A stretch of 48,126 nt of DNA from Thermoguttaceae bacterium (GTDB taxonomy: Bacteria > Planctomycetota > Planctomycetia > Pirellulales > Thermoguttaceae): contig JAFZAL010000085.1 in NCBI GenBank assembly GCA_017557195.1, forward strand, positions 1-48,126, in the 5' to 3' direction. The notes under the pieces are model-generated. The model was not told the origin of the DNA. It saw only the letters and a program-made list of their open reading frames with translations, and made no database searches. The position numbers were made by a program, and so were the translations under genes. This document shows positions 1 to 48,126 of this stretch, piece after piece (the first letter of the stretch is position 1; the number at the start of each line of letters is the position of its first letter).

Positions 1-2
1 CA

Positions 3-380
3 ACCACAGCGGTGGGGCTGTTCGGCAGAATGTTTTTCGGATGGCGAAGAACGGAAGACGCTCTGGACAAGGGAACGTCGTACCTCAACGACTGGGGGCC
101 GTCTGACAAAGACATCTATTACAACTACTACGCGACTCTGGTCTTGCGTCATTACGAAGGTCCGCGCTGGCGAACGTGGAACCCGAAAATGCGAGACTAT
201 CTCATCTCCACTCAGGCGCAGACCGGGCACGAGTCCGGGAGCTGGTTCTTTCCCGGCGAACATAACGAAGCCGGCGGTCGTCTGTACGTAACAGCTCTAT
301 GCGCTATGACGCTTCAGGTCTATTATCGATACATGCCTCTGTACCGTCCGGAAACGTTCTATCAGGACGCGTCGGATTAA
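3..380 (+). CDS. Prenyltransferase/squalene-oxidase-repeat protein, C-terminal fragment
   Basis: The open frame runs off the left edge of the window: the frame continues upstream of the GTG at 12, so only the last 120-odd residues are present. The visible part has the aromatic, Gly-rich look of an alpha/alpha-toroid repeat (YYNYYATLVLRHYEG at about residues 40-54, then GHESGSWFF and GGRLYVTALCAMTLQVYYR). This matches the C-terminal end of a protein type common in Planctomycetota, annotated as prenyltransferase/squalene oxidase repeat protein. In that family this end closes the barrel. It is not proven to be an enzyme, and no substrate can be named. It ends at TAA 378-380. No terminator is evident in the 207 bases before the next gene. 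Confidence 0.75.
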   Translation, partial: TTAVGLFGRMFFGWRRTEDALDKGTSYLNDWGPSDKDIYYNYYATLVLRHYEGPRWRTWNPKMRDYLISTQAQTGHESGSWFFPGEHNEAGGRLYVTALCAMTLQVYYRYMPLYRPETFYQDASD

Positions 381-569
381 GGGCAGCAAGGCGGCCGGAA
401 AACGCAAGCGTAACCTTTTCGGGAAGTATAGCGTTCATTGTCCCGCGAAAATCCTTCGCCGCAGTCGAAAAACATTCTGGATCGCGAACGACGTTCCCCC
501 TTGTAATGTGCAGAAATCCTTTTATAATATTTTGTAATAGGAATAGATTATTTTTTTCTTTACTCCCAT

Positions 570-575
570 TATAAT
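570..575 (+). promoter_or_regulatory. Possible -10 element just upstream of the Sel1 lipoprotein gene
   Basis: A perfect TATAAT lies 12 bases before the ATG at 588. No convincing -35 is seen 16-18 bases upstream, where the sequence is T-rich. If it is used, transcription would begin near 582 and the mRNA would be almost leaderless. Weak evidence. Confidence 0.35.
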
Positions 576-587
576 GGAATTTCAAGA

Positions 588-1622
588 ATGACACATTTTT
601 CTAAGAACTGCACTTTAACGATTGCGTTGTTATTTGTCGTCGTTTTAACATCGTGTTCCCCCAACGCTAAAAACAAAAACGAGGAGTCTGAAATCCCAGA
701 AGTAACAATCACAGAGCCTGAAATCGCGGAAGCTGAAATCGCGGAAGCTGAAATCGCAGAAGCTGAAGTTGCGGAAGCCGAAATCACAGAAGCTGAAATC
801 GCAGAAGCCGAAGTTGCAGAAGCGGAAATCACAGAGCCTGAAATCGCAGAAGCGGAAATCACAGAAGTAAATAATGACGAGTCTCCAAGTCCAGAAACGA
901 TAAACGGTTGGCTCAAAGCGGCTGAACAAGGCGATGCTGAGGCTCTGTTTTATCTGGCTAATTGCTATAGTAATGGCAATGGCGTTGAAGAAGACATGGA
1001 AAAAGCGATCAAATTGCTCAGTCAATCGGCAGAACAGGGATTTGCGCCTGCACAGCTCGAACTAGGCAATTGCTTTTATTACGGCAATGGCGTTGACAAA
1101 AATTCTAAAGAAGCGGTAAAATGGTATCTCAAGGCCGCAGAACAAGGCGTTGCAGACGCTCAATGCAATCTGGGCGTTTGCTATGAAAATGGCGATGGCG
1201 TTGACAAAGATTCTGAAGAAGCGGTAAAGTGGCTTCGCAAGGCAGCGGAACAAGGAGACGCTCTGGCGCTATATAATTTAGCGCAATTCTATCATCTTGG
1301 CAACGTCGTTGACAAAGACATGGCGGAAGCGGCAAGATTGTATCGCAAATCGGCTGAACAAGGATATCCGCCAGCCCAGCAAAATATTGGCATTTGTTAT
1401 GCTTTGGGAAACGGCGTTGATAAAGACAAAACAGAAGCGGCAAAATGGTTCCGCAAAGCGGCTGAGCAGAATTTTGCTGAAGCTCAATTCAATCTCGGCG
1501 TGTGTTATCTTTTTGGCGAAGGCGTTAAAAAAGACGCCGAAGAAGCTGTAAAATGGTTTCGCAAAGCAGCCTCACAAGGAGACGCAAAAGCTATTGACAT
1601 GCTGAAAAAACTAGACAAATAG
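588..1622 (+). CDS. Sel1-repeat lipoprotein with Glu-rich spacer
   Basis: A 344-residue predicted lipoprotein. A hydrophobic signal peptide ends in the lipobox LTSC with the lipid-attachment Cys at residue 23. Residues about 37-100 are a low-complexity spacer of E-I-A-E-A-type pentads, encoded by degenerate 15-bp repeats. From about residue 105 come six 36-residue Sel1 repeats plus a partial seventh, each with the pattern GDAxAQxxLGxCYxxGxGVxKDxxEAxKWxRKAAEQ. Sel1 repeats are alpha/alpha solenoids that usually mediate protein-protein contacts; here the protein is presumably anchored in an envelope membrane with the acidic spacer as a stalk. No catalytic residues are expected or seen. No operon partner is evident: the next gene is convergent. 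There is no Shine-Dalgarno sequence before the ATG. Confidence 0.88.
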   Translation: MTHFSKNCTLTIALLFVVVLTSCSPNAKNKNEESEIPEVTITEPEIAEAEIAEAEIAEAEVAEAEITEAEIAEAEVAEAEITEPEIAEAEITEVNNDESPSPETINGWLKAAEQGDAEALFYLANCYSNGNGVEEDMEKAIKLLSQSAEQGFAPAQLELGNCFYYGNGVDKNSKEAVKWYLKAAEQGVADAQCNLGVCYENGDGVDKDSEEAVKWLRKAAEQGDALALYNLAQFYHLGNVVDKDMAEAARLYRKSAEQGYPPAQQNIGICYALGNGVDKDKTEAAKWFRKAAEQNFAEAQFNLGVCYLFGEGVKKDAEEAVKWFRKAASQGDAKAIDMLKKLDK

Positions 1623-1694
1623 AACGACAACTGACGTAAACCGTCAAAGACAAATACGGGAATAACCCAATCTTTTCAAAACTCATTGGACAAG

Positions 1695-1714
1695 GCGGCG
1701 CCTAATGGCGCCGC
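1695..1714. terminator. GC hairpin between convergent genes
   Basis: An 8-bp perfect stem (GCGGCGCC / GGCGCCGC) with a TAAT loop lies between the Sel1 gene and the convergent symporter gene. On the plus strand it is followed by a short T run (TCCTTTT), so it could end the Sel1 transcript. The T tract is weak; it may act in both directions. Confidence 0.55.
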
Positions 1715-1735
1715 AATCCTTTTGCAACAGCTTCT

Positions 1736-2959
1736 TTACTCTTTCAACTCTTCCCCTTCCGAGCGCGCAATATAGACGGCGCAGCAGGTGTCGCCGTAGA
1801 TGTTGACTGTGGTTCGGGTCATGTCGAGAATGCGGTCGATGGCGAGAATGACGCCAAGTCCTTCCAATGGAAGACCAACAGCGCGAAGCGCAATAGCTGT
1901 CATAACAAAACTTGCCATCGGGATGCCCGCTGTGCCGGCGGCGGCAAGCATGACAAGCGTTACCATAATAACCTGGTCTGACAGAGAAAGCGGCAGTCCG
2001 TAAGCCTGTGACAAGAATATAACGATAACGCATTCATACAGAGCCGTCCCGTTCATGTTAAGCGTCGCGCCCAAAGGGATGACAAATCCGGACGTCTGTC
2101 GGGAAACGCCGGAGTTCTTTTCCAGACATTCCATCGAAAGGGGAATGGTCGCGTTGGACGTGGCTGTCGAAAACGCCGTCAGCAGGCTTGGAAGCATGTT
2201 GACCATGTGACGAATCGGATTGACTTTGGCGAAGACAATCAAAACAATCGACAGCGTAATAAAGAAATGGAATCCCATCCCTAAAAAGCTGGTCAGCATG
2301 AACATGCCCAGGGAACTGGCGGCTTGCACCAGTTTGTCGGAATCGCCGGCGTATTTGGCGCACTGAACGGCTATAAGTCCAAAGACGCCAATCGGCGCCA
2401 GTCGAACAACCAGAAGCGTCATCTGCATCATCAGTTCAAAGCACGAACGGAAAAAATTCTTGAGCGTTTGAGCGTTTGACGACGGTATGGAATGAATGAG
2501 CGTTCCCGCCAGAAAAGCGAAAAAGATTACAGGAAGCATGTTGCCCTTGGACATATCCTCAACGACGTTGTTGGGAATCATGTTCATCAACAGTTCGACA
2601 AACGATTTCTGCTGCGCCTGAATCGCCTGAATATCTTCGAGGTTTGTCGGCATTTCAAGCCCCACGCCCGGACGAAGAATTGTAACAAATACCATGCCGG
2701 TCAGAATCGCCAGAAGCGTCGTGCAGGCGTAAAAACCGATAGTTTTGAAACCCATTCGTTTAAGAGCTTCCCCGTCTGGAAGGTTGCCTATTGCGGAAAT
2801 AATCGAACAAAATATCAGCGGCAAAACCAGCATGTTAAGCAGCCGAAGGAACAGCGTCCCCGTCCAGCCAACGTATCCGACATACGGATAAAACCAAATG
2901 CCGAAAACAATTCCGAGAACGATTGCAATCAAAATCTGCCAATGCAGAGCAAGTTTCAT
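1736..2959 (-). CDS. Dicarboxylate/amino acid:cation symporter (DAACS/SDF family)
   Basis: A 407-residue inner-membrane secondary transporter of the glutamate/dicarboxylate symporter family (GltP, GltT, DctA relatives), which couples uptake of acidic amino acids or dicarboxylates to Na+ or H+. It starts with a hydrophobic helix (residues 7-25) and is hydrophobic throughout. Re-entrant loop HP1 is seen as AFSTATSNATIP (262-273). The TM7 motif is NMNGT at 301-305, where most family members have NMDGT; the Asp normally takes part in cation binding. HP2 is AAAGTAGIPMASF (339-351), and TM8 carries DRILDMTRTTVNIYGD (375-390). Length and order fit a complete protein. It is monocistronic and convergent with the Sel1 gene. 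Substrate specificity cannot be read, and the Asp-to-Asn change may alter ion coupling. Confidence 0.9.
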   Translation of the reverse strand: MKLALHWQILIAIVLGIVFGIWFYPYVGYVGWTGTLFLRLLNMLVLPLIFCSIISAIGNLPDGEALKRMGFKTIGFYACTTLLAILTGMVFVTILRPGVGLEMPTNLEDIQAIQAQQKSFVELLMNMIPNNVVEDMSKGNMLPVIFFAFLAGTLIHSIPSSNAQTLKNFFRSCFELMMQMTLLVVRLAPIGVFGLIAVQCAKYAGDSDKLVQAASSLGMFMLTSFLGMGFHFFITLSIVLIVFAKVNPIRHMVNMLPSLLTAFSTATSNATIPLSMECLEKNSGVSRQTSGFVIPLGATLNMNGTALYECVIVIFLSQAYGLPLSLSDQVIMVTLVMLAAAGTAGIPMASFVMTAIALRAVGLPLEGLGVILAIDRILDMTRTTVNIYGDTCCAVYIARSEGEELKE

Positions 2960-3162
2960 AATAGTTTAGGGGGTAGGGAATGGAAGGTTGTCAATCAGCT
3001 AAGCTGTCAAATAAACATTAGTTCTATTGTATCCAAATTTCAATAAAAGTAAAGACGGAGAAAATCGATTAAACGGATAAAATTTTCTTTTCGATTATCG
3101 GCGTTTTTTTGACGATTTCTGACGTTCAAGCCCTTGTAAGAACGCCCTAAAAGCCATATAAT

Positions 3163-3250
3163 AAGTGGTAAGTTGTAAGTGGTAAGCGATTAGGACGCAA
3201 GCGCTGCTCATACTTACCACTAACTACTTACCACTAACCACTAACCACTT
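3163..3250. repeat. Heptad-arm element (GTAAGTG dialect) between divergent genes
   Basis: Left arm of 7-bp units AGTGGTA/AGTTGTA (3163-3186), GC-rich core with GACGCAAGCGCTGCTC, then a right arm of TTACCAC/TAACCAC units (3211-3250) that is the reverse complement of the left. It sits between two divergently transcribed genes and ends 13 bases before the next start codon, so it is not simply a terminator. Confidence 0.85.
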
Positions 3251-3263
3251 AAAATACGCTCAA

Positions 3264-5177
3264 ATGCGAATTACAATATCAATATTCCTGACAACGTTTT
3301 TTATTTACGGCTTTGCTTTGGCGCAAGAGGACGAAGCCCCTTTTCCGATTCTGCCGGAAGAATTGGAAGCGGCGGAGCCTTTAGACGATACTGAAGCATC
3401 GGAAACGCCCAATGAGTCGGAAGACGTTCAACCGTTAACAGACGACGCGGAAGAAGCCGTTCCGGATAAAACGCCGTCGGATCCGTCTGAACAGGAAGAC
3501 GAACAAACGGATCAGCCTATGCTGCCAGAGGGTATTTCCGAAGAAGAAGCGCGCTGGGCGAACTGGTCGGACTGGGATAACGTAGGCGTGAAAAATGATA
3601 ATGCCAACAAAGCGCCTCAACAACAGGAATTAATCGCTCCGCAAACGGAAGAAGACGCTTTTGTTGACCAGTCGCACGCCATGGACAAGTCGGCGGTTCC
3701 AATCTTTAACGAGAAACTCGACGCAACGCGACAAATAAGCGCGGAACCGGAAATGGCAGACCCGTTTGAACAGGCGCTTGATCAAAATAATGAAGACGTT
3801 CAAACGCAAGACGATAATCAGGAAGAAAACGTTACAGATAACAACGATTTCCAGACAACTGACAACGATCAAAACGTCAACCCGCCTTCGTCCAATAACC
3901 CGCAACAGTCTGTTACAGATTTAATTGACGATGCAACGGCAGAATCCGAATCCGCTTTGCCGCAAAAAACTCGTTATATGGAATCGTTTTCTTTGCGTCA
4001 GGACAAGCCGGCGAAAATAAACAACCGCATTTCCAGCGTTATTGAAAAGATTAAAGTCGTTCGGCGTCAATATTTTGACAAACAGCTCAATACGCAAGAC
4101 AATTCTCCTTTTGAAGCCATGATGTCCGTTTGCGCTTTTGGCTGTTACACGTCTATTCTCTACACCCCTCAAAACGAGAAATTCAATACGGCGGGGGCTC
4201 TGTGCTGGAATTACCCCATGTGCGAGACTTCCATTTTAGCGGTCAACCAAAACCCCAAAGCGGTAAACAGCGCTCAGTTTTCCAAAAATCGAACGGGAAA
4301 GCCGCTCTTTATGACCCGCTATCCTCATGGACGCTTAACCACCGTTCCGATGAACAATTCCGGCGTCGTTTTCCCCTACATCGGCTACTGTCAGCAGGAG
4401 CGAAGCGGCGAGTTCCTCTCCATGCTGGCGATTGCCAGAGTTTCGGTCGATTACGAGTTTACGCCCCGCATGCCGATGGATATAGACGTTCTTATCGCCA
4501 ACGAGGGAGATTCTCCAGACTCTTCTTCTCCTGCCGTTCGCTCTTCCGGATTGACGTTTACCGTTGCCGACCTTGCGTCAGACGCGATGCTCAACTGCCG
4601 CGGCGGAGACATGTCCGCTCTGTTGACCAGTCTGGCTTATTACGCTCCTCGGGAGAGTTGGAAAAACGCCTGGAGCGAAGAGTGGTCGGTGTTGAAAATT
4701 CTCGACCATGAACTCAAACGAAAAGTCAATCTGTCCGATTCTGATTCAACAGATCGTCTTTACGGCTTGACGTATGCGCTCAGGCGCCGGTTGGCGTTTG
4801 ACGACAAGCGTTTGGAAATTCAGTACGCTATTGTCGACGAATACCTGGAACGAATGAAAGACTTTGCTCTTTCGATTCAGAATGAAGACGGTTCTTTTAA
4901 CGGCGCGTTTTTTACCCGAAAGGGAAAAAGCCGGAACCCGGACGACGATTTCGCCGCGACGGCGCATTTCGCCCGATGGCTGACAATTCTCTATCACAGC
5001 AGCGCTTTAGACGACCCTCGACTGACGAAAATGATCGAGTTTCTCGTTTCCGAACTCGAACAGCGGCTGGAAAGCTGGAACCCGTCGGAGATGTCACAAA
5101 AAGACGTCCGCGCCGTTGCCTACGCTTTGCAGGCGATTGCTATCTATCAACAGCGCTGGGCGGCGAAAAGCAATTAG
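3264..5177 (+). CDS. Secreted acidic protein of unknown function
   Basis: A 637-residue protein with a clear signal peptide (cleavage likely after FALAQ, residue 21). Residues 22-220 are low-complexity and very rich in Glu, Asp, Gln and Asn, probably disordered. The rest (about 230-637) looks folded and helical. It contains FGCYTSILYTPQNEKF and paired Cys residues, then repeated hydrophobic helices including SFNGAFFTRKGK and HFARWLTILYHSS near the end. The last third resembles an alpha/alpha-toroid of the kind found in other large planctomycete proteins, but I do not recognise the family. Its neighbours are unrelated (a divergent symporter and convergent gyrB). No Shine-Dalgarno sequence is seen. 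It could be a periplasmic binding or scaffold protein; function unknown. Confidence 0.75.
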   Translation: MRITISIFLTTFFIYGFALAQEDEAPFPILPEELEAAEPLDDTEASETPNESEDVQPLTDDAEEAVPDKTPSDPSEQEDEQTDQPMLPEGISEEEARWANWSDWDNVGVKNDNANKAPQQQELIAPQTEEDAFVDQSHAMDKSAVPIFNEKLDATRQISAEPEMADPFEQALDQNNEDVQTQDDNQEENVTDNNDFQTTDNDQNVNPPSSNNPQQSVTDLIDDATAESESALPQKTRYMESFSLRQDKPAKINNRISSVIEKIKVVRRQYFDKQLNTQDNSPFEAMMSVCAFGCYTSILYTPQNEKFNTAGALCWNYPMCETSILAVNQNPKAVNSAQFSKNRTGKPLFMTRYPHGRLTTVPMNNSGVVFPYIGYCQQERSGEFLSMLAIARVSVDYEFTPRMPMDIDVLIANEGDSPDSSSPAVRSSGLTFTVADLASDAMLNCRGGDMSALLTSLAYYAPRESWKNAWSEEWSVLKILDHELKRKVNLSDSDSTDRLYGLTYALRRRLAFDDKRLEIQYAIVDEYLERMKDFALSIQNEDGSFNGAFFTRKGKSRNPDDDFAATAHFARWLTILYHSSALDDPRLTKMIEFLVSELEQRLESWNPSEMSQKDVRAVAYALQAIAIYQQRWAAKSN

Positions 5178-5187
5178 CAATTATGTT

Positions 5188-5299
5188 GTGAGTGCATAGT
5201 GCGTAGTGCATAGTGCATAGTGAGGGGAGCGCTTTGCGTACTATGCACTAGGCGCTAAGCGCTAAGTACTACTGCCTACTGCCTCTTGCCTACTGCCTA
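5188..5299. repeat. Heptad-arm element (GTGCATA plus TACTGCC dialects)
   Basis: Left arm of GTGCATA/GTGCGTA units (5188-5221), core GAGCGCTTTGCG, one matching TATGCAC unit, a GCGCTAA pair, then four TACTGCC/TCTTGCC units (5267-5299) with no partner on the left. It lies between two convergent genes. The arms are therefore only partly matched. Confidence 0.8.
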
Positions 5300-5301
5300 A
5301 A

Positions 5302-7896
<2,595 letters not shown>

Positions 7897-7899
7897 TTA

Positions 7900-8032
7900 G
7901 TTGCGAGTGGCGAGTGGAGAGTTGCGAGTGGTAAGTGAGAGTGCATAGTGCATAGTGCGTAGTGCATAGTGGGGGGAGCGCTTTGCGTCCTAAGTACTAG
8001 GTACTATGCACTAAGTACTTACCACTAACAAC
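7900..8032. repeat. Nested heptad-arm element in the gyrB leader
   Basis: Three dialects occur in order on the left: GCGAGTG (7901-7930), GGTAAGTG, then GTGCATA/GTGCGTA (7940-7970). The core is GGGAGCGCTTTGCGTCC. The right side runs in mirror order: TATGCAC, then ACTTACCAC, then TAACAAC. It lies between the gyrB start codon and the predicted gyrB promoter, so it should be transcribed as part of the 5' leader. Confidence 0.88.
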
Positions 8033-8059
8033 CCAATCTATACTATATATTAATAGAAT

Positions 8060-8087
8060 ATTATACCATTTTAAGAGGATTTTTCAA
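8060..8087 (-). promoter_or_regulatory. Sigma-70-type promoter for gyrB
   Basis: Read on the minus strand: TTGAAA (-35, 8087-8082), 16-base spacer, TATAAT (-10, 8065-8060) preceded by TGG, an extended -10. It implies a leader of about 160 bases that contains the heptad-arm element. Confidence 0.65.
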
Positions 8088-8151
8088 GGGCAGACCAGCC
8101 CAAAATCCCCGGATTTTCAACGGATTTTTCAAGGTTTTTTCGAAGGGGTTT

Positions 8152-8224
8152 GGGGAGCGGACATTGTCCGCGAAAAATAAAAAAGATTGTTTGTTGGCGG
8201 GTAATACCCGCCCCCCGTAAAAAA
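8152..8224. repeat. REP-like twin-palindrome element, copy 1
   Basis: Two palindromes, GCGGACATTGTCCGC and GGCGGGTAATACCCGCC, are separated by an A/T-rich spacer and flanked by GGGGA and CCCCCGTAAAA. It is almost identical to copy 2 at 8308-8378. The arrangement resembles BIME/REP pairs. Confidence 0.85.
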
Positions 8225-8247
8225 ATTCCGCCGACGATTCGCTCCCG

Positions 8248-8275
8248 TTGACAAATCGTTTCAAATGGGTATGAT
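8248..8275 (+). promoter_or_regulatory. Sigma-70-type promoter for pyrE
   Basis: TTGACA (8248-8253), 16-base spacer, TATGAT (8270-8275). It lies between the two twin-palindrome copies, so copy 2 falls within the predicted pyrE leader of about 120 bases. Confidence 0.65.
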
Positions 8276-8307
8276 ATAGATTATAGAGCGGCAAAAAAAT
8301 TGTTTCC

Positions 8308-8378
8308 GGGGAGCGGACATTGTCCGCGAAAAATAAAAAAGGTTGTTTGTTGGCGGGTAATACCCGCCCCCCGTAAAA
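8308..8378. repeat. REP-like twin-palindrome element, copy 2
   Basis: Same two palindromes and same spacer as copy 1, in the same orientation, about 85 bases further on. It ends 27 bases before the pyrE ATG. Confidence 0.85.
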
Positions 8379-8405
8379 TTTAACCCCTAACCACATACAT
8401 TGGTC

Positions 8406-8969
8406 ATGAACTACGACCCGATTGCATTAAAGCAGTTAATTAAAAACAACGCGTTGAAGTTTGGCGACTTCATTCTCGCCAGCGGCAAGAAAGCCAAGTA
8501 CTATTGCGACAGCAAGCAGGTAACTCTCGATTCCGAGGGTCTGCGGCTGGTCGGAGAGGGCATGCTGGAAATTGTCAACTCTCTGCCGTTCCCGATTCAG
8601 GCGGTTGGCGGGATGGCAATCGGAGCCGATCCGATTACCGCGTCCGTTCTGTGCGCCGCCGCCGGGCAGAAAAAGCCCCTTAAAGGGTTTATGGTTCGGA
8701 AAGAAGCCAAAGACCACGGCACGCAGAAGTTCCTCGAAGGTCCCGTCAAGCCGGGCGACGAAGTCGTGATTGTCGAAGACGTCGTTACGACGGGCGGTTC
8801 GTCCCTGAAAGCAATTGAACGCTGCAACGAGTTCGGTCTGAAAGTCAAGGCGGTTATCGCCATTCTCGACCGCATGGAAGGCGGACGCGAAAACTTTGAA
8901 GCCGCCGGATACCCGCTTTACAGTCTGTTTACGATCCTCGACTTCGGTCTGACGCCGCCGAAGGAGTAA
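8406..8969 (+). CDS. pyrE: Orotate phosphoribosyltransferase
   Basis: Transfers the phosphoribosyl group of PRPP to orotate, giving orotidine 5'-phosphate in pyrimidine synthesis; cytoplasmic. The PRPP-binding signature VVIVEDVVTTGGS is present, as are the loop VRKEAKDHGT (catalytic Lys and His of the flexible loop) and ALKFGDFILASGKKAKYY near the N-terminus, typical for PyrE. I chose ATG 8406 (187 residues) over an upstream TTG at 8400, because MNYDP is a more natural start and nothing favours TTG. The length is slightly short of E. coli PyrE (213) but normal for many bacteria. There is no Shine-Dalgarno sequence. It diverges from gyrB and has its own promoter. No other pyr gene is adjacent. 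Confidence 0.95.
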   Translation: MNYDPIALKQLIKNNALKFGDFILASGKKAKYYCDSKQVTLDSEGLRLVGEGMLEIVNSLPFPIQAVGGMAIGADPITASVLCAAAGQKKPLKGFMVRKEAKDHGTQKFLEGPVKPGDEVVIVEDVVTTGGSSLKAIERCNEFGLKVKAVIAILDRMEGGRENFEAAGYPLYSLFTILDFGLTPPKE

Positions 8970-8970
8970 A

Positions 8971-9060
8971 GAGGGAGTAGGGAGTAGGAAGTAGGGAGTA
9001 GTTTTTAAATTCGCCGAAGGCGAATTACTATTCCCTATTCCCTATTCCCTATTCCCTACT
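8971..9060. repeat. Heptad-arm element (GGGAGTA dialect) between convergent genes
   Basis: Left arm GGGAGTA/GGAAGTA units (8973-9001), a TTTTTAA stretch, core TTCGCCGAAGGCGAA, right arm TATTCCC/TACTCGG units to 9060. The last unit supplies the stop codon of the minus-strand gene that ends at 9056. Confidence 0.88.
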
Positions 9061-9952
9061 CGGCTGCAAAGCCGGTAAGGATGCCTGTCGATCCGAGGTA
9101 GTCCGCCAAAGCATGCGTTGCGCCCACCTGATTGGTTACGTTGTAAATCGTAACCTTTTCTTTTTGTGAAGCGGGAACGCCAGCAACGCCGTCTCGTCCC
9201 ATGGCTTCCGTCTGTCTGTCTGGCGTAACGAAACGATACCATTTCAAACCGGTGTCAACGCAGTTGACCGTTAAACAGCAGCGCGTTTGACATTCCAGAG
9301 CTTTCTCCCTGCCGTAGACAAACGCGTAAGTCGGAACGGCGGGGGCGATAAGCAGCGATTGAATCTTCCCGGACGTTCCCGGCGCGGTTTTGCCGTAAAC
9401 CTTTCCGCCGGAAAGAAGCTGACAAGCTCCTAACGCTGTGTTCGCTCCAAAGCTGTATCCAATGAGGCGAATTTCGGCGCTTTCTGGAGCGGATTGAAGA
9501 AAATGAGCCAGATAAAAGCTCTCCCATTGACTGCGCTGTTCAGCGTTCGTCGCGTCCTGACGCATCGGCGCGCCGGTTCGAGCGGAATTCCAGAACCAGA
9601 CAACGAGCTTGTAGTTCTTGTCCTTAATAACTCTGTTGAGATACTGACAAATAAGCTTGCCGTCGTTAATCGCGTCGTTTCTGTCCGTCTGATTCCCATG
9701 AATAAAAATAAACGTCTTGCAATCTTCAGAACCCTTCCAGATGGCGTCTTTGTCGGTCGAAGTCCAGCCCGTTGACGTCTCCACGACGGCGCTAAAGCCC
9801 GCATCCATCTGTTCCGGAGTTGTACAACCGCTGTGTCTATAAGAATCGACAACGTAAAATTCTTCCGCATAAGCAAAACACGACGCAAAAAGAACTGTCA
9901 GCGCCGCGGCGGCGCTGAAAAGACGCTTGGCAAAGGCAATATAATATTGCAT
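9056..9952 (-). CDS. Secreted alpha/beta hydrolase
   Basis: A 298-residue protein with a signal peptide (cleavage after AYA, about residue 29). The alpha/beta-hydrolase core is visible: FIFIHGN at 81-87 (oxyanion-hole loop after strand 3), the nucleophile elbow LIGYSFGA with Ser167, and a candidate catalytic His280 in GATHALADYL. Six or more Cys residues, with a cluster CQTRCCLTVNC (221-231), suggest disulphides in the periplasm or outside the cell. Esterase, lipase or acyl-transfer activity cannot be told apart. The stop codon TAG is formed by the adjacent heptad array. It converges with pyrE and diverges from the small lipoprotein gene. No Shine-Dalgarno sequence is obvious before the start. 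Confidence 0.82.
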   Translation of the reverse strand: MQYYIAFAKRLFSAAAALTVLFASCFAYAEEFYVVDSYRHSGCTTPEQMDAGFSAVVETSTGWTSTDKDAIWKGSEDCKTFIFIHGNQTDRNDAINDGKLICQYLNRVIKDKNYKLVVWFWNSARTGAPMRQDATNAEQRSQWESFYLAHFLQSAPESAEIRLIGYSFGANTALGACQLLSGGKVYGKTAPGTSGKIQSLLIAPAVPTYAFVYGREKALECQTRCCLTVNCVDTGLKWYRFVTPDRQTEAMGRDGVAGVPASQKEKVTIYNVTNQVGATHALADYLGSTGILTGFAAE

Positions 9953-9990
9953 GATTATTCCTTTCGATTGGTTAATATTTGTTGAATGAG

Positions 9991-10134
9991 AGCTTAGCGC
10001 TTAGTAGTTAGTAATTAGCGCTTAGCGCTTAGGAATAAAGGCGCAAAGCGCTCCCCTCACTACGCACTACGCACTATGCACTACGCACTATGCACTATGC
10101 ACTATGCACTATGCACTATGCACTATGCATTATA
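9991..10134. repeat. Heptad arrays (GCGCTTA left, TATGCAC right)
   Basis: Left side GCGCTTA/GTAGTTA units (9992-10031), core GGCGCAAAGCGCTCCCC (reverse complement of the core seen at 5222 and 7972), then at least ten TACGCAC/TATGCAC units to 10130. The two sides are different dialects and would not pair well. The right array is the longest and most regular in the window. Confidence 0.85.
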
Positions 10135-10407
10135 CTCTTTTCGACAATCAAATCAACGCCGGTTCGACATAAATTTAACGATTTTAACGATTGTAAGGGC
10201 GTTTTTTGTCAAAGAGGTTTGATTAATTCAAGGTCAGGAGAACGACAGAGCAAAAAAAATCGCTTTTTTTCGAAAAATCGGACTTTTTTTTTCGCCGTTT
10301 CAAAATTGTAAGCTATAGATTAGATGTAACTCTAACGGGTGGAAACGCCCGTATGAAATTAAAATACTTTTGGTTCTGGCGCAGTACTTTTTAGTCTGAC
10401 GCTGTAC
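10135..10407. other. Intergenic stretch upstream of the small lipoprotein
   Basis: An A/T-rich stretch of about 270 bases without a credible gene; open frames here start inside the repeat array. It includes a short GGGTGGAAACGCCC inverted repeat near 10338-10353 in the likely leader. No clear promoter is seen. Confidence 0.4.
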
Positions 10408-10428
10408 GTGAATAAGGAGTGTACCCCA

Positions 10429-10755
10429 ATGAAAAAAGCCTTTTTACTTTCGTTTGTCGTTTTGACAGTCGCCTTGTCGGTTGGCTGTTCTAACGGTCTG
10501 CCGCGCAATTGCCTGCTGAGAAAATGGTTCTGCGGCAAAGAATGCTATCAGGAACCAGCTTATTCGTGCTATACGCCTGACAGCTGCTCAACATGCCCAA
10601 CATGCCCAACATGTCCGTCCTATTCGACAGGCGTTGTTGTTGGCGATCCCGTCATTTCAGACAGCGGCTGCAGCACATGCAATGCGCCGTCCCTTCCGGC
10701 TGCCACGCCCACTATTACGACGCCCTCTCCGGCTCCGTATACCTACAACAACTAG
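10429..10755 (+). CDS. Small cysteine-rich lipoprotein
   Basis: A 108-residue predicted lipoprotein. Start ATG 10429 is favoured over GTG 10408 because AAGGAG lies ten bases upstream and the signal peptide MKKAFLLSF begins there. The lipobox is SVGC (Cys20). The mature part has about a dozen Cys, many in a C-x-x-C-x-x-C ladder (STCPTCPTCPS at about residues 56-66), and a Pro/Thr-rich tail. Such Cys ladders could bind metal or form disulphides, possibly with the planctomycete cell-wall protein layer, but the family is unknown to me. It is followed by a strong structured terminator. It is one of the few genes here with a good Shine-Dalgarno sequence, which suggests high expression. Confidence 0.75.
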   Translation: MKKAFLLSFVVLTVALSVGCSNGLPRNCLLRKWFCGKECYQEPAYSCYTPDSCSTCPTCPTCPSYSTGVVVGDPVISDSGCSTCNAPSLPAATPTITTPSPAPYTYNN

Positions 10756-10791
10756 ATTCATCAGATTTCCAACATCAGGGTAGATGTTGTC

Positions 10792-10866
10792 GACGTCAGT
10801 TTTCAGACGACCCCGTCAGCGCCGCGAATGGCGCTTTGTCTGATATAATTCTGACGTCTTTTTTTA
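10792..10866 (+). terminator. Three-level nested hairpin terminator
   Basis: Outer stem GACGTCAG (10792-10799) / CTGACGTC (10851-10858), middle stem TCAGAC (10803-10808) / GTCTGA (10838-10843), inner stem GCGCC (10819-10823) / GGCGC (10830-10834), then TTTTTTT. It serves the lipoprotein gene and lies just before the convergent hpnC. Confidence 0.85.
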
Positions 10867-10883
10867 TTTCATGACGCCCGATA

Positions 10884-11747
10884 TTATCCTAACAGGGCTT
10901 TCAACAGCAGTCTGAATTTACTCCATCGAGAAATCGTCGGACGGTTCGACCAGACGTTATAATCAACGCGTCGAATCTCCTCGACGATTTTTTGTCCGCC
11001 CATAATAAAGAGCTTAATATCCGTTTGAAAACTTCGTGGAACGCGATTGACCAACGGCCTTCCGTCTGTAAAAAACGAGTCCGCCCAGTCGCAAAGCCGC
11101 GACATCGTTTTGACAAAAGCCGGATTATAAACTTCGTTCTGGAAATCTTCCAAAGAGTAACCGCAAGAGAGCATGTCGCTGAGAGGAACGTATCGTCTGG
11201 AATCGGATTGACCGCCCGACGTTGCGCGGCGTTTGTCTCTGGCGACATCCTGCCAATGGTTTGCCAGCTGCAATCCCGTACAGATTTTATCGGACAAAAC
11301 CAGGCTTTCTTCGTCAGTCGTTTTGGCCAAATGAAGAACGATTCTTCCAACGGGGTTGGCTGACAGCTTGCAGTAATCGAGCAACTCCTCTCGGGAATCG
11401 CACTCCTTTTTTGTTTGGTCAAGACGAAAGGCTGCAATCAAGTCTGCAAAGAGAGATTTCGGAATGGAATACTCGTCTGCAATTGGCTTCAGAGCAATAA
11501 AAATCGGGTGATCCGCCCTGCCCTGATAACAATCGTCAAGCTGGGAATTCCAGTCGTCCAGAGCCGCCAGAGCCGTTTGGTTGTCAGGCGACTCGTCTCC
11601 TAAATCGTCCGCCCAGCGGCAAAAAGAATAAACCGGATAGAAAGCCTGTCTGATCTGTCGCGGAAGCAGAAAGCTGGCGACAGTAAAATTCTCGTAATGC
11701 TGACGAGTGTATTGTCGGCAGAATTCCTGAGCGTCAGACAGGTTCAT
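10884..11747 (-). CDS. hpnC: Squalene/phytoene synthase family protein, HpnC type
   Basis: A 287-residue all-helical prenyl-diphosphate head-to-head condensing enzyme. Both Mg2+/diphosphate-binding Asp motifs are present: DDLGDE (47-52) after YSFCRWA, and DVARD (167-171) after LANHWQ. The N-terminal HYENFTVASFLLPRQIR is characteristic of HpnC, which in the three-enzyme bacterial route (HpnC, HpnD, HpnE) converts presqualene diphosphate to hydroxysqualene for squalene and hopanoid synthesis. HpnD, HpnE and a cyclase are not adjacent, so the pathway assignment rests on this motif and known family behaviour. lpxD lies upstream on the same strand, separated by a heptad-arm element, so co-transcription is uncertain. 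Phytoene synthase is the main alternative. Confidence 0.85.
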   Translation of the reverse strand: MNLSDAQEFCRQYTRQHYENFTVASFLLPRQIRQAFYPVYSFCRWADDLGDESPDNQTALAALDDWNSQLDDCYQGRADHPIFIALKPIADEYSIPKSLFADLIAAFRLDQTKKECDSREELLDYCKLSANPVGRIVLHLAKTTDEESLVLSDKICTGLQLANHWQDVARDKRRATSGGQSDSRRYVPLSDMLSCGYSLEDFQNEVYNPAFVKTMSRLCDWADSFFTDGRPLVNRVPRSFQTDIKLFIMGGQKIVEEIRRVDYNVWSNRPTISRWSKFRLLLKALLG

Positions 11748-11766
11748 GATAATTATTAAAGACGAA

Positions 11767-11870
11767 AGGGAGTAGGGAGTAGGGAGTAGGGAGTAGTTTT
11801 TAAATTCGCCGTAGGCGAATTACTATTCCCCATTCCCTATTCCCTATTTCCTTCTATTCCCCATTCCCTC
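11767..11870. repeat. Heptad-arm element (GGGAGTA dialect) between hpnC and lpxD
   Basis: Left arm of four GGGAGTA units, TTTTTAAA, core TTCGCCGTAGGCGAA, right arm of TATTCCC-type units that loses exact phase near 11850. It separates two genes that run in the same direction. Nearly the same core as at 9008 and 40076. Confidence 0.87.
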
Positions 11871-11898
11871 ACATTTTCGTGTTGTTTCGTACTTTATT

Positions 11899-12951
11899 TT
11901 ACTCGTTCTGATTCTTTTTCTCATCGCTCTCTTTTTCCAGCTTTTTGAGTCGGTTGTCGGCATCGCGAAGCTGCTTTTTGAATTCCGGCAGTTTGGAAAT
12001 CAGAGCAAATCTGAGCAGTTGTTCCCGTTCCGGATAGGCGGGCGCGCCGAGCATTTTAGCGCCCGGTTCGATGTTGTTCATAACGCCGCATTTGGCGCCT
12101 AAAATCGCCATATCGCCGACTGTTACGTGATCTCGAATGCCGACCTGACCCGCCATGACAACGTAATTCCCGGTTGTTACACTGCCGGCAATCCCCACTT
12201 GAGCGCAAAGAAGATTGTGTTTTCCGATCTGGCAGTTGTGACCAATCATAACCTGATCGTCGATCTTTGTACCGTCGCCAATTCTCGTCGATCCGTAAGC
12301 GCCGCGGTCAATAGTAGTGTTAGCTCCGATGTCAACGTCGTCTCCCAGAATAACGTTACCCAGCTGAGCCGCTAACACATGTTTGCCTTCAACCTGCTTG
12401 TATCCAAAGCCGTTAGCGCCAATCGACGCCCCCGCGCTGAGAATGCACCGCTTTCCAACAACGCAGTCTTCATGAACGACAACGCCGGGATAGAGAATGG
12501 AACCGTCGCCGATTTTCGCTCCCGCCATAACGCAGACATGTGGATGCAGGACGACGTTGTCGCCGATTTCCGCCTCCGCGCCAACGTAAACAAACGGATA
12601 AATTGTTACATTCACGCCGATTTTTGCCGATGGATCGATACTCGCCTGCAAGCTGACAAACGGCTCAGGCGCAACTCGCTGCGGTCGAAACAGCTTCACG
12701 ATTTTCGTAAAGGCGTCGTGAACGTCATCAACCATCAACGCCGGAATGCCAACGGATAAGTCCGATTTCGGCATGACAACTGCAGACGCCTGCGTGTTAA
12801 ACAGCGTGTCGAGTCTGCCAACGTTGTCGATGAGCGTGATATCGCCCGGTCCGGCTTCCGAAAGGATAGCGGCGTTTTCGATTACCGTAGAACCGTCGCC
12901 GACGATGGTCGCGTTAACCAGTTTTGCCAGTTGGGAAAGTGTTTGTGCCAT
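11899..12951 (-). CDS. lpxD: UDP-3-O-acylglucosamine N-acyltransferase
   Basis: Adds the second hydroxyacyl chain, carried by acyl carrier protein, to UDP-3-O-acylglucosamine in lipid A synthesis; a cytoplasmic homotrimer. The N-terminal uridine-binding domain (1-100) includes DGSTVIENAAILSEAGPGDI. Residues about 105-300 are a left-handed beta-helix of hexapeptide repeats such as IGDNVV, IGDGSI and VGKRCI. The catalytic His is His238 in MIGHNCQIG, matching His239 of E. coli. A charged coiled-coil tail (325-350, KKLEKESDEKK) follows. At 350 residues it has the expected length. Its presence supports an outer membrane with lipid A. lpxA, lpxC and fabZ, often nearby in other phyla, are absent here. 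Confidence 0.95.
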   Translation of the reverse strand: MAQTLSQLAKLVNATIVGDGSTVIENAAILSEAGPGDITLIDNVGRLDTLFNTQASAVVMPKSDLSVGIPALMVDDVHDAFTKIVKLFRPQRVAPEPFVSLQASIDPSAKIGVNVTIYPFVYVGAEAEIGDNVVLHPHVCVMAGAKIGDGSILYPGVVVHEDCVVGKRCILSAGASIGANGFGYKQVEGKHVLAAQLGNVILGDDVDIGANTTIDRGAYGSTRIGDGTKIDDQVMIGHNCQIGKHNLLCAQVGIAGSVTTGNYVVMAGQVGIRDHVTVGDMAILGAKCGVMNNIEPGAKMLGAPAYPEREQLLRFALISKLPEFKKQLRDADNRLKKLEKESDEKKNQNE

Positions 12952-12958
12952 ATTGTGT

Positions 12959-13062
12959 GAGGGAATAGGGAGTAGGGAGTAGGGAGTAGAGAGGCAATAG
13001 GCAGTAGGCAGTAGGCAGTAGGAAAATAGTACTACTGCCTCTTGCCTACTCCCTACTGCCTA
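12959..13062. repeat. Mixed-dialect heptad element between lpxD and aspS
   Basis: Left side: three to four GGGAGTA/GGGAATA units followed by four GGCAGTA/GGCAATA units. Right side: TACTGCC, TCTTGCC, TACTCCC, TACTGCC. The last unit provides the aspS stop codon (13060-13062). There is no GC-rich core of the usual kind. Confidence 0.83.
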
Positions 13063-14835
13063 ATTCTCCTCTTTTCTCGTATTCTGAATGGACAGTTCGT
13101 CAAGCTGTTTGTCGTCGACAACGCCGGGCGCGCCTGTCATGAGGTCGGCAGCGCGGGCGGTCTTCGGGAACGCAATGACGTCGCGAATGTTGTCGTATCC
13201 GCCAAAGAGCATGACAAGACGGTCAACGCCCAAAGCAATGCCAGCGTGCGGCGGAGCGCCAAATTTCAACGCGTCGAGAAGGAACCCGAACCGTTCGTGA
13301 GCCGTCTGGTCGTCGATGTTGAGCAGCTTGAAAATCTTCGCCTGAAGGTTGGTGTCGTGAATACGAACGGTTCCGCCGCCCGCTTCAAAGCCGTTGATAA
13401 CCAGGTCGTACGCAACCGCATGAACCTTTTCCGGCGCCGTGTCCAGCAAATCCAGTTCCGCCGGCTGAGGCATGGTGAACGGGTGATGCTTGGCGTCCCA
13501 CTTGTTTTCTTCTTCGTTCCATTCGAACATCGGGAAAGAGACGATCCAGGAGAAGCTCATCGACTTCGGGTCGTACAGCTTGAGTTCTTTTGCCAAGCGT
13601 CGGCGCAAACCGTCCAACGCGGCGCAGGTGATGTCGAACGTGTCCGCAACAATCAAAATCATGTCGCCGTCTTTCGCGCCGGTGATTTCCAGAATCTTTT
13701 TGTGTTCTTCGTCCGTAAACTTTTTCGCCGTTGGAGAGGCGATGTCGCCGTTTTCCACTTTGAACCAGACAAGTCCTTTCGCCTTGAAATCTTCCTTGAC
13801 GTAAGTCGTCAGCTCGTCAATCGCCTTGCGGGAATACTTGTCGGCGCATTGCGGAACGACAATCGCTCGAACGCGATTACCCGCTTCCGCCGGTCCGCGA
13901 AAGACCTGAAAATCAACGGTTTTAGCGAACTCGGTCAGGTCGATAATTTCCATGCCGAAACGCAGATCTGGCTTGTCAGAGCCGTAGCGTTCCATGGCTT
14001 CGTCGTAGTCCATTCGTGACAACGGCAGCTGGAGGTCAAGCCCGAGAATTTTCTTTGCCAGGTCGGCAATCATGCCGTCCATGAACGTGAGCACGTCTTC
14101 CATCTCGACAAACGACATTTCAATATCGAGTTGGGTGAATTCAGGTTGACGGTCGGCGCGAAGGTCTTCATCCCGGAAACAGCGCGCCAGCTGAACGTAA
14201 CGGTCGTACCCGGCAATCATGAGCAGCTGCTTGTACAACTGCGGCGACTGCGGCAAGGCGTAGTATTTGCCCGGATGAACGCGGCTGGGAACCAGATAGT
14301 CTCTCGCGCCTTCGGGAGTGGACCGCCCTAACATGGGGGTTTCGACTTCGATAAATCCGTGAGCGTCTGTATAGTCGCGCAGCGTCTTAATCATGCGGTG
14401 GCGAAGAATCAGGGCTTCTTGCATAGCGGTGCGGCGCAAGTCCAAATATCGATATTGCAGACGGACGTCTTCGCTTGGCAATTCTGGAATACTCGGATAC
14501 ACGGGCGGCTGATTGCACTTGTTGAGAAGCGTCATTTGAGTCGGACGGACTTCGATTTCCCCTGTCGCCATGTCTGGATTCGCCTGACCAACGGGTCGAG
14601 CGCAGACCTTGCCCGTTACTTGAACGACGTATTCCATTTTCAGCCCTCGCGCCTGCTCGAGCAGCTCTTCGCCCGCTTCGGGAGCGAACGCCGTTTGAGT
14701 AATTCCGTATCGGTCTCGCAGATTGACAAAAACCAAACCGCCCTGATTGCGAATTCGGTCAACCCAACCGCAAATCGTTACTTCCTGTCCAATATGTTCC
14801 GCCCTCAGGGCGCCGCACGTGTGTGTTCTGTACAT
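13060..14835 (-). CDS. aspS: Aspartyl-tRNA synthetase, bacterial type
   Basis: Charges tRNA-Asp with aspartate; cytoplasmic class II synthetase. The N-terminal OB-fold (1-105) starts with the anticodon-binding GWVDRIRNQGGLVFVNLRDRYG. The catalytic core has motif 2 (FRDEDLRADRQPEFTQLDIE) and motif 3 (GIALGVDRLVMLF). A GAD insertion of about 120 residues lies between them, as in all bacterial-type enzymes, and 591 residues is the usual length. At the OB-fold position where discriminating enzymes tend to have Leu and non-discriminating ones His, this protein has Gln (RNQGG), so tRNA specificity cannot be read by rule. Likely promoter at 14930-14938. The TAG stop comes from the flanking heptad array. 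Confidence 0.96.
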   Translation of the reverse strand: MYRTHTCGALRAEHIGQEVTICGWVDRIRNQGGLVFVNLRDRYGITQTAFAPEAGEELLEQARGLKMEYVVQVTGKVCARPVGQANPDMATGEIEVRPTQMTLLNKCNQPPVYPSIPELPSEDVRLQYRYLDLRRTAMQEALILRHRMIKTLRDYTDAHGFIEVETPMLGRSTPEGARDYLVPSRVHPGKYYALPQSPQLYKQLLMIAGYDRYVQLARCFRDEDLRADRQPEFTQLDIEMSFVEMEDVLTFMDGMIADLAKKILGLDLQLPLSRMDYDEAMERYGSDKPDLRFGMEIIDLTEFAKTVDFQVFRGPAEAGNRVRAIVVPQCADKYSRKAIDELTTYVKEDFKAKGLVWFKVENGDIASPTAKKFTDEEHKKILEITGAKDGDMILIVADTFDITCAALDGLRRRLAKELKLYDPKSMSFSWIVSFPMFEWNEEENKWDAKHHPFTMPQPAELDLLDTAPEKVHAVAYDLVINGFEAGGGTVRIHDTNLQAKIFKLLNIDDQTAHERFGFLLDALKFGAPPHAGIALGVDRLVMLFGGYDNIRDVIAFPKTARAADLMTGAPGVVDDKQLDELSIQNTRKEEN

Positions 14836-15250
14836 GATAGCTTATTTAATCCTGTAATTCTTAACCCGAAGCCGTCATAGACGACGCTGCTTCTTATTCT
14901 ATTAATATTATATAATACTATAAACGCCGATTATAGCAAGGGGGGAGAAGTTAATTAGAAGCGAGAAACAAGGAGTGATAAGTTGGCAAAAGCTCTCAAC
15001 ATTCTTTAATCGGTTGATCATTCCGCCGCTGACGCGTGTGCGACAAAAGTCGGTAAAACCAACCATTCCCACGGCGATCCAAATTTGTTTCCCCTCAATA
15101 AAAAACGATGTCTCGGCTCTCCCTTGAACGAAACAATAAAACCGATATAATCAACTAATAAAAAGTTGCGATTTGGAAATAGGAGTTCCTTTTCGCCTCT
15201 GACTCCAAAGTCAGATTCAAGCGCATATATTAATATTGTCAAATAAATTC
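14836..15250. other. Intergenic region between divergent aspS and top6A
   Basis: About 415 bases with no convincing gene. A 74-codon minus-strand open frame (15018-15242) shows no recognisable protein character. The region holds the aspS promoter and A/T-rich palindromic stretches near 14900. It is one of the few long gaps without heptad arrays. Confidence 0.5.
14930..14938 (-). promoter_or_regulatory. Extended -10 promoter for aspS
   Basis: Read on the minus strand: TGC followed by TATAAT (TATAAT at 14935-14930), an extended -10. The -35 is poor (CTAATT at a 16-base spacing). It lies about 95 bases upstream of the aspS start. Confidence 0.5.
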
Positions 15251-16420
15251 ATGGCCAAGAAGAAAACCAATCCGTCAGAATCCGTCGAATCAACCCCTAA
15301 AACCCGCAAGCGCGCCGTTAAGCTCAACGAAAAGGATACGCGAACGCTCGAGGCGCTCAATCGTTTGGCTCAAAGCGTAATCAACGCCGCTAACGGCGCT
15401 GGCGAGCCGGAAATGTACATTCCGTCCAGAAGCCTGTCGAACGTCTGGTTTGACGAGAAGAAGCGAATCATCCAGATGGGCGACCGCACTACAACGCGGC
15501 AGCTGTTCAATCTGTCTCAAGCCAAGGCGTTTATGCAAACCATGCTCGTTGCGTCGGGAACCTCTGAACTGATTCGTCAAGGCAAAACGACTTCAATTCG
15601 AGGTTTGTACTATTTGATGAAGCATACTATCGAGCACGCCAAGGAAGAAACCTTCAACGACCAGGGCGAGTCCGACCCGATTATCGAGGACTGCGAGGTG
15701 TTGCTGGAATGTTTGCGCGAAGAGATGCACCTGTACGCTCAAACCCGCGGCGCCATGGTCGGCATGATTCAAATTGTCGATAAAGGCGACACTATCGACT
15801 GCGCTCGAATGGGGTCAGGCGGATATGCTGTGCCGTCAATTGTCGAGCCGGACGTAATTCAGTTCAAAAACTGCAAAGCGGACTTTATTCTCCATGTTGA
15901 AAAAGACACCGTCTGGCAGCGATTTAACGAAGACAAATTCTGGAAGAAGCACAACTGCATTTTGACCCACGGTTCCGGTCAGCCGCCGCGAGGCATGAGA
16001 CGTCTGCTCTACCGCATGAACAAGGAACTCAAACTGCCGGTTATTTGTCTGTTAGATAACGACCCATGGGGATACTATATTTATTCTGTTATCAAACAGG
16101 GATCAATCAATCTGGCTTTTGAGTCAAAGCGAATGGCAATTCCCAGCGCCAAATTTTTGGGCTTGCGCTCTAAAGACTTTGAAGCCTGCGGGCTGTCGAA
16201 AAGCGCAAGAATCAACCTCAACGATTCTGACCGTAAGCGCGCCAAACAGATTGCTGAATATCCATGGTTCAAAAACAACAAACCATGGCAGCAGGAAATT
16301 AAACTGATGCTCGAAAACGGGTTCAAGCTGGAAGTCGAATCGCTCATCAGCAAAGACATCAGCTACGTTACCGAGATTTACACGCCTCAACGCCTGGCGG
16401 CAAAGGATTGGCTGGACTAG
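15251..16420 (+). CDS. top6A: DNA topoisomerase VI subunit A (Spo11/Top6A family)
   Basis: The DNA-cleaving subunit of type IIB topoisomerase: it makes a transient double-strand break through a tyrosine while subunit B supplies ATPase activity. Start ATG 15251 gives 389 residues and is preferred to the in-frame TTG at 15236. The winged-helix CAP domain carries the catalytic tyrosine in SIRGLYYLMKH (most likely Tyr121, by alignment with the FYS of Spo11). The TOPRIM domain follows: ILHVEKDTVW with metal-binding Glu217, and LLDNDPWGYYIY with Asp269 and Asp271. The N-terminal 30 residues are Lys-rich. No subunit B gene is adjacent: upstream is divergent aspS and downstream is a large unknown protein. 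Topoisomerase VI is mainly archaeal and plant, with scattered bacterial cases. Its partner must be elsewhere. Confidence 0.92.
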   Translation: MAKKKTNPSESVESTPKTRKRAVKLNEKDTRTLEALNRLAQSVINAANGAGEPEMYIPSRSLSNVWFDEKKRIIQMGDRTTTRQLFNLSQAKAFMQTMLVASGTSELIRQGKTTSIRGLYYLMKHTIEHAKEETFNDQGESDPIIEDCEVLLECLREEMHLYAQTRGAMVGMIQIVDKGDTIDCARMGSGGYAVPSIVEPDVIQFKNCKADFILHVEKDTVWQRFNEDKFWKKHNCILTHGSGQPPRGMRRLLYRMNKELKLPVICLLDNDPWGYYIYSVIKQGSINLAFESKRMAIPSAKFLGLRSKDFEACGLSKSARINLNDSDRKRAKQIAEYPWFKNNKPWQQEIKLMLENGFKLEVESLISKDISYVTEIYTPQRLAAKDWLD

Positions 16421-16423
16421 AAT

Positions 16424-16458
16424 CATTCGGAATTCGGAATTCGGAATGCGGAATTAGC
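16424..16458. repeat. Short heptad array (ATTCGGA/GGAATTC dialect)
   Basis: Four to five 7-bp units of ATTCGGA with one ATGCGGA variant fill the 45-base gap between top6A and the next gene. No right arm is present. This dialect also appears at 24834-24856. Confidence 0.75.
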
Positions 16459-16465
16459 AATTGAC

Positions 16466-19400
16466 ATGAAATTTACATCATTATCGCCGGAAAACCGTAA
16501 ACAAGCTGAAAGAGTTCTTGGCTATCTTAACTTTTCGACAGGAAGTTTTGATCCAAAGTTTTTCCGTGATTTGGACGATTTATTTTACGATTTGGACATT
16601 CTCAACCGGGCGCAGCAGGATCGTGAAGCCACGTTTATCGAGCAAGGTTCTTCTTTATCCGGGGAGAGCAAACAGGCTGTCGCCGATATGTCTGAATCAT
16701 CCCAAACCGTTCCGACTTATCAACTGCTTTACAACGTTCTCAAAGACGGCCTGAACTATCTTCAACAGGAAACGACAACGTTCAAAAATAACGCTCAGGC
16801 TCTCGGCGCTCTCTGCTTTACTTTCGACCACGTCTTGCCGGCATACAAGGAATTTCATAAAGATTTACTTTACCATCAAACGGAAGACGCTCTGTTTACC
16901 TCGTTTTTTATAGCGCGAACGCTGCAGTACGTTCTTCAGGCGGAAGCGCCATGGGACGACTTCAAACAGGCGGATATTATTCATCGTCTTAACGACTACG
17001 TTGGCTACCGTCCAACGGCGGTTTTACACAACCGCCAAAAGATGCAGCCGTATTCTCACGAGTTCTTTCAGCCTGTTCCTTTATATATTGAAGGCGTCGG
17101 CATCTGGAAAGGTCCGTATTACGACGTCTGCAAAATAGCGTTGGAGATTCTGCACAATACAGACGACTCCATTTTAACCAGAGCGTACTTCGATCCAGAC
17201 AAGATGCGCGAGTTAGCTATCGACGTCCGCACGATGGATTTTGATCATCCTGTCAATCGCAGGCTTAATTATCCTTTTGGCTCATGGGACGCTTCCAGTG
17301 TAGACAACAAGGGCTTCTTCCGACGATACATCATTCATCAAACGACGCTTGACGCCATTTGCAGTCGAACGCTCAATTCGAACCTGCCTTATGAAGAACT
17401 CGTTTACGAAGCCGGCGCCGTTCTGGCTGGAACGATGCTCATGGGCGCGTCGATTAACGGTTCCAGTCCGGATTCGCATGACAGTTCCGTTACTCTTTCC
17501 AAACTGCTGTTGATTGTCGCCCAGTATCGAGACGAATTTTACGAGTCTCTGATGGAGAAATCTCCAGAGCCAATTCGCACCCGGCTTATTGAAGAAATCA
17601 AAACGTATCGACAGCCCTTTGGAGCCGCAAGACAATATTTTAATCATATTTTATCCAAGCTCAGGGCAGAACAGCTTCAAAACGTTCAACTGGCGAGGCT
17701 GTACGCCTGGATGGGGTATCCGGAAGCGGCGCAAGACAGAGCGGGACTGGTTAAAAGCGTTTCCGCCCGAATGAGATGTCAGATTGATTGCCTCATTACC
17801 AACGCTCATTCTCTTCTCGACGATGACCATGTAGACGAAGTCGTACCGTTGATTAAACAAATCGAAACGATTCTGGACGACGGCATTCAGTGCGGAGCCT
17901 TTGCCGACCCCTGGAACATTCTCGGTTTTGAAGGACAATTCCCGCTGTTTCATTCCGCAGAAGACACGACGCCAGACCAGCGAATTGACGAACTGATCAA
18001 CCTCATGGGAGCGATTTTCAATCTCTATTCCAGAGCGATGCGTCAAGCCGCCGTGTTTAATAAAACGTCGTTAAATGAAAAGTTCTCGGCTAACATGCAT
18101 CGATTGGCAAACTGGTGGGATCAATTTGCCTCAAGCGAACTCAGTTCTATCGAAAGCATATCCGGAGAAGAAAGCTGGGAGTCAGCCAACCTGGTTGCAG
18201 ACGCGTTAGCAGTTTGGAAAAAAGCCGGCGCCGCTGCAGGCGACATCAAATTCTGGCGTCCGCAAGTGGAAAACTTCGATTCGACAAAAGCGTACGCGCT
18301 GTTAATCGAAGAACTCATGGATCAAAACGATTACGTTGCCGCCATGGCGCTGCTGATGAACTGGCTTAGCGCGTCTGACGAAATTCTCCTGGACGACGGA
18401 GACTATACTATTCATCCGCTGATTCTTCGATGGATGGAAGAGCAATGGTTTAACTCCACAAAAATTGATCGCATTGAAGGACGGCGCGGCAAGGAAACAA
18501 AAGACGGCTGGTCGGCTGCGAAAAAGTTTATCGATTTCCTCGAAGCCAACGCCGGCGCGTACTGGGAAATTCCTCATCTGGAAGTTTCTCAAAACAAGTT
18601 CCCGTCTTTTGACGAATTTAAACAGGGGCTTAAAGACGACGCCGTCGACAGCGACAGCTTTGACGATCTGTTTCTCAATTTTATGGGAATGCCCAAGCCC
18701 CCAGCCAAGGACGCCAATCCCGACGACTTCATTCCTCTTGATGAAAATGAGGAAGATGAAGACTTTGACGAAGACGACGAAGACGAGGACAACCTCTTCC
18801 GCAGCGCTTACGAAAACGTCATTTATCACGATACAACAGACGACGGAATCGACAGCGACATGATGGACGACAAGTCCGCCGACCCGCTAGGCGATTTCGA
18901 ACTGACTGATGAAATGGAAAGAATCAGCGACCGTCTGTTGTTTTGGGTTACGGTCGCTCGACTGTGGAAAATGTCAGCCGTCTTTTCGCTTAACTATGCC
19001 GGCGATCATCCTGACAGAGACGAAACGCTGCAATCGTGGGCAAAAATCGGGCGCGAAAAACTCTATCAGCTGCTCTATTTGGCAAACGAAGTGGAACGGT
19101 TCAAGATTTCCGCTCCGACAGACTCTCGCCAGTCCATGATCGAATATGAACAGCGCCGATCAATTAAAGACGCTCTCTTGGAACGGCTCATGTCAACCAT
19201 TGTCGAAATGGAAGACGTTTGCCGCATTCTTGCCGCAACGCAAAGTGAGCCAATTCCCGCAAAAGACAACTCGTGGGAAACGCTCAATCAACAGATTCTT
19301 CAGGCGGTTCTCCATTCAGACGTCGAATTGATTCACAAACTATGGCAGCCGTTTTTGGAAGTTCTAAGCGAACAAACGCTGCTGTATCGTCCGATCTCTC

Positions 19401-20635
19401 GCGGTGGAAGCGTTCAAAAAATCGCAAAGTCAAAAGGCGTTCAGACTGTTATCCAACGTCTGCTCTATACGCTCCCCAAACTCGGGCTGATGTTATTCTC
19501 CGTAGATCTGATCAAGATCAGTCAAAAGATTGAGCAGATTCATCCAATAGGCATGGGCGCCATTACCCGTTTTGACAAAATATTTGAAGTCGCCTGTTTT
19601 GGGATGGTTCGCAGCATTATAGAAAGCAGCGCCCATCGACGTCCAAACTGGTCTGTCAAATCTTTGACTGAAACGTTGGAAAAACTCGCAGAAGCTCTGT
19701 TATTAACCTGGCTGCCTCACGCTAACGGAATTCGCGTTTCCTCAATTGAACCGGTTCTCGGTCAAGATCAGTGGGCTCGCTGTCAATCGTTTATCAAAAA
19801 ATACGGGAAAGACCTGTTCTCACCTATTCACATGGGCTATGGAGAACTTCAGGCGATTCTTCATCAGACCGTTCCTGTATGGCTGAAAAACCTTATGGAA
19901 TCCGAAGAACCGGAGGTGGGTGAAAAACTGCTGGAAGATTTAAATAACGATAAAATCTCTTTTGAGGAAGCGTGTCACTGGCTTGAGCTTATCTACGACA
20001 CCGTTATGGAGTATTTCGGTCAATACATTGACTACAACTCAACCACAACGCAGTCTGATAAAGGAGAAATGCTCTATACGTTACTGGATTTTCTGCGTAT
20101 TCAAGCTGGCTACGACCGCATTGTCTGGAAGCTCATGCCTGTTTCGACCATTCATTCCGTCCTGGTTCACGAAGGAAAAATGGAAGCGGCAGACTTCTGG
20201 CTTCAAGCAATTGCGCATCGTCTAAATGAAGAAGCGGATTCTCAATGGGAACGTTACATTCAGCTTCAAAAGCAATATGGCATGCTCATGTCTGCCATCG
20301 GCGACAGGATTGAAGAGCGCTTTGTCAGACCGCTGGAAGTTGAACAGTTGTGTTCATTGATTGAACCAGCCATCAACGAAAAGCGGGAAAAGAAGCCTCT
20401 GGTTTCGTTTAAGGCGTTCAGCGACGGCGTCGCTCAATTTGCTCAAACGCCAAAAGGCAACGGATTCGAATTGCCCGCCTGGCTTGAATCCATCGAAAAA
20501 GAAGCTCAGAGAATTCGCAACCGTTCGGAAGAAGAAGACGAAATGCTCGACTTGTCCGCTTATATTAAACCTGTTATGCAAACAAAAGAAAAGCTGCTCA
20601 AGATAATAGCAGAAATGAAAAAGCGGATTCCCTGA
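16466..20635 (+). CDS. Very large cytoplasmic protein of unknown function
   Basis: A 1389-residue protein with no signal peptide and no obvious membrane segment, predicted to be largely alpha-helical. I do not recognise the family and see no Walker, helicase, nuclease or GHKL motif. A strongly acidic linker (Glu/Asp-rich, about residues 755-775) separates a roughly 750-residue N-terminal half from a roughly 600-residue C-terminal half, suggesting two helical-solenoid regions. Trp and aromatic residues are frequent. It begins 45 bases after top6A on the same strand with only a small heptad array between, so the two may be co-transcribed. A role with the topoisomerase is possible but not shown. 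A perfect-stem terminator follows at 20739. There is no Shine-Dalgarno sequence. Confidence 0.85.
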   Translation: MKFTSLSPENRKQAERVLGYLNFSTGSFDPKFFRDLDDLFYDLDILNRAQQDREATFIEQGSSLSGESKQAVADMSESSQTVPTYQLLYNVLKDGLNYLQQETTTFKNNAQALGALCFTFDHVLPAYKEFHKDLLYHQTEDALFTSFFIARTLQYVLQAEAPWDDFKQADIIHRLNDYVGYRPTAVLHNRQKMQPYSHEFFQPVPLYIEGVGIWKGPYYDVCKIALEILHNTDDSILTRAYFDPDKMRELAIDVRTMDFDHPVNRRLNYPFGSWDASSVDNKGFFRRYIIHQTTLDAICSRTLNSNLPYEELVYEAGAVLAGTMLMGASINGSSPDSHDSSVTLSKLLLIVAQYRDEFYESLMEKSPEPIRTRLIEEIKTYRQPFGAARQYFNHILSKLRAEQLQNVQLARLYAWMGYPEAAQDRAGLVKSVSARMRCQIDCLITNAHSLLDDDHVDEVVPLIKQIETILDDGIQCGAFADPWNILGFEGQFPLFHSAEDTTPDQRIDELINLMGAIFNLYSRAMRQAAVFNKTSLNEKFSANMHRLANWWDQFASSELSSIESISGEESWESANLVADALAVWKKAGAAAGDIKFWRPQVENFDSTKAYALLIEELMDQNDYVAAMALLMNWLSASDEILLDDGDYTIHPLILRWMEEQWFNSTKIDRIEGRRGKETKDGWSAAKKFIDFLEANAGAYWEIPHLEVSQNKFPSFDEFKQGLKDDAVDSDSFDDLFLNFMGMPKPPAKDANPDDFIPLDENEEDEDFDEDDEDEDNLFRSAYENVIYHDTTDDGIDSDMMDDKSADPLGDFELTDEMERISDRLLFWVTVARLWKMSAVFSLNYAGDHPDRDETLQSWAKIGREKLYQLLYLANEVERFKISAPTDSRQSMIEYEQRRSIKDALLERLMSTIVEMEDVCRILAATQSEPIPAKDNSWETLNQQILQAVLHSDVELIHKLWQPFLEVLSEQTLLYRPISRGGSVQKIAKSKGVQTVIQRLLYTLPKLGLMLFSVDLIKISQKIEQIHPIGMGAITRFDKIFEVACFGMVRSIIESSAHRRPNWSVKSLTETLEKLAEALLLTWLPHANGIRVSSIEPVLGQDQWARCQSFIKKYGKDLFSPIHMGYGELQAILHQTVPVWLKNLMESEEPEVGEKLLEDLNNDKISFEEACHWLELIYDTVMEYFGQYIDYNSTTTQSDKGEMLYTLLDFLRIQAGYDRIVWKLMPVSTIHSVLVHEGKMEAADFWLQAIAHRLNEEADSQWERYIQLQKQYGMLMSAIGDRIEERFVRPLEVEQLCSLIEPAINEKREKKPLVSFKAFSDGVAQFAQTPKGNGFELPAWLESIEKEAQRIRNRSEEEDEMLDLSAYIKPVMQTKEKLLKIIAEMKKRIP

Positions 20636-21207
20636 ATCAACCAATAAATAACGAATCAACGCGACATTCGTTATATTGCGCTTAATATCAGGGGCTGACA
20701 AAATCGTCTCGTACAAGAATGGCTCTTACTCTCGAAAGAAAAAGCAAGCGTTAATCATCATTAGCGTCTTGCTTTTTTCTTTATGAACGTTTAACGCCTG
20801 CGGTTATTAATTCGTTCAAGTTTATGATTGACAAATGAACGAAAAGAATTCTCTTTAGCGCCTCACGGTCTAAAAACATTTGACAATCATTAATCCGTCA
20901 ACATGAACATGCGTTTGATTCAATTGCGTTATACTGTTTCATTCATAACTGAAAATCCTCTGATAATGCGTATTTTCAGGGCTTTTCTGCAACACTATCA
21001 CTGTTCAATCAAACTTCAAAAACGTCTCAACGAGTTTTAAAGTTGTTATTAAAAACGTTCAGAGAAAAATCATAAACGTCAAGATTGATTAACAACTTCA
21101 TCGTTATCGTTTCTCAAAATTATGGTCTGTCGATAGCATTATTAAAACTTTTTCAAAACTTTTTTAAGTATTTTTTATTTTTTTTATGTTTTTTTAAGAA
21201 AGACGTC
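20636..21207. other. Long A/T-rich intergenic region
   Basis: Apart from the terminator at 20739-20780, this stretch of about 570 bases shows no supported gene and no heptad arrays. Short motifs related to AACGTT and CAAACG recur between about 20800 and 21110, and T-rich runs dominate 21130-21200. It could hold regulatory sites or a small RNA for the histone-like gene, but nothing definite is visible. Confidence 0.4.
20739..20780 (+). terminator. Intrinsic terminator
   Basis: AAAAAGCAAG (20739-20748) pairs perfectly with CTTGCTTTTT (20768-20777). The stem extends inward through CGTTAAT/ATTAGCG with one wobble and one bulged T. The T run completes a terminator about 100 bases after the 1389-residue gene. 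Confidence 0.85.
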
Positions 21208-21234
21208 TTGCATAATTCTGATTTATGGTATATT
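21208..21234 (+). promoter_or_regulatory. Promoter for the histone-like gene
   Basis: TTGCAT (21208-21213), 15-base spacer, TGG then TATATT (21229-21234): an extended -10 with a short spacer. It implies a leader of about 200 bases before the GTG start at 21446. Confidence 0.5.
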
Positions 21235-21445
21235 GTTTTATTAATAACACACGCGTTCAATTGAACAAACTTTTTTTCAAAGTCAAAACAAGATTCGTTC
21301 AAATTGATCAACGTTTTTTAGGTTCAAGGGAATACGCCTCACCAGTTAAATTCCGACAGACGCGGATCGTCTTCGGTCATCGAATTGAGTCGATGTCACG
21401 TTCGTTTACAAGAGGCTTCCCCAAACTATGGATGGAGGATTTACT

Positions 21446-21751
21446 GTGGCTACTGAAACCAAGAAGACTGCTACAAAGAAAACCGTTGCCAAGAAGGCTG
21501 CTCCGGCTGCTAAGAAAACTGCTGCCAAGAAGACCACTGCCAAGAAGGCTGCTCCGGCTGCTAAGAAGACAGCTGCCAAGAAGACCACTGCCAAGGCTGC
21601 TCCGGCTGCCAAGAAGACCGCTGCCAAGAAGACCGTTGCCAAGAAGGCTACGACCAAGGCTGCTCCGGCTGCAAAGAAGACCGTTGCCAAGAAAGCTGCC
21701 CCCAAGGCTGCTCCGGCTAAGAAGACTTGCTGCAAGAAATGCACAAAATAA
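21446..21751 (+). CDS. Histone H1-like Lys/Ala-rich DNA-binding protein
   Basis: A 101-residue protein made almost entirely of Lys, Ala, Thr and Pro in repeats such as AAKKTAAKKTTAKKAAPAAKK, like the tails of eukaryotic histone H1 and of chlamydial Hc1/Hc2 and other bacterial H1-like proteins. It should bind DNA non-specifically and help compact the nucleoid. I take GTG 21446 as the start because GGAGGA lies six bases upstream; an in-frame ATG at 21428 would put that Shine-Dalgarno sequence inside the gene. The C-terminus is unusual: KKTCCKKCTK, three Cys in a cluster, which could bind metal or cross-link. The DNA is a degenerate array of short repeats. Own promoter and strong terminator. Confidence 0.88.
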   Translation: MATETKKTATKKTVAKKAAPAAKKTAAKKTTAKKAAPAAKKTAAKKTTAKAAPAAKKTAAKKTVAKKATTKAAPAAKKTVAKKAAPKAAPAKKTCCKKCTK

Positions 21752-21840
21752 GCTAACGCCAAAAAAGCAACAGCTTTATCTGGCAGAGTTACAGACAATC
21801 CTCGTTAACGATGCCAGATTTCTGCGTTTTTCGCATTTTC

Positions 21841-21881
21841 AAAACAGGATTGCAATTAACCAATTGCAGTCCTGTTTTTTT
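21841..21881 (+). terminator. Intrinsic terminator of the histone-like gene
   Basis: AAAACAGGA-TTGCAATT pairs with AATTGCA-TCCTGTTTT around an AACC loop, with one bulge, followed by TTTTTTT. It lies about 90 bases after the stop. Confidence 0.9.
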
Positions 21882-21924
21882 GTAAGCCGCTATACGGTCG
21901 ATAATATTTCTGGAATACTATTAT

Positions 21925-21973
21925 GGGGGGCGGGTATTACCCGCCTTTTTCGCGGACAATGTCCGCTCCCCGG
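21925..21973. repeat. REP-like twin-palindrome element, copy 3 (inverted, short spacer)
   Basis: The same two palindromes as at 8152 and 8308 but on the opposite strand: GGCGGGTATTACCCGCC, a TTTTT spacer, then GCGGACAATGTCCGC and TCCCCGG. The long A/T spacer of the other copies is missing. Confidence 0.82.
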
Positions 21974-22083
21974 AATGATAAAACTTTCTTTCGTCCGTCC
22001 ACCTTCCATTTTCTTTCGAATTGAATATAATACGTCTATAATTTTCATCTAAAAAATAATTTGAATATTCAAGCAATACTGAT

Positions 22084-24087
22084 ATGTCATTAAATCCTCA
22101 ACAGCAAGAGGCTGTCGATACATTATCCGGACCGCTGCTGGTTTTGGCAGGCGCGGGATCAGGCAAGACGCGAGTAGTAACGATGCGAATCGCCAACCTG
22201 ATTAAACACGGCGTTGCGCCGCAGAGAATCCTGGCGGTTACGTTTACCAACAAGGCGGCAAAGGAAATGAAAGACCGCGTTATGCAAACGCTTGGCATAG
22301 CCAACTCGCATCAGCGCGGCGTCGCCGTTCCAGAGATTTCAACTTTCCATTCTCTTTGCGTTCGAATTTTAAAACGCAACATTCATCACTTGGGCTATCC
22401 AAACGAATTTGCCATTCGCGACCGCGGCGATCAGGAAAGCCTCGCCCGGTCAGTTCTCAAAGAGATTCATTGTCCGGAAACCGCTCTCAAACCGTCAGAT
22501 TTGGTAAACCAGATTGGCGCGTGGAAAACGCAGGGCATTCGACCTCGCGACGCCAACCGATATGCAGAAACCGACAAGCAGCATCTTGCCGCCGTTGCGT
22601 ATCGACATTATCAAGACGGGCTTAAAGCGTCAGGCGCTGTCGACTTTGACGATCTGCTTTTGCTCACCGACGATTTGTTTACTCAGTTCCCTGAAGTCGC
22701 TCAGGCGGAATCGGAACGCTTTGATCACATTCTCGTTGACGAGTACCAGGACACAAACCAGTCGCAGTACAAGATTGTTAAAACGCTGGCGCTGCGTCAT
22801 CGCAATCTGTGCGTTGTCGGCGACGACGACCAGTCCATTTACGCCTGGCGAGGCGCCGAGGTAACGCATATTCTTCGATTTCAAAACGACTGGCCCGAAG
22901 CAAAAGTCATTCAGTTGGTAACGAACTATCGTTCAACCAACGAAATTATCGAATGGTCAAACCGTCTCATTGCGTTCAACCGCGTTCGACATCCCAAAGT
23001 TTTACAAGCAACGCGTTCAGGAGAGCGGCCTCGCATTCTCCAAATGGAAGACGGCGAAACGGAAGCGATGCGCGTCGTTAGAGAAATCAAACTGCAAATC
23101 AACAGCGGCAGACGTCCGTCTGATTTCGCGATTCTCTTTCGAACCAACGAACAGCCCCGCGCCTTTGAAACGGAGTTCCGGCGTCAGCGAGTGCCTTACG
23201 TGTTAGTGGGCGGGCAATCTTTTTTTGACCGAAAAGAAGTTCGCGACATTTTGGCGTACCTGCGAACGGTCGTTACAAATAAAGATGAAATCTCTTTGTT
23301 GAGAATTATCAACACGCCTGCCCGCGGCATCGGTCAGACAACGGTAACGCAAATCATGGAACATGCTGTTGCCAATCACATTCCTATTGCCGAATTCCTT
23401 CCACGCTGTTCTGAGACGCTCAATTTCAAGCCGCAAACCGCCAAAGCCGTTGCCGGATTTCACGAACTCATTGCCGACCTGCGCCGCAAATCGAGACAAA
23501 TGCCTCTGGTCGAATTTATCCAGTATTTGCTGGACAAGATTCAATACAAAGCGGAAATCATGCGTCTGTACGAAAAGCCATCGGATCAGGATGAGCGCTG
23601 GAACATGGTTCAGGATTTGGTCAACGCGGCGGGCGAGTTTGTTAAACGTCAGCAGGAATCCGGAGAAAAGCCGACGCTCTACAACTTCGTTCAGGAACTG
23701 ACGCTTTCAGACTGGTCGTCCTCGCCAGACGACAAAGAAGAAAAACTGGCGGGAAACAACGTTACGCTCATGACGCTTCACGCCGCCAAAGGGCTGGAGT
23801 TCCCGGAAGTGTACATGGTCGGCATGGAAGAAGGGCTTTTGCCGCACAAAAAGTCGATTGAATCGTACGAGGAAAAAGACATCGACGAAGAACGCCGCTT
23901 GTGTTACGTCGGGTTTACCAGAGCAAAACAAAAGCTGACGCTCACGTTCGCCTTGACGAGAATGAAATGGGGCAAACAGCGCGAAACGATTCCCAGCCGA
24001 TTCCTGTACGAAGCCACCGGACAATCCGAGAACCCCAACTACTACGCTGCTAAAAGCGGGCGTCCGCCTAAGAAAAACAATCGATAA
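22084..24087 (+). CDS. UvrD/Rep/PcrA-family ATP-dependent DNA helicase
   Basis: A 667-residue superfamily 1A 3'-5' helicase used in repair and replication restart. All motifs are seen: Q motif LNPQQQEAV, Walker A GAGSGKT (23-29), TFTNKAAKEM, Walker B VDEYQDT (218-224), GDDDQSIYAWRGA (246-258), NYRST, LMTLHAAKGLEFPEVYMVG, and the C-terminal EERRLCYVGFTRA. It is shorter than E. coli UvrD (720) because the C-terminal extension that in UvrD/PcrA contacts RNA polymerase is missing or reduced to a basic tail (SGRPPKKNNR). Rep or PcrA are equally good names. No Shine-Dalgarno sequence. It stands alone between the histone-like gene and a convergent unknown gene. Confidence 0.95.
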   Translation: MSLNPQQQEAVDTLSGPLLVLAGAGSGKTRVVTMRIANLIKHGVAPQRILAVTFTNKAAKEMKDRVMQTLGIANSHQRGVAVPEISTFHSLCVRILKRNIHHLGYPNEFAIRDRGDQESLARSVLKEIHCPETALKPSDLVNQIGAWKTQGIRPRDANRYAETDKQHLAAVAYRHYQDGLKASGAVDFDDLLLLTDDLFTQFPEVAQAESERFDHILVDEYQDTNQSQYKIVKTLALRHRNLCVVGDDDQSIYAWRGAEVTHILRFQNDWPEAKVIQLVTNYRSTNEIIEWSNRLIAFNRVRHPKVLQATRSGERPRILQMEDGETEAMRVVREIKLQINSGRRPSDFAILFRTNEQPRAFETEFRRQRVPYVLVGGQSFFDRKEVRDILAYLRTVVTNKDEISLLRIINTPARGIGQTTVTQIMEHAVANHIPIAEFLPRCSETLNFKPQTAKAVAGFHELIADLRRKSRQMPLVEFIQYLLDKIQYKAEIMRLYEKPSDQDERWNMVQDLVNAAGEFVKRQQESGEKPTLYNFVQELTLSDWSSSPDDKEEKLAGNNVTLMTLHAAKGLEFPEVYMVGMEEGLLPHKKSIESYEEKDIDEERRLCYVGFTRAKQKLTLTFALTRMKWGKQRETIPSRFLYEATGQSENPNYYAAKSGRPPKKNNR

Positions 24088-24098
24088 AAGACGGCGTT

Positions 24099-24794
24099 CT
24101 ATTCAAAGTATTTTTCCCAGAGACTTTCTGTCCAAAGGCAAATGGCGGACTGCTTGCCATCGTCGGCAATAACAGGGTCAACGGCAACGGCATCGTAGAG
24201 CGATTTCCAGATGCGGAAAATTTCGGTCATTTGAGCGTGGTTTTCGACTTTCTCAACCGTCAAACCGAGGATGTTGGACTTTTTCGAGAACTCGTCGGCA
24301 ATCGCGCTTGACGAAAACAACACGACGGCGGAAATCGGTTTGCCGTCGGGCATTTGCGTGTTGATAACAACGTACTTCTTTTCAATTCCCGGCTCTGACA
24401 TGACGTAAGCGGGATACTGCCAAGGGGCGGCGCGGTCTTCGCCTTCCTGTTTGGATACGGGAGGAAGCTGCTCCAGGATGTTGTCGATGGAGTCAATCCA
24501 TTCCGTTTTGACAGCGCCGTCTTCTGTTACTTGAGGATTCCACGCCAGATGAGTATACGGCTTGTTAAACAGCGTCAGGAAAAAGACGAGGTCTTTGTAC
24601 GTAAACACTGTTCGGACTTCCGCGCCGAGAATCGCGGCTTTCTCGACGAACTTCTCTGCTGCGCGTTCTTCCTGAAACAAAGCAATCGCGAATTCCGGGT
24701 TCTCTTCCGTATGCGCGTCCGTCGACAGGCAGACGAACCCGTTTTCAATCAAAACAACGTGAAGCGGCAATCGAAGTTGACAGATTTTTTCCAT
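24099..24794 (-). CDS. Unknown cytoplasmic protein with internally duplicated domain
   Basis: A 231-residue protein without signal peptide or membrane segment. Two halves share a pattern: about residues 10-85 (LPLHVVLIENGFV ... FQEERAAEKFVEKAAILGAEVRTVFTYKDLV) and about 140-210 (KKYVVINTQMPDG ... FSSSAIADEFSKKSNILGLTVEKVENHAQM). In each, a strand is followed by 'F-x-x-x-x-x-A-x-x-F-x-x-K-x-x-I-L-G' and a second strand. This looks like a tandem duplication of a small alpha/beta domain, loosely reminiscent of SseB-type N-terminal domains; I do not claim that family. It has a near-consensus promoter at 24884-24911, and heptad units begin three bases before its ATG, leaving no room for a Shine-Dalgarno sequence. 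It ends 11 bases from the convergent helicase gene. Confidence 0.75.
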   Translation of the reverse strand: MEKICQLRLPLHVVLIENGFVCLSTDAHTEENPEFAIALFQEERAAEKFVEKAAILGAEVRTVFTYKDLVFFLTLFNKPYTHLAWNPQVTEDGAVKTEWIDSIDNILEQLPPVSKQEGEDRAAPWQYPAYVMSEPGIEKKYVVINTQMPDGKPISAVVLFSSSAIADEFSKKSNILGLTVEKVENHAQMTEIFRIWKSLYDAVAVDPVIADDGKQSAICLWTESLWEKYFE

Positions 24795-24796
24795 AG

Positions 24797-24870
24797 CAGG
24801 GAGTAGGGAATGGGGAATAGGGAATAGTTTAATTCGGAATGCGGAATTAGGAATTACGCAAAGCGCATTT
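24797..24870. repeat. Heptad arrays in the leader of the 24099-24794 gene
   Basis: GGGAGTA/GGGAATA units (24800-24827) followed by ATTCGGA-type units (24831-24856) and a short GCAAAGCGC core. It lies wholly between the predicted promoter and the start codon of the minus-strand gene. Confidence 0.8.
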
Positions 24871-24883
24871 CAATTATTAATTT

Positions 24884-24911
24884 ATTATACATTGTATGAA
24901 CATTGCGTCAA
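24884..24911 (-). promoter_or_regulatory. Sigma-70-type promoter for the 24099-24794 gene
   Basis: Minus strand: TTGACG (24911-24906), 16-base spacer, TATAAT (24889-24884). Near-consensus. The resulting leader of about 85 bases contains the heptad array. Confidence 0.7.
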
Positions 24912-24999
24912 GACGGCGCTGTTTTTTTCCTGTACCCTCTTTTATTCTAATTGCAATTCTATTATAATAAGGAATATTATATTGAGGCGTTTGCGTTTT

Positions 25000-25030
25000 C
25001 TCGCAACTCGCAACTCGTAACTCGCAACTC
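25000..25030. repeat. Heptad array (AACTCGC dialect)
   Basis: Four TCGCAAC/TCGTAAC units just upstream of the GH43-like gene. No matching left arm lies nearby; the closest complementary units are at 26880. Confidence 0.75.
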
Positions 25031-25047
25031 CATTTCAAATTGTCATC

Positions 25048-26079
25048 ATGAAACACACAGTTTTAATCATTTTATCGACGCTGGCGCTTTTGCTGTCAAC
25101 GTCCAGCTTTGCAGACGACTACAAGCCCGGCGACGCGATTACGCCTGCCGATTATCCCAGTTTAAAAAATCCGGAGATGAAATTCGGACTGATCAACAAG
25201 CATGGAAAGCCTTTTGCCAAAGACCCGACGGTCGTCCGTTTCAAAGGAAAGTACTGGATGTATTTCTCTCTTTTCTCACTTGACCCTCAAAAAACCGGTT
25301 ACGACCTGTATATTGGCATAGCAACCAGCGACAACCTGACCAATTGGACTTATGTCGGGGCTGTTACACCGCTGTGCGAAGGCGACAAAAAAGGCTTGGG
25401 CGCTCCTTGCGCGAAAGTCTGGGACGGAAAAGTTCATTTGTTTTATCAGTCCTACGGCAACGGTCCCAAAGACGCCATTTATTACGCGGCGTCAGAAGAC
25501 GGACTGAACTTCAAGAGCGTTTATCCAACGGCGATTTTCTCGCCCAAGGGCGACTGGACAAACGGTCGGGCGATCGACGCTGATTTTATCGAGTTCAAGG
25601 GAAAATGCTTCCTCTATGCCGCCACCCGAGACCCGGAAGGGAAGATTCAAAAACAGGTTGTTGCCGTAGCGGAGAATCGGGACAACCTCGCCCCGGACCA
25701 GTGGAAGCAATGCGATCATTCCATTCTCGAACCGACTCTGCCATGGGAAACGCGCTGTATAGAAGCGGCGTCCGTTTGCGAACGCGACGGGAAGCTGTTC
25801 ATGTTTTATGCAGGCGGATACAATAACGACCCGCAGCACATCGGCTTGGCGCAGTCGGAAGACGGAATCCTCTGGACGCGCGTCTGGAACGTCCCGTTTA
25901 TTACCAACGGTCCAAAAGGACAATGGAACTTCAGCGAATCCGGACATCCCGGCGTCTTTATTGACCCGGAAACCGGCAAGACCTGGCTGTTCTTCCAAGG
26001 CAACGACGAACACGGGAAATCCTGGTTTCTGTCTCGCGTTGAACTGGAATGGGTTGACGGCTTGCCGAAAGTCAAATAG
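25048..26079 (+). CDS. Secreted GH43-like five-bladed beta-propeller glycosidase
   Basis: A 343-residue exported protein (signal peptide to about residue 22, STSSFA). The fold is indicated by repeated blade motifs such as KYWMYFS, KVHLFYQ, KCFLYAA and KLFMFYAGG. Candidate catalytic residues of the GH43/GH32/GH117-like clans are present: Asp59 in AKDPTVVRF (base), an Asp in RAIDADFIEF (about 177-179, pKa modulator) and Glu239 in CIEAAS (acid). Family members remove arabinose, xylose or anhydro-galactose units from plant or algal polysaccharides. The substrate cannot be read, but four more carbohydrate-active proteins follow downstream. The NfeD-like gene converges on it. No Shine-Dalgarno sequence. 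Confidence 0.82.
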   Translation: MKHTVLIILSTLALLLSTSSFADDYKPGDAITPADYPSLKNPEMKFGLINKHGKPFAKDPTVVRFKGKYWMYFSLFSLDPQKTGYDLYIGIATSDNLTNWTYVGAVTPLCEGDKKGLGAPCAKVWDGKVHLFYQSYGNGPKDAIYYAASEDGLNFKSVYPTAIFSPKGDWTNGRAIDADFIEFKGKCFLYAATRDPEGKIQKQVVAVAENRDNLAPDQWKQCDHSILEPTLPWETRCIEAASVCERDGKLFMFYAGGYNNDPQHIGLAQSEDGILWTRVWNVPFITNGPKGQWNFSESGHPGVFIDPETGKTWLFFQGNDEHGKSWFLSRVELEWVDGLPKVK

Positions 26080-26108
26080 CGGGTTCTAAAAATATGGACT
26101 TCTACGCT

Positions 26109-26136
26109 GAATAGGGGCGCCGCCGCGTCCCTATTC
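26109..26136. terminator. Hairpin built from one heptad pair between convergent genes
   Basis: GAATAGGG (26109-26116) pairs with CCCTATTC (26129-26136) around a GC-rich CGCCGCCGCG loop. The right half contains the TAG stop (as CTA) of the minus-strand gene. This is a minimal version of the heptad-arm elements. Confidence 0.65.
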
Positions 26137-26778
26137 GCTCTGTTTATCAGCTTCTACGATGGCGATACGACCGTCGATAATCTCTTTGATAACTACCGTA
26201 ACGCCGGACGGTAAAGCGGGACCGGGCGTCATAGCTTCCATTTCGTCGATTCGCCCTTGAATGGTCAGCTGAATTTTGCCGGTATTGGTTTTGTTTTCGG
26301 GAATGGGAATGTAGACCGTCGCAGTTTTTCCGATGGCGGATTCAACCTTAACGTTTCCGCTTGACTGCAGCTTGTTGATTAATCCCAAAATAAACGCGAC
26401 AGCGGCGCCGGCAACCCAGCCGCCAATGAGCGCGCAAGCAAAACTAACAATCGGATGCAGCTTGGCGCTGTCCGCCCATAAACCGATTACGCCAAAAAAG
26501 GCGCTTGCAGCAACTATGACGCGAAAACTCAAAAAACGCGCCAGGGAAATCACGCTCCCGCTGCCAACGTCGGTATCGCCAGCGCCAACGTCTCCGCCGT
26601 CCATGTCAACGTCAGGAGCGTCGACGTCGTTGAAGTCGCCAAATCCCAGAATCATCATCAGGAACTGGATTACCATAATCAACCCGCCGACTACGGCGCA
26701 AATCAGAAACAGGGTATGAAGCATTGTCATGGCGCTAAATAAGGGGTTTGAAGTAAACGTTTGGAAAGAGTCCTTCAC
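26131..26778 (-). CDS. NfeD-like membrane protein
   Basis: A 215-residue integral membrane protein. The first hydrophobic helix (about residues 19-45, MLHTLFLICAVVGG), an acidic Asp/Gly-rich loop (FGDFNDVDAPDVDMDGGDVG), then two further helices (about 82-135) are followed by a soluble C-terminal beta domain (about 142-210, SAIGKTATVYIPIPENKTNTGKIQL ... GVTVVIKEIIDGRIAIVE). This TM-plus-OB-fold layout is that of NfeD/YqiJ-type proteins, usually partners of flotillin/SPFH proteins in membrane microdomains. No SPFH gene is adjacent. The real start may be the Met at residue 17 or 19, since the preceding residues are polar. It interrupts an otherwise plus-strand glycosidase block. Confidence 0.7.
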   Translation of the reverse strand: MKDSFQTFTSNPLFSAMTMLHTLFLICAVVGGLIMVIQFLMMILGFGDFNDVDAPDVDMDGGDVGAGDTDVGSGSVISLARFLSFRVIVAASAFFGVIGLWADSAKLHPIVSFACALIGGWVAGAAVAFILGLINKLQSSGNVKVESAIGKTATVYIPIPENKTNTGKIQLTIQGRIDEMEAMTPGPALPSGVTVVIKEIIDGRIAIVEADKQSE

Positions 26779-26877
26779 TATTCCTATTTATAATATACGA
26801 TTTATTTAAGAAAAAGAAACCGGGAAACAGAAAAATACTGGAAAATTCTTGATTTTTATTTTTGATTGGTTTATAAT

Positions 26878-26981
26878 TAGTTGCGAGTTGCGAGTAGCGA
26901 GTTGCGAGACGCCGCTCCCGTTGGTCGCTAACATATTCTTACTACTGCCTACTGCCTATTGCCTACTGCCTCCCTCCCTGC
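26878..26981. repeat. Heptad-arm element (GCGAGTT left, TACTGCC right)
   Basis: Left array GTTGCGA/GTAGCGA (26880-26909), core CGCCGCTCCCGTTGGTCGCT, right array TACTGCC/TATTGCC (26941-26971). The dialects on the two sides do not match each other but match those on the far side of the next gene (28353-28455). It runs to within two bases of the start codon at 26983. Confidence 0.83.
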
Positions 26982-26982
26982 C

Positions 26983-28356
26983 ATGAAACATTCAGTATTA
27001 ATAATTATCGCCGCTGCGCTGATTGGCGCGTTTTGTCAAACCCAAATTCAGGCGGCTGATCCCGCGCCGTGGAAAGTCGTATCGAGAGAGAACATTGCAT
27101 CAGTCTGGTCTGGAAATCCCGTTCAGTTCGCGTTCGTTCAAAAAGAAGGACAGCTGTTTATCGGCTTCTATTCCGGCGAGGACAAGAGCATGGTCATCGG
27201 TCAGAAGCGTCTGCCGGACGGAGACTGGAAGTTCAAAAAACTGGATACGAAAATCGGCTGGGATTCTCATAATTATATTACCATCGCGTTTGATAGGGAC
27301 AATTGTCTTCACGTCTGCGGGAACATGCATTGCGTTCCCATGATTTATTATCGATCGGCACAACCGCTGGATATAGAGTCTCTTGAACCGATAAATTGCA
27401 TGACAGCGGCGGGAACGACGATGGAAGAGCTTCGTCAGGCGAGGGAAAACAGAGTTACGTATCCGTCTTTTATGAGTTCTGTCGACGGCGCGCTGGTTTT
27501 CACGTATCGCGACGGGGCGTCCGGGAACGGAAGTCAGCTGTGGAACGTTTATGACCCGGACTCCAAAACCTGGAAACGGTTTTTGGACGCTCCCATGTTT
27601 GACGGCTTGGGGAAATGCAACGCCTATTTTAAAGGTCCGGTCAAGGGACCCGACGGCTGGTATCATATCGCGTGGGTTTGGCGTGACACGCCGGACTGCG
27701 CGACGAATCACGATTTGTCGTACATACGAAGTCGGGATTTGATCCATTGGGAAACCAGTCAGGGCGCGCCGCTGACGCTGCCTGTAACAGAGCGGACAGG
27801 TGAGGTTGTCGCGCCGCTGAAAAACGGCGAGGGACTGTTCAATCCGTTGGTTCAAATTGGGTTCGATACGCAAAATCGCGTTGTGCTAACGTACACGCGA
27901 TACGACGAAAACAAAAACAATCAAATCATGCAGGCGCGTCTGGAAAACGGCGTCTGGAAATATTATCAAACGACGGACTGGACGCATAGCTGGGTCTTTT
28001 CCGGCGGCGGGTGCATTCCGGGCGAATTGTCGTTCTCTGCCGTTCGATCCGAAAACGGGAAGCTGTATCAGTCGTGGAACCGGAAATATGAGAAGTCCGG
28101 GGACTTTGAACTGGACGCTGAAACGTTCAAACCAATCGGAGCCGCCCCGCCCAAGTCGAAAATCCCGGCGGAATGTTACAAAGTCGAGAACACGCAAGAG
28201 AATCAAGGTCGAAAGACGTTTGCTATGAATGATAAGACCAATCCAAATAGGCTGTACTTTTTCATCTGGGAAACGCTGCCGATAAACCGGGATCGACCGC
28301 ATAACGTCGTTCCGCAGCCCAGCCAATTGAGAATGTTTGTTTTGGAGCGAGAGTAG
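26983..28356 (+). CDS. Secreted BNR_4-type beta-propeller, GH145/PL24-like
   Basis: A 457-residue exported protein. ATG 26983 starts the signal peptide MKHSVLIIIAAALIGAFC; the open frame reads further upstream only because it crosses heptad repeats. The sequence fits the BNR_4 seven-bladed propeller group: DSHNYITIAFDRDNCLHVCG followed by NMH (about 114-116), then NPLVQIGFDTQNRVVLTYTRYD and WKYYQTTDW. This group includes GH145 alpha-L-rhamnosidases acting on rhamnose-glucuronate linkages and PL24/PL25 ulvan lyases; which activity applies cannot be told. Its neighbours are a GH106-like protein, a beta-helix protein and GH5, consistent with a rhamnose-rich polysaccharide. The TAG stop directly adjoins a heptad array. 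No Shine-Dalgarno sequence. Confidence 0.8.
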   Translation: MKHSVLIIIAAALIGAFCQTQIQAADPAPWKVVSRENIASVWSGNPVQFAFVQKEGQLFIGFYSGEDKSMVIGQKRLPDGDWKFKKLDTKIGWDSHNYITIAFDRDNCLHVCGNMHCVPMIYYRSAQPLDIESLEPINCMTAAGTTMEELRQARENRVTYPSFMSSVDGALVFTYRDGASGNGSQLWNVYDPDSKTWKRFLDAPMFDGLGKCNAYFKGPVKGPDGWYHIAWVWRDTPDCATNHDLSYIRSRDLIHWETSQGAPLTLPVTERTGEVVAPLKNGEGLFNPLVQIGFDTQNRVVLTYTRYDENKNNQIMQARLENGVWKYYQTTDWTHSWVFSGGGCIPGELSFSAVRSENGKLYQSWNRKYEKSGDFELDAETFKPIGAAPPKSKIPAECYKVENTQENQGRKTFAMNDKTNPNRLYFFIWETLPINRDRPHNVVPQPSQLRMFVLERE

Positions 28357-28455
28357 TTAGGCAGTAGGCAATAGGCAGTAGGCAGTAGGCAGTAGTGAGA
28401 ATGCGGATTTGATGGTAGCGTCTTTCTCGCAACTCGCCACTCGCAACTCGCAACT
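28351..28455. repeat. Heptad-arm element (GGCAGTA left, AACTCGC right)
   Basis: Left array GGCAGTA/GGCAATA from 28359, an A/T-rich middle, right array TCGCAAC/TCGCCAC (28427-28455). The left array is complementary to the right array of the preceding element, and the right array to the left array of both neighbouring elements. Confidence 0.83.
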
Positions 28456-28472
28456 ATATTGGAGAAATTATA

Positions 28473-30950
28473 ATGATAAAACGACTTTTTAGCGCAGGCG
28501 TTGTCGCGTTCGCGCTTATGATGAATGTAACAGTCGCAGACGAAGCGCAAAAGCCAACAGCGACTTTGGAGGAGAATTTTCAGACGGCGCCCATGATTCT
28601 GCCGGGCGATAAAATTTCTCTTAAGCCGCTGCCGTTGTGGCATACAAACGGAATCCTGACGGAAGAGCTGATTGACGAGTTCTTTGAAAAGGGAACGGAA
28701 AACGGGTTCGGCGGGTTCACGTTTTTACCGCTCGGTCGGACGCAGCCAAAGTACCTGTCGGACGAGTACTTCAGGCTCTTTGGGAAGGTTCTCGAATCCG
28801 CCAAAGCGCGGGGCGAGAAAGTCGTTTTCTACGACGACGTCGATTTCCCGTCCGGTTCCGCCTGCGGGGCGATGCTGGCGCAGTTCCCGGACTACTGCGT
28901 CAAACGTCTGGATATGGAATCATGGACGCAAACCGGCCCGAAGCCCAACGCAGAGTTCGTCTTTTCCCGTAAGCTGAATCAGAACTGGAAAGACGGCTAT
29001 ACCCAGGCGGCGGTCGCGATGAACCTCAAAACGTGGGAGCGAATCGACCTGACGCAAGCGAAGAATGCGGCTGTTACAGACGAAAAAATCGTCTGGACGG
29101 TTCCGGAAGGCGAATGGAAAGTCATGATTTTCTATTGTCTGACCGACAACCGCAAGGTGGACAACATGGATCCGGAAGCGATGAGGAAGTTCCTCACGCT
29201 GACGTACGATCAATTCTACAAGCGTTTCCCGGAGCATTTCGGAACGACGATTCCCATCTGCTTTTTTGACGATGTAACAATAACCCAAACGCAGGGTGGG
29301 CGCAACTGGACGCCGGGGTTTAACGCAAAGTATCAGCAGATGTACGGTCGAAGCCCTGCGCTGGATTATCCGGCTGCGTTCATGTCGATTGGCCCGGAAA
29401 CGGCGGTCGCCCGGGTTCGGCTGTGGACGGTCAGAAACGAACTCTTTTCCGACGGCTATCCGAAAGTCGTTCACGAATGGTGCGCTGAGCACGGAATGAT
29501 GTCTAGCGGGCACCCGCAAGGACCGTACGTAATTCAGCCGTGTAACATGTGCGGCGACGAGATGATGTTCCATCGTTCCAGCGACGCCCCGCTGTTCGAC
29601 TCGATTCATTACTACGGGCACGGCCGCGACGGGTTCAAGGTTCCCACGTCCGCCGCCAACAATCTGGATAAACCGCTGGTTCTGGTCGAAATCTACGGGA
29701 ATTATCGTGACGTCGTTCGAAACGGAAAACCGACCTTTGACGACAAAATGCTTTATCGCAGCGCGATGGAGATTTTCTGCCGCGGCGGAAACGTTCTCCT
29801 GCCGCACGGCATTTGGTCTGACCCGAAGACGATGTACATTCCCCCAGATATTTCGTGGCGAAACCCGAACCTCAACGGAACGCTGCCGCAGTACGGCGAC
29901 TGGGTCAGCCGAATCAGCCTCATCATGCGTTACAGCCGACACGTTGCCGATATCGGAATCGTCTACCCGATTGACAACCTCAAGTCGTACTTTTATTTTC
30001 ACGATAAATTCGCGCCGGGCGAACACCCGTTCGGATATTATATCCCGCCGGAGACGGACTACATGGCTGTCGGGAAAGCTCTCACGTCCAGCATTTACCG
30101 GGACTATACGTATCTGCACCCGGAGGTGATGCTGTCACGCTGTTCGATTGGGAAAAATGAGACGGGGCAGACGGTCTACAAGCTCAACAACGCTCAGAAT
30201 TACGAGCAGTATCAGGTTCTCGTCCTGACCGGTTCCGAAATAATTTCCTGGAAGACGCTGAAACAGGTTTACGAGTTCTGGAAACAGGGCGGGAAGGTTC
30301 TGGCAACAACGCGCTTGCCCAATCGGGCGGCAGAAGGCGCGGAGTTTGACGCCAAAATCGTTGCGTGGATTAAAGACATGTTCGACGTCGATCCCCGCGT
30401 TCAGGGCGAAGTCGAGGCGGCGACCTGTGGTCAGGACGACATTGTTCTGCCGGAGCATTATCGCGAGGTTCGAGAACTCAACAAAGACGGGCAGTTCCCC
30501 ATGACGTATCCGGGTATTGAACGTCAGACGCTGTCGGAGATACACCGCGACCGCGCCGTCTTTTTGCCGCAACCAACGCCCGCAGCGTTACAAAAGGCGC
30601 TGGACGAACTGATTGCCGTTCCCGATGTGAAAATCGTTTCCCATGACGGATCAGCCCTGCCGGAAAACAAAATTACTCCGCGTTGGGACTACGATTACGA
30701 CGGCATGATTCAGTACATTCATAAAGTCAAAGATGGGCGAGATTTTTACTTCGTCGCCAATTCGTCCAATTCAGATGTCGCGCTGGACGTAACGATTCGT
30801 GGAACGTTCAAGACTCTGGAAATCTGGAATCCGCTTACCGGCGCCCGAACGCCGATTGACGAATCCCAGCTGACGCGAACGTCCAACAGCGTTACGATTA
30901 GCAACTTATCGCTGCCGTCCGTTACCGCTGTGATTATTAGTTGCGAGTAG
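28473..30950 (+). CDS. Secreted GH106-like alpha-L-rhamnosidase family protein
   Basis: An 825-residue exported protein (signal peptide ends near VTVADE, residue 24). A GGAGAAA ribosome-binding site lies eight bases before the ATG, unusual in this window. The N-terminal part has PLWHTNGILTEELIDEFF and GFGGFTFLPLG, followed by YDDVDFPSGSACG, which correspond to the (beta/alpha)8 core of the GH106/GH2-like rhamnosidase group (usually YDE-x-x-WPSG). VVHEWCAEHGMMSSGHPQG lies near residue 345 and a beta-rich C-terminal domain ends the protein. It is shorter than many GH106 enzymes (over 900 residues). The catalytic Glu residues cannot be assigned with certainty. It sits among other pectin/ulvan-type enzymes. 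The last three codons and stop (GC-GAG-TAG) merge into the next heptad array. Confidence 0.75.
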   Translation: MIKRLFSAGVVAFALMMNVTVADEAQKPTATLEENFQTAPMILPGDKISLKPLPLWHTNGILTEELIDEFFEKGTENGFGGFTFLPLGRTQPKYLSDEYFRLFGKVLESAKARGEKVVFYDDVDFPSGSACGAMLAQFPDYCVKRLDMESWTQTGPKPNAEFVFSRKLNQNWKDGYTQAAVAMNLKTWERIDLTQAKNAAVTDEKIVWTVPEGEWKVMIFYCLTDNRKVDNMDPEAMRKFLTLTYDQFYKRFPEHFGTTIPICFFDDVTITQTQGGRNWTPGFNAKYQQMYGRSPALDYPAAFMSIGPETAVARVRLWTVRNELFSDGYPKVVHEWCAEHGMMSSGHPQGPYVIQPCNMCGDEMMFHRSSDAPLFDSIHYYGHGRDGFKVPTSAANNLDKPLVLVEIYGNYRDVVRNGKPTFDDKMLYRSAMEIFCRGGNVLLPHGIWSDPKTMYIPPDISWRNPNLNGTLPQYGDWVSRISLIMRYSRHVADIGIVYPIDNLKSYFYFHDKFAPGEHPFGYYIPPETDYMAVGKALTSSIYRDYTYLHPEVMLSRCSIGKNETGQTVYKLNNAQNYEQYQVLVLTGSEIISWKTLKQVYEFWKQGGKVLATTRLPNRAAEGAEFDAKIVAWIKDMFDVDPRVQGEVEAATCGQDDIVLPEHYREVRELNKDGQFPMTYPGIERQTLSEIHRDRAVFLPQPTPAALQKALDELIAVPDVKIVSHDGSALPENKITPRWDYDYDGMIQYIHKVKDGRDFYFVANSSNSDVALDVTIRGTFKTLEIWNPLTGARTPIDESQLTRTSNSVTISNLSLPSVTAVIISCE

Positions 30951-31005
30951 CTCTAAATTCGCCGAAGGCGAATCCCTACTGCCTATTGCCTACTGCCTAC
31001 TGCCT
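30937..31005. repeat. Heptad-arm element overlapping a gene end
   Basis: Left side ATTAGTTGCGAGTAG overlaps the end of the GH106-like gene. The core is TTCGCCGAAGGCGAA; the right side is TACTGCC/TATTGCC units (30976-31003). Confidence 0.8.
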
Positions 31006-31015
31006 TATTACACTC

Positions 31016-32137
31016 ATGAAATATTTACACTTTTTACTGATTGTCCTGTTTGCCACGACTGCCTACGGCGAGACGTTGCACGTTGGTCCAGATCAGGCGT
31101 TTTCACGTATTGAAGACGCCGTTGAGGCGGCAACGCCTGGTTCTAAAATAATCGTTATGCCGCACCCAAATGGCGAGCCGTACAAAGAGGTCAAATTAGT
31201 AATAGACAAACCGTACCTGATTATTCAGGCGGCCAACCCGAATCAACCCATTGTTCTTGACGGAGCAGGCGTTAACTATTCCGGCGCTGGTTCAACTCCC
31301 AGAGCGATTGTCCAGTTTAATTATGAGGGTTCCGGCAGTACGCTCGACGGTTTTGTTCTTCGCAACGCACATAACGATACGCACAACGCTGCCGGCGTGA
31401 GAATCTCGCAGGCGTGCAGCGTTACAATAACCCGGTGCGTAATTCATGACAACGATATGGGAATAATGAGCGACGGAGTTTTTGTACCACAGCGCGCTAA
31501 CCCAACGCCCCCACCCGATATCAATACGTCTGATAAAAAAACTCAAATACTCTATACATTGCCTGGTCCTATCTGTTCTAAACAGCTCATAACGTATTGC
31601 CGCATTACAGACAACGGGGCAGAGGAAGAGCCCGGGTACAATCACAATCTGTATCTCGGCGGGGACAGCGTTAAAATTCAGTATTCGGAAATCGCCCGGG
31701 CGAAGACGGGACACAACATTAAATGTCGCGTTCGTCGGGTTACTATTTCCAACTGTTCCATTCATGACGCCGCCAACCGAGAGATGGACTTTGTAGACAG
31801 CAAAGGTTTTACAGAAGGACCAGGAATTGCTGAGATTGTCAACTGTTCGATTAAAAAAGACCCTTTGTGTAAAGGAAATCGCAGCTGTATTCATTTTGGA
31901 AAAGACGGCGACTATCCTCACCCAGGCCTTTTGATTCTGAAAAATAACTTCATTGAAACGCCGTTTTCCTCGTCGGTTATTGAAATGACAGACGGGAACG
32001 GCGTCATCCTGAATGACAACGTCTTTTCCGATGCCGGATCGGGCGCTCCCGCAACGCTTGTAAAAAAGCATGGAAAGAGAAACGTGCAACAGTCTGGAAA
32101 TAAAATTCCAGAAAAATGGAAAATTGAGAACGAATAA
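31016..32137 (+). CDS. Secreted right-handed parallel beta-helix protein
   Basis: A 373-residue exported protein. ATG 31016 begins the signal peptide MKYLHFLLIVLFATTAYG; an upstream in-frame extension is repeat-derived and rejected. The start of the mature part, TLHVGPDQAFSRIEDAVEAATPGSKIIV, is the usual cap of pectate-lyase-type parallel beta-helices. It is followed by coils such as SGSTLDGFVLRNA, SVTITRCVIHDND and KIQYSEIARAKTGHNIKCRVRRVTISNCSIHDAAN. The repeated 'C-x-I-x-D/H-N' asparagine-ladder style fits. The group includes polysaccharide lyases, epimerases and non-catalytic proteins, and no catalytic set can be confirmed. Context suggests a role in pectin-like polymer breakdown. It ends with TAA directly before another heptad array. 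Confidence 0.78.
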   Translation: MKYLHFLLIVLFATTAYGETLHVGPDQAFSRIEDAVEAATPGSKIIVMPHPNGEPYKEVKLVIDKPYLIIQAANPNQPIVLDGAGVNYSGAGSTPRAIVQFNYEGSGSTLDGFVLRNAHNDTHNAAGVRISQACSVTITRCVIHDNDMGIMSDGVFVPQRANPTPPPDINTSDKKTQILYTLPGPICSKQLITYCRITDNGAEEEPGYNHNLYLGGDSVKIQYSEIARAKTGHNIKCRVRRVTISNCSIHDAANREMDFVDSKGFTEGPGIAEIVNCSIKKDPLCKGNRSCIHFGKDGDYPHPGLLILKNNFIETPFSSSVIEMTDGNGVILNDNVFSDAGSGAPATLVKKHGKRNVQQSGNKIPEKWKIENE

Positions 32138-32188
32138 TCGAGTCTCGCTTTGCGACTATTCCCTATTCCCTACTCCCTATTCCCTAAA
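32138..32188. repeat. Heptad array (TATTCCC dialect), right arm only
   Basis: After a short TCGCTTTGCGA palindrome, four to five TATTCCC/TACTCCC units run to 32186, just before the GH5 start codon. There is no left arm. Confidence 0.8.
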
Positions 32189-32192
32189 TATT

Positions 32193-33755
32193 ATGTTACA
32201 TTCCCGAATCCTCCCCATTCTGACGGTTTTATTATTGACGATTCCCGCGTACGGACAGGTGGAACTGTCTAACGGCGATTTCTCCAAAACAACAGCTGCG
32301 CAACTGGCGTCTGACTGGGGCGTGAACGGCGATACAACGTCCGTTGTAAATGAAAAGATCGATGGGAAAGACGTCCCGGTTTTACGTCTGACGGTAAAAC
32401 AGCCGCGGTCGAACGTGATGGTTTATCGCCGTATGTATCTTCCGAAGAATCCACCCAAAGCTCTTAAAGTTCAGTTGAAAGTTCGATACGAGAACGTTCA
32501 GTCCGGGGCGCAGAACTGGAACGATGGGCGGGTTATTATGAACTTCAAATCGTCCGATGGCAAGACGCTTTCGCCGACGCCGCACGTGCCGACGTTCAAA
32601 GGAACGTCCGACGGCTGGAAGAACGTTGAGTACGTTGTTGCCGTTCCAGAGGGAGCGGAGTTTGTCGAGCTGATGCCGTATTTCCTTCAGGCGCAGTCCG
32701 GGACTATGGACTTCGCGGCAATTCAAGTCAGCGCGACCGATCAGGCGCCGCCGGTGAAGAAAGAACGCCCCCGCGTTCAGGCGAAGCCGTCAACTGTTCA
32801 GACGCCGCGTGATGTAACAGGACTGTCAGAGCCGATTCGCGTGTCGGGGAATAGAATTGTCGATCGACAAGGCAAAGAGGTTTGGCTGCAGGGCGTCTGC
32901 ATAGACTCTTTGGAATGGAGCGCAGGCGGCGAGCATATCGAGCAAAGCGTTGCGGTCGCTCTGAACGACTGGAAGGCAAATGTCGTTCGGCTTCCAGTCA
33001 ACGAGGAATTCTGGTTCGGTCTGAACAAATGGCAAAACGACGGCGGGGAGAAGTACCGTCAGCTGGTCGACCGCGTTGTCGCGCTGTGCGCTGAACGCAA
33101 GGCGTATCTGGTTCTCGACCTGCACCGGTTCGGGACGCCGAAAGAAGAACATCGAAAATTCTGGTCGGACGCCGCTATTCGATACAAGAATCACCCAGCC
33201 GTCATTTTTGAACTGTTTAACGAGCCGCATGGCATCGATTTGGAAACGTGGCGCTCGTCCATGCAGTCGCTTCTCGACGCAGTTCGACAAACCGGGGCGA
33301 ACAACCCTGTTATTGTCGGCGGTTTGGACTGGGGCTTCGATTTATCCGGCGTTGCCAGCGGCGAGTTTGTTTTGACAGATACAAAATCCGGTCGAGGGAT
33401 TATTTATTCGTCACATATTTATCCGTGGAAGACGGGGTGGCAGAAAGCGTTTCTCGACGCTGCGAAGAAATACCCGATTTTTATCGGCGAGGTCGGAAAC
33501 CTGCGTTCGTGGGACGATTTCAGCTTCATTCCCAAAAGCGCTCAAAATGAAGTCGTTGGAATGGACAGTCCATGGCCGGCGGACATGCTGGGCGTGATTC
33601 AGCATTACCGGCTCAACTGGACGGCGTTCAGCTTTCACCCGACGTGCGGACCCAACGTCATTAAAGATTGGGACTATACGCCCACAGAATTCTGGGGCGT
33701 ATACGTCAAACAGGCGTTGGCGGGGAAGCAGTTCAAGACAAAAAGGTTGCGATGA
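32193..33755 (+). CDS. Secreted glycoside hydrolase family 5 (cellulase-like)
   Basis: A 520-residue exported protein with ATG 32193 starting the signal peptide MLHSRILPILTVLLLTIPAYG. Residues 22-182 look like a beta-sandwich carbohydrate-binding domain (VELSNGDFSK ... MDFAAIQVSA), joined by a Pro/Lys linker to a GH5 catalytic domain (about 212-515). The acid/base is Glu344 in VIFELFNEPHG and the nucleophile Glu433 in IFIGEVGN; VVRLPVNEEFW and LVLDLHRFG supply other conserved residues. GH5 covers beta-1,4-glucanase, mannanase and related activities. It lies last in the glycosidase block. The in-frame extension to 32070 overlaps the beta-helix gene and crosses repeats, so it is not used. No Shine-Dalgarno sequence. 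Confidence 0.9.
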   Translation: MLHSRILPILTVLLLTIPAYGQVELSNGDFSKTTAAQLASDWGVNGDTTSVVNEKIDGKDVPVLRLTVKQPRSNVMVYRRMYLPKNPPKALKVQLKVRYENVQSGAQNWNDGRVIMNFKSSDGKTLSPTPHVPTFKGTSDGWKNVEYVVAVPEGAEFVELMPYFLQAQSGTMDFAAIQVSATDQAPPVKKERPRVQAKPSTVQTPRDVTGLSEPIRVSGNRIVDRQGKEVWLQGVCIDSLEWSAGGEHIEQSVAVALNDWKANVVRLPVNEEFWFGLNKWQNDGGEKYRQLVDRVVALCAERKAYLVLDLHRFGTPKEEHRKFWSDAAIRYKNHPAVIFELFNEPHGIDLETWRSSMQSLLDAVRQTGANNPVIVGGLDWGFDLSGVASGEFVLTDTKSGRGIIYSSHIYPWKTGWQKAFLDAAKKYPIFIGEVGNLRSWDDFSFIPKSAQNEVVGMDSPWPADMLGVIQHYRLNWTAFSFHPTCGPNVIKDWDYTPTEFWGVYVKQALAGKQFKTKRLR

Positions 33756-33772
33756 GAGTTGCAAGTGGATGA

Positions 33773-33907
33773 AAGGCGGTAATGGAGTTCGCAAAGCGAA
33801 CGAAATTACGCATTCGCCGTCAGGCGAACCTGATTTCGGGTTCATTTTAGGTTTGCCTTCGGCAAACTGCGTAATTCCGCTCCCGTTGGTCGCTTCATTA
33901 CCGCCTT
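33773..33907. repeat. Multi-hairpin cruciform element between convergent genes
   Basis: Outer 12-bp stem AAGGCGGTAATG (33773-33784) / CATTACCGCCTT (33896-33907). Inside: hairpin TTCGC-AAA-GCGAA (33788-33800); an 8-bp stem ATTACGCA (33805-33812) / TGCGTAAT (33868-33875) enclosing TTCGCC-GTCA-GGCGAA (33813-33828), AACC/GGTT (33827-33842) and GTTTGCC-TTC-GGCAAAC (33851-33867). The TTCGCC/GGCGAA hairpin and the CCGCTCCCGTTGGTCGCT block recur in the heptad elements. Confidence 0.87.
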
Positions 33908-33918
33908 CCATTAATTGT

Positions 33919-36639
33919 TTACTCGTCTTTATTCGACAGAGTAACCTGAACGGACTTGGTCAGGTATTTCTTCGCGACGGCTTTGACCTGGTCAAGCGTA
34001 ACGGCGTTGATGCGGTCGGCGGATCCCTTTTGGTATTCCGGACCAAATCCGAGAATTGTATCGACAGCCGCCTGTGACGCCTGCTCGCTGGCAGTTGTGT
34101 TGTCCTGGGCTTCCATGGCAATAATCATCTCTTTGGTCTTCTCAAATTCTTCTTCGGTAATCGTTCCCGCCTTTGCTTTTTCGATGTTCTTGCGAATTCG
34201 TGCAACAACTTCGTCAACGGCGTCCGGGCGAGTTTGGGCGACTACGGTGAAGTATCCGGAACTGATTCCAGCCATACGAATTCCGTGAACGCTGTAGACC
34301 AGCCCAGCGCCGCGCAGTTCCGGGAAAAGCCAGCCCCCAGGGTAGCCGCAGCCGGCAATAATTCCGTTGAGAACGTACATCGCGTTGTAATCTTCAACGT
34401 CGACCATGGACGGACATTCGTACCCGATGAGAATCATAGCTGTCGTCTTTTCCGTCTTGACGTGTTTGACAACCGATTCTTCAATCGTGTTGGGGAGGTC
34501 GTAGGAAACAACGGGACGAGCAGTTTGCTTGAGGTTTCCAAAGAGCTTTTTCGCCTGCGCGACAGCGTCTTCGGTGGAAATGTCTCCGAAAATCGCGACG
34601 ACCATGCCGTCCGGCTGAACGTACGTTTGATGATACTTTTTGACGTCGTCGAGCGTCAAGTTGGAAACGGACTCAATCGTTCCGCCAACGATGTGACTAA
34701 ATGCGCTGGTCTTGGGCAGAGCGTTGAAGAATGCGTCTCGAGCTTCGGATCGCGGGTCGGCTTTCTTTCTCTGAAGAAGACCGATTGCCTGAACTTTCAG
34801 CTTGGCGAATTCGTCTTCCGGGAACGTCGGACGGAGGAAACATTCCGCCAGAATTGCCGACGCCTTGGGGAAATCCTCTTTGAGCGTCAGGATGCTGCCG
34901 GACGTTGTGTTGCGGGCAGACGTGCAGCCGATTGTTCCGCCGATAAGGTCGAAATACTCGGCAATTTGAGCGGCGGTCATGCCCTTGCAGCCCTTCTCAA
35001 ACATGGAGGCGGACAGCAGACTCACGCCAGCGTTTTCCGGCGTCTCGACAACGGCGCCGCCTTTAACGTAAACCTGCATCGAAACCAGCGGCAAGTTGGG
35101 AATCTGCTTTGTCAAAACAGTTACGCCGTTATCCAGCGTAAGCTGTTTGATGGGAGAATTGACCGCGTCAGCCGCGCTTTGCGTCGCTTTTTGAGATTTA
35201 CCCAACGGGGTAATAACGACTTTATTGAATCGTTCCGGAACGAGGTATTTTCTGGCAACGCGCTGAACGTCCTGCGCCGTTACCTTTTTAATCTGTTCAA
35301 CGTAGGTGTTGTCGAACAGCGGGTCTCCGGTGGCGATATAGGACTGCGCCAGGTTGTCCGCCTGCGCCTGAATCGTCTGAAGACCGAAAATCTGCTCGGC
35401 GACTTTCTGCTTTTTGGCTTTCTCGAGCAGTTCTTCCGGAATAAGAACGTCGCGCATCTTGTAGATGTCGGCAATGACCTGATCGACGACGGCGGGATAG
35501 TTCTCTTCCGTCAGCGACATCTGAACGGCAAACATGCCCGGCGCGTAGTTGGGCGTGGAACTGGACGCGCCAATCGACAGCGCCAAGGGGTTGTCCATGC
35601 AGTATTTTTTGACCAGCAGGGAACTTGCGCCCTCTGCCAGAACGTAGTCGAGAATGTCCAGCGGGTACATGTCGGGTGAATCGATGCTGACCGTCGGCCA
35701 GAAGACGGTAACATCGAAAGTCGCGCCGTCCATCTCTCTAACCGCCAGGCGCGGAGAAACCTGCTCCGGTTCCCGTGGAACGACAATTTCGGTCATCTTG
35801 CCGCGGGGCGTTCCCTCGTAATTCTTGCGAACGCGTTCGAGAATTTCGTCCGTTTTAACGTCTCCGACAACGACGAAAATCTGGTTGTTGGGAATGTATC
35901 GCTGTTTATAGAAGGAAATGATGTCGTCATTGGAAGCGCGCTGCAAGACGTCCAAATATCCAATAACCGGCAGACGGGCAGGATGCTTTCGATAGTGGGT
36001 TTCAGAAATCATCTTCCACATAACCCGGGCGCGGCTGGCTTCGCCGTCTCGAAGTTCCTGCTGAACAACCTGCAGTTCCCGATTGAATTCGCTGGGATTA
36101 AAGATGATATGCTGCATTTCGTCCGCGATAATGTCGACAGCCTTGATGACGTCTTTGGACGGGCAGTCGATAAAGTACGCTGTAACATTGATAGACGTAA
36201 AGGCGTTGGTAACGCCGCCCATGCGGTCTACCATGTCTTCCGTTTCCGCTTCGGTTCTCGTCGCCGTAGACCCGCCGGAAACAACGTGTTCAAGAACGTG
36301 GCTCAAACCGGCGCCCAGATGTCCGGTTTCGTTCATGCTGCCGGTGTTTTGAACAAAGCAGCGAACCGTTGCGTTGGGCGCAGTATGGTTTTCCTGAATA
36401 AGAATCGTCAAACCGTTGGACAGTTTTGCCATCGTCAAACCGGGTTGAAGCGTTTCGCGGCTGAGAACTGTCAGAGGTTCAGTGGCAGGCGCAGAAGATG
36501 AAGTTGAATTCATAGCAGAGGGGGTAGTTAGTGGTGAAGATTGAGCGAACGCGTCGCTAAAAGTAAACATCGTCAACAAGCCGAGAGTCAGCAGGGCAAG
36601 CCGCGACGTCCAGGCGTTGGAAAGGAATTGAATGGACAT
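33919..36639 (-). CDS. Exported M16-family zinc peptidase, two-domain
   Basis: A 906-residue protein with a signal peptide (cleavage near DAFAQ, residue 33). The first M16 domain has the inverted zinc motif HVLEH at 114-118 (H-x-x-E-H) after GHLGAGLS, and a downstream Glu in QVVQQELRDGEA as third ligand. A second M16-like half (about residues 490-900, LDNGVTVLTKQIPNLPLVSMQVYVKGG) lacks the HxxEH motif and is presumably the inactive partner, as in pitrilysin-type and processing-peptidase-type enzymes. It should degrade or process peptides in the periplasm. It is convergent with GH5 and divergent from the oxidoreductase gene. No Shine-Dalgarno sequence is evident. Confidence 0.93.
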   Translation of the reverse strand: MSIQFLSNAWTSRLALLTLGLLTMFTFSDAFAQSSPLTTPSAMNSTSSSAPATEPLTVLSRETLQPGLTMAKLSNGLTILIQENHTAPNATVRCFVQNTGSMNETGHLGAGLSHVLEHVVSGGSTATRTEAETEDMVDRMGGVTNAFTSINVTAYFIDCPSKDVIKAVDIIADEMQHIIFNPSEFNRELQVVQQELRDGEASRARVMWKMISETHYRKHPARLPVIGYLDVLQRASNDDIISFYKQRYIPNNQIFVVVGDVKTDEILERVRKNYEGTPRGKMTEIVVPREPEQVSPRLAVREMDGATFDVTVFWPTVSIDSPDMYPLDILDYVLAEGASSLLVKKYCMDNPLALSIGASSSTPNYAPGMFAVQMSLTEENYPAVVDQVIADIYKMRDVLIPEELLEKAKKQKVAEQIFGLQTIQAQADNLAQSYIATGDPLFDNTYVEQIKKVTAQDVQRVARKYLVPERFNKVVITPLGKSQKATQSAADAVNSPIKQLTLDNGVTVLTKQIPNLPLVSMQVYVKGGAVVETPENAGVSLLSASMFEKGCKGMTAAQIAEYFDLIGGTIGCTSARNTTSGSILTLKEDFPKASAILAECFLRPTFPEDEFAKLKVQAIGLLQRKKADPRSEARDAFFNALPKTSAFSHIVGGTIESVSNLTLDDVKKYHQTYVQPDGMVVAIFGDISTEDAVAQAKKLFGNLKQTARPVVSYDLPNTIEESVVKHVKTEKTTAMILIGYECPSMVDVEDYNAMYVLNGIIAGCGYPGGWLFPELRGAGLVYSVHGIRMAGISSGYFTVVAQTRPDAVDEVVARIRKNIEKAKAGTITEEEFEKTKEMIIAMEAQDNTTASEQASQAAVDTILGFGPEYQKGSADRINAVTLDQVKAVAKKYLTKSVQVTLSNKDE

Positions 36640-36785
36640 GTTTTTCTCTTATAAAGGGTTAAACTGATACAATATAATTATTTGAACTACTTATAATTAT
36701 ACACGAAAACAATATATAATGATACGTCAAAAAACCCCTATTTGTTCTTTTTTATCCAAAATAGAAGGGAAAAGTGAGAAAAGAG

Positions 36786-36961
36786 GCTGTAGGGAGTAGG
36801 GAATAGGGAGTAGGAAGTAGTTTTTGAGTTGCTAGCTGTTAGCTCCTGGCTATTAGCTTGGACGTTCGTGGTTCTTAGCGGTAATATTTAACGCTGGAAG
36901 CTAAAATCACAAAGCTAACAGCTAGCGGCTAGCAGCTAAAAGCTCATCTCCCCCCCTATTC
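36786..36961. repeat. Nested heptad element (GGGAGTA outside, GCTNNTA inside)
   Basis: Outer left GGGAGTA/GGGAATA units (36790-36819) face an outer right CCCCCTATTCC (36951-36961). The inner left (36830-36869) is GCTAGCT/GTTAGCT/ATTAGCT with period 7, and the inner right (36898-36945) is AGCTAAC/AGCTAGC/AGCTAAA. The two dialects are arranged in mirror order around a centre near 36885. Confidence 0.87.
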
Positions 36962-36978
36962 CATTTAAAAATCGATTT

Positions 36979-36987
36979 TGATATAAT
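36979..36987 (+). promoter_or_regulatory. Extended -10 promoter for the Gfo/Idh/MocA gene
   Basis: TGA followed by TATAAT (36982-36987), preceded by A/T-rich sequence; no good -35. It lies about 75 bases upstream of the start codon. Confidence 0.45.
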
Positions 36988-37061
36988 AAATGAAAATTAA
37001 TAATTAGAGCGTTGTTTAGATTGCCATCAAAGACGCTTTCCCTTCCTTTAACCCTGTAAAA

Positions 37062-38543
37062 ATGATCATGACTGTCAAGAGAAAGATTTCCAGACGAGAT
37101 TTCGTTAAAGCCAGCGTCGTCGTTGCCGGCGCGGCGGTTTGTCCGTTGTTTATTTCGTCCGAGGCGTTTGGAGCGAACGACCGCCTTCGCGGGGCCGTTT
37201 TGGGCGTTGGCGGTCGCGGAAATCATCACGTTCAGGCGTTTTCCAAAATTGACGGCGTTGACATCGTCGGAACAGTTGACGCTGATTTGAATCGCGCCAA
37301 CAGCGCCGCTAAATGGGTCAAAGAAAAAATGGGGAAAGACTGTGGCGCCGTTCAGGACGCCCGCAAGATTTTTGACGACAAAAACATCGATTTCGTTTCT
37401 ATCGCGACTTGCAACCACTGGCATTCTTTGCTGGGTATTTGGGCGGCGCAGGCGGGAAAACACGTCTACGTCGAAAAGCCATGTTCGCAAAACCTCTTTG
37501 AGGGCTGTCAGCTGGCCGCGGCGATGAGAAAGTACAACGTCTGCATTCAGCACGGAACGCAGCGTCGCTGCGACTTTGGAATCAAAAAAGGCGCAGTCGC
37601 CTGGGCAAAGGGAATGTTCGGGAAGCCGATTGCCGTCAAGGCGTTTGCCAACCGACCTCGCAATCCCATGCCGTTCCTTCCAGACGCCCCTGTCCCGCAA
37701 AACATCGATTGGGATTTGTGGGTCGGTCCGGCGGCAATGGTTCCCTTTAGCGAACGATACGTCCCGTACAACTGGCATTGGTACTGGAATTTTGGCAACG
37801 GAGAAATCGGCAACAACGGCGTTCATTACTTTGACGTCTGCCGAATCGGTTTGACGCAGCTTTTCCCCGATCTCAAATTCCCGAAAAACGTCGTCTTTTT
37901 CGGAACGCGAACGGTTATCGACAAAGAGCATAATTATAAGGACGCCGCGGAAACGCCAACCGTCATGCTGGGAATTTGCGACTTTAACGGGATTCCGCTC
38001 ATTTTCCAGTCCTGCAATTTGAGAAATCGCAACAATGAAAAATGGAATCCGCGAGAAGTCGGCTGGTTTGTTACAGAAGACGGATACATTCAAGGCTCGA
38101 CGTTCCATTCCAACAGTGGAAAGACGGAACCCGTCAATATTGACTGCGAAGCTCTCAACCCCGGCGACATCTTCCAGAACTTTATCAACTGCGTTCGCGA
38201 CAATACGCCGGACAAACTCAACGCGCCGATTACCGAAGGGCATTTCAGCGCCGGAATTTGTCACTTGGGCAACGTCTCCTATCGTTCCGGGTCAACAGCG
38301 CCGCTGAGCGCCTGCCGCGAAGCCGTCGGAAACAATCCGATTATGCAGCAGACGATTGACGAAACGCTCGAAAACGTCCAGTTCTGCCTGCCGGAACTTG
38401 ACCTCAACAAAGACGTTTCCTGGACGCTGGGCAAAAAGATTTCCATCAACAACGACACGTTCCAGATTGACGGCATGCCGGACGCCAACGCGCTGCTGAC
38501 TCGTCCGCAGCGCACGCCGTTTATCGTTCCGAAAATTGAATAA
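37062..38543 (+). CDS. Tat-exported Gfo/Idh/MocA-family oxidoreductase
   Basis: A 493-residue NAD(P)-dependent oxidoreductase of the glucose-fructose oxidoreductase/inositol dehydrogenase/MocA type. The N-terminus has a twin-arginine signal, SRRDFVK (10-16), followed by a hydrophobic stretch and AFGAND, so it is exported folded with its cofactor, as in many planctomycetes. The Rossmann motif is AVLGVGGRGNH (45-55). The catalytic-Lys motif EKP lies at 138-140 (HVYVEKPCS), preceded by NHWH (118-121). The C-terminal domain carries the family's aromatic NWHWYWNFGNGEIGNNGVHYFD. Start could be ATG 37062 or ATG 37068. Substrate unknown; probably a sugar or cyclitol, in keeping with the glycosidases upstream. 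Confidence 0.93.
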   Translation: MIMTVKRKISRRDFVKASVVVAGAAVCPLFISSEAFGANDRLRGAVLGVGGRGNHHVQAFSKIDGVDIVGTVDADLNRANSAAKWVKEKMGKDCGAVQDARKIFDDKNIDFVSIATCNHWHSLLGIWAAQAGKHVYVEKPCSQNLFEGCQLAAAMRKYNVCIQHGTQRRCDFGIKKGAVAWAKGMFGKPIAVKAFANRPRNPMPFLPDAPVPQNIDWDLWVGPAAMVPFSERYVPYNWHWYWNFGNGEIGNNGVHYFDVCRIGLTQLFPDLKFPKNVVFFGTRTVIDKEHNYKDAAETPTVMLGICDFNGIPLIFQSCNLRNRNNEKWNPREVGWFVTEDGYIQGSTFHSNSGKTEPVNIDCEALNPGDIFQNFINCVRDNTPDKLNAPITEGHFSAGICHLGNVSYRSGSTAPLSACREAVGNNPIMQQTIDETLENVQFCLPELDLNKDVSWTLGKKISINNDTFQIDGMPDANALLTRPQRTPFIVPKIE

Positions 38544-38544
38544 A

Positions 38545-38629
38545 GTTAGGCATTAGGCAATAGGCAGTAGGCAGTAGTGGTTCGCTTTCGGCGAATTACT
38601 ATTCCCTATTCCCTACTCCCAATTCCCTC
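38545..38629. repeat. Heptad-arm element (GGCAGTA left, TATTCCC right)
   Basis: Left array GGCATTA/GGCAATA/GGCAGTA, core TTCGCTTTCGGCGAA, right array TATTCCC/TACTCCC. Left and right are different dialects. The same combination recurs at 40036-40118. Confidence 0.84.
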
Positions 38630-38649
38630 ACCCAATTAACCCCTCAACC

Positions 38650-40047
38650 ATGACACGCACCATCACAACTATTGTTTTTGCTTTGTTTATCTCGCTGACG
38701 ACGGCTCTGTTTGCTGACGAGGCGATTCAAGTCGTTAATTTTACCAACGGGACGGAAATTGATTACCCGGTCGCGCTGCTGCGAGGGCGTCTTTCAGACG
38801 AATCGTCAACGGAAATTGTCTGTACAAATTTATCGTCGCCCAAAGCGTCCCGGCAGATTCACGGCGACGCCTGGAAAGGACAGTTCAAAGTCCTGACTGA
38901 ACTCGTTCCGGGAGAAAACGAACTCGAACTGACAAGCGGAGAACATAAAACGACTCTGAAACTGAACTACAAAAAGAACTCCAATCCGCTGGTTGTCCGT
39001 ATGATATATATGACGGACTCAACCGGCGACACGGCGTTTCAAACGCCGTATGAAAACGACCCGCAGAATTACAAAGGTAAGCTCGATACGGCGTTGAAGC
39101 TGATGCAGTGCTTTACCGCAGAAACCATGAACGACGCCGGTTTGGGAAGAAAAACGTTCAATCTGGAACTGGACGAAAACGGCGATGTAATCGTTCACGT
39201 CTTCAAAGGGGAGAAGACGATGGAAGAATACGCAGATCTTTCTGATCACGAATGGTACGTTAAGGTCTATCAGGAAATTTCAAATGACTTCCCGTGGTAC
39301 AATGGGAAAAACCTCGTCATTCCCGCCTATACGCGCTTTGATTCCGAAACCAAAAGGGCAAAATGTCACACAGCGTTGGGCGGCGGAAGTCTGGCTCTGT
39401 TTGGATCGGGCTGCATGTATACTTGGCCGGATTCTCTCGACGGCGTTGTCAAGGCGTTTACAGACTCTACGCCTGTTGATAAAGAACGTTTCCATGACGA
39501 CACCGCTTATCGTTCCGTTTACTGGGCGGCGGCGTCAACGACAATCGGCGCGGCTTTGCACGAGTTGGGACACACTTTCGGGCTGCCCCATTCCAACCAG
39601 CCGCGCGACATCATGACCCGCGGAATCGACCATCTCAACCGCTTTTTCGTCATGCGGGAAGCTCCCAGCCGATACAATCGCGATTGGCTGGAAAACATGG
39701 ATGACCGAGCCGCCAACTGGTCGCTCATTTCCGCAGCCGCGCTGAACGTCTGCCCGTTCTTCCAGGACGAAGCGCCGACTGAGAATCAGGGAAGGGTTAG
39801 TCTGCAAATTGTCGACGACGGGAAAGCCGTTGAGGTCGAGGCGGAAAACGGCATCGCCTATTTCGGCGCCATGTCTGACGGACATCGCCAGTTTTTCGTT
39901 GCCCCACAACCGGGTCAGGAACTGCCCAAACAGATGCGATTCACCGTTGAGGAACTCAAAGACAACGTCAAAAATTTCAAAGACGGTATGGAACTTCACG
40001 CCATTGACCGATACGGAAAGACGAGAAGCGTTCGTATTAGGCAATAG
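38650..40047 (+). CDS. Secreted metzincin-like metallopeptidase, paralogue 1
   Basis: A 465-residue exported protein (signal peptide MTRTITTIVFALFISLTTALFA, cleavage about residue 22). An N-terminal beta domain (about 25-110) precedes a zinc-peptidase domain with the full metzincin motif HELGHTFGLPH at 304-314 and a candidate Met-turn IMTRGIDHLNRFF from 321. The combination of HELGHTFGLPH, DIM and LNRFF resembles the putative metallopeptidase family known from fungal YIL108W-like proteins (Pfam Metallopep); this is recognition, not a search result. The catalytic Glu is Glu305. The next gene is a close tandem paralogue. The last codons and the TAG stop (AGG CAA TAG) are heptad repeat sequence. 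No Shine-Dalgarno sequence; AACC precedes the ATG. Confidence 0.82.
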   Translation: MTRTITTIVFALFISLTTALFADEAIQVVNFTNGTEIDYPVALLRGRLSDESSTEIVCTNLSSPKASRQIHGDAWKGQFKVLTELVPGENELELTSGEHKTTLKLNYKKNSNPLVVRMIYMTDSTGDTAFQTPYENDPQNYKGKLDTALKLMQCFTAETMNDAGLGRKTFNLELDENGDVIVHVFKGEKTMEEYADLSDHEWYVKVYQEISNDFPWYNGKNLVIPAYTRFDSETKRAKCHTALGGGSLALFGSGCMYTWPDSLDGVVKAFTDSTPVDKERFHDDTAYRSVYWAAASTTIGAALHELGHTFGLPHSNQPRDIMTRGIDHLNRFFVMREAPSRYNRDWLENMDDRAANWSLISAAALNVCPFFQDEAPTENQGRVSLQIVDDGKAVEVEAENGIAYFGAMSDGHRQFFVAPQPGQELPKQMRFTVEELKDNVKNFKDGMELHAIDRYGKTRSVRIRQ

Positions 40048-40118
40048 GCAAGAGGCAGTAGGCAGTAGTTTTTAAATTCGCCGAAGGCGAATTACTATTC
40101 CCTATTCCCTACTCCCTC
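40036..40118. repeat. Heptad-arm element overlapping the end of paralogue 1
   Basis: Left array GGCAATA/GGCAAGA/GGCAGTA starts inside the coding sequence and supplies its stop. The TTTTTAAA stretch and core TTCGCCGAAGGCGAA match those at 9001-9022. Right array TATTCCC/TACTCCC. Confidence 0.85.
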
Positions 40119-40140
40119 ACCCAATTAACCCCAACTAACC

Positions 40141-41544
40141 ATGACACGTTATATTACAACTATCGTTTTTGCTTTATTCATCTCGTTGGCATCGGCTCTG
40201 TTTGCTGACGAGGAAATTCAAGTCGTCAATTTTACCGACGGGACGGAAATTGACTATCCGGTCGCGTTGCTGCGCGGGCGTCTGTACGACGAAACCGCTA
40301 CGGAAATCGTCTGCACGAATTTGTCGTCACAAAAAGCGTCTCGACAGATTCACGGCGACGCTTGGAAAGGACAGTTCAAGGTTCTTGCTGAACTCGTTCC
40401 GGGGGAAAACGAACTCGAACTGACAAGCGGCGACTATAAAACGACTCTGAAGCTGAACTACAAAAAGAACTCCAATCCGCTGGTTGTCCGCATGATTTAT
40501 ATGACGGATTCGACGGGCGACACGACTTTTCAAACGCCGTATAAAAACGACCCTCAAAATTTCAAGGGCAAACTCGATACGGCTTTGAAGCTGATGCAGT
40601 GCTTTACGGCAGAAACCATGAACGATGCCGGATTGGGCAGAAAGACGTTTAATCTGGAACTGGACGAAAACGGAGACGTAATCGTTCACGTTTTCAAGGG
40701 GAAGAAGACCGCAGAGGAATACGGTTCCGTTTCCGATGAAGATTGGTTCGACATGATTTCTGATGAAATTTCGCCTCGGTTCCCGGGTCATTCTGGACGC
40801 AACCTCGTCATTCCCGCTTATACTCGCTTTGATTCCAAAACCAAAAAGGCGAAATGTCACACAGCGTTGGGCGGCGGCTGGCAGGCTCTGTTTGGCTCGG
40901 GTTGCATGTATACGTGGCCGGACTCACTCGACGGCGTCGTCAAAGCGTTTACGGACTCTACCCCCGTTGACGGCAAACATTATCATGACGATTCCGCCTA
41001 TCGTTCCGTTTACTGGGCAGCGGCTGCAACGACAATCGGCGCGGCTCTGCACGAGTTGGGACACACCTTCGATCTGCCGCATTCCAATGAACCGCGCGAC
41101 ATCATGACCCGCGGAATCGACCAGCTTAACCGTTTCTTTGTCATGCGGGAAGCCCCCAGCAAAGAAAACGACGATTGGCTGGAAAACATTGACGATGAAG
41201 CCGCCAATTGGTCGCCCATTTCCGCCGCGGCTCTGAACGTCAACCGGTTCTTCCAGGACGAACCGCCGATGGACGATGAAGGGGAAGTCAACATTCAGCT
41301 CACCGACGACAATCAGACCGTTAAACTCGAAGCGGAAAACGGCATCGCCTTTTTCGGCGTCGCGTCCGGCGAAGATAGACAGCTTTACGTTGCGCCACTA
41401 CCCGGTCAGCCTCTGCCTAAACAGATGAGTTTTTCTTTAGACGAACTCAAAGACAGCTGCGAGGAATTCAAAGGCGACTTGGAACTTCACGTCATTGATC
41501 GGTACGGGAAGACGGAGGGAATTCATATCAAGATTAGGGAATAG
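40141..41544 (+). CDS. Secreted metzincin-like metallopeptidase, paralogue 2
   Basis: A 467-residue paralogue of the preceding gene, same length and domain order, with long identical stretches in the N-terminal domain and around the active site. Signal peptide MTRYITTIVFALFISLASALFA. The zinc motif is HELGHTFDLPH: Gly after HTF is replaced by Asp, so this copy is H-E-x-x-H-x-x-D-x-x-H rather than the usual metzincin H-E-x-x-H-x-x-G-x-x-H (Asp in place of Gly is known in some families, for example snapalysin-type). Met-turn candidate IMTRGIDQLNRFF is kept. Divergence is greatest in the variable segments GSVSDEDWFDMISDE and in the C-terminal third. The final codons AGG GAA TAG belong to a heptad array of a different dialect from that of paralogue 1. 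Confidence 0.82.
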   Translation: MTRYITTIVFALFISLASALFADEEIQVVNFTDGTEIDYPVALLRGRLYDETATEIVCTNLSSQKASRQIHGDAWKGQFKVLAELVPGENELELTSGDYKTTLKLNYKKNSNPLVVRMIYMTDSTGDTTFQTPYKNDPQNFKGKLDTALKLMQCFTAETMNDAGLGRKTFNLELDENGDVIVHVFKGKKTAEEYGSVSDEDWFDMISDEISPRFPGHSGRNLVIPAYTRFDSKTKKAKCHTALGGGWQALFGSGCMYTWPDSLDGVVKAFTDSTPVDGKHYHDDSAYRSVYWAAAATTIGAALHELGHTFDLPHSNEPRDIMTRGIDQLNRFFVMREAPSKENDDWLENIDDEAANWSPISAAALNVNRFFQDEPPMDDEGEVNIQLTDDNQTVKLEAENGIAFFGVASGEDRQLYVAPLPGQPLPKQMSFSLDELKDSCEEFKGDLELHVIDRYGKTEGIHIKIRE

Positions 41545-41624
41545 GAGTTAAAGGCAGTAGGCAATAGGCAGTAGGCAGTAGAGGTTTTTAAACTATTGCC
41601 TCTTGCCTACTGCCTACTGCCTAA
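41533..41624. repeat. Heptad-arm element overlapping the end of paralogue 2
   Basis: Begins GGGAATA inside the coding sequence, followed by GGCAGTA/GGCAATA units (41553-41580). The middle is GAGGTTTTTAAA without a GC core; right array TATTGCC/TCTTGCC/TACTGCC to 41622, just before the umuC start. Here the arms match. Confidence 0.84.
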
Positions 41625-41628
41625 AATC

Positions 41629-42888
41629 ATGCTCTTCGCTCTGGCTGACTGTAACAGTTTTTACGCGTCGTGCGAGACGGCGTTCAAGCCGTTTTTGCGC
41701 GGACGCCCTGTTATTGTCCTGTCGAACAACGACGGGTGCGTTGTCGCCAGAAGTCGGGAAGCGAAGCAACTCGGAATCGCCATGGGCGCGCCGTTTTTCC
41801 AGATTCGGGAATTCTGCCGAGCCAATCGCGTTGCCGTCTTTTCTTCAAACTACGCTCTTTATGGCGACATGAGCCAGCGGGTTATGCAAACCTTGGCATC
41901 AACAGTTCCGGAAATTGAGCAGTACTCTATCGACGAGGCGTTTTTGAATCTGACGGGAATGCGAAACGTTACAACGGCGTTCGCCGAGTCTATCGTTGAT
42001 CGCGTCAAGCTCTGGACGGGCATTCCGATTTCGATTGGAATCGCCCCAACCCGAACGCTGGCAAAAGTCGCCAACCGTCAGGCGAAAATGGACGGCATGA
42101 AAACCTGTCTTCTTCTGGACGAATCCAAGCGAATCGACGTTCTGAAACGCTTTCCGGTAGAAGAAGTCTGGGGCGTTGGACGTCAGCTGTCCGTCAAGCT
42201 GGAACGTATGGGAATCCAGTCGGCATTCGACCTCGCCCAGCAAGACCCGGTTCAAATCCGCAAACGATTCACCGTTATTCAGGAGGCGATGGTTCGAGAA
42301 CTCAACGGGGAAACCTGTCTGGGCAACCAGCAGTCCCCGCCGACGGCGAAAAGCATTCAGACGTCTCGTTCGTTTGGCAAGCCGCGATACGAGTTCGACG
42401 CGCTTTCTTCCGCAATATCGACGTTCGTTTCCCGCGCGGCGGAAAAGCTCCGGGAGCAAGGGCAAGTCGCCCGCGCCGTTGACGTCTATATTCGCACCAG
42501 CCCATTTCGACCGGTGGCGCAATACTCTGCGTCAACCGTCGTTCCGCTTGGACGCCCCACCAGCGACACGCTCTTGCTGACTCAAGCGGCTCTTGACGGT
42601 CTTGCCAAAATCTTTCAGCCCAACTACGCCTATCAGAAAGCGGGAATCATTCTTATTGACTTGTCCTCCGCCGCTGTCAACAGAGCTCAGCTAACCTTTT
42701 TCGACGACCCGGAAGAACTGGAACGCCGCGCCGGACTGATGAAAACTCTCGACCGGCTCAACGAAAAATTCGGCCGCAGCTCTGTCATGACGGGAACTCA
42801 GCTTCTGGACGACTCATGGAAATCCGTTCAGCAAAATTCGTCTCCCCGATACACGACCGAATGGGACGATCTGCTGGTGGCGAAGTAA
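41629..42888 (+). CDS. umuC: Y-family DNA polymerase, UmuC type
   Basis: A 419-residue translesion polymerase, the catalytic part of a Pol V-like enzyme. ATG 41629 (MLFALADCNSFYASCE) is the conserved family start; the upstream in-frame ATG at 41596 is repeat-derived. The palm has ALADCNSFYASCE (first metal-binding Asp), LSNNDGCVVARS and YSIDEAFL (second Asp-Glu pair). The helix-hairpin-helix EEVWGVGRQLSVKLERMGI and the little-finger domain follow, ending in the UmuC-type tail (RSSVMTGTQLLDDSWKS). No umuD is adjacent and no LexA-type operator was recognised nearby. There is no Shine-Dalgarno sequence; heptad units end five bases before the ATG. Confidence 0.94.
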   Translation: MLFALADCNSFYASCETAFKPFLRGRPVIVLSNNDGCVVARSREAKQLGIAMGAPFFQIREFCRANRVAVFSSNYALYGDMSQRVMQTLASTVPEIEQYSIDEAFLNLTGMRNVTTAFAESIVDRVKLWTGIPISIGIAPTRTLAKVANRQAKMDGMKTCLLLDESKRIDVLKRFPVEEVWGVGRQLSVKLERMGIQSAFDLAQQDPVQIRKRFTVIQEAMVRELNGETCLGNQQSPPTAKSIQTSRSFGKPRYEFDALSSAISTFVSRAAEKLREQGQVARAVDVYIRTSPFRPVAQYSASTVVPLGRPTSDTLLLTQAALDGLAKIFQPNYAYQKAGIILIDLSSAAVNRAQLTFFDDPEELERRAGLMKTLDRLNEKFGRSSVMTGTQLLDDSWKSVQQNSSPRYTTEWDDLLVAK

Positions 42889-42940
42889 GGGAATAGGGAG
42901 TGGGGAATAGGAAGTAGTAATTCGCCTTTGGCGAATTCAC
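42888..42940. repeat. Heptad-arm element downstream of umuC
   Basis: GGGAATA/GGGAGTG/GGAAGTA units followed by core ATTCGCCTTTGGCGAAT (42919-42935). The right arm is missing. Confidence 0.78.
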
Positions 42941-43026
42941 CCCATCAATCTTAAAAGGAAACGGAGTTCTCAAGCGTCAAAATTCCTCTTGTCAAATTGA
43001 GTGTTTTCTGGTAATATATAATATAA

Positions 43027-43060
43027 AGCTGTTAGCTAATAGCTAAAAGCTAGTAGCTTT
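43027..43060. repeat. Heptad array (GCTNNTA dialect)
   Basis: Units AGCTGTT, AGCTAAT, AGCTAAA, AGCTAGT, AGCT with exact period 7, upstream of the Asp-rich thioredoxin-fold gene. The same dialect forms the inner arms at 36830-36945, and a remnant is visible at 45000-45016. Confidence 0.78.
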
Positions 43061-43112
43061 CTTTCATGCAACTAATTGTCCACACCATTTCCAAAACAAC
43101 AAGGAGAGAACC

Positions 43113-44987
43113 ATGCGTTGTACATTAATGAATATAGCCGCCTTTTTGGCTATGACCCTGTTTATGGCGTCCTGTTTTGCTGACGACGCCCCTGCCCCGA
43201 CTGACGAAGCGCCTGCTGTTGAAAACGCAGAGCAGACTGCGGACGACGTTCCCGCTGAAGATATGGATGCGGAAGCAAACGTCGAAGAAGCTCTCGAAGA
43301 GGAAAGCGCCGATTCCGAAACTTATCCCGTCCCGGAAAACGGAACCCCGGCAGAATACCTGGCGTTTATCGGAAAGCTCATGCTCGTCGAACGTCCTCAC
43401 GACCAGTCGCGGGAAGAAATGATTGCTCATTACACCAAACTGTGCAACGCTCAGGTCGCGGCGGCTGACAAGGTCATTGAACATAAAGACGCAACGCCAG
43501 AACAGATTCAGCGCGCTGTCGCCGTCAAAATCAAGAGTCTGCAGATTCTTATCAAGGCGGGAAACAAAGACGCTAAAATTCAACTGTACTCCATGCCGGG
43601 TCAGCTCGAAAAAGTCGGGCAGTCTCAAATTGCAGACGAAATTGTCATGGGATTGATTACTCTGACGTTCCAGGACGCCAAACAGAGCGGCGATTTTTCT
43701 GAAATCGAAAAGATTATCGAGCAAACTACTCAAACCATTAAAAAGACGCCTGCAGAAAACAAAGAAAAACTTCAGCGTCTGTACCTGATTAAACTTATTT
43801 GCGTCAAAGGACTCGGACAGCTCAAAGAAGTAGACAACTCGGCTGATTTTGAAGCGGTTATTGCTGAAATCAAAGAAGCCGGTTTGGGTGAAATGGTTGA
43901 AGACATTTTCATGGGCAAGCTCGCCAGCGCGCTGTCAGAATCGGTTGCTCAAAATGATAAAGTCAAGTTCGATAAAACTGCCAAAGCGGTTGATAACATG
44001 ATTGCAGACTACGGAGCTAAAGCCAATCTGAAAGTTGCGGCAATCGCTTTCCAAACCGCTTTTACCGAAGAGGTGTTTGACGCAGACGCCGCTGCCGCTC
44101 GCTATGAAAAATACGCCGCGCTGTTTGAAAAGATTCAAGACGAAAGCGTTCAGAAAATTGTTAATACAATGCGCGGTTCCGCCAAGCGTCTTACTCTCAA
44201 GGGAAAAGAACTGCCGCTTACCGGCAAAACCGTCGACGGCAAAGACTTCAACATGGCTGACCTGAAAGATAAAACCGTTTTGGTTTACTTCTGGTCGCCG
44301 GGCGTTCCTCCCTGTATGGATGAATTCAAATACTTGAAACTCGCCTATCCGTCTTACAAAGACAAAGGATTTGAAATTGTCTGCATCGCTTTGGACCAGG
44401 ACAAAAAACAGGTTGCCTCGTTCGTTAAAAAACACAATTTCCCTTGGATTAATCTGTGGGAAAAGGACGCCCTGGTTAACAATGTTTGCATCAGCGATTA
44501 CTTTGGCATTGTAGCTTTGCCCTGCATGTTTATGGTTGGTCCTGATGGAAAAGTAATCTCAATTGACGCTCGCAACGACCTTCTGATTGAAACGTTGACA
44601 GATAAGTATGGTGAATTAACAGTAACCGAAGAAGACATCGAAGAAGTTGAGGAAGACGACGAAAACGTTGATATCGATGACGAAGACGATGTAGACGTTG
44701 AAGATGACGCCGACGTTGATGACGAAGACGATGTAGACGTTGAAGATGACGCCGACGTTGATGACGACGCCGATGTTGACGAAGACGTTGACGTTGAAGA
44801 CGACGCTGATGTTGACGAAGACGTTGACGTTGAAGACGACGCCGATGTTGACGAAGACGTTGACGTCGAAGAAGACGCCAATGCTGACGAAGACGTTGAA
44901 GTTGAAGAAGATAATGCCAATGTTGAAGACGATAACTACGACATTGGAGAAAATGTCGATATCCAGGACAACGACGTTGATTTTTGA
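43113..44987 (+). CDS. Exported thioredoxin-fold protein with Asp-rich tail and missing CXXC
   Basis: A 624-residue exported protein; AAGGAG lies upstream of the ATG. The signal peptide ends at SCFA, and Cys21 in MASC could be a lipoprotein anchor. An acidic spacer (about 25-72) is followed by a helical region (75-355), then a TlpA/AhpC-TSA-type thioredoxin fold (about 362-500). The fold shows LVYFWSPGVPPCMDEFKYLK and a cis-Pro at ALPCMF (470), but where TlpA proteins have W-C-x-P-C the first Cys is Val (residue 398), leaving only Cys401. Classic dithiol chemistry is therefore unlikely; a single-Cys or structural role is possible. Residues 505-620 are Asp/Glu/Val repeats (units like DADVDEDVDVED, encoded by near-perfect 36-bp DNA repeats at 44750-44870), probably disordered and cation-binding. 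Confidence 0.83.
   Translation: MRCTLMNIAAFLAMTLFMASCFADDAPAPTDEAPAVENAEQTADDVPAEDMDAEANVEEALEEESADSETYPVPENGTPAEYLAFIGKLMLVERPHDQSREEMIAHYTKLCNAQVAAADKVIEHKDATPEQIQRAVAVKIKSLQILIKAGNKDAKIQLYSMPGQLEKVGQSQIADEIVMGLITLTFQDAKQSGDFSEIEKIIEQTTQTIKKTPAENKEKLQRLYLIKLICVKGLGQLKEVDNSADFEAVIAEIKEAGLGEMVEDIFMGKLASALSESVAQNDKVKFDKTAKAVDNMIADYGAKANLKVAAIAFQTAFTEEVFDADAAAARYEKYAALFEKIQDESVQKIVNTMRGSAKRLTLKGKELPLTGKTVDGKDFNMADLKDKTVLVYFWSPGVPPCMDEFKYLKLAYPSYKDKGFEIVCIALDQDKKQVASFVKKHNFPWINLWEKDALVNNVCISDYFGIVALPCMFMVGPDGKVISIDARNDLLIETLTDKYGELTVTEEDIEEVEEDDENVDIDDEDDVDVEDDADVDDEDDVDVEDDADVDDDADVDEDVDVEDDADVDEDVDVEDDADVDEDVDVEEDANADEDVEVEEDNANVEDDNYDIGENVDIQDNDVDF
44640..44900 (+). repeat. In-gene tandem repeats encoding Asp-rich tail
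   Basis: Degenerate tandem units built on GTTGACGAAGACGTTGAC and GTTGAAGACGACGC, arranged in 36- and 42-bp steps and all in frame. Typical of repeats that change copy number by slippage. Confidence 0.8.
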
Positions 44988-45030
44988 GAAAAAGAAACTG
45001 TTAGCTAATAACTAATCAGGCGAAACCGCC

Positions 45031-45594
45031 ATGTCAAGCAATCCGTTTAGTACAAAGTTTATCCGTCCGGGAGCAATAGCGTATCAATGCGCTCCCGGCA
45101 AGTCGATAGCGTACTATGCGGATTGTTTTTTATCCAACGGTCGGCGCGGTCAGGTTGTCGGACCGCATGGGACTGGCAAGTCAACGTTTGTTATTGCATT
45201 TCAAAAAGAACTCGCCACTCGCGGGCTGGACGCTCATTTGATTACGCTTCACTCGTTTGACAAGAGCGAGTTAAATAATCTGTTAACGCTGAAGCCTGGT
45301 TCCATTCTAATTCTTGACGGTTTTGAACAGCTTCCGTTCTGGCGTCGCTTTAAGATTATCCATTCAACCCTCTGGCGTAATATCGGGTTGCTAACGACGT
45401 CTCACGTCTCGTTTGGTCTGCCGACGCTGCTGGAAACAAGCGTTGACCTTGAAACCACCCAAAATCTGGTTCGAACGCTTACCGGCTCTGAACCGCCTGA
45501 AAATCTGGAATCCCTTCTGACAAAACACAACGGCAACCTCCGCGAAGTCTTCTTTGACCTGTACGACGAGTGCGAAGGAATAAAGAGGCAATAG
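45031..45594 (+). CDS. Small P-loop NTPase of unknown role
   Basis: A 187-residue cytoplasmic protein. Walker A is GPHGTGKST (44-52) and Walker B SILILDGFEQ (91-100, Asp96). The sequence between, VIAFQKELATRGLDAHLITLHSFDKSE, and a later LLTTSHVSFGLPTLLET (sensor-like) suggest a single compact ATPase domain with a RecA- or AAA-like core, too short for a full motor protein. I do not recognise a family. It lies 43 bases after the Asp-rich thioredoxin-fold gene with no full heptad element between them, so the pair may be one transcript; this is the only such gap here. The last codons AGG CAA TAG are heptad sequence, so the true C-terminus may once have been longer. Confidence 0.75.
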   Translation: MSSNPFSTKFIRPGAIAYQCAPGKSIAYYADCFLSNGRRGQVVGPHGTGKSTFVIAFQKELATRGLDAHLITLHSFDKSELNNLLTLKPGSILILDGFEQLPFWRRFKIIHSTLWRNIGLLTTSHVSFGLPTLLETSVDLETTQNLVRTLTGSEPPENLESLLTKHNGNLREVFFDLYDECEGIKRQ

Positions 45595-45738
45595 GCAAGA
45601 GGCAGTAGGCAGTAGTAAGTGGTTAGTGGTAAGTGGTTAGTGAGATGAACGCTTGCGTCCTAACCACTAAGAACTTATTACTAACCACTGAGCGCTGCGC
45701 TTGCGTCCTATTGCCTACTGCCTATTGCCTACTGCCTT
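45586..45738. repeat. Nested heptad-arm element (GGCAATA outside, GTGGTTA inside)
   Basis: Outer left GGCAATA/GGCAAGA/GGCAGTA (45587-45615), inner left AGTGGTTAGTGGTAAGTGG (45616-45642), core with two CGCTTGCGTCC copies, inner right CCACTAA/TTACTAACCAC (45661-45690), outer right TATTGCC/TACTGCC (45709-45737). The mirror order of two dialects is exact. Confidence 0.9.
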
Positions 45739-45748
45739 CAACCCCTCC

Positions 45749-45776
45749 TTGACAAAATCGCCTCTTCTCGGATAAT
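45749..45776 (+). promoter_or_regulatory. Sigma-70-type promoter for transketolase
   Basis: TTGACA (45749-45754), 16-base spacer, GATAAT (45771-45776). It starts right after the heptad element and gives a leader of about 115 bases. Confidence 0.65.
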
Positions 45777-45896
45777 AATTTCATATTATTAATATAATAT
45801 ATTGTCAGTTCAAGACTGCAAATTGAAAAGCGGGAAGCGAGTTCCGCTTTTTGAATTGTCTGTCAATCCTTACCACTTTACCACAAACTACCAACC

Positions 45897-47915
45897 ATGT
45901 CAGAAACCTTAGCTTTGAATACAATTCGCACTTTGGCGATGGACGCCGTTCAGGCCGCCAACAGCGGACATCCCGGCACGCCGATGGCAATGGCTCCCGT
46001 CGCGTACCTGCTTTATAACGAACGCATGAAGTACGATCCCGCCCACCCGCTTTGGCCGGGTCGCGATAAATTCGTTCTCTCGATTGGGCACGCTTCAACG
46101 CTGCAATACGCGCTGCTTCATCTGTGCGAAGTCGATCAGCTGGACGTCAACGGCGTTCCGACGGGCGAAAAAGCCGTTACGCTGGACGACTTGAAGGCGT
46201 TCCGTCAATGGGGTTCCCGCTGCGCCGGACATCCGGAATATCGTCACACGTCTGGCGTGGAAGTTACAACCGGACCGCTCGGTCAGGGCGTTGCAACGAG
46301 CGTTGGCATGGCGATTGCGTCCGACTGGATGGCGACCCGATTCGACAAGTCGCTCTTTTCCTCAAACGTCTACGCTCTATGCGGAGACGGCGACATGATG
46401 GAAGGCATTTCCAGCGAAGCGGCGTCTCTGGCAGGTCAGCTCAAGCTGTCCAACCTGTGCTGGATTTACGACGACAACGGCATTACGATTGAAGGATCAA
46501 CCAAACTCGCCTTTACGGAAGACGTTGCCAAACGCTTTGAAGCGTACGGCTGGAACGTCGTGAAAGTCGCGGACGTCAACGACCTCAACGCGCTTCGTCA
46601 CGCTTTTGACGAGTTCGAAGCGGAAACCGCCCGTCCGACGCTGATTATCGTTAAGAGCGTTATCGGATACGGTTCTCCCAACAAGGCGGGAACAGCCGCC
46701 GCTCACGGCGCGCCGCTGGGTGAAGAAGAAATCGTTCTGACCAAAAAAGCCCTCGGCTGGGATCCCGAGAAAAAATTCTATGTCCCGGAAGAAGTCCGAC
46801 AGATGTTCCGACAGGGCGTAATCGAAAACGGTAAACGGGAATACGCTCAGTGGGAAGAAGAGTACAAGAGCTTTTGTGACGCCAATCCCGAAAAAGCCGC
46901 TCAGCTGGAAGCGATTTTCTCCGGCAAACTACCCGCCGGTTGGGACAGCGCTATTGAAGAATTCCCCGCCGACGCGAAAGGCATGGCGTCTCGAGCCTCA
47001 AGCGGAAAGGTTCTCAATATGTGCGCTCAAGGGTTGCCGTGGCTCCTGGGCGGTTCCGCCGACCTGGCGCCGTCCAACAACACGCTCCTCAAATTCGACG
47101 GCGCGGGAGAGTTCTCCGCCAACGACCGCGGCGGTCGCAACTTCCATTTCGGAATTCGCGAACACGCCATGGGCGCGATCTGCAACGGCTTGACACTTTC
47201 CGGACTGCGCGGATACTGCGCCACGTTCTTCGTCTTCTGCGATTACCTTCGACCTGCCATGCGTTTGGCGAGCTTGATGGGTCTGCCTAACATTTACGTC
47301 TTTACTCACGACTCCATCGGCGTTGGAGAAGACGGCCCGACTCATCAGCCGGTCGAACAGCTGGCGTCTCTGCGCTGCATGCCGAACATGGCTGTCGTTC
47401 GTCCCGCAGACGCCAACGAAGTCGTTTGGGCGTACAAAACCGCTTTGAATCAGAACACAACCCCAACGTGCATGGTTCTTACCAGACAGAACCTCCCAAC
47501 GCTTGACCGTTCAACTCTCGCTCCCGCCAGCATGACGGAAAAAGGCGCTTACGTTCTTTCCGACTGTGACGGAACTCCGGACGTTATTCTTATCGGAACG
47601 GGTTCTGAAGTCGGAATCTGTCTCGAAGCGCAAAAGACGCTCGCTCAGCAGGGCAAAAAAGCCCGCGTTGTGAGCATGCCGTGCTGGGAATGGTTCGACG
47701 CTCAGGACGACGCCTATAAAGCCTCTGTCCTTCCCCAGGAATGCGAAAACCGCATTGCGGTCGAAGCCGCGTTGCCCTTCGGCTGGGAAAAGTACATCGG
47801 AACAAAAGGCGCCTTTATCGGCATGCAATCTTTCGGAGCCAGCGCGCCATTTGCCAGGCTGATGAAAGAGTTCGGCATTACCGCCGAAGCCGTCGTTGCC
47901 GCCGCCAACCGATAA
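45897..47915 (+). CDS. tkt: Transketolase
   Basis: A thiamine-diphosphate- and Mg2+-dependent enzyme of the pentose phosphate pathway; moves two-carbon units between ketose and aldose phosphates in the cytoplasm. At 672 residues it has the full bacterial length. The N-terminal ANSGHPGTPMAMAP and LSIGHAS hold substrate- and TPP-contact His residues. The TPP motif is GDGDMMEG (163-170) with YDDNGITIEG. The middle domain has FGIREHAMGAICNG and the aminopyrimidine-binding FVFCDYLRPAMR; HDSIGVGEDGPTHQPVEQ is the expected substrate loop. The C-terminal domain is complete. No Shine-Dalgarno sequence; the start context is CCAACC-ATG. Single gene with its own promoter and terminator. Confidence 0.97.
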   Translation: MSETLALNTIRTLAMDAVQAANSGHPGTPMAMAPVAYLLYNERMKYDPAHPLWPGRDKFVLSIGHASTLQYALLHLCEVDQLDVNGVPTGEKAVTLDDLKAFRQWGSRCAGHPEYRHTSGVEVTTGPLGQGVATSVGMAIASDWMATRFDKSLFSSNVYALCGDGDMMEGISSEAASLAGQLKLSNLCWIYDDNGITIEGSTKLAFTEDVAKRFEAYGWNVVKVADVNDLNALRHAFDEFEAETARPTLIIVKSVIGYGSPNKAGTAAAHGAPLGEEEIVLTKKALGWDPEKKFYVPEEVRQMFRQGVIENGKREYAQWEEEYKSFCDANPEKAAQLEAIFSGKLPAGWDSAIEEFPADAKGMASRASSGKVLNMCAQGLPWLLGGSADLAPSNNTLLKFDGAGEFSANDRGGRNFHFGIREHAMGAICNGLTLSGLRGYCATFFVFCDYLRPAMRLASLMGLPNIYVFTHDSIGVGEDGPTHQPVEQLASLRCMPNMAVVRPADANEVVWAYKTALNQNTTPTCMVLTRQNLPTLDRSTLAPASMTEKGAYVLSDCDGTPDVILIGTGSEVGICLEAQKTLAQQGKKARVVSMPCWEWFDAQDDAYKASVLPQECENRIAVEAALPFGWEKYIGTKGAFIGMQSFGASAPFARLMKEFGITAEAVVAAANR

Positions 47916-47938
47916 CGTCAATCGATTAACCTTATAAT

Positions 47939-47980
47939 AAAAAAGAGCGCTCGCTGCTAGATGGCGATGCGCTCTTTTTG
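47939..47980 (+). terminator. Intrinsic terminator of tkt
   Basis: AAAAAAGAGCGC (47939-47950) pairs with GCGCTCTTTTT (47969-47979), with an inner TCGC/GCGA pair. It lies about 25 bases after the stop. Confidence 0.92.
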
Positions 47981-48059
47981 TTTTTGGGTGCACGCAAATT
48001 TTTCCGGCGCTCAATAGAGTTTTGACTCTGCAAAAACGTCTGATATAATACGTCGCGAT

Positions 48060-48107
48060 AGCGGCAGCGGACGCAGTCCGCCGCATAGTCCCGAAGGGAC
48101 GTAACTC
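48060..48107. repeat. Pair of GC palindromes near the right edge
   Basis: GCGGACGCAGTCCGC followed by GTCCCGAAGGGAC, with only a few bases between. The layout is like the twin-palindrome elements, and the first palindrome differs from theirs only in its centre. The element may continue beyond the window. Confidence 0.6.
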
Positions 48108-48126
48108 TCTATAACCGGCGGTTTCA

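What the first reader, a model, noticed from the sequence alone, without database searches (positions are those of the whole stretch)
3163..45738. A family of 7-bp-unit 'heptad-arm' elements fills most intergenic regions
More than twenty intergenic gaps carry tandem 7-bp units, usually as left arm, short palindromic core, and right arm of reverse-complement type. The unit sequence differs from place to place (GGGAGTA, GGCAGTA, GTGCATA, GTAAGTG, GCGAGTT, GCTNNTA, GGAATTC), yet all fit the register G-N-N-N-N-T-N. Two core types recur: TTCGCCGAAGGCGAA and a block like AGCGCTTTGCGTCC. They occur between convergent, divergent and co-directional genes, so they are not simply terminators. Heptameric tandem repeats are known in cyanobacteria, but a multi-dialect family with mirrored arms and shared cores is not one I recognise.
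Basis: partly seen in the sequence, partly recalled or inferred. Interest (0 to 1): 0.93.

Follow-up and report, generated by a model that had tools for sequence, protein, structure and literature searches.

The report
Heptad-armed palindromes between bacterial genes
Most gaps between genes in this stretch of a planctomycete genome hold arrays of repeated 7-letter DNA words, often as two arms facing each other across a small core, and these elements come and go between sister species, so they are likely non-coding mobile DNA, though what would move them is unknown.

Summary
In detail: 25 period-7 arrays in the window, none in 20 Markov sequences, in 18 of 28 called gaps. In four Thermoguttaceae congeners the arms are often 30-32 bp (about four heptads), face each other (82 inward, 6 outward pairs) and have a CGC-GCG core on the inner side (188 of 345; outer side 17 of 345). 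The two arms often differ in dialect, and between species an arm or the whole element is swapped, lost or reversed. 43 of 48 elements tested have full-length relatives elsewhere. No target duplication was seen. Best reading: non-autonomous palindromic mobile elements, mover unknown. A Y1/RAYT link is not excluded: arrays are commoner in Y1-bearing relatives (23 of 32) than Y1-less ones (2 of 8), yet an array-rich Bacteroidota draft shows no Y1 match. Prior work covers part: Rehm 2015 (four units, convergent pairs, orientation to genes) and MacGregor 2015. My first rule, A-[G/A]-T pointing away from genes, is beaten outside the genus by plain G-over-C richness (22 to 6 in conflicts). New: many dialects in one genome, dialect-linked cores, chimeric arms, arm-by-arm turnover.

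The parts
3162..3249 (.). Element: AGTGGTA-type left arm (3162-3186), core ACGCAAGCG (3195-3203), AGTGGTT-type right arm (3212-3249)
5191..5299 (.). Element between two convergent genes (3264-5177 + and gyrB 5302-7893 -): AGTGCAT left arm, core GCGCTTTGCG (5229-5238), mixed right arms (5240-5266, 5269-5299). In congener G003 the stretch next to gyrB is of AGTTGCG dialect
7899..8029 (.). Element upstream of gyrB: AGTTGCG/AGTGGCG then AGTGCAT arm (7899-7929, 7940-7971), core GCGCTTTGCG (7978-7987), shorter ACT arm; shared with G001, other dialect in G003, absent in G002 (end of right arm placed by eye)
8972..9058 (.). 87-bp element: AGTAGGG left arm (8972-9001), core TTCGCCGAAGGCGAA (9010-9024), AATAGGG right arm (9028-9058)
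10001..10133 (.). Element: mixed left arm (10001-10032), core GCGCAAAGCG (10041-10050), long AGTGCAT right arm (10058-10133); absent in G002 and G003, arms and core in the opposite order in G001
11767..11852 (.). 86-bp element: AGTAGGG arm, core TTCGCCGTAGGCGAA (11805-11819), AATAGGG arm; G003 ortholog gap has no array
12960..13022 (+). AGTAGGG/AATAGGG array followed by AGTAGGC array; a shorter facing arm follows to about 13062 (by eye). Near-identical in G002 and G003
16425..16454 (.). AATTCGG array without A-[G/A]-T direction, between co-directional genes
24798..25030 (.). AATAGGG and AATTCGG arrays (24798-24827, 24831-24856), ACGCAAAGCG (24856-24865), and an AGTTGCG right arm (25000-25030) before the gene at 25048; congeners have AATTAGC-type arrays or other sequence here
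26879..26971 (.). Chimeric element: AGTTGCG left arm, AGTAGGC right arm
28358..28455 (.). Chimeric element: AGTAGGC left arm starting just after the stop codon, AGTTGCG right arm; G002 gap is empty (23 against 118 bp)
30958..31005 (.). Half element: core TTCGCCGAAGGCGAA (30958-30972) and AGTAGGC right arm (30975-31005)
32156..32186 (-). AATAGGG right arm preceded by a TCGCTTTGCGA palindrome
36789..36938 (.). AATAGGG/AGTAGGG left arm (36789-36820) and AGCTNNN heptads (36913-36938)
38546..38627 (.). Chimeric element: AGTAGGC left arm, core TTCGCTTTCGGCGAA (38581-38595), AATAGGG right arm; G003 gap empty (20 against 109 bp)
40038..40117 (.). Element overlapping the stop codon at 40045-40047: AATAGGC left arm, core TTCGCCGAAGGCGAA (40077-40091), AATAGGG right arm; G001 differs in the left arm, G003 in the right
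41552..41623 (.). Element of AGTAGGC arms with an AT-rich loop and no GC core
42889..43052 (.). Half element: short AATAGGG-type left arm after the stop codon, core TTCGCCTTTGGCGAA (42921-42935); separate AGCTNNN heptads at 43033-43052
45586..45737 (.). Composite element overlapping a stop codon: AGTAGGC then AGTGGTT left arm (45586-45642), cores ACGCTTGCG (45649-45657) and GCGCTTGCG (45697-45705), AGTAGGC right arm (45707-45737)

Best explanation
These are dispersed elements of about 70 to 140 bp, two heptad arms facing each other around a short core, and they are likely non-autonomous mobile DNA that would be copied into gene gaps as whole modules and then change arm by arm. Shown: arm and core anatomy, preferred arm length, shared order of variant units, relatives elsewhere with unrelated flanks, and presence, absence and arm swapping at orthologous gaps. 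Inferred: that a trans-acting enzyme reads the arms and moves the module, probably as a folded single strand, since no target duplication is seen; the enzyme is not identified. They would collect at gene borders because coding sequence rejects them and several of the empty gaps are only about 20-30 bp long.
For: Arm length peaks at 30-32 bp in all four congeners (83 of 174, 24 of 44, 37 of 95, 34 of 73 arrays). The same order of variant units recurs, e.g. one 30-bp arm 8 times among 349 oriented arrays. 43 of 48 elements have a hit over at least 80% of their length elsewhere in the fetched genus DNA; 521 of 534 query-hit pairs have unrelated flanks, identity up to 96.6%. Filled and empty orthologous gaps differ by about one element: 118/23, 146/27, 109/20 bp. 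Of 155 ordered ortholog comparisons 44 keep the dialect set, 15 share part, 53 have another, 43 have no array. No more target duplications than shuffled flanks (2 against 2.5 of 65 elements). In orthologous arrays of at least 90% identity A-G-T positions change as often as the rest (7 of 205 against 14 of 406), as expected of dead copies.
Against: No mover is known. Median identity between dispersed copies is only about 80%, and arms of one dialect resemble each other anyway, so part of the hits may be convergent. At a laxer cut-off (80%) positions 1 and 3 change less than positions 4-7 (22 of 377 against 75 of 760, p 0.024, mostly position 7). About half the facing pairs have unlike arms (43 of 82), which a simple module copy does not give. 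Empty sites are too diverged to read an insertion point. Rehm 2015 found no link to mobile elements and more stable surroundings for Xanthomonas heptads (PMC4692102, section 13 and passages).
Confidence: 0.48

Rival explanations
1. Host-useful gene-border signals: the arms act in transcripts or DNA (hairpin, R-loop or quadruplex-like G-rich strand) to bound transcription or mRNA at gene ends, and dialect does not matter.
For: Within 30 bp of a stop codon the A-[G/A]-T strand is sense in 123 and antisense in 11 arrays, within 30 bp of a start antisense in 77 and sense in 3. The G-richer strand runs away from the nearest gene in 222 against 28 arrays of the genus and 169 against 36 in other lineages. 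Array-free gaps show only a weak skew of this kind (0.09-0.12 against 0.33-0.40).
Against: Fast turnover between congeners; facing arms often cannot pair well because dialects differ; few terminator-like hits; direction near borders also follows simply from inward-facing arms in short gaps.
Confidence: 0.2
2. REP/REPIN-like elements moved by a Y1 (RAYT or IS200-type) transposase of the host.
For: No target duplication, palindromic core, paired inverted arrangement. AGTx5 arrays occur in 23 of 32 Y1-bearing but 2 of 8 Y1-less relatives (Fisher p 0.036, not corrected for kinship).
Against: Of 16 Y1 loci read in the genus 1 has a period-7 array within 560 bp; 6 are flanked by another palindrome that recurs in the fetched DNA. 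Four of 18 array-bearing genomes of other lineages show no Y1 match, among them Ca. Symbiothrix with 261 and a Caldilineaceae draft with 201 AGTx5 places; drafts may be incomplete.
Confidence: 0.12
3. Ordinary heptanucleotide repeats (LSSR/STRR) that arise and change by replication slippage; facing pairs form because the core hairpin stalls replication from both sides.
For: Period 7 is the commonest long repeat period in many genomes (Mrazek 2007, as told in PMC4679880 section 3). One orthologous arm differs by exactly one unit (G000/G001 upstream of gyrB).
Against: Arm length is peaked, not spread; variant order and cores are shared between loci; indels inside alignable orthologous arrays are not mainly multiples of 7 (4 of 28 listed are of 7 and 1 of 14 at the 85% cut-off).
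Confidence: 0.13
4. Heptads are added to the two 3' ends of a broken gap (telomere-like addition) before the ends are joined.
For: Would give G-rich strands that face inward, unlike dialects in the two arms and no target duplication.
Against: Cores and arm order recur at unrelated places. No adding enzyme was searched for. Purely inferred.
Confidence: 0.05

Closest known systems
GGGAATC / GGGGA(C/T)T heptads of Xanthomonas and Nostoc (Rehm et al. 2015, PMC4692102; abstract, sections 11 and 13 and passages seen)
   Same: Period 7, intergenic, four units preferred, convergent inverted pairs (70 and 75 cases in two Xanthomonas), unit within 50 bp of a stop on the coding strand or of a start on the non-coding strand.
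   Different: There one G-tract unit per organism, explained by quadruplexes, few pairs in Nostoc; here 26 units in 398 kb, several without any GG tract (e.g. AGTGCAT), recurring cores and unlike arms.
TAACTGA heptads of marine Beggiatoaceae (MacGregor 2015, PMC4679880; abstract, sections 3 and 7 and passages seen)
   Same: Intergenic heptads; 147 of 170 sets point toward a start codon; the complement is in A-G-T-T-A-T-C form, so the A-G-T strand points away from the gene as here.
   Different: One unit, two to six copies, almost no inverted pairs, no core reported in what I saw.
Heptad-repeat elements of Geobacter metallireducens (PMC2700814; passages seen)
   Same: 49 elements of four tandem heptads; a second class of 16 paired sites, 15 made of five heptads, drawn as folding back.
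   Different: Read there as regulator sites or RNA elements; the first class also lies inside genes.
REP / REPIN and RAYT (PMC3733652 passages; PMC3116915 listing only)
   Same: Small dispersed intergenic palindromes, often paired, known from Planctomycetes.
   Different: Single tag plus hairpin, no period-7 arms in the passages seen; REP-like palindromes beside Y1 genes of this genus are other sequences.

Membership tests
Heptanucleotide LSSR/STRR | Tandem 7-bp units in excess of chance, mainly intergenic | tested here: met
   28 of 386 arrays inside called genes
Heptanucleotide LSSR/STRR | Change by steps of whole units | tested here: inconclusive
   single 7-bp differences occur but other indel lengths dominate
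Rehm-type GGGNATC heptads | Unit strand away from the gene; convergent pairs; about four units | tested here: met
Rehm-type GGGNATC heptads | G-tract in each unit (quadruplex) | tested here: not met
   only AGTAGGG/AATAGGG-type units have GGG; AGTGCAT, AGTTGCG, AGTGGTT do not
REP/REPIN | Cognate RAYT gene flanked by the same repeat | tested here: not met
   1 of 16 Y1 loci of the genus has a period-7 array within 560 bp; some loci are cut by contig ends
REP/REPIN | Hairpin with a GTAG or CGTC tag at one end | tested here: inconclusive
   AGTAGG arms contain GTAG, AGTGCAT and AGTTGCG arms do not; hairpin core found for 188 of 345 arms by motif
MITE | Terminal inverted repeats | tested here: met
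   82 inward pairs, but 43 of them with unlike dialects
MITE | Target site duplication | tested here: not met
   2 of 65 against 2.5 in shuffles; short duplications of 2-4 bp would be missed
Intrinsic terminator | Hairpin followed by a T run | tested here: not met
   26000-45900 only: of 38 hits, two in the AGCTNNN stretch and none in the other heptad elements

The most novel reading that the evidence does not exclude
A widespread, unnamed class of palindromic mobile element joins the scattered heptad repeats of Cyanobacteria, Xanthomonas, Beggiatoaceae, Bacteroidota and Planctomycetota: period-7 arms whose G-rich strand faces inward and whose dialect is free, moved by an enzyme that reads period and strand bias rather than a fixed sequence.
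Probability: 0.2. Interest if true: 0.85.

Novelty: new variant of a known kind. Interest (0 to 1): 0.52.

Why it matters
Heptad repeats have been reported one sequence at a time in several phyla without an agreed cause. This genus shows many dialects at once, with cores and species that can be compared gap by gap, so the question whether heptads slip, jump or serve genes becomes testable: orthologous gaps can be found filled, empty, half-swapped or reversed.

Tried and rejected
Stop codons in all frames as the reason for direction: rejected. 297 of 351 oriented arrays carry a stop on the A-[G/A]-T strand, but the stop-less AGTTGCG dialect obeys the same direction (within 100 bp: after stops 7 sense, 2 antisense; before starts 18 antisense, 1 sense).

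A universal A-[G/A]-T register as the cause of direction: weakened by my own test. AGT is the best single trinucleotide for pair direction in both data sets (47 to 1 in the genus; 19 to 0 in other phyla, seed arrays included) and is enriched over shuffled units, but in the genus CTA/TAG is more enriched than AGT, and outside the genus G-over-C wins 22 of 28 conflicts. In other Planctomycetota families AGT direction is weaker, 6 to 2. The loci of other phyla were picked for holding an AGTx8 array.

Purifying selection on A-G-T between species: no consistent signal (its first version, mixed in non-homologous alignments and was replaced). Free stem search beside lone arms: small effect, 0.232 inner against 0.196 outer at 5 pairs; the CGC-GCG motif was clearer, 71 of 138 against 7 of 138. 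That core is not shared with other phyla: inner 7, outer 5 of 173 flanks. Rfam: no hit. A gene-association search beyond Y1, and reverse transcriptases in particular, was not done. In one search four of 16 Y1 frames were read wrongly by my script (minus-strand loci); one search replaces its flank statement.
Full report
Setting. The window is G000:C62, 48,126 bp of a 4.18-Mb, 239-contig genome. GyrB at 5302-7893 is 98% identical to a protein named 'Thermoguttaceae bacterium', so this is a planctomycete; three congeners, G001-G003, have GyrB 98-99% identical. Other genes match pyrE, lpxD, aspS and PcrA/Rep-type helicases (ten proteins scanned).

Observation. Period 7 stands out in the window: 25 arrays against none for most other periods and none in 20 Markov sequences. 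In 398,289 bp of this genome (window plus 20 stretches, ten of them chosen for holding hits) there are 131 arrays of 26 distinct units. With a laxer score the density per 100 kb is 43.7, 33.1, 28.5 and 34.3 in G000-G003; the five control periods give 0-23 arrays per genome, period 9 the most.

Anatomy. Of 388 arrays in the four species 351 can be given a direction by A-[G/A]-T, against 35% of random heptads. Neighbouring arrays within 150 bp: 82 inward, 6 outward, 20 in the same direction, 13 with an unoriented member. By G-over-C strand 73 are inward and 4 outward. Arms peak at 30-32 bp, about four heptads plus two bases. A CGC-n-GCG core lies within 40 bp of the inner end of 188 of 345 arms and of the outer end of 17; random 40-bp pieces of gaps give 56 of 534. 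Dialect and core go together: AGTGNNN arms have CGC-n-GCG in 66 of 74 cases and no TTCGCC core, while 35 of 38 TTCGCC-type cores sit by AGTAGG/AATAGG arms; but 81 of 139 of those arms have neither within 40 bp. The two arms are of like dialect in 39 of 82 pairs, more than the 15.6 of shuffling; the other 43 are unlike.

Place. With a home-made gene caller (691 genes, 386 arrays, 28 inside genes) 136 of 360 co-directional, 32 of 95 convergent and 51 of 109 divergent gaps of 40 bp or more hold arrays; the outer edge lies a median 7 bp from a stop codon (200 cases) and 61 bp from a start (238 cases). Stops next to or inside sense arms are TAG in 52 of 123 cases against 186 of 659 complete stops. 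Arms ending 3-10 bp before a start codon are common (41 of the 91 start-side cases counted), as in MacGregor's Beggiatoaceae.

Change between species. In 155 ordered orthologous comparisons (91 of 262 clusters; reciprocal pairs count twice) 44 keep the dialect set, 15 share part, 53 have another and 43 have no array. Examples: upstream of gyrB the element is shared by G000 and G001, of other dialect in G003, absent in G002; in the gap at 40048 G001 differs in the left arm and G003 in the right; in the gap at 9953 G001 carries arms and core in the opposite order. Filled and empty stretches differ by about one element in the clearest cases: 118 against 23, 146 against 27, 109 against 20 bp. Of 43 array-less comparisons 15 have an empty stretch of 70 bp or less, and several of those are not clean.

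Spread. 43 of 48 elements have relatives over at least 80% of their length elsewhere in the fetched genus DNA; 521 of 534 query-hit pairs have unrelated flanks, median identity about 80%, best 96.6%. No excess of target duplications was seen.

Mover. Y1_Tnp genes occur in 32 of 40 relatives. AGTx5 arrays occur in 23 of these 32 and in 2 of the 8 Y1-less ones (Fisher p 0.036 without kinship correction), which counts for a Y1 link. Against it: of 16 Y1 loci of the genus only 1 has a period-7 array within 560 bp, while 6 are flanked by another palindrome that recurs in the fetched DNA, such as GGCGGGTATTACCCGCC (21 other exact core copies) and CCGTGGGTTAAAACCCACGG (7). In other lineages 4 of 18 array-bearing genomes show no Y1 match, among them Ca. 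Symbiothrix (261 AGTx5 places) and a Caldilineaceae draft (201).

Breadth. Five AGT heptads in a row occur in 25 of 40 relatives and 104 of 294 genomes of the phylum, patchily. In those loci and further fetched stretches, other Planctomycetota included, the A-[G/A]-T strand runs away from the nearest gene within 60 bp in 149 and toward it in 47 arrays; oriented pairs are 33 inward, 7 outward, 20 in the same direction. G-over-C does better, 169 to 36, and is right in 22 of 28 conflicts. This agrees with Rehm 2015, where the G-rich unit obeys the rule in Xanthomonas and in Nostoc although in Nostoc the A-[G/A]-T strand is the other one.

Verdict. Real, and only partly known. I found no description of many heptad dialects in one genome, of dialect-linked cores, of unlike arms or of arm-by-arm turnover between species in the open-access listings; subscription papers, such as the first cyanobacterial STRR reports, are not held. 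What moves them, and why the period is seven and the G-rich strand faces inward, is open.

Noticed in passing
window 8150-8395: Two copies of another palindromic repeat (GCGGACATTGTCCGC ... GGCGGGTAATACCCGCC) lie between gyrB and pyrE; the same palindromes flank Y1 transposase genes at L130 and L142 and recur about 20 times in the fetched genus DNA, so this looks like a REPIN-like family with its RAYT.
   Followed up: partly
window 33756-33918: A non-heptad element of about 160 bp (GGCGGTAATGGAG ... TTACCGCC with an inner TTCGCAAAGCGAA) has dozens of relatives, many at 80-90% identity, in all three congeners.
   Followed up: partly
L092 (G002), ortholog of window gap 11748-11898: The gap holds facing arms of about 8-bp units (ACACGAAAAACACGAAA ... 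TTTCGTGTATTTCGTGTT), as if other periods have the same design; period 9 is also the highest control period in G000 and G002.
   Followed up: no
window 36855-36945 and 43030-43052: AGCTNNN heptads keep AGCT and vary three bases from unit to unit.
   Followed up: no
L317-L333 (genomes G194, G238, G262): In three genomes of another Planctomycetota family the AGT of each unit is kept while the other four bases differ between neighbouring units; the arrays were found by an AGT pattern, so the constancy of AGT is partly by selection.
   Followed up: partly
L335, L336 (G089): A distant Planctomycetota genome has AGTTNAG arms beside TTGCGCTTCGCGC-like palindromes, close to the core type of the window (seen by eye).
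   Followed up: no
window 38650-41544: Two neighbouring genes of 465 and 467 aa cross-match in the ortholog search, so they look like tandem paralogs with an element in the gap between them.
   Followed up: no
window 48060-48126: CCCGAAGGGACG and ATAACCGGCGGTTTCA resemble the repeats that flank Y1 genes at L139 and L140 (by eye).
   Followed up: no
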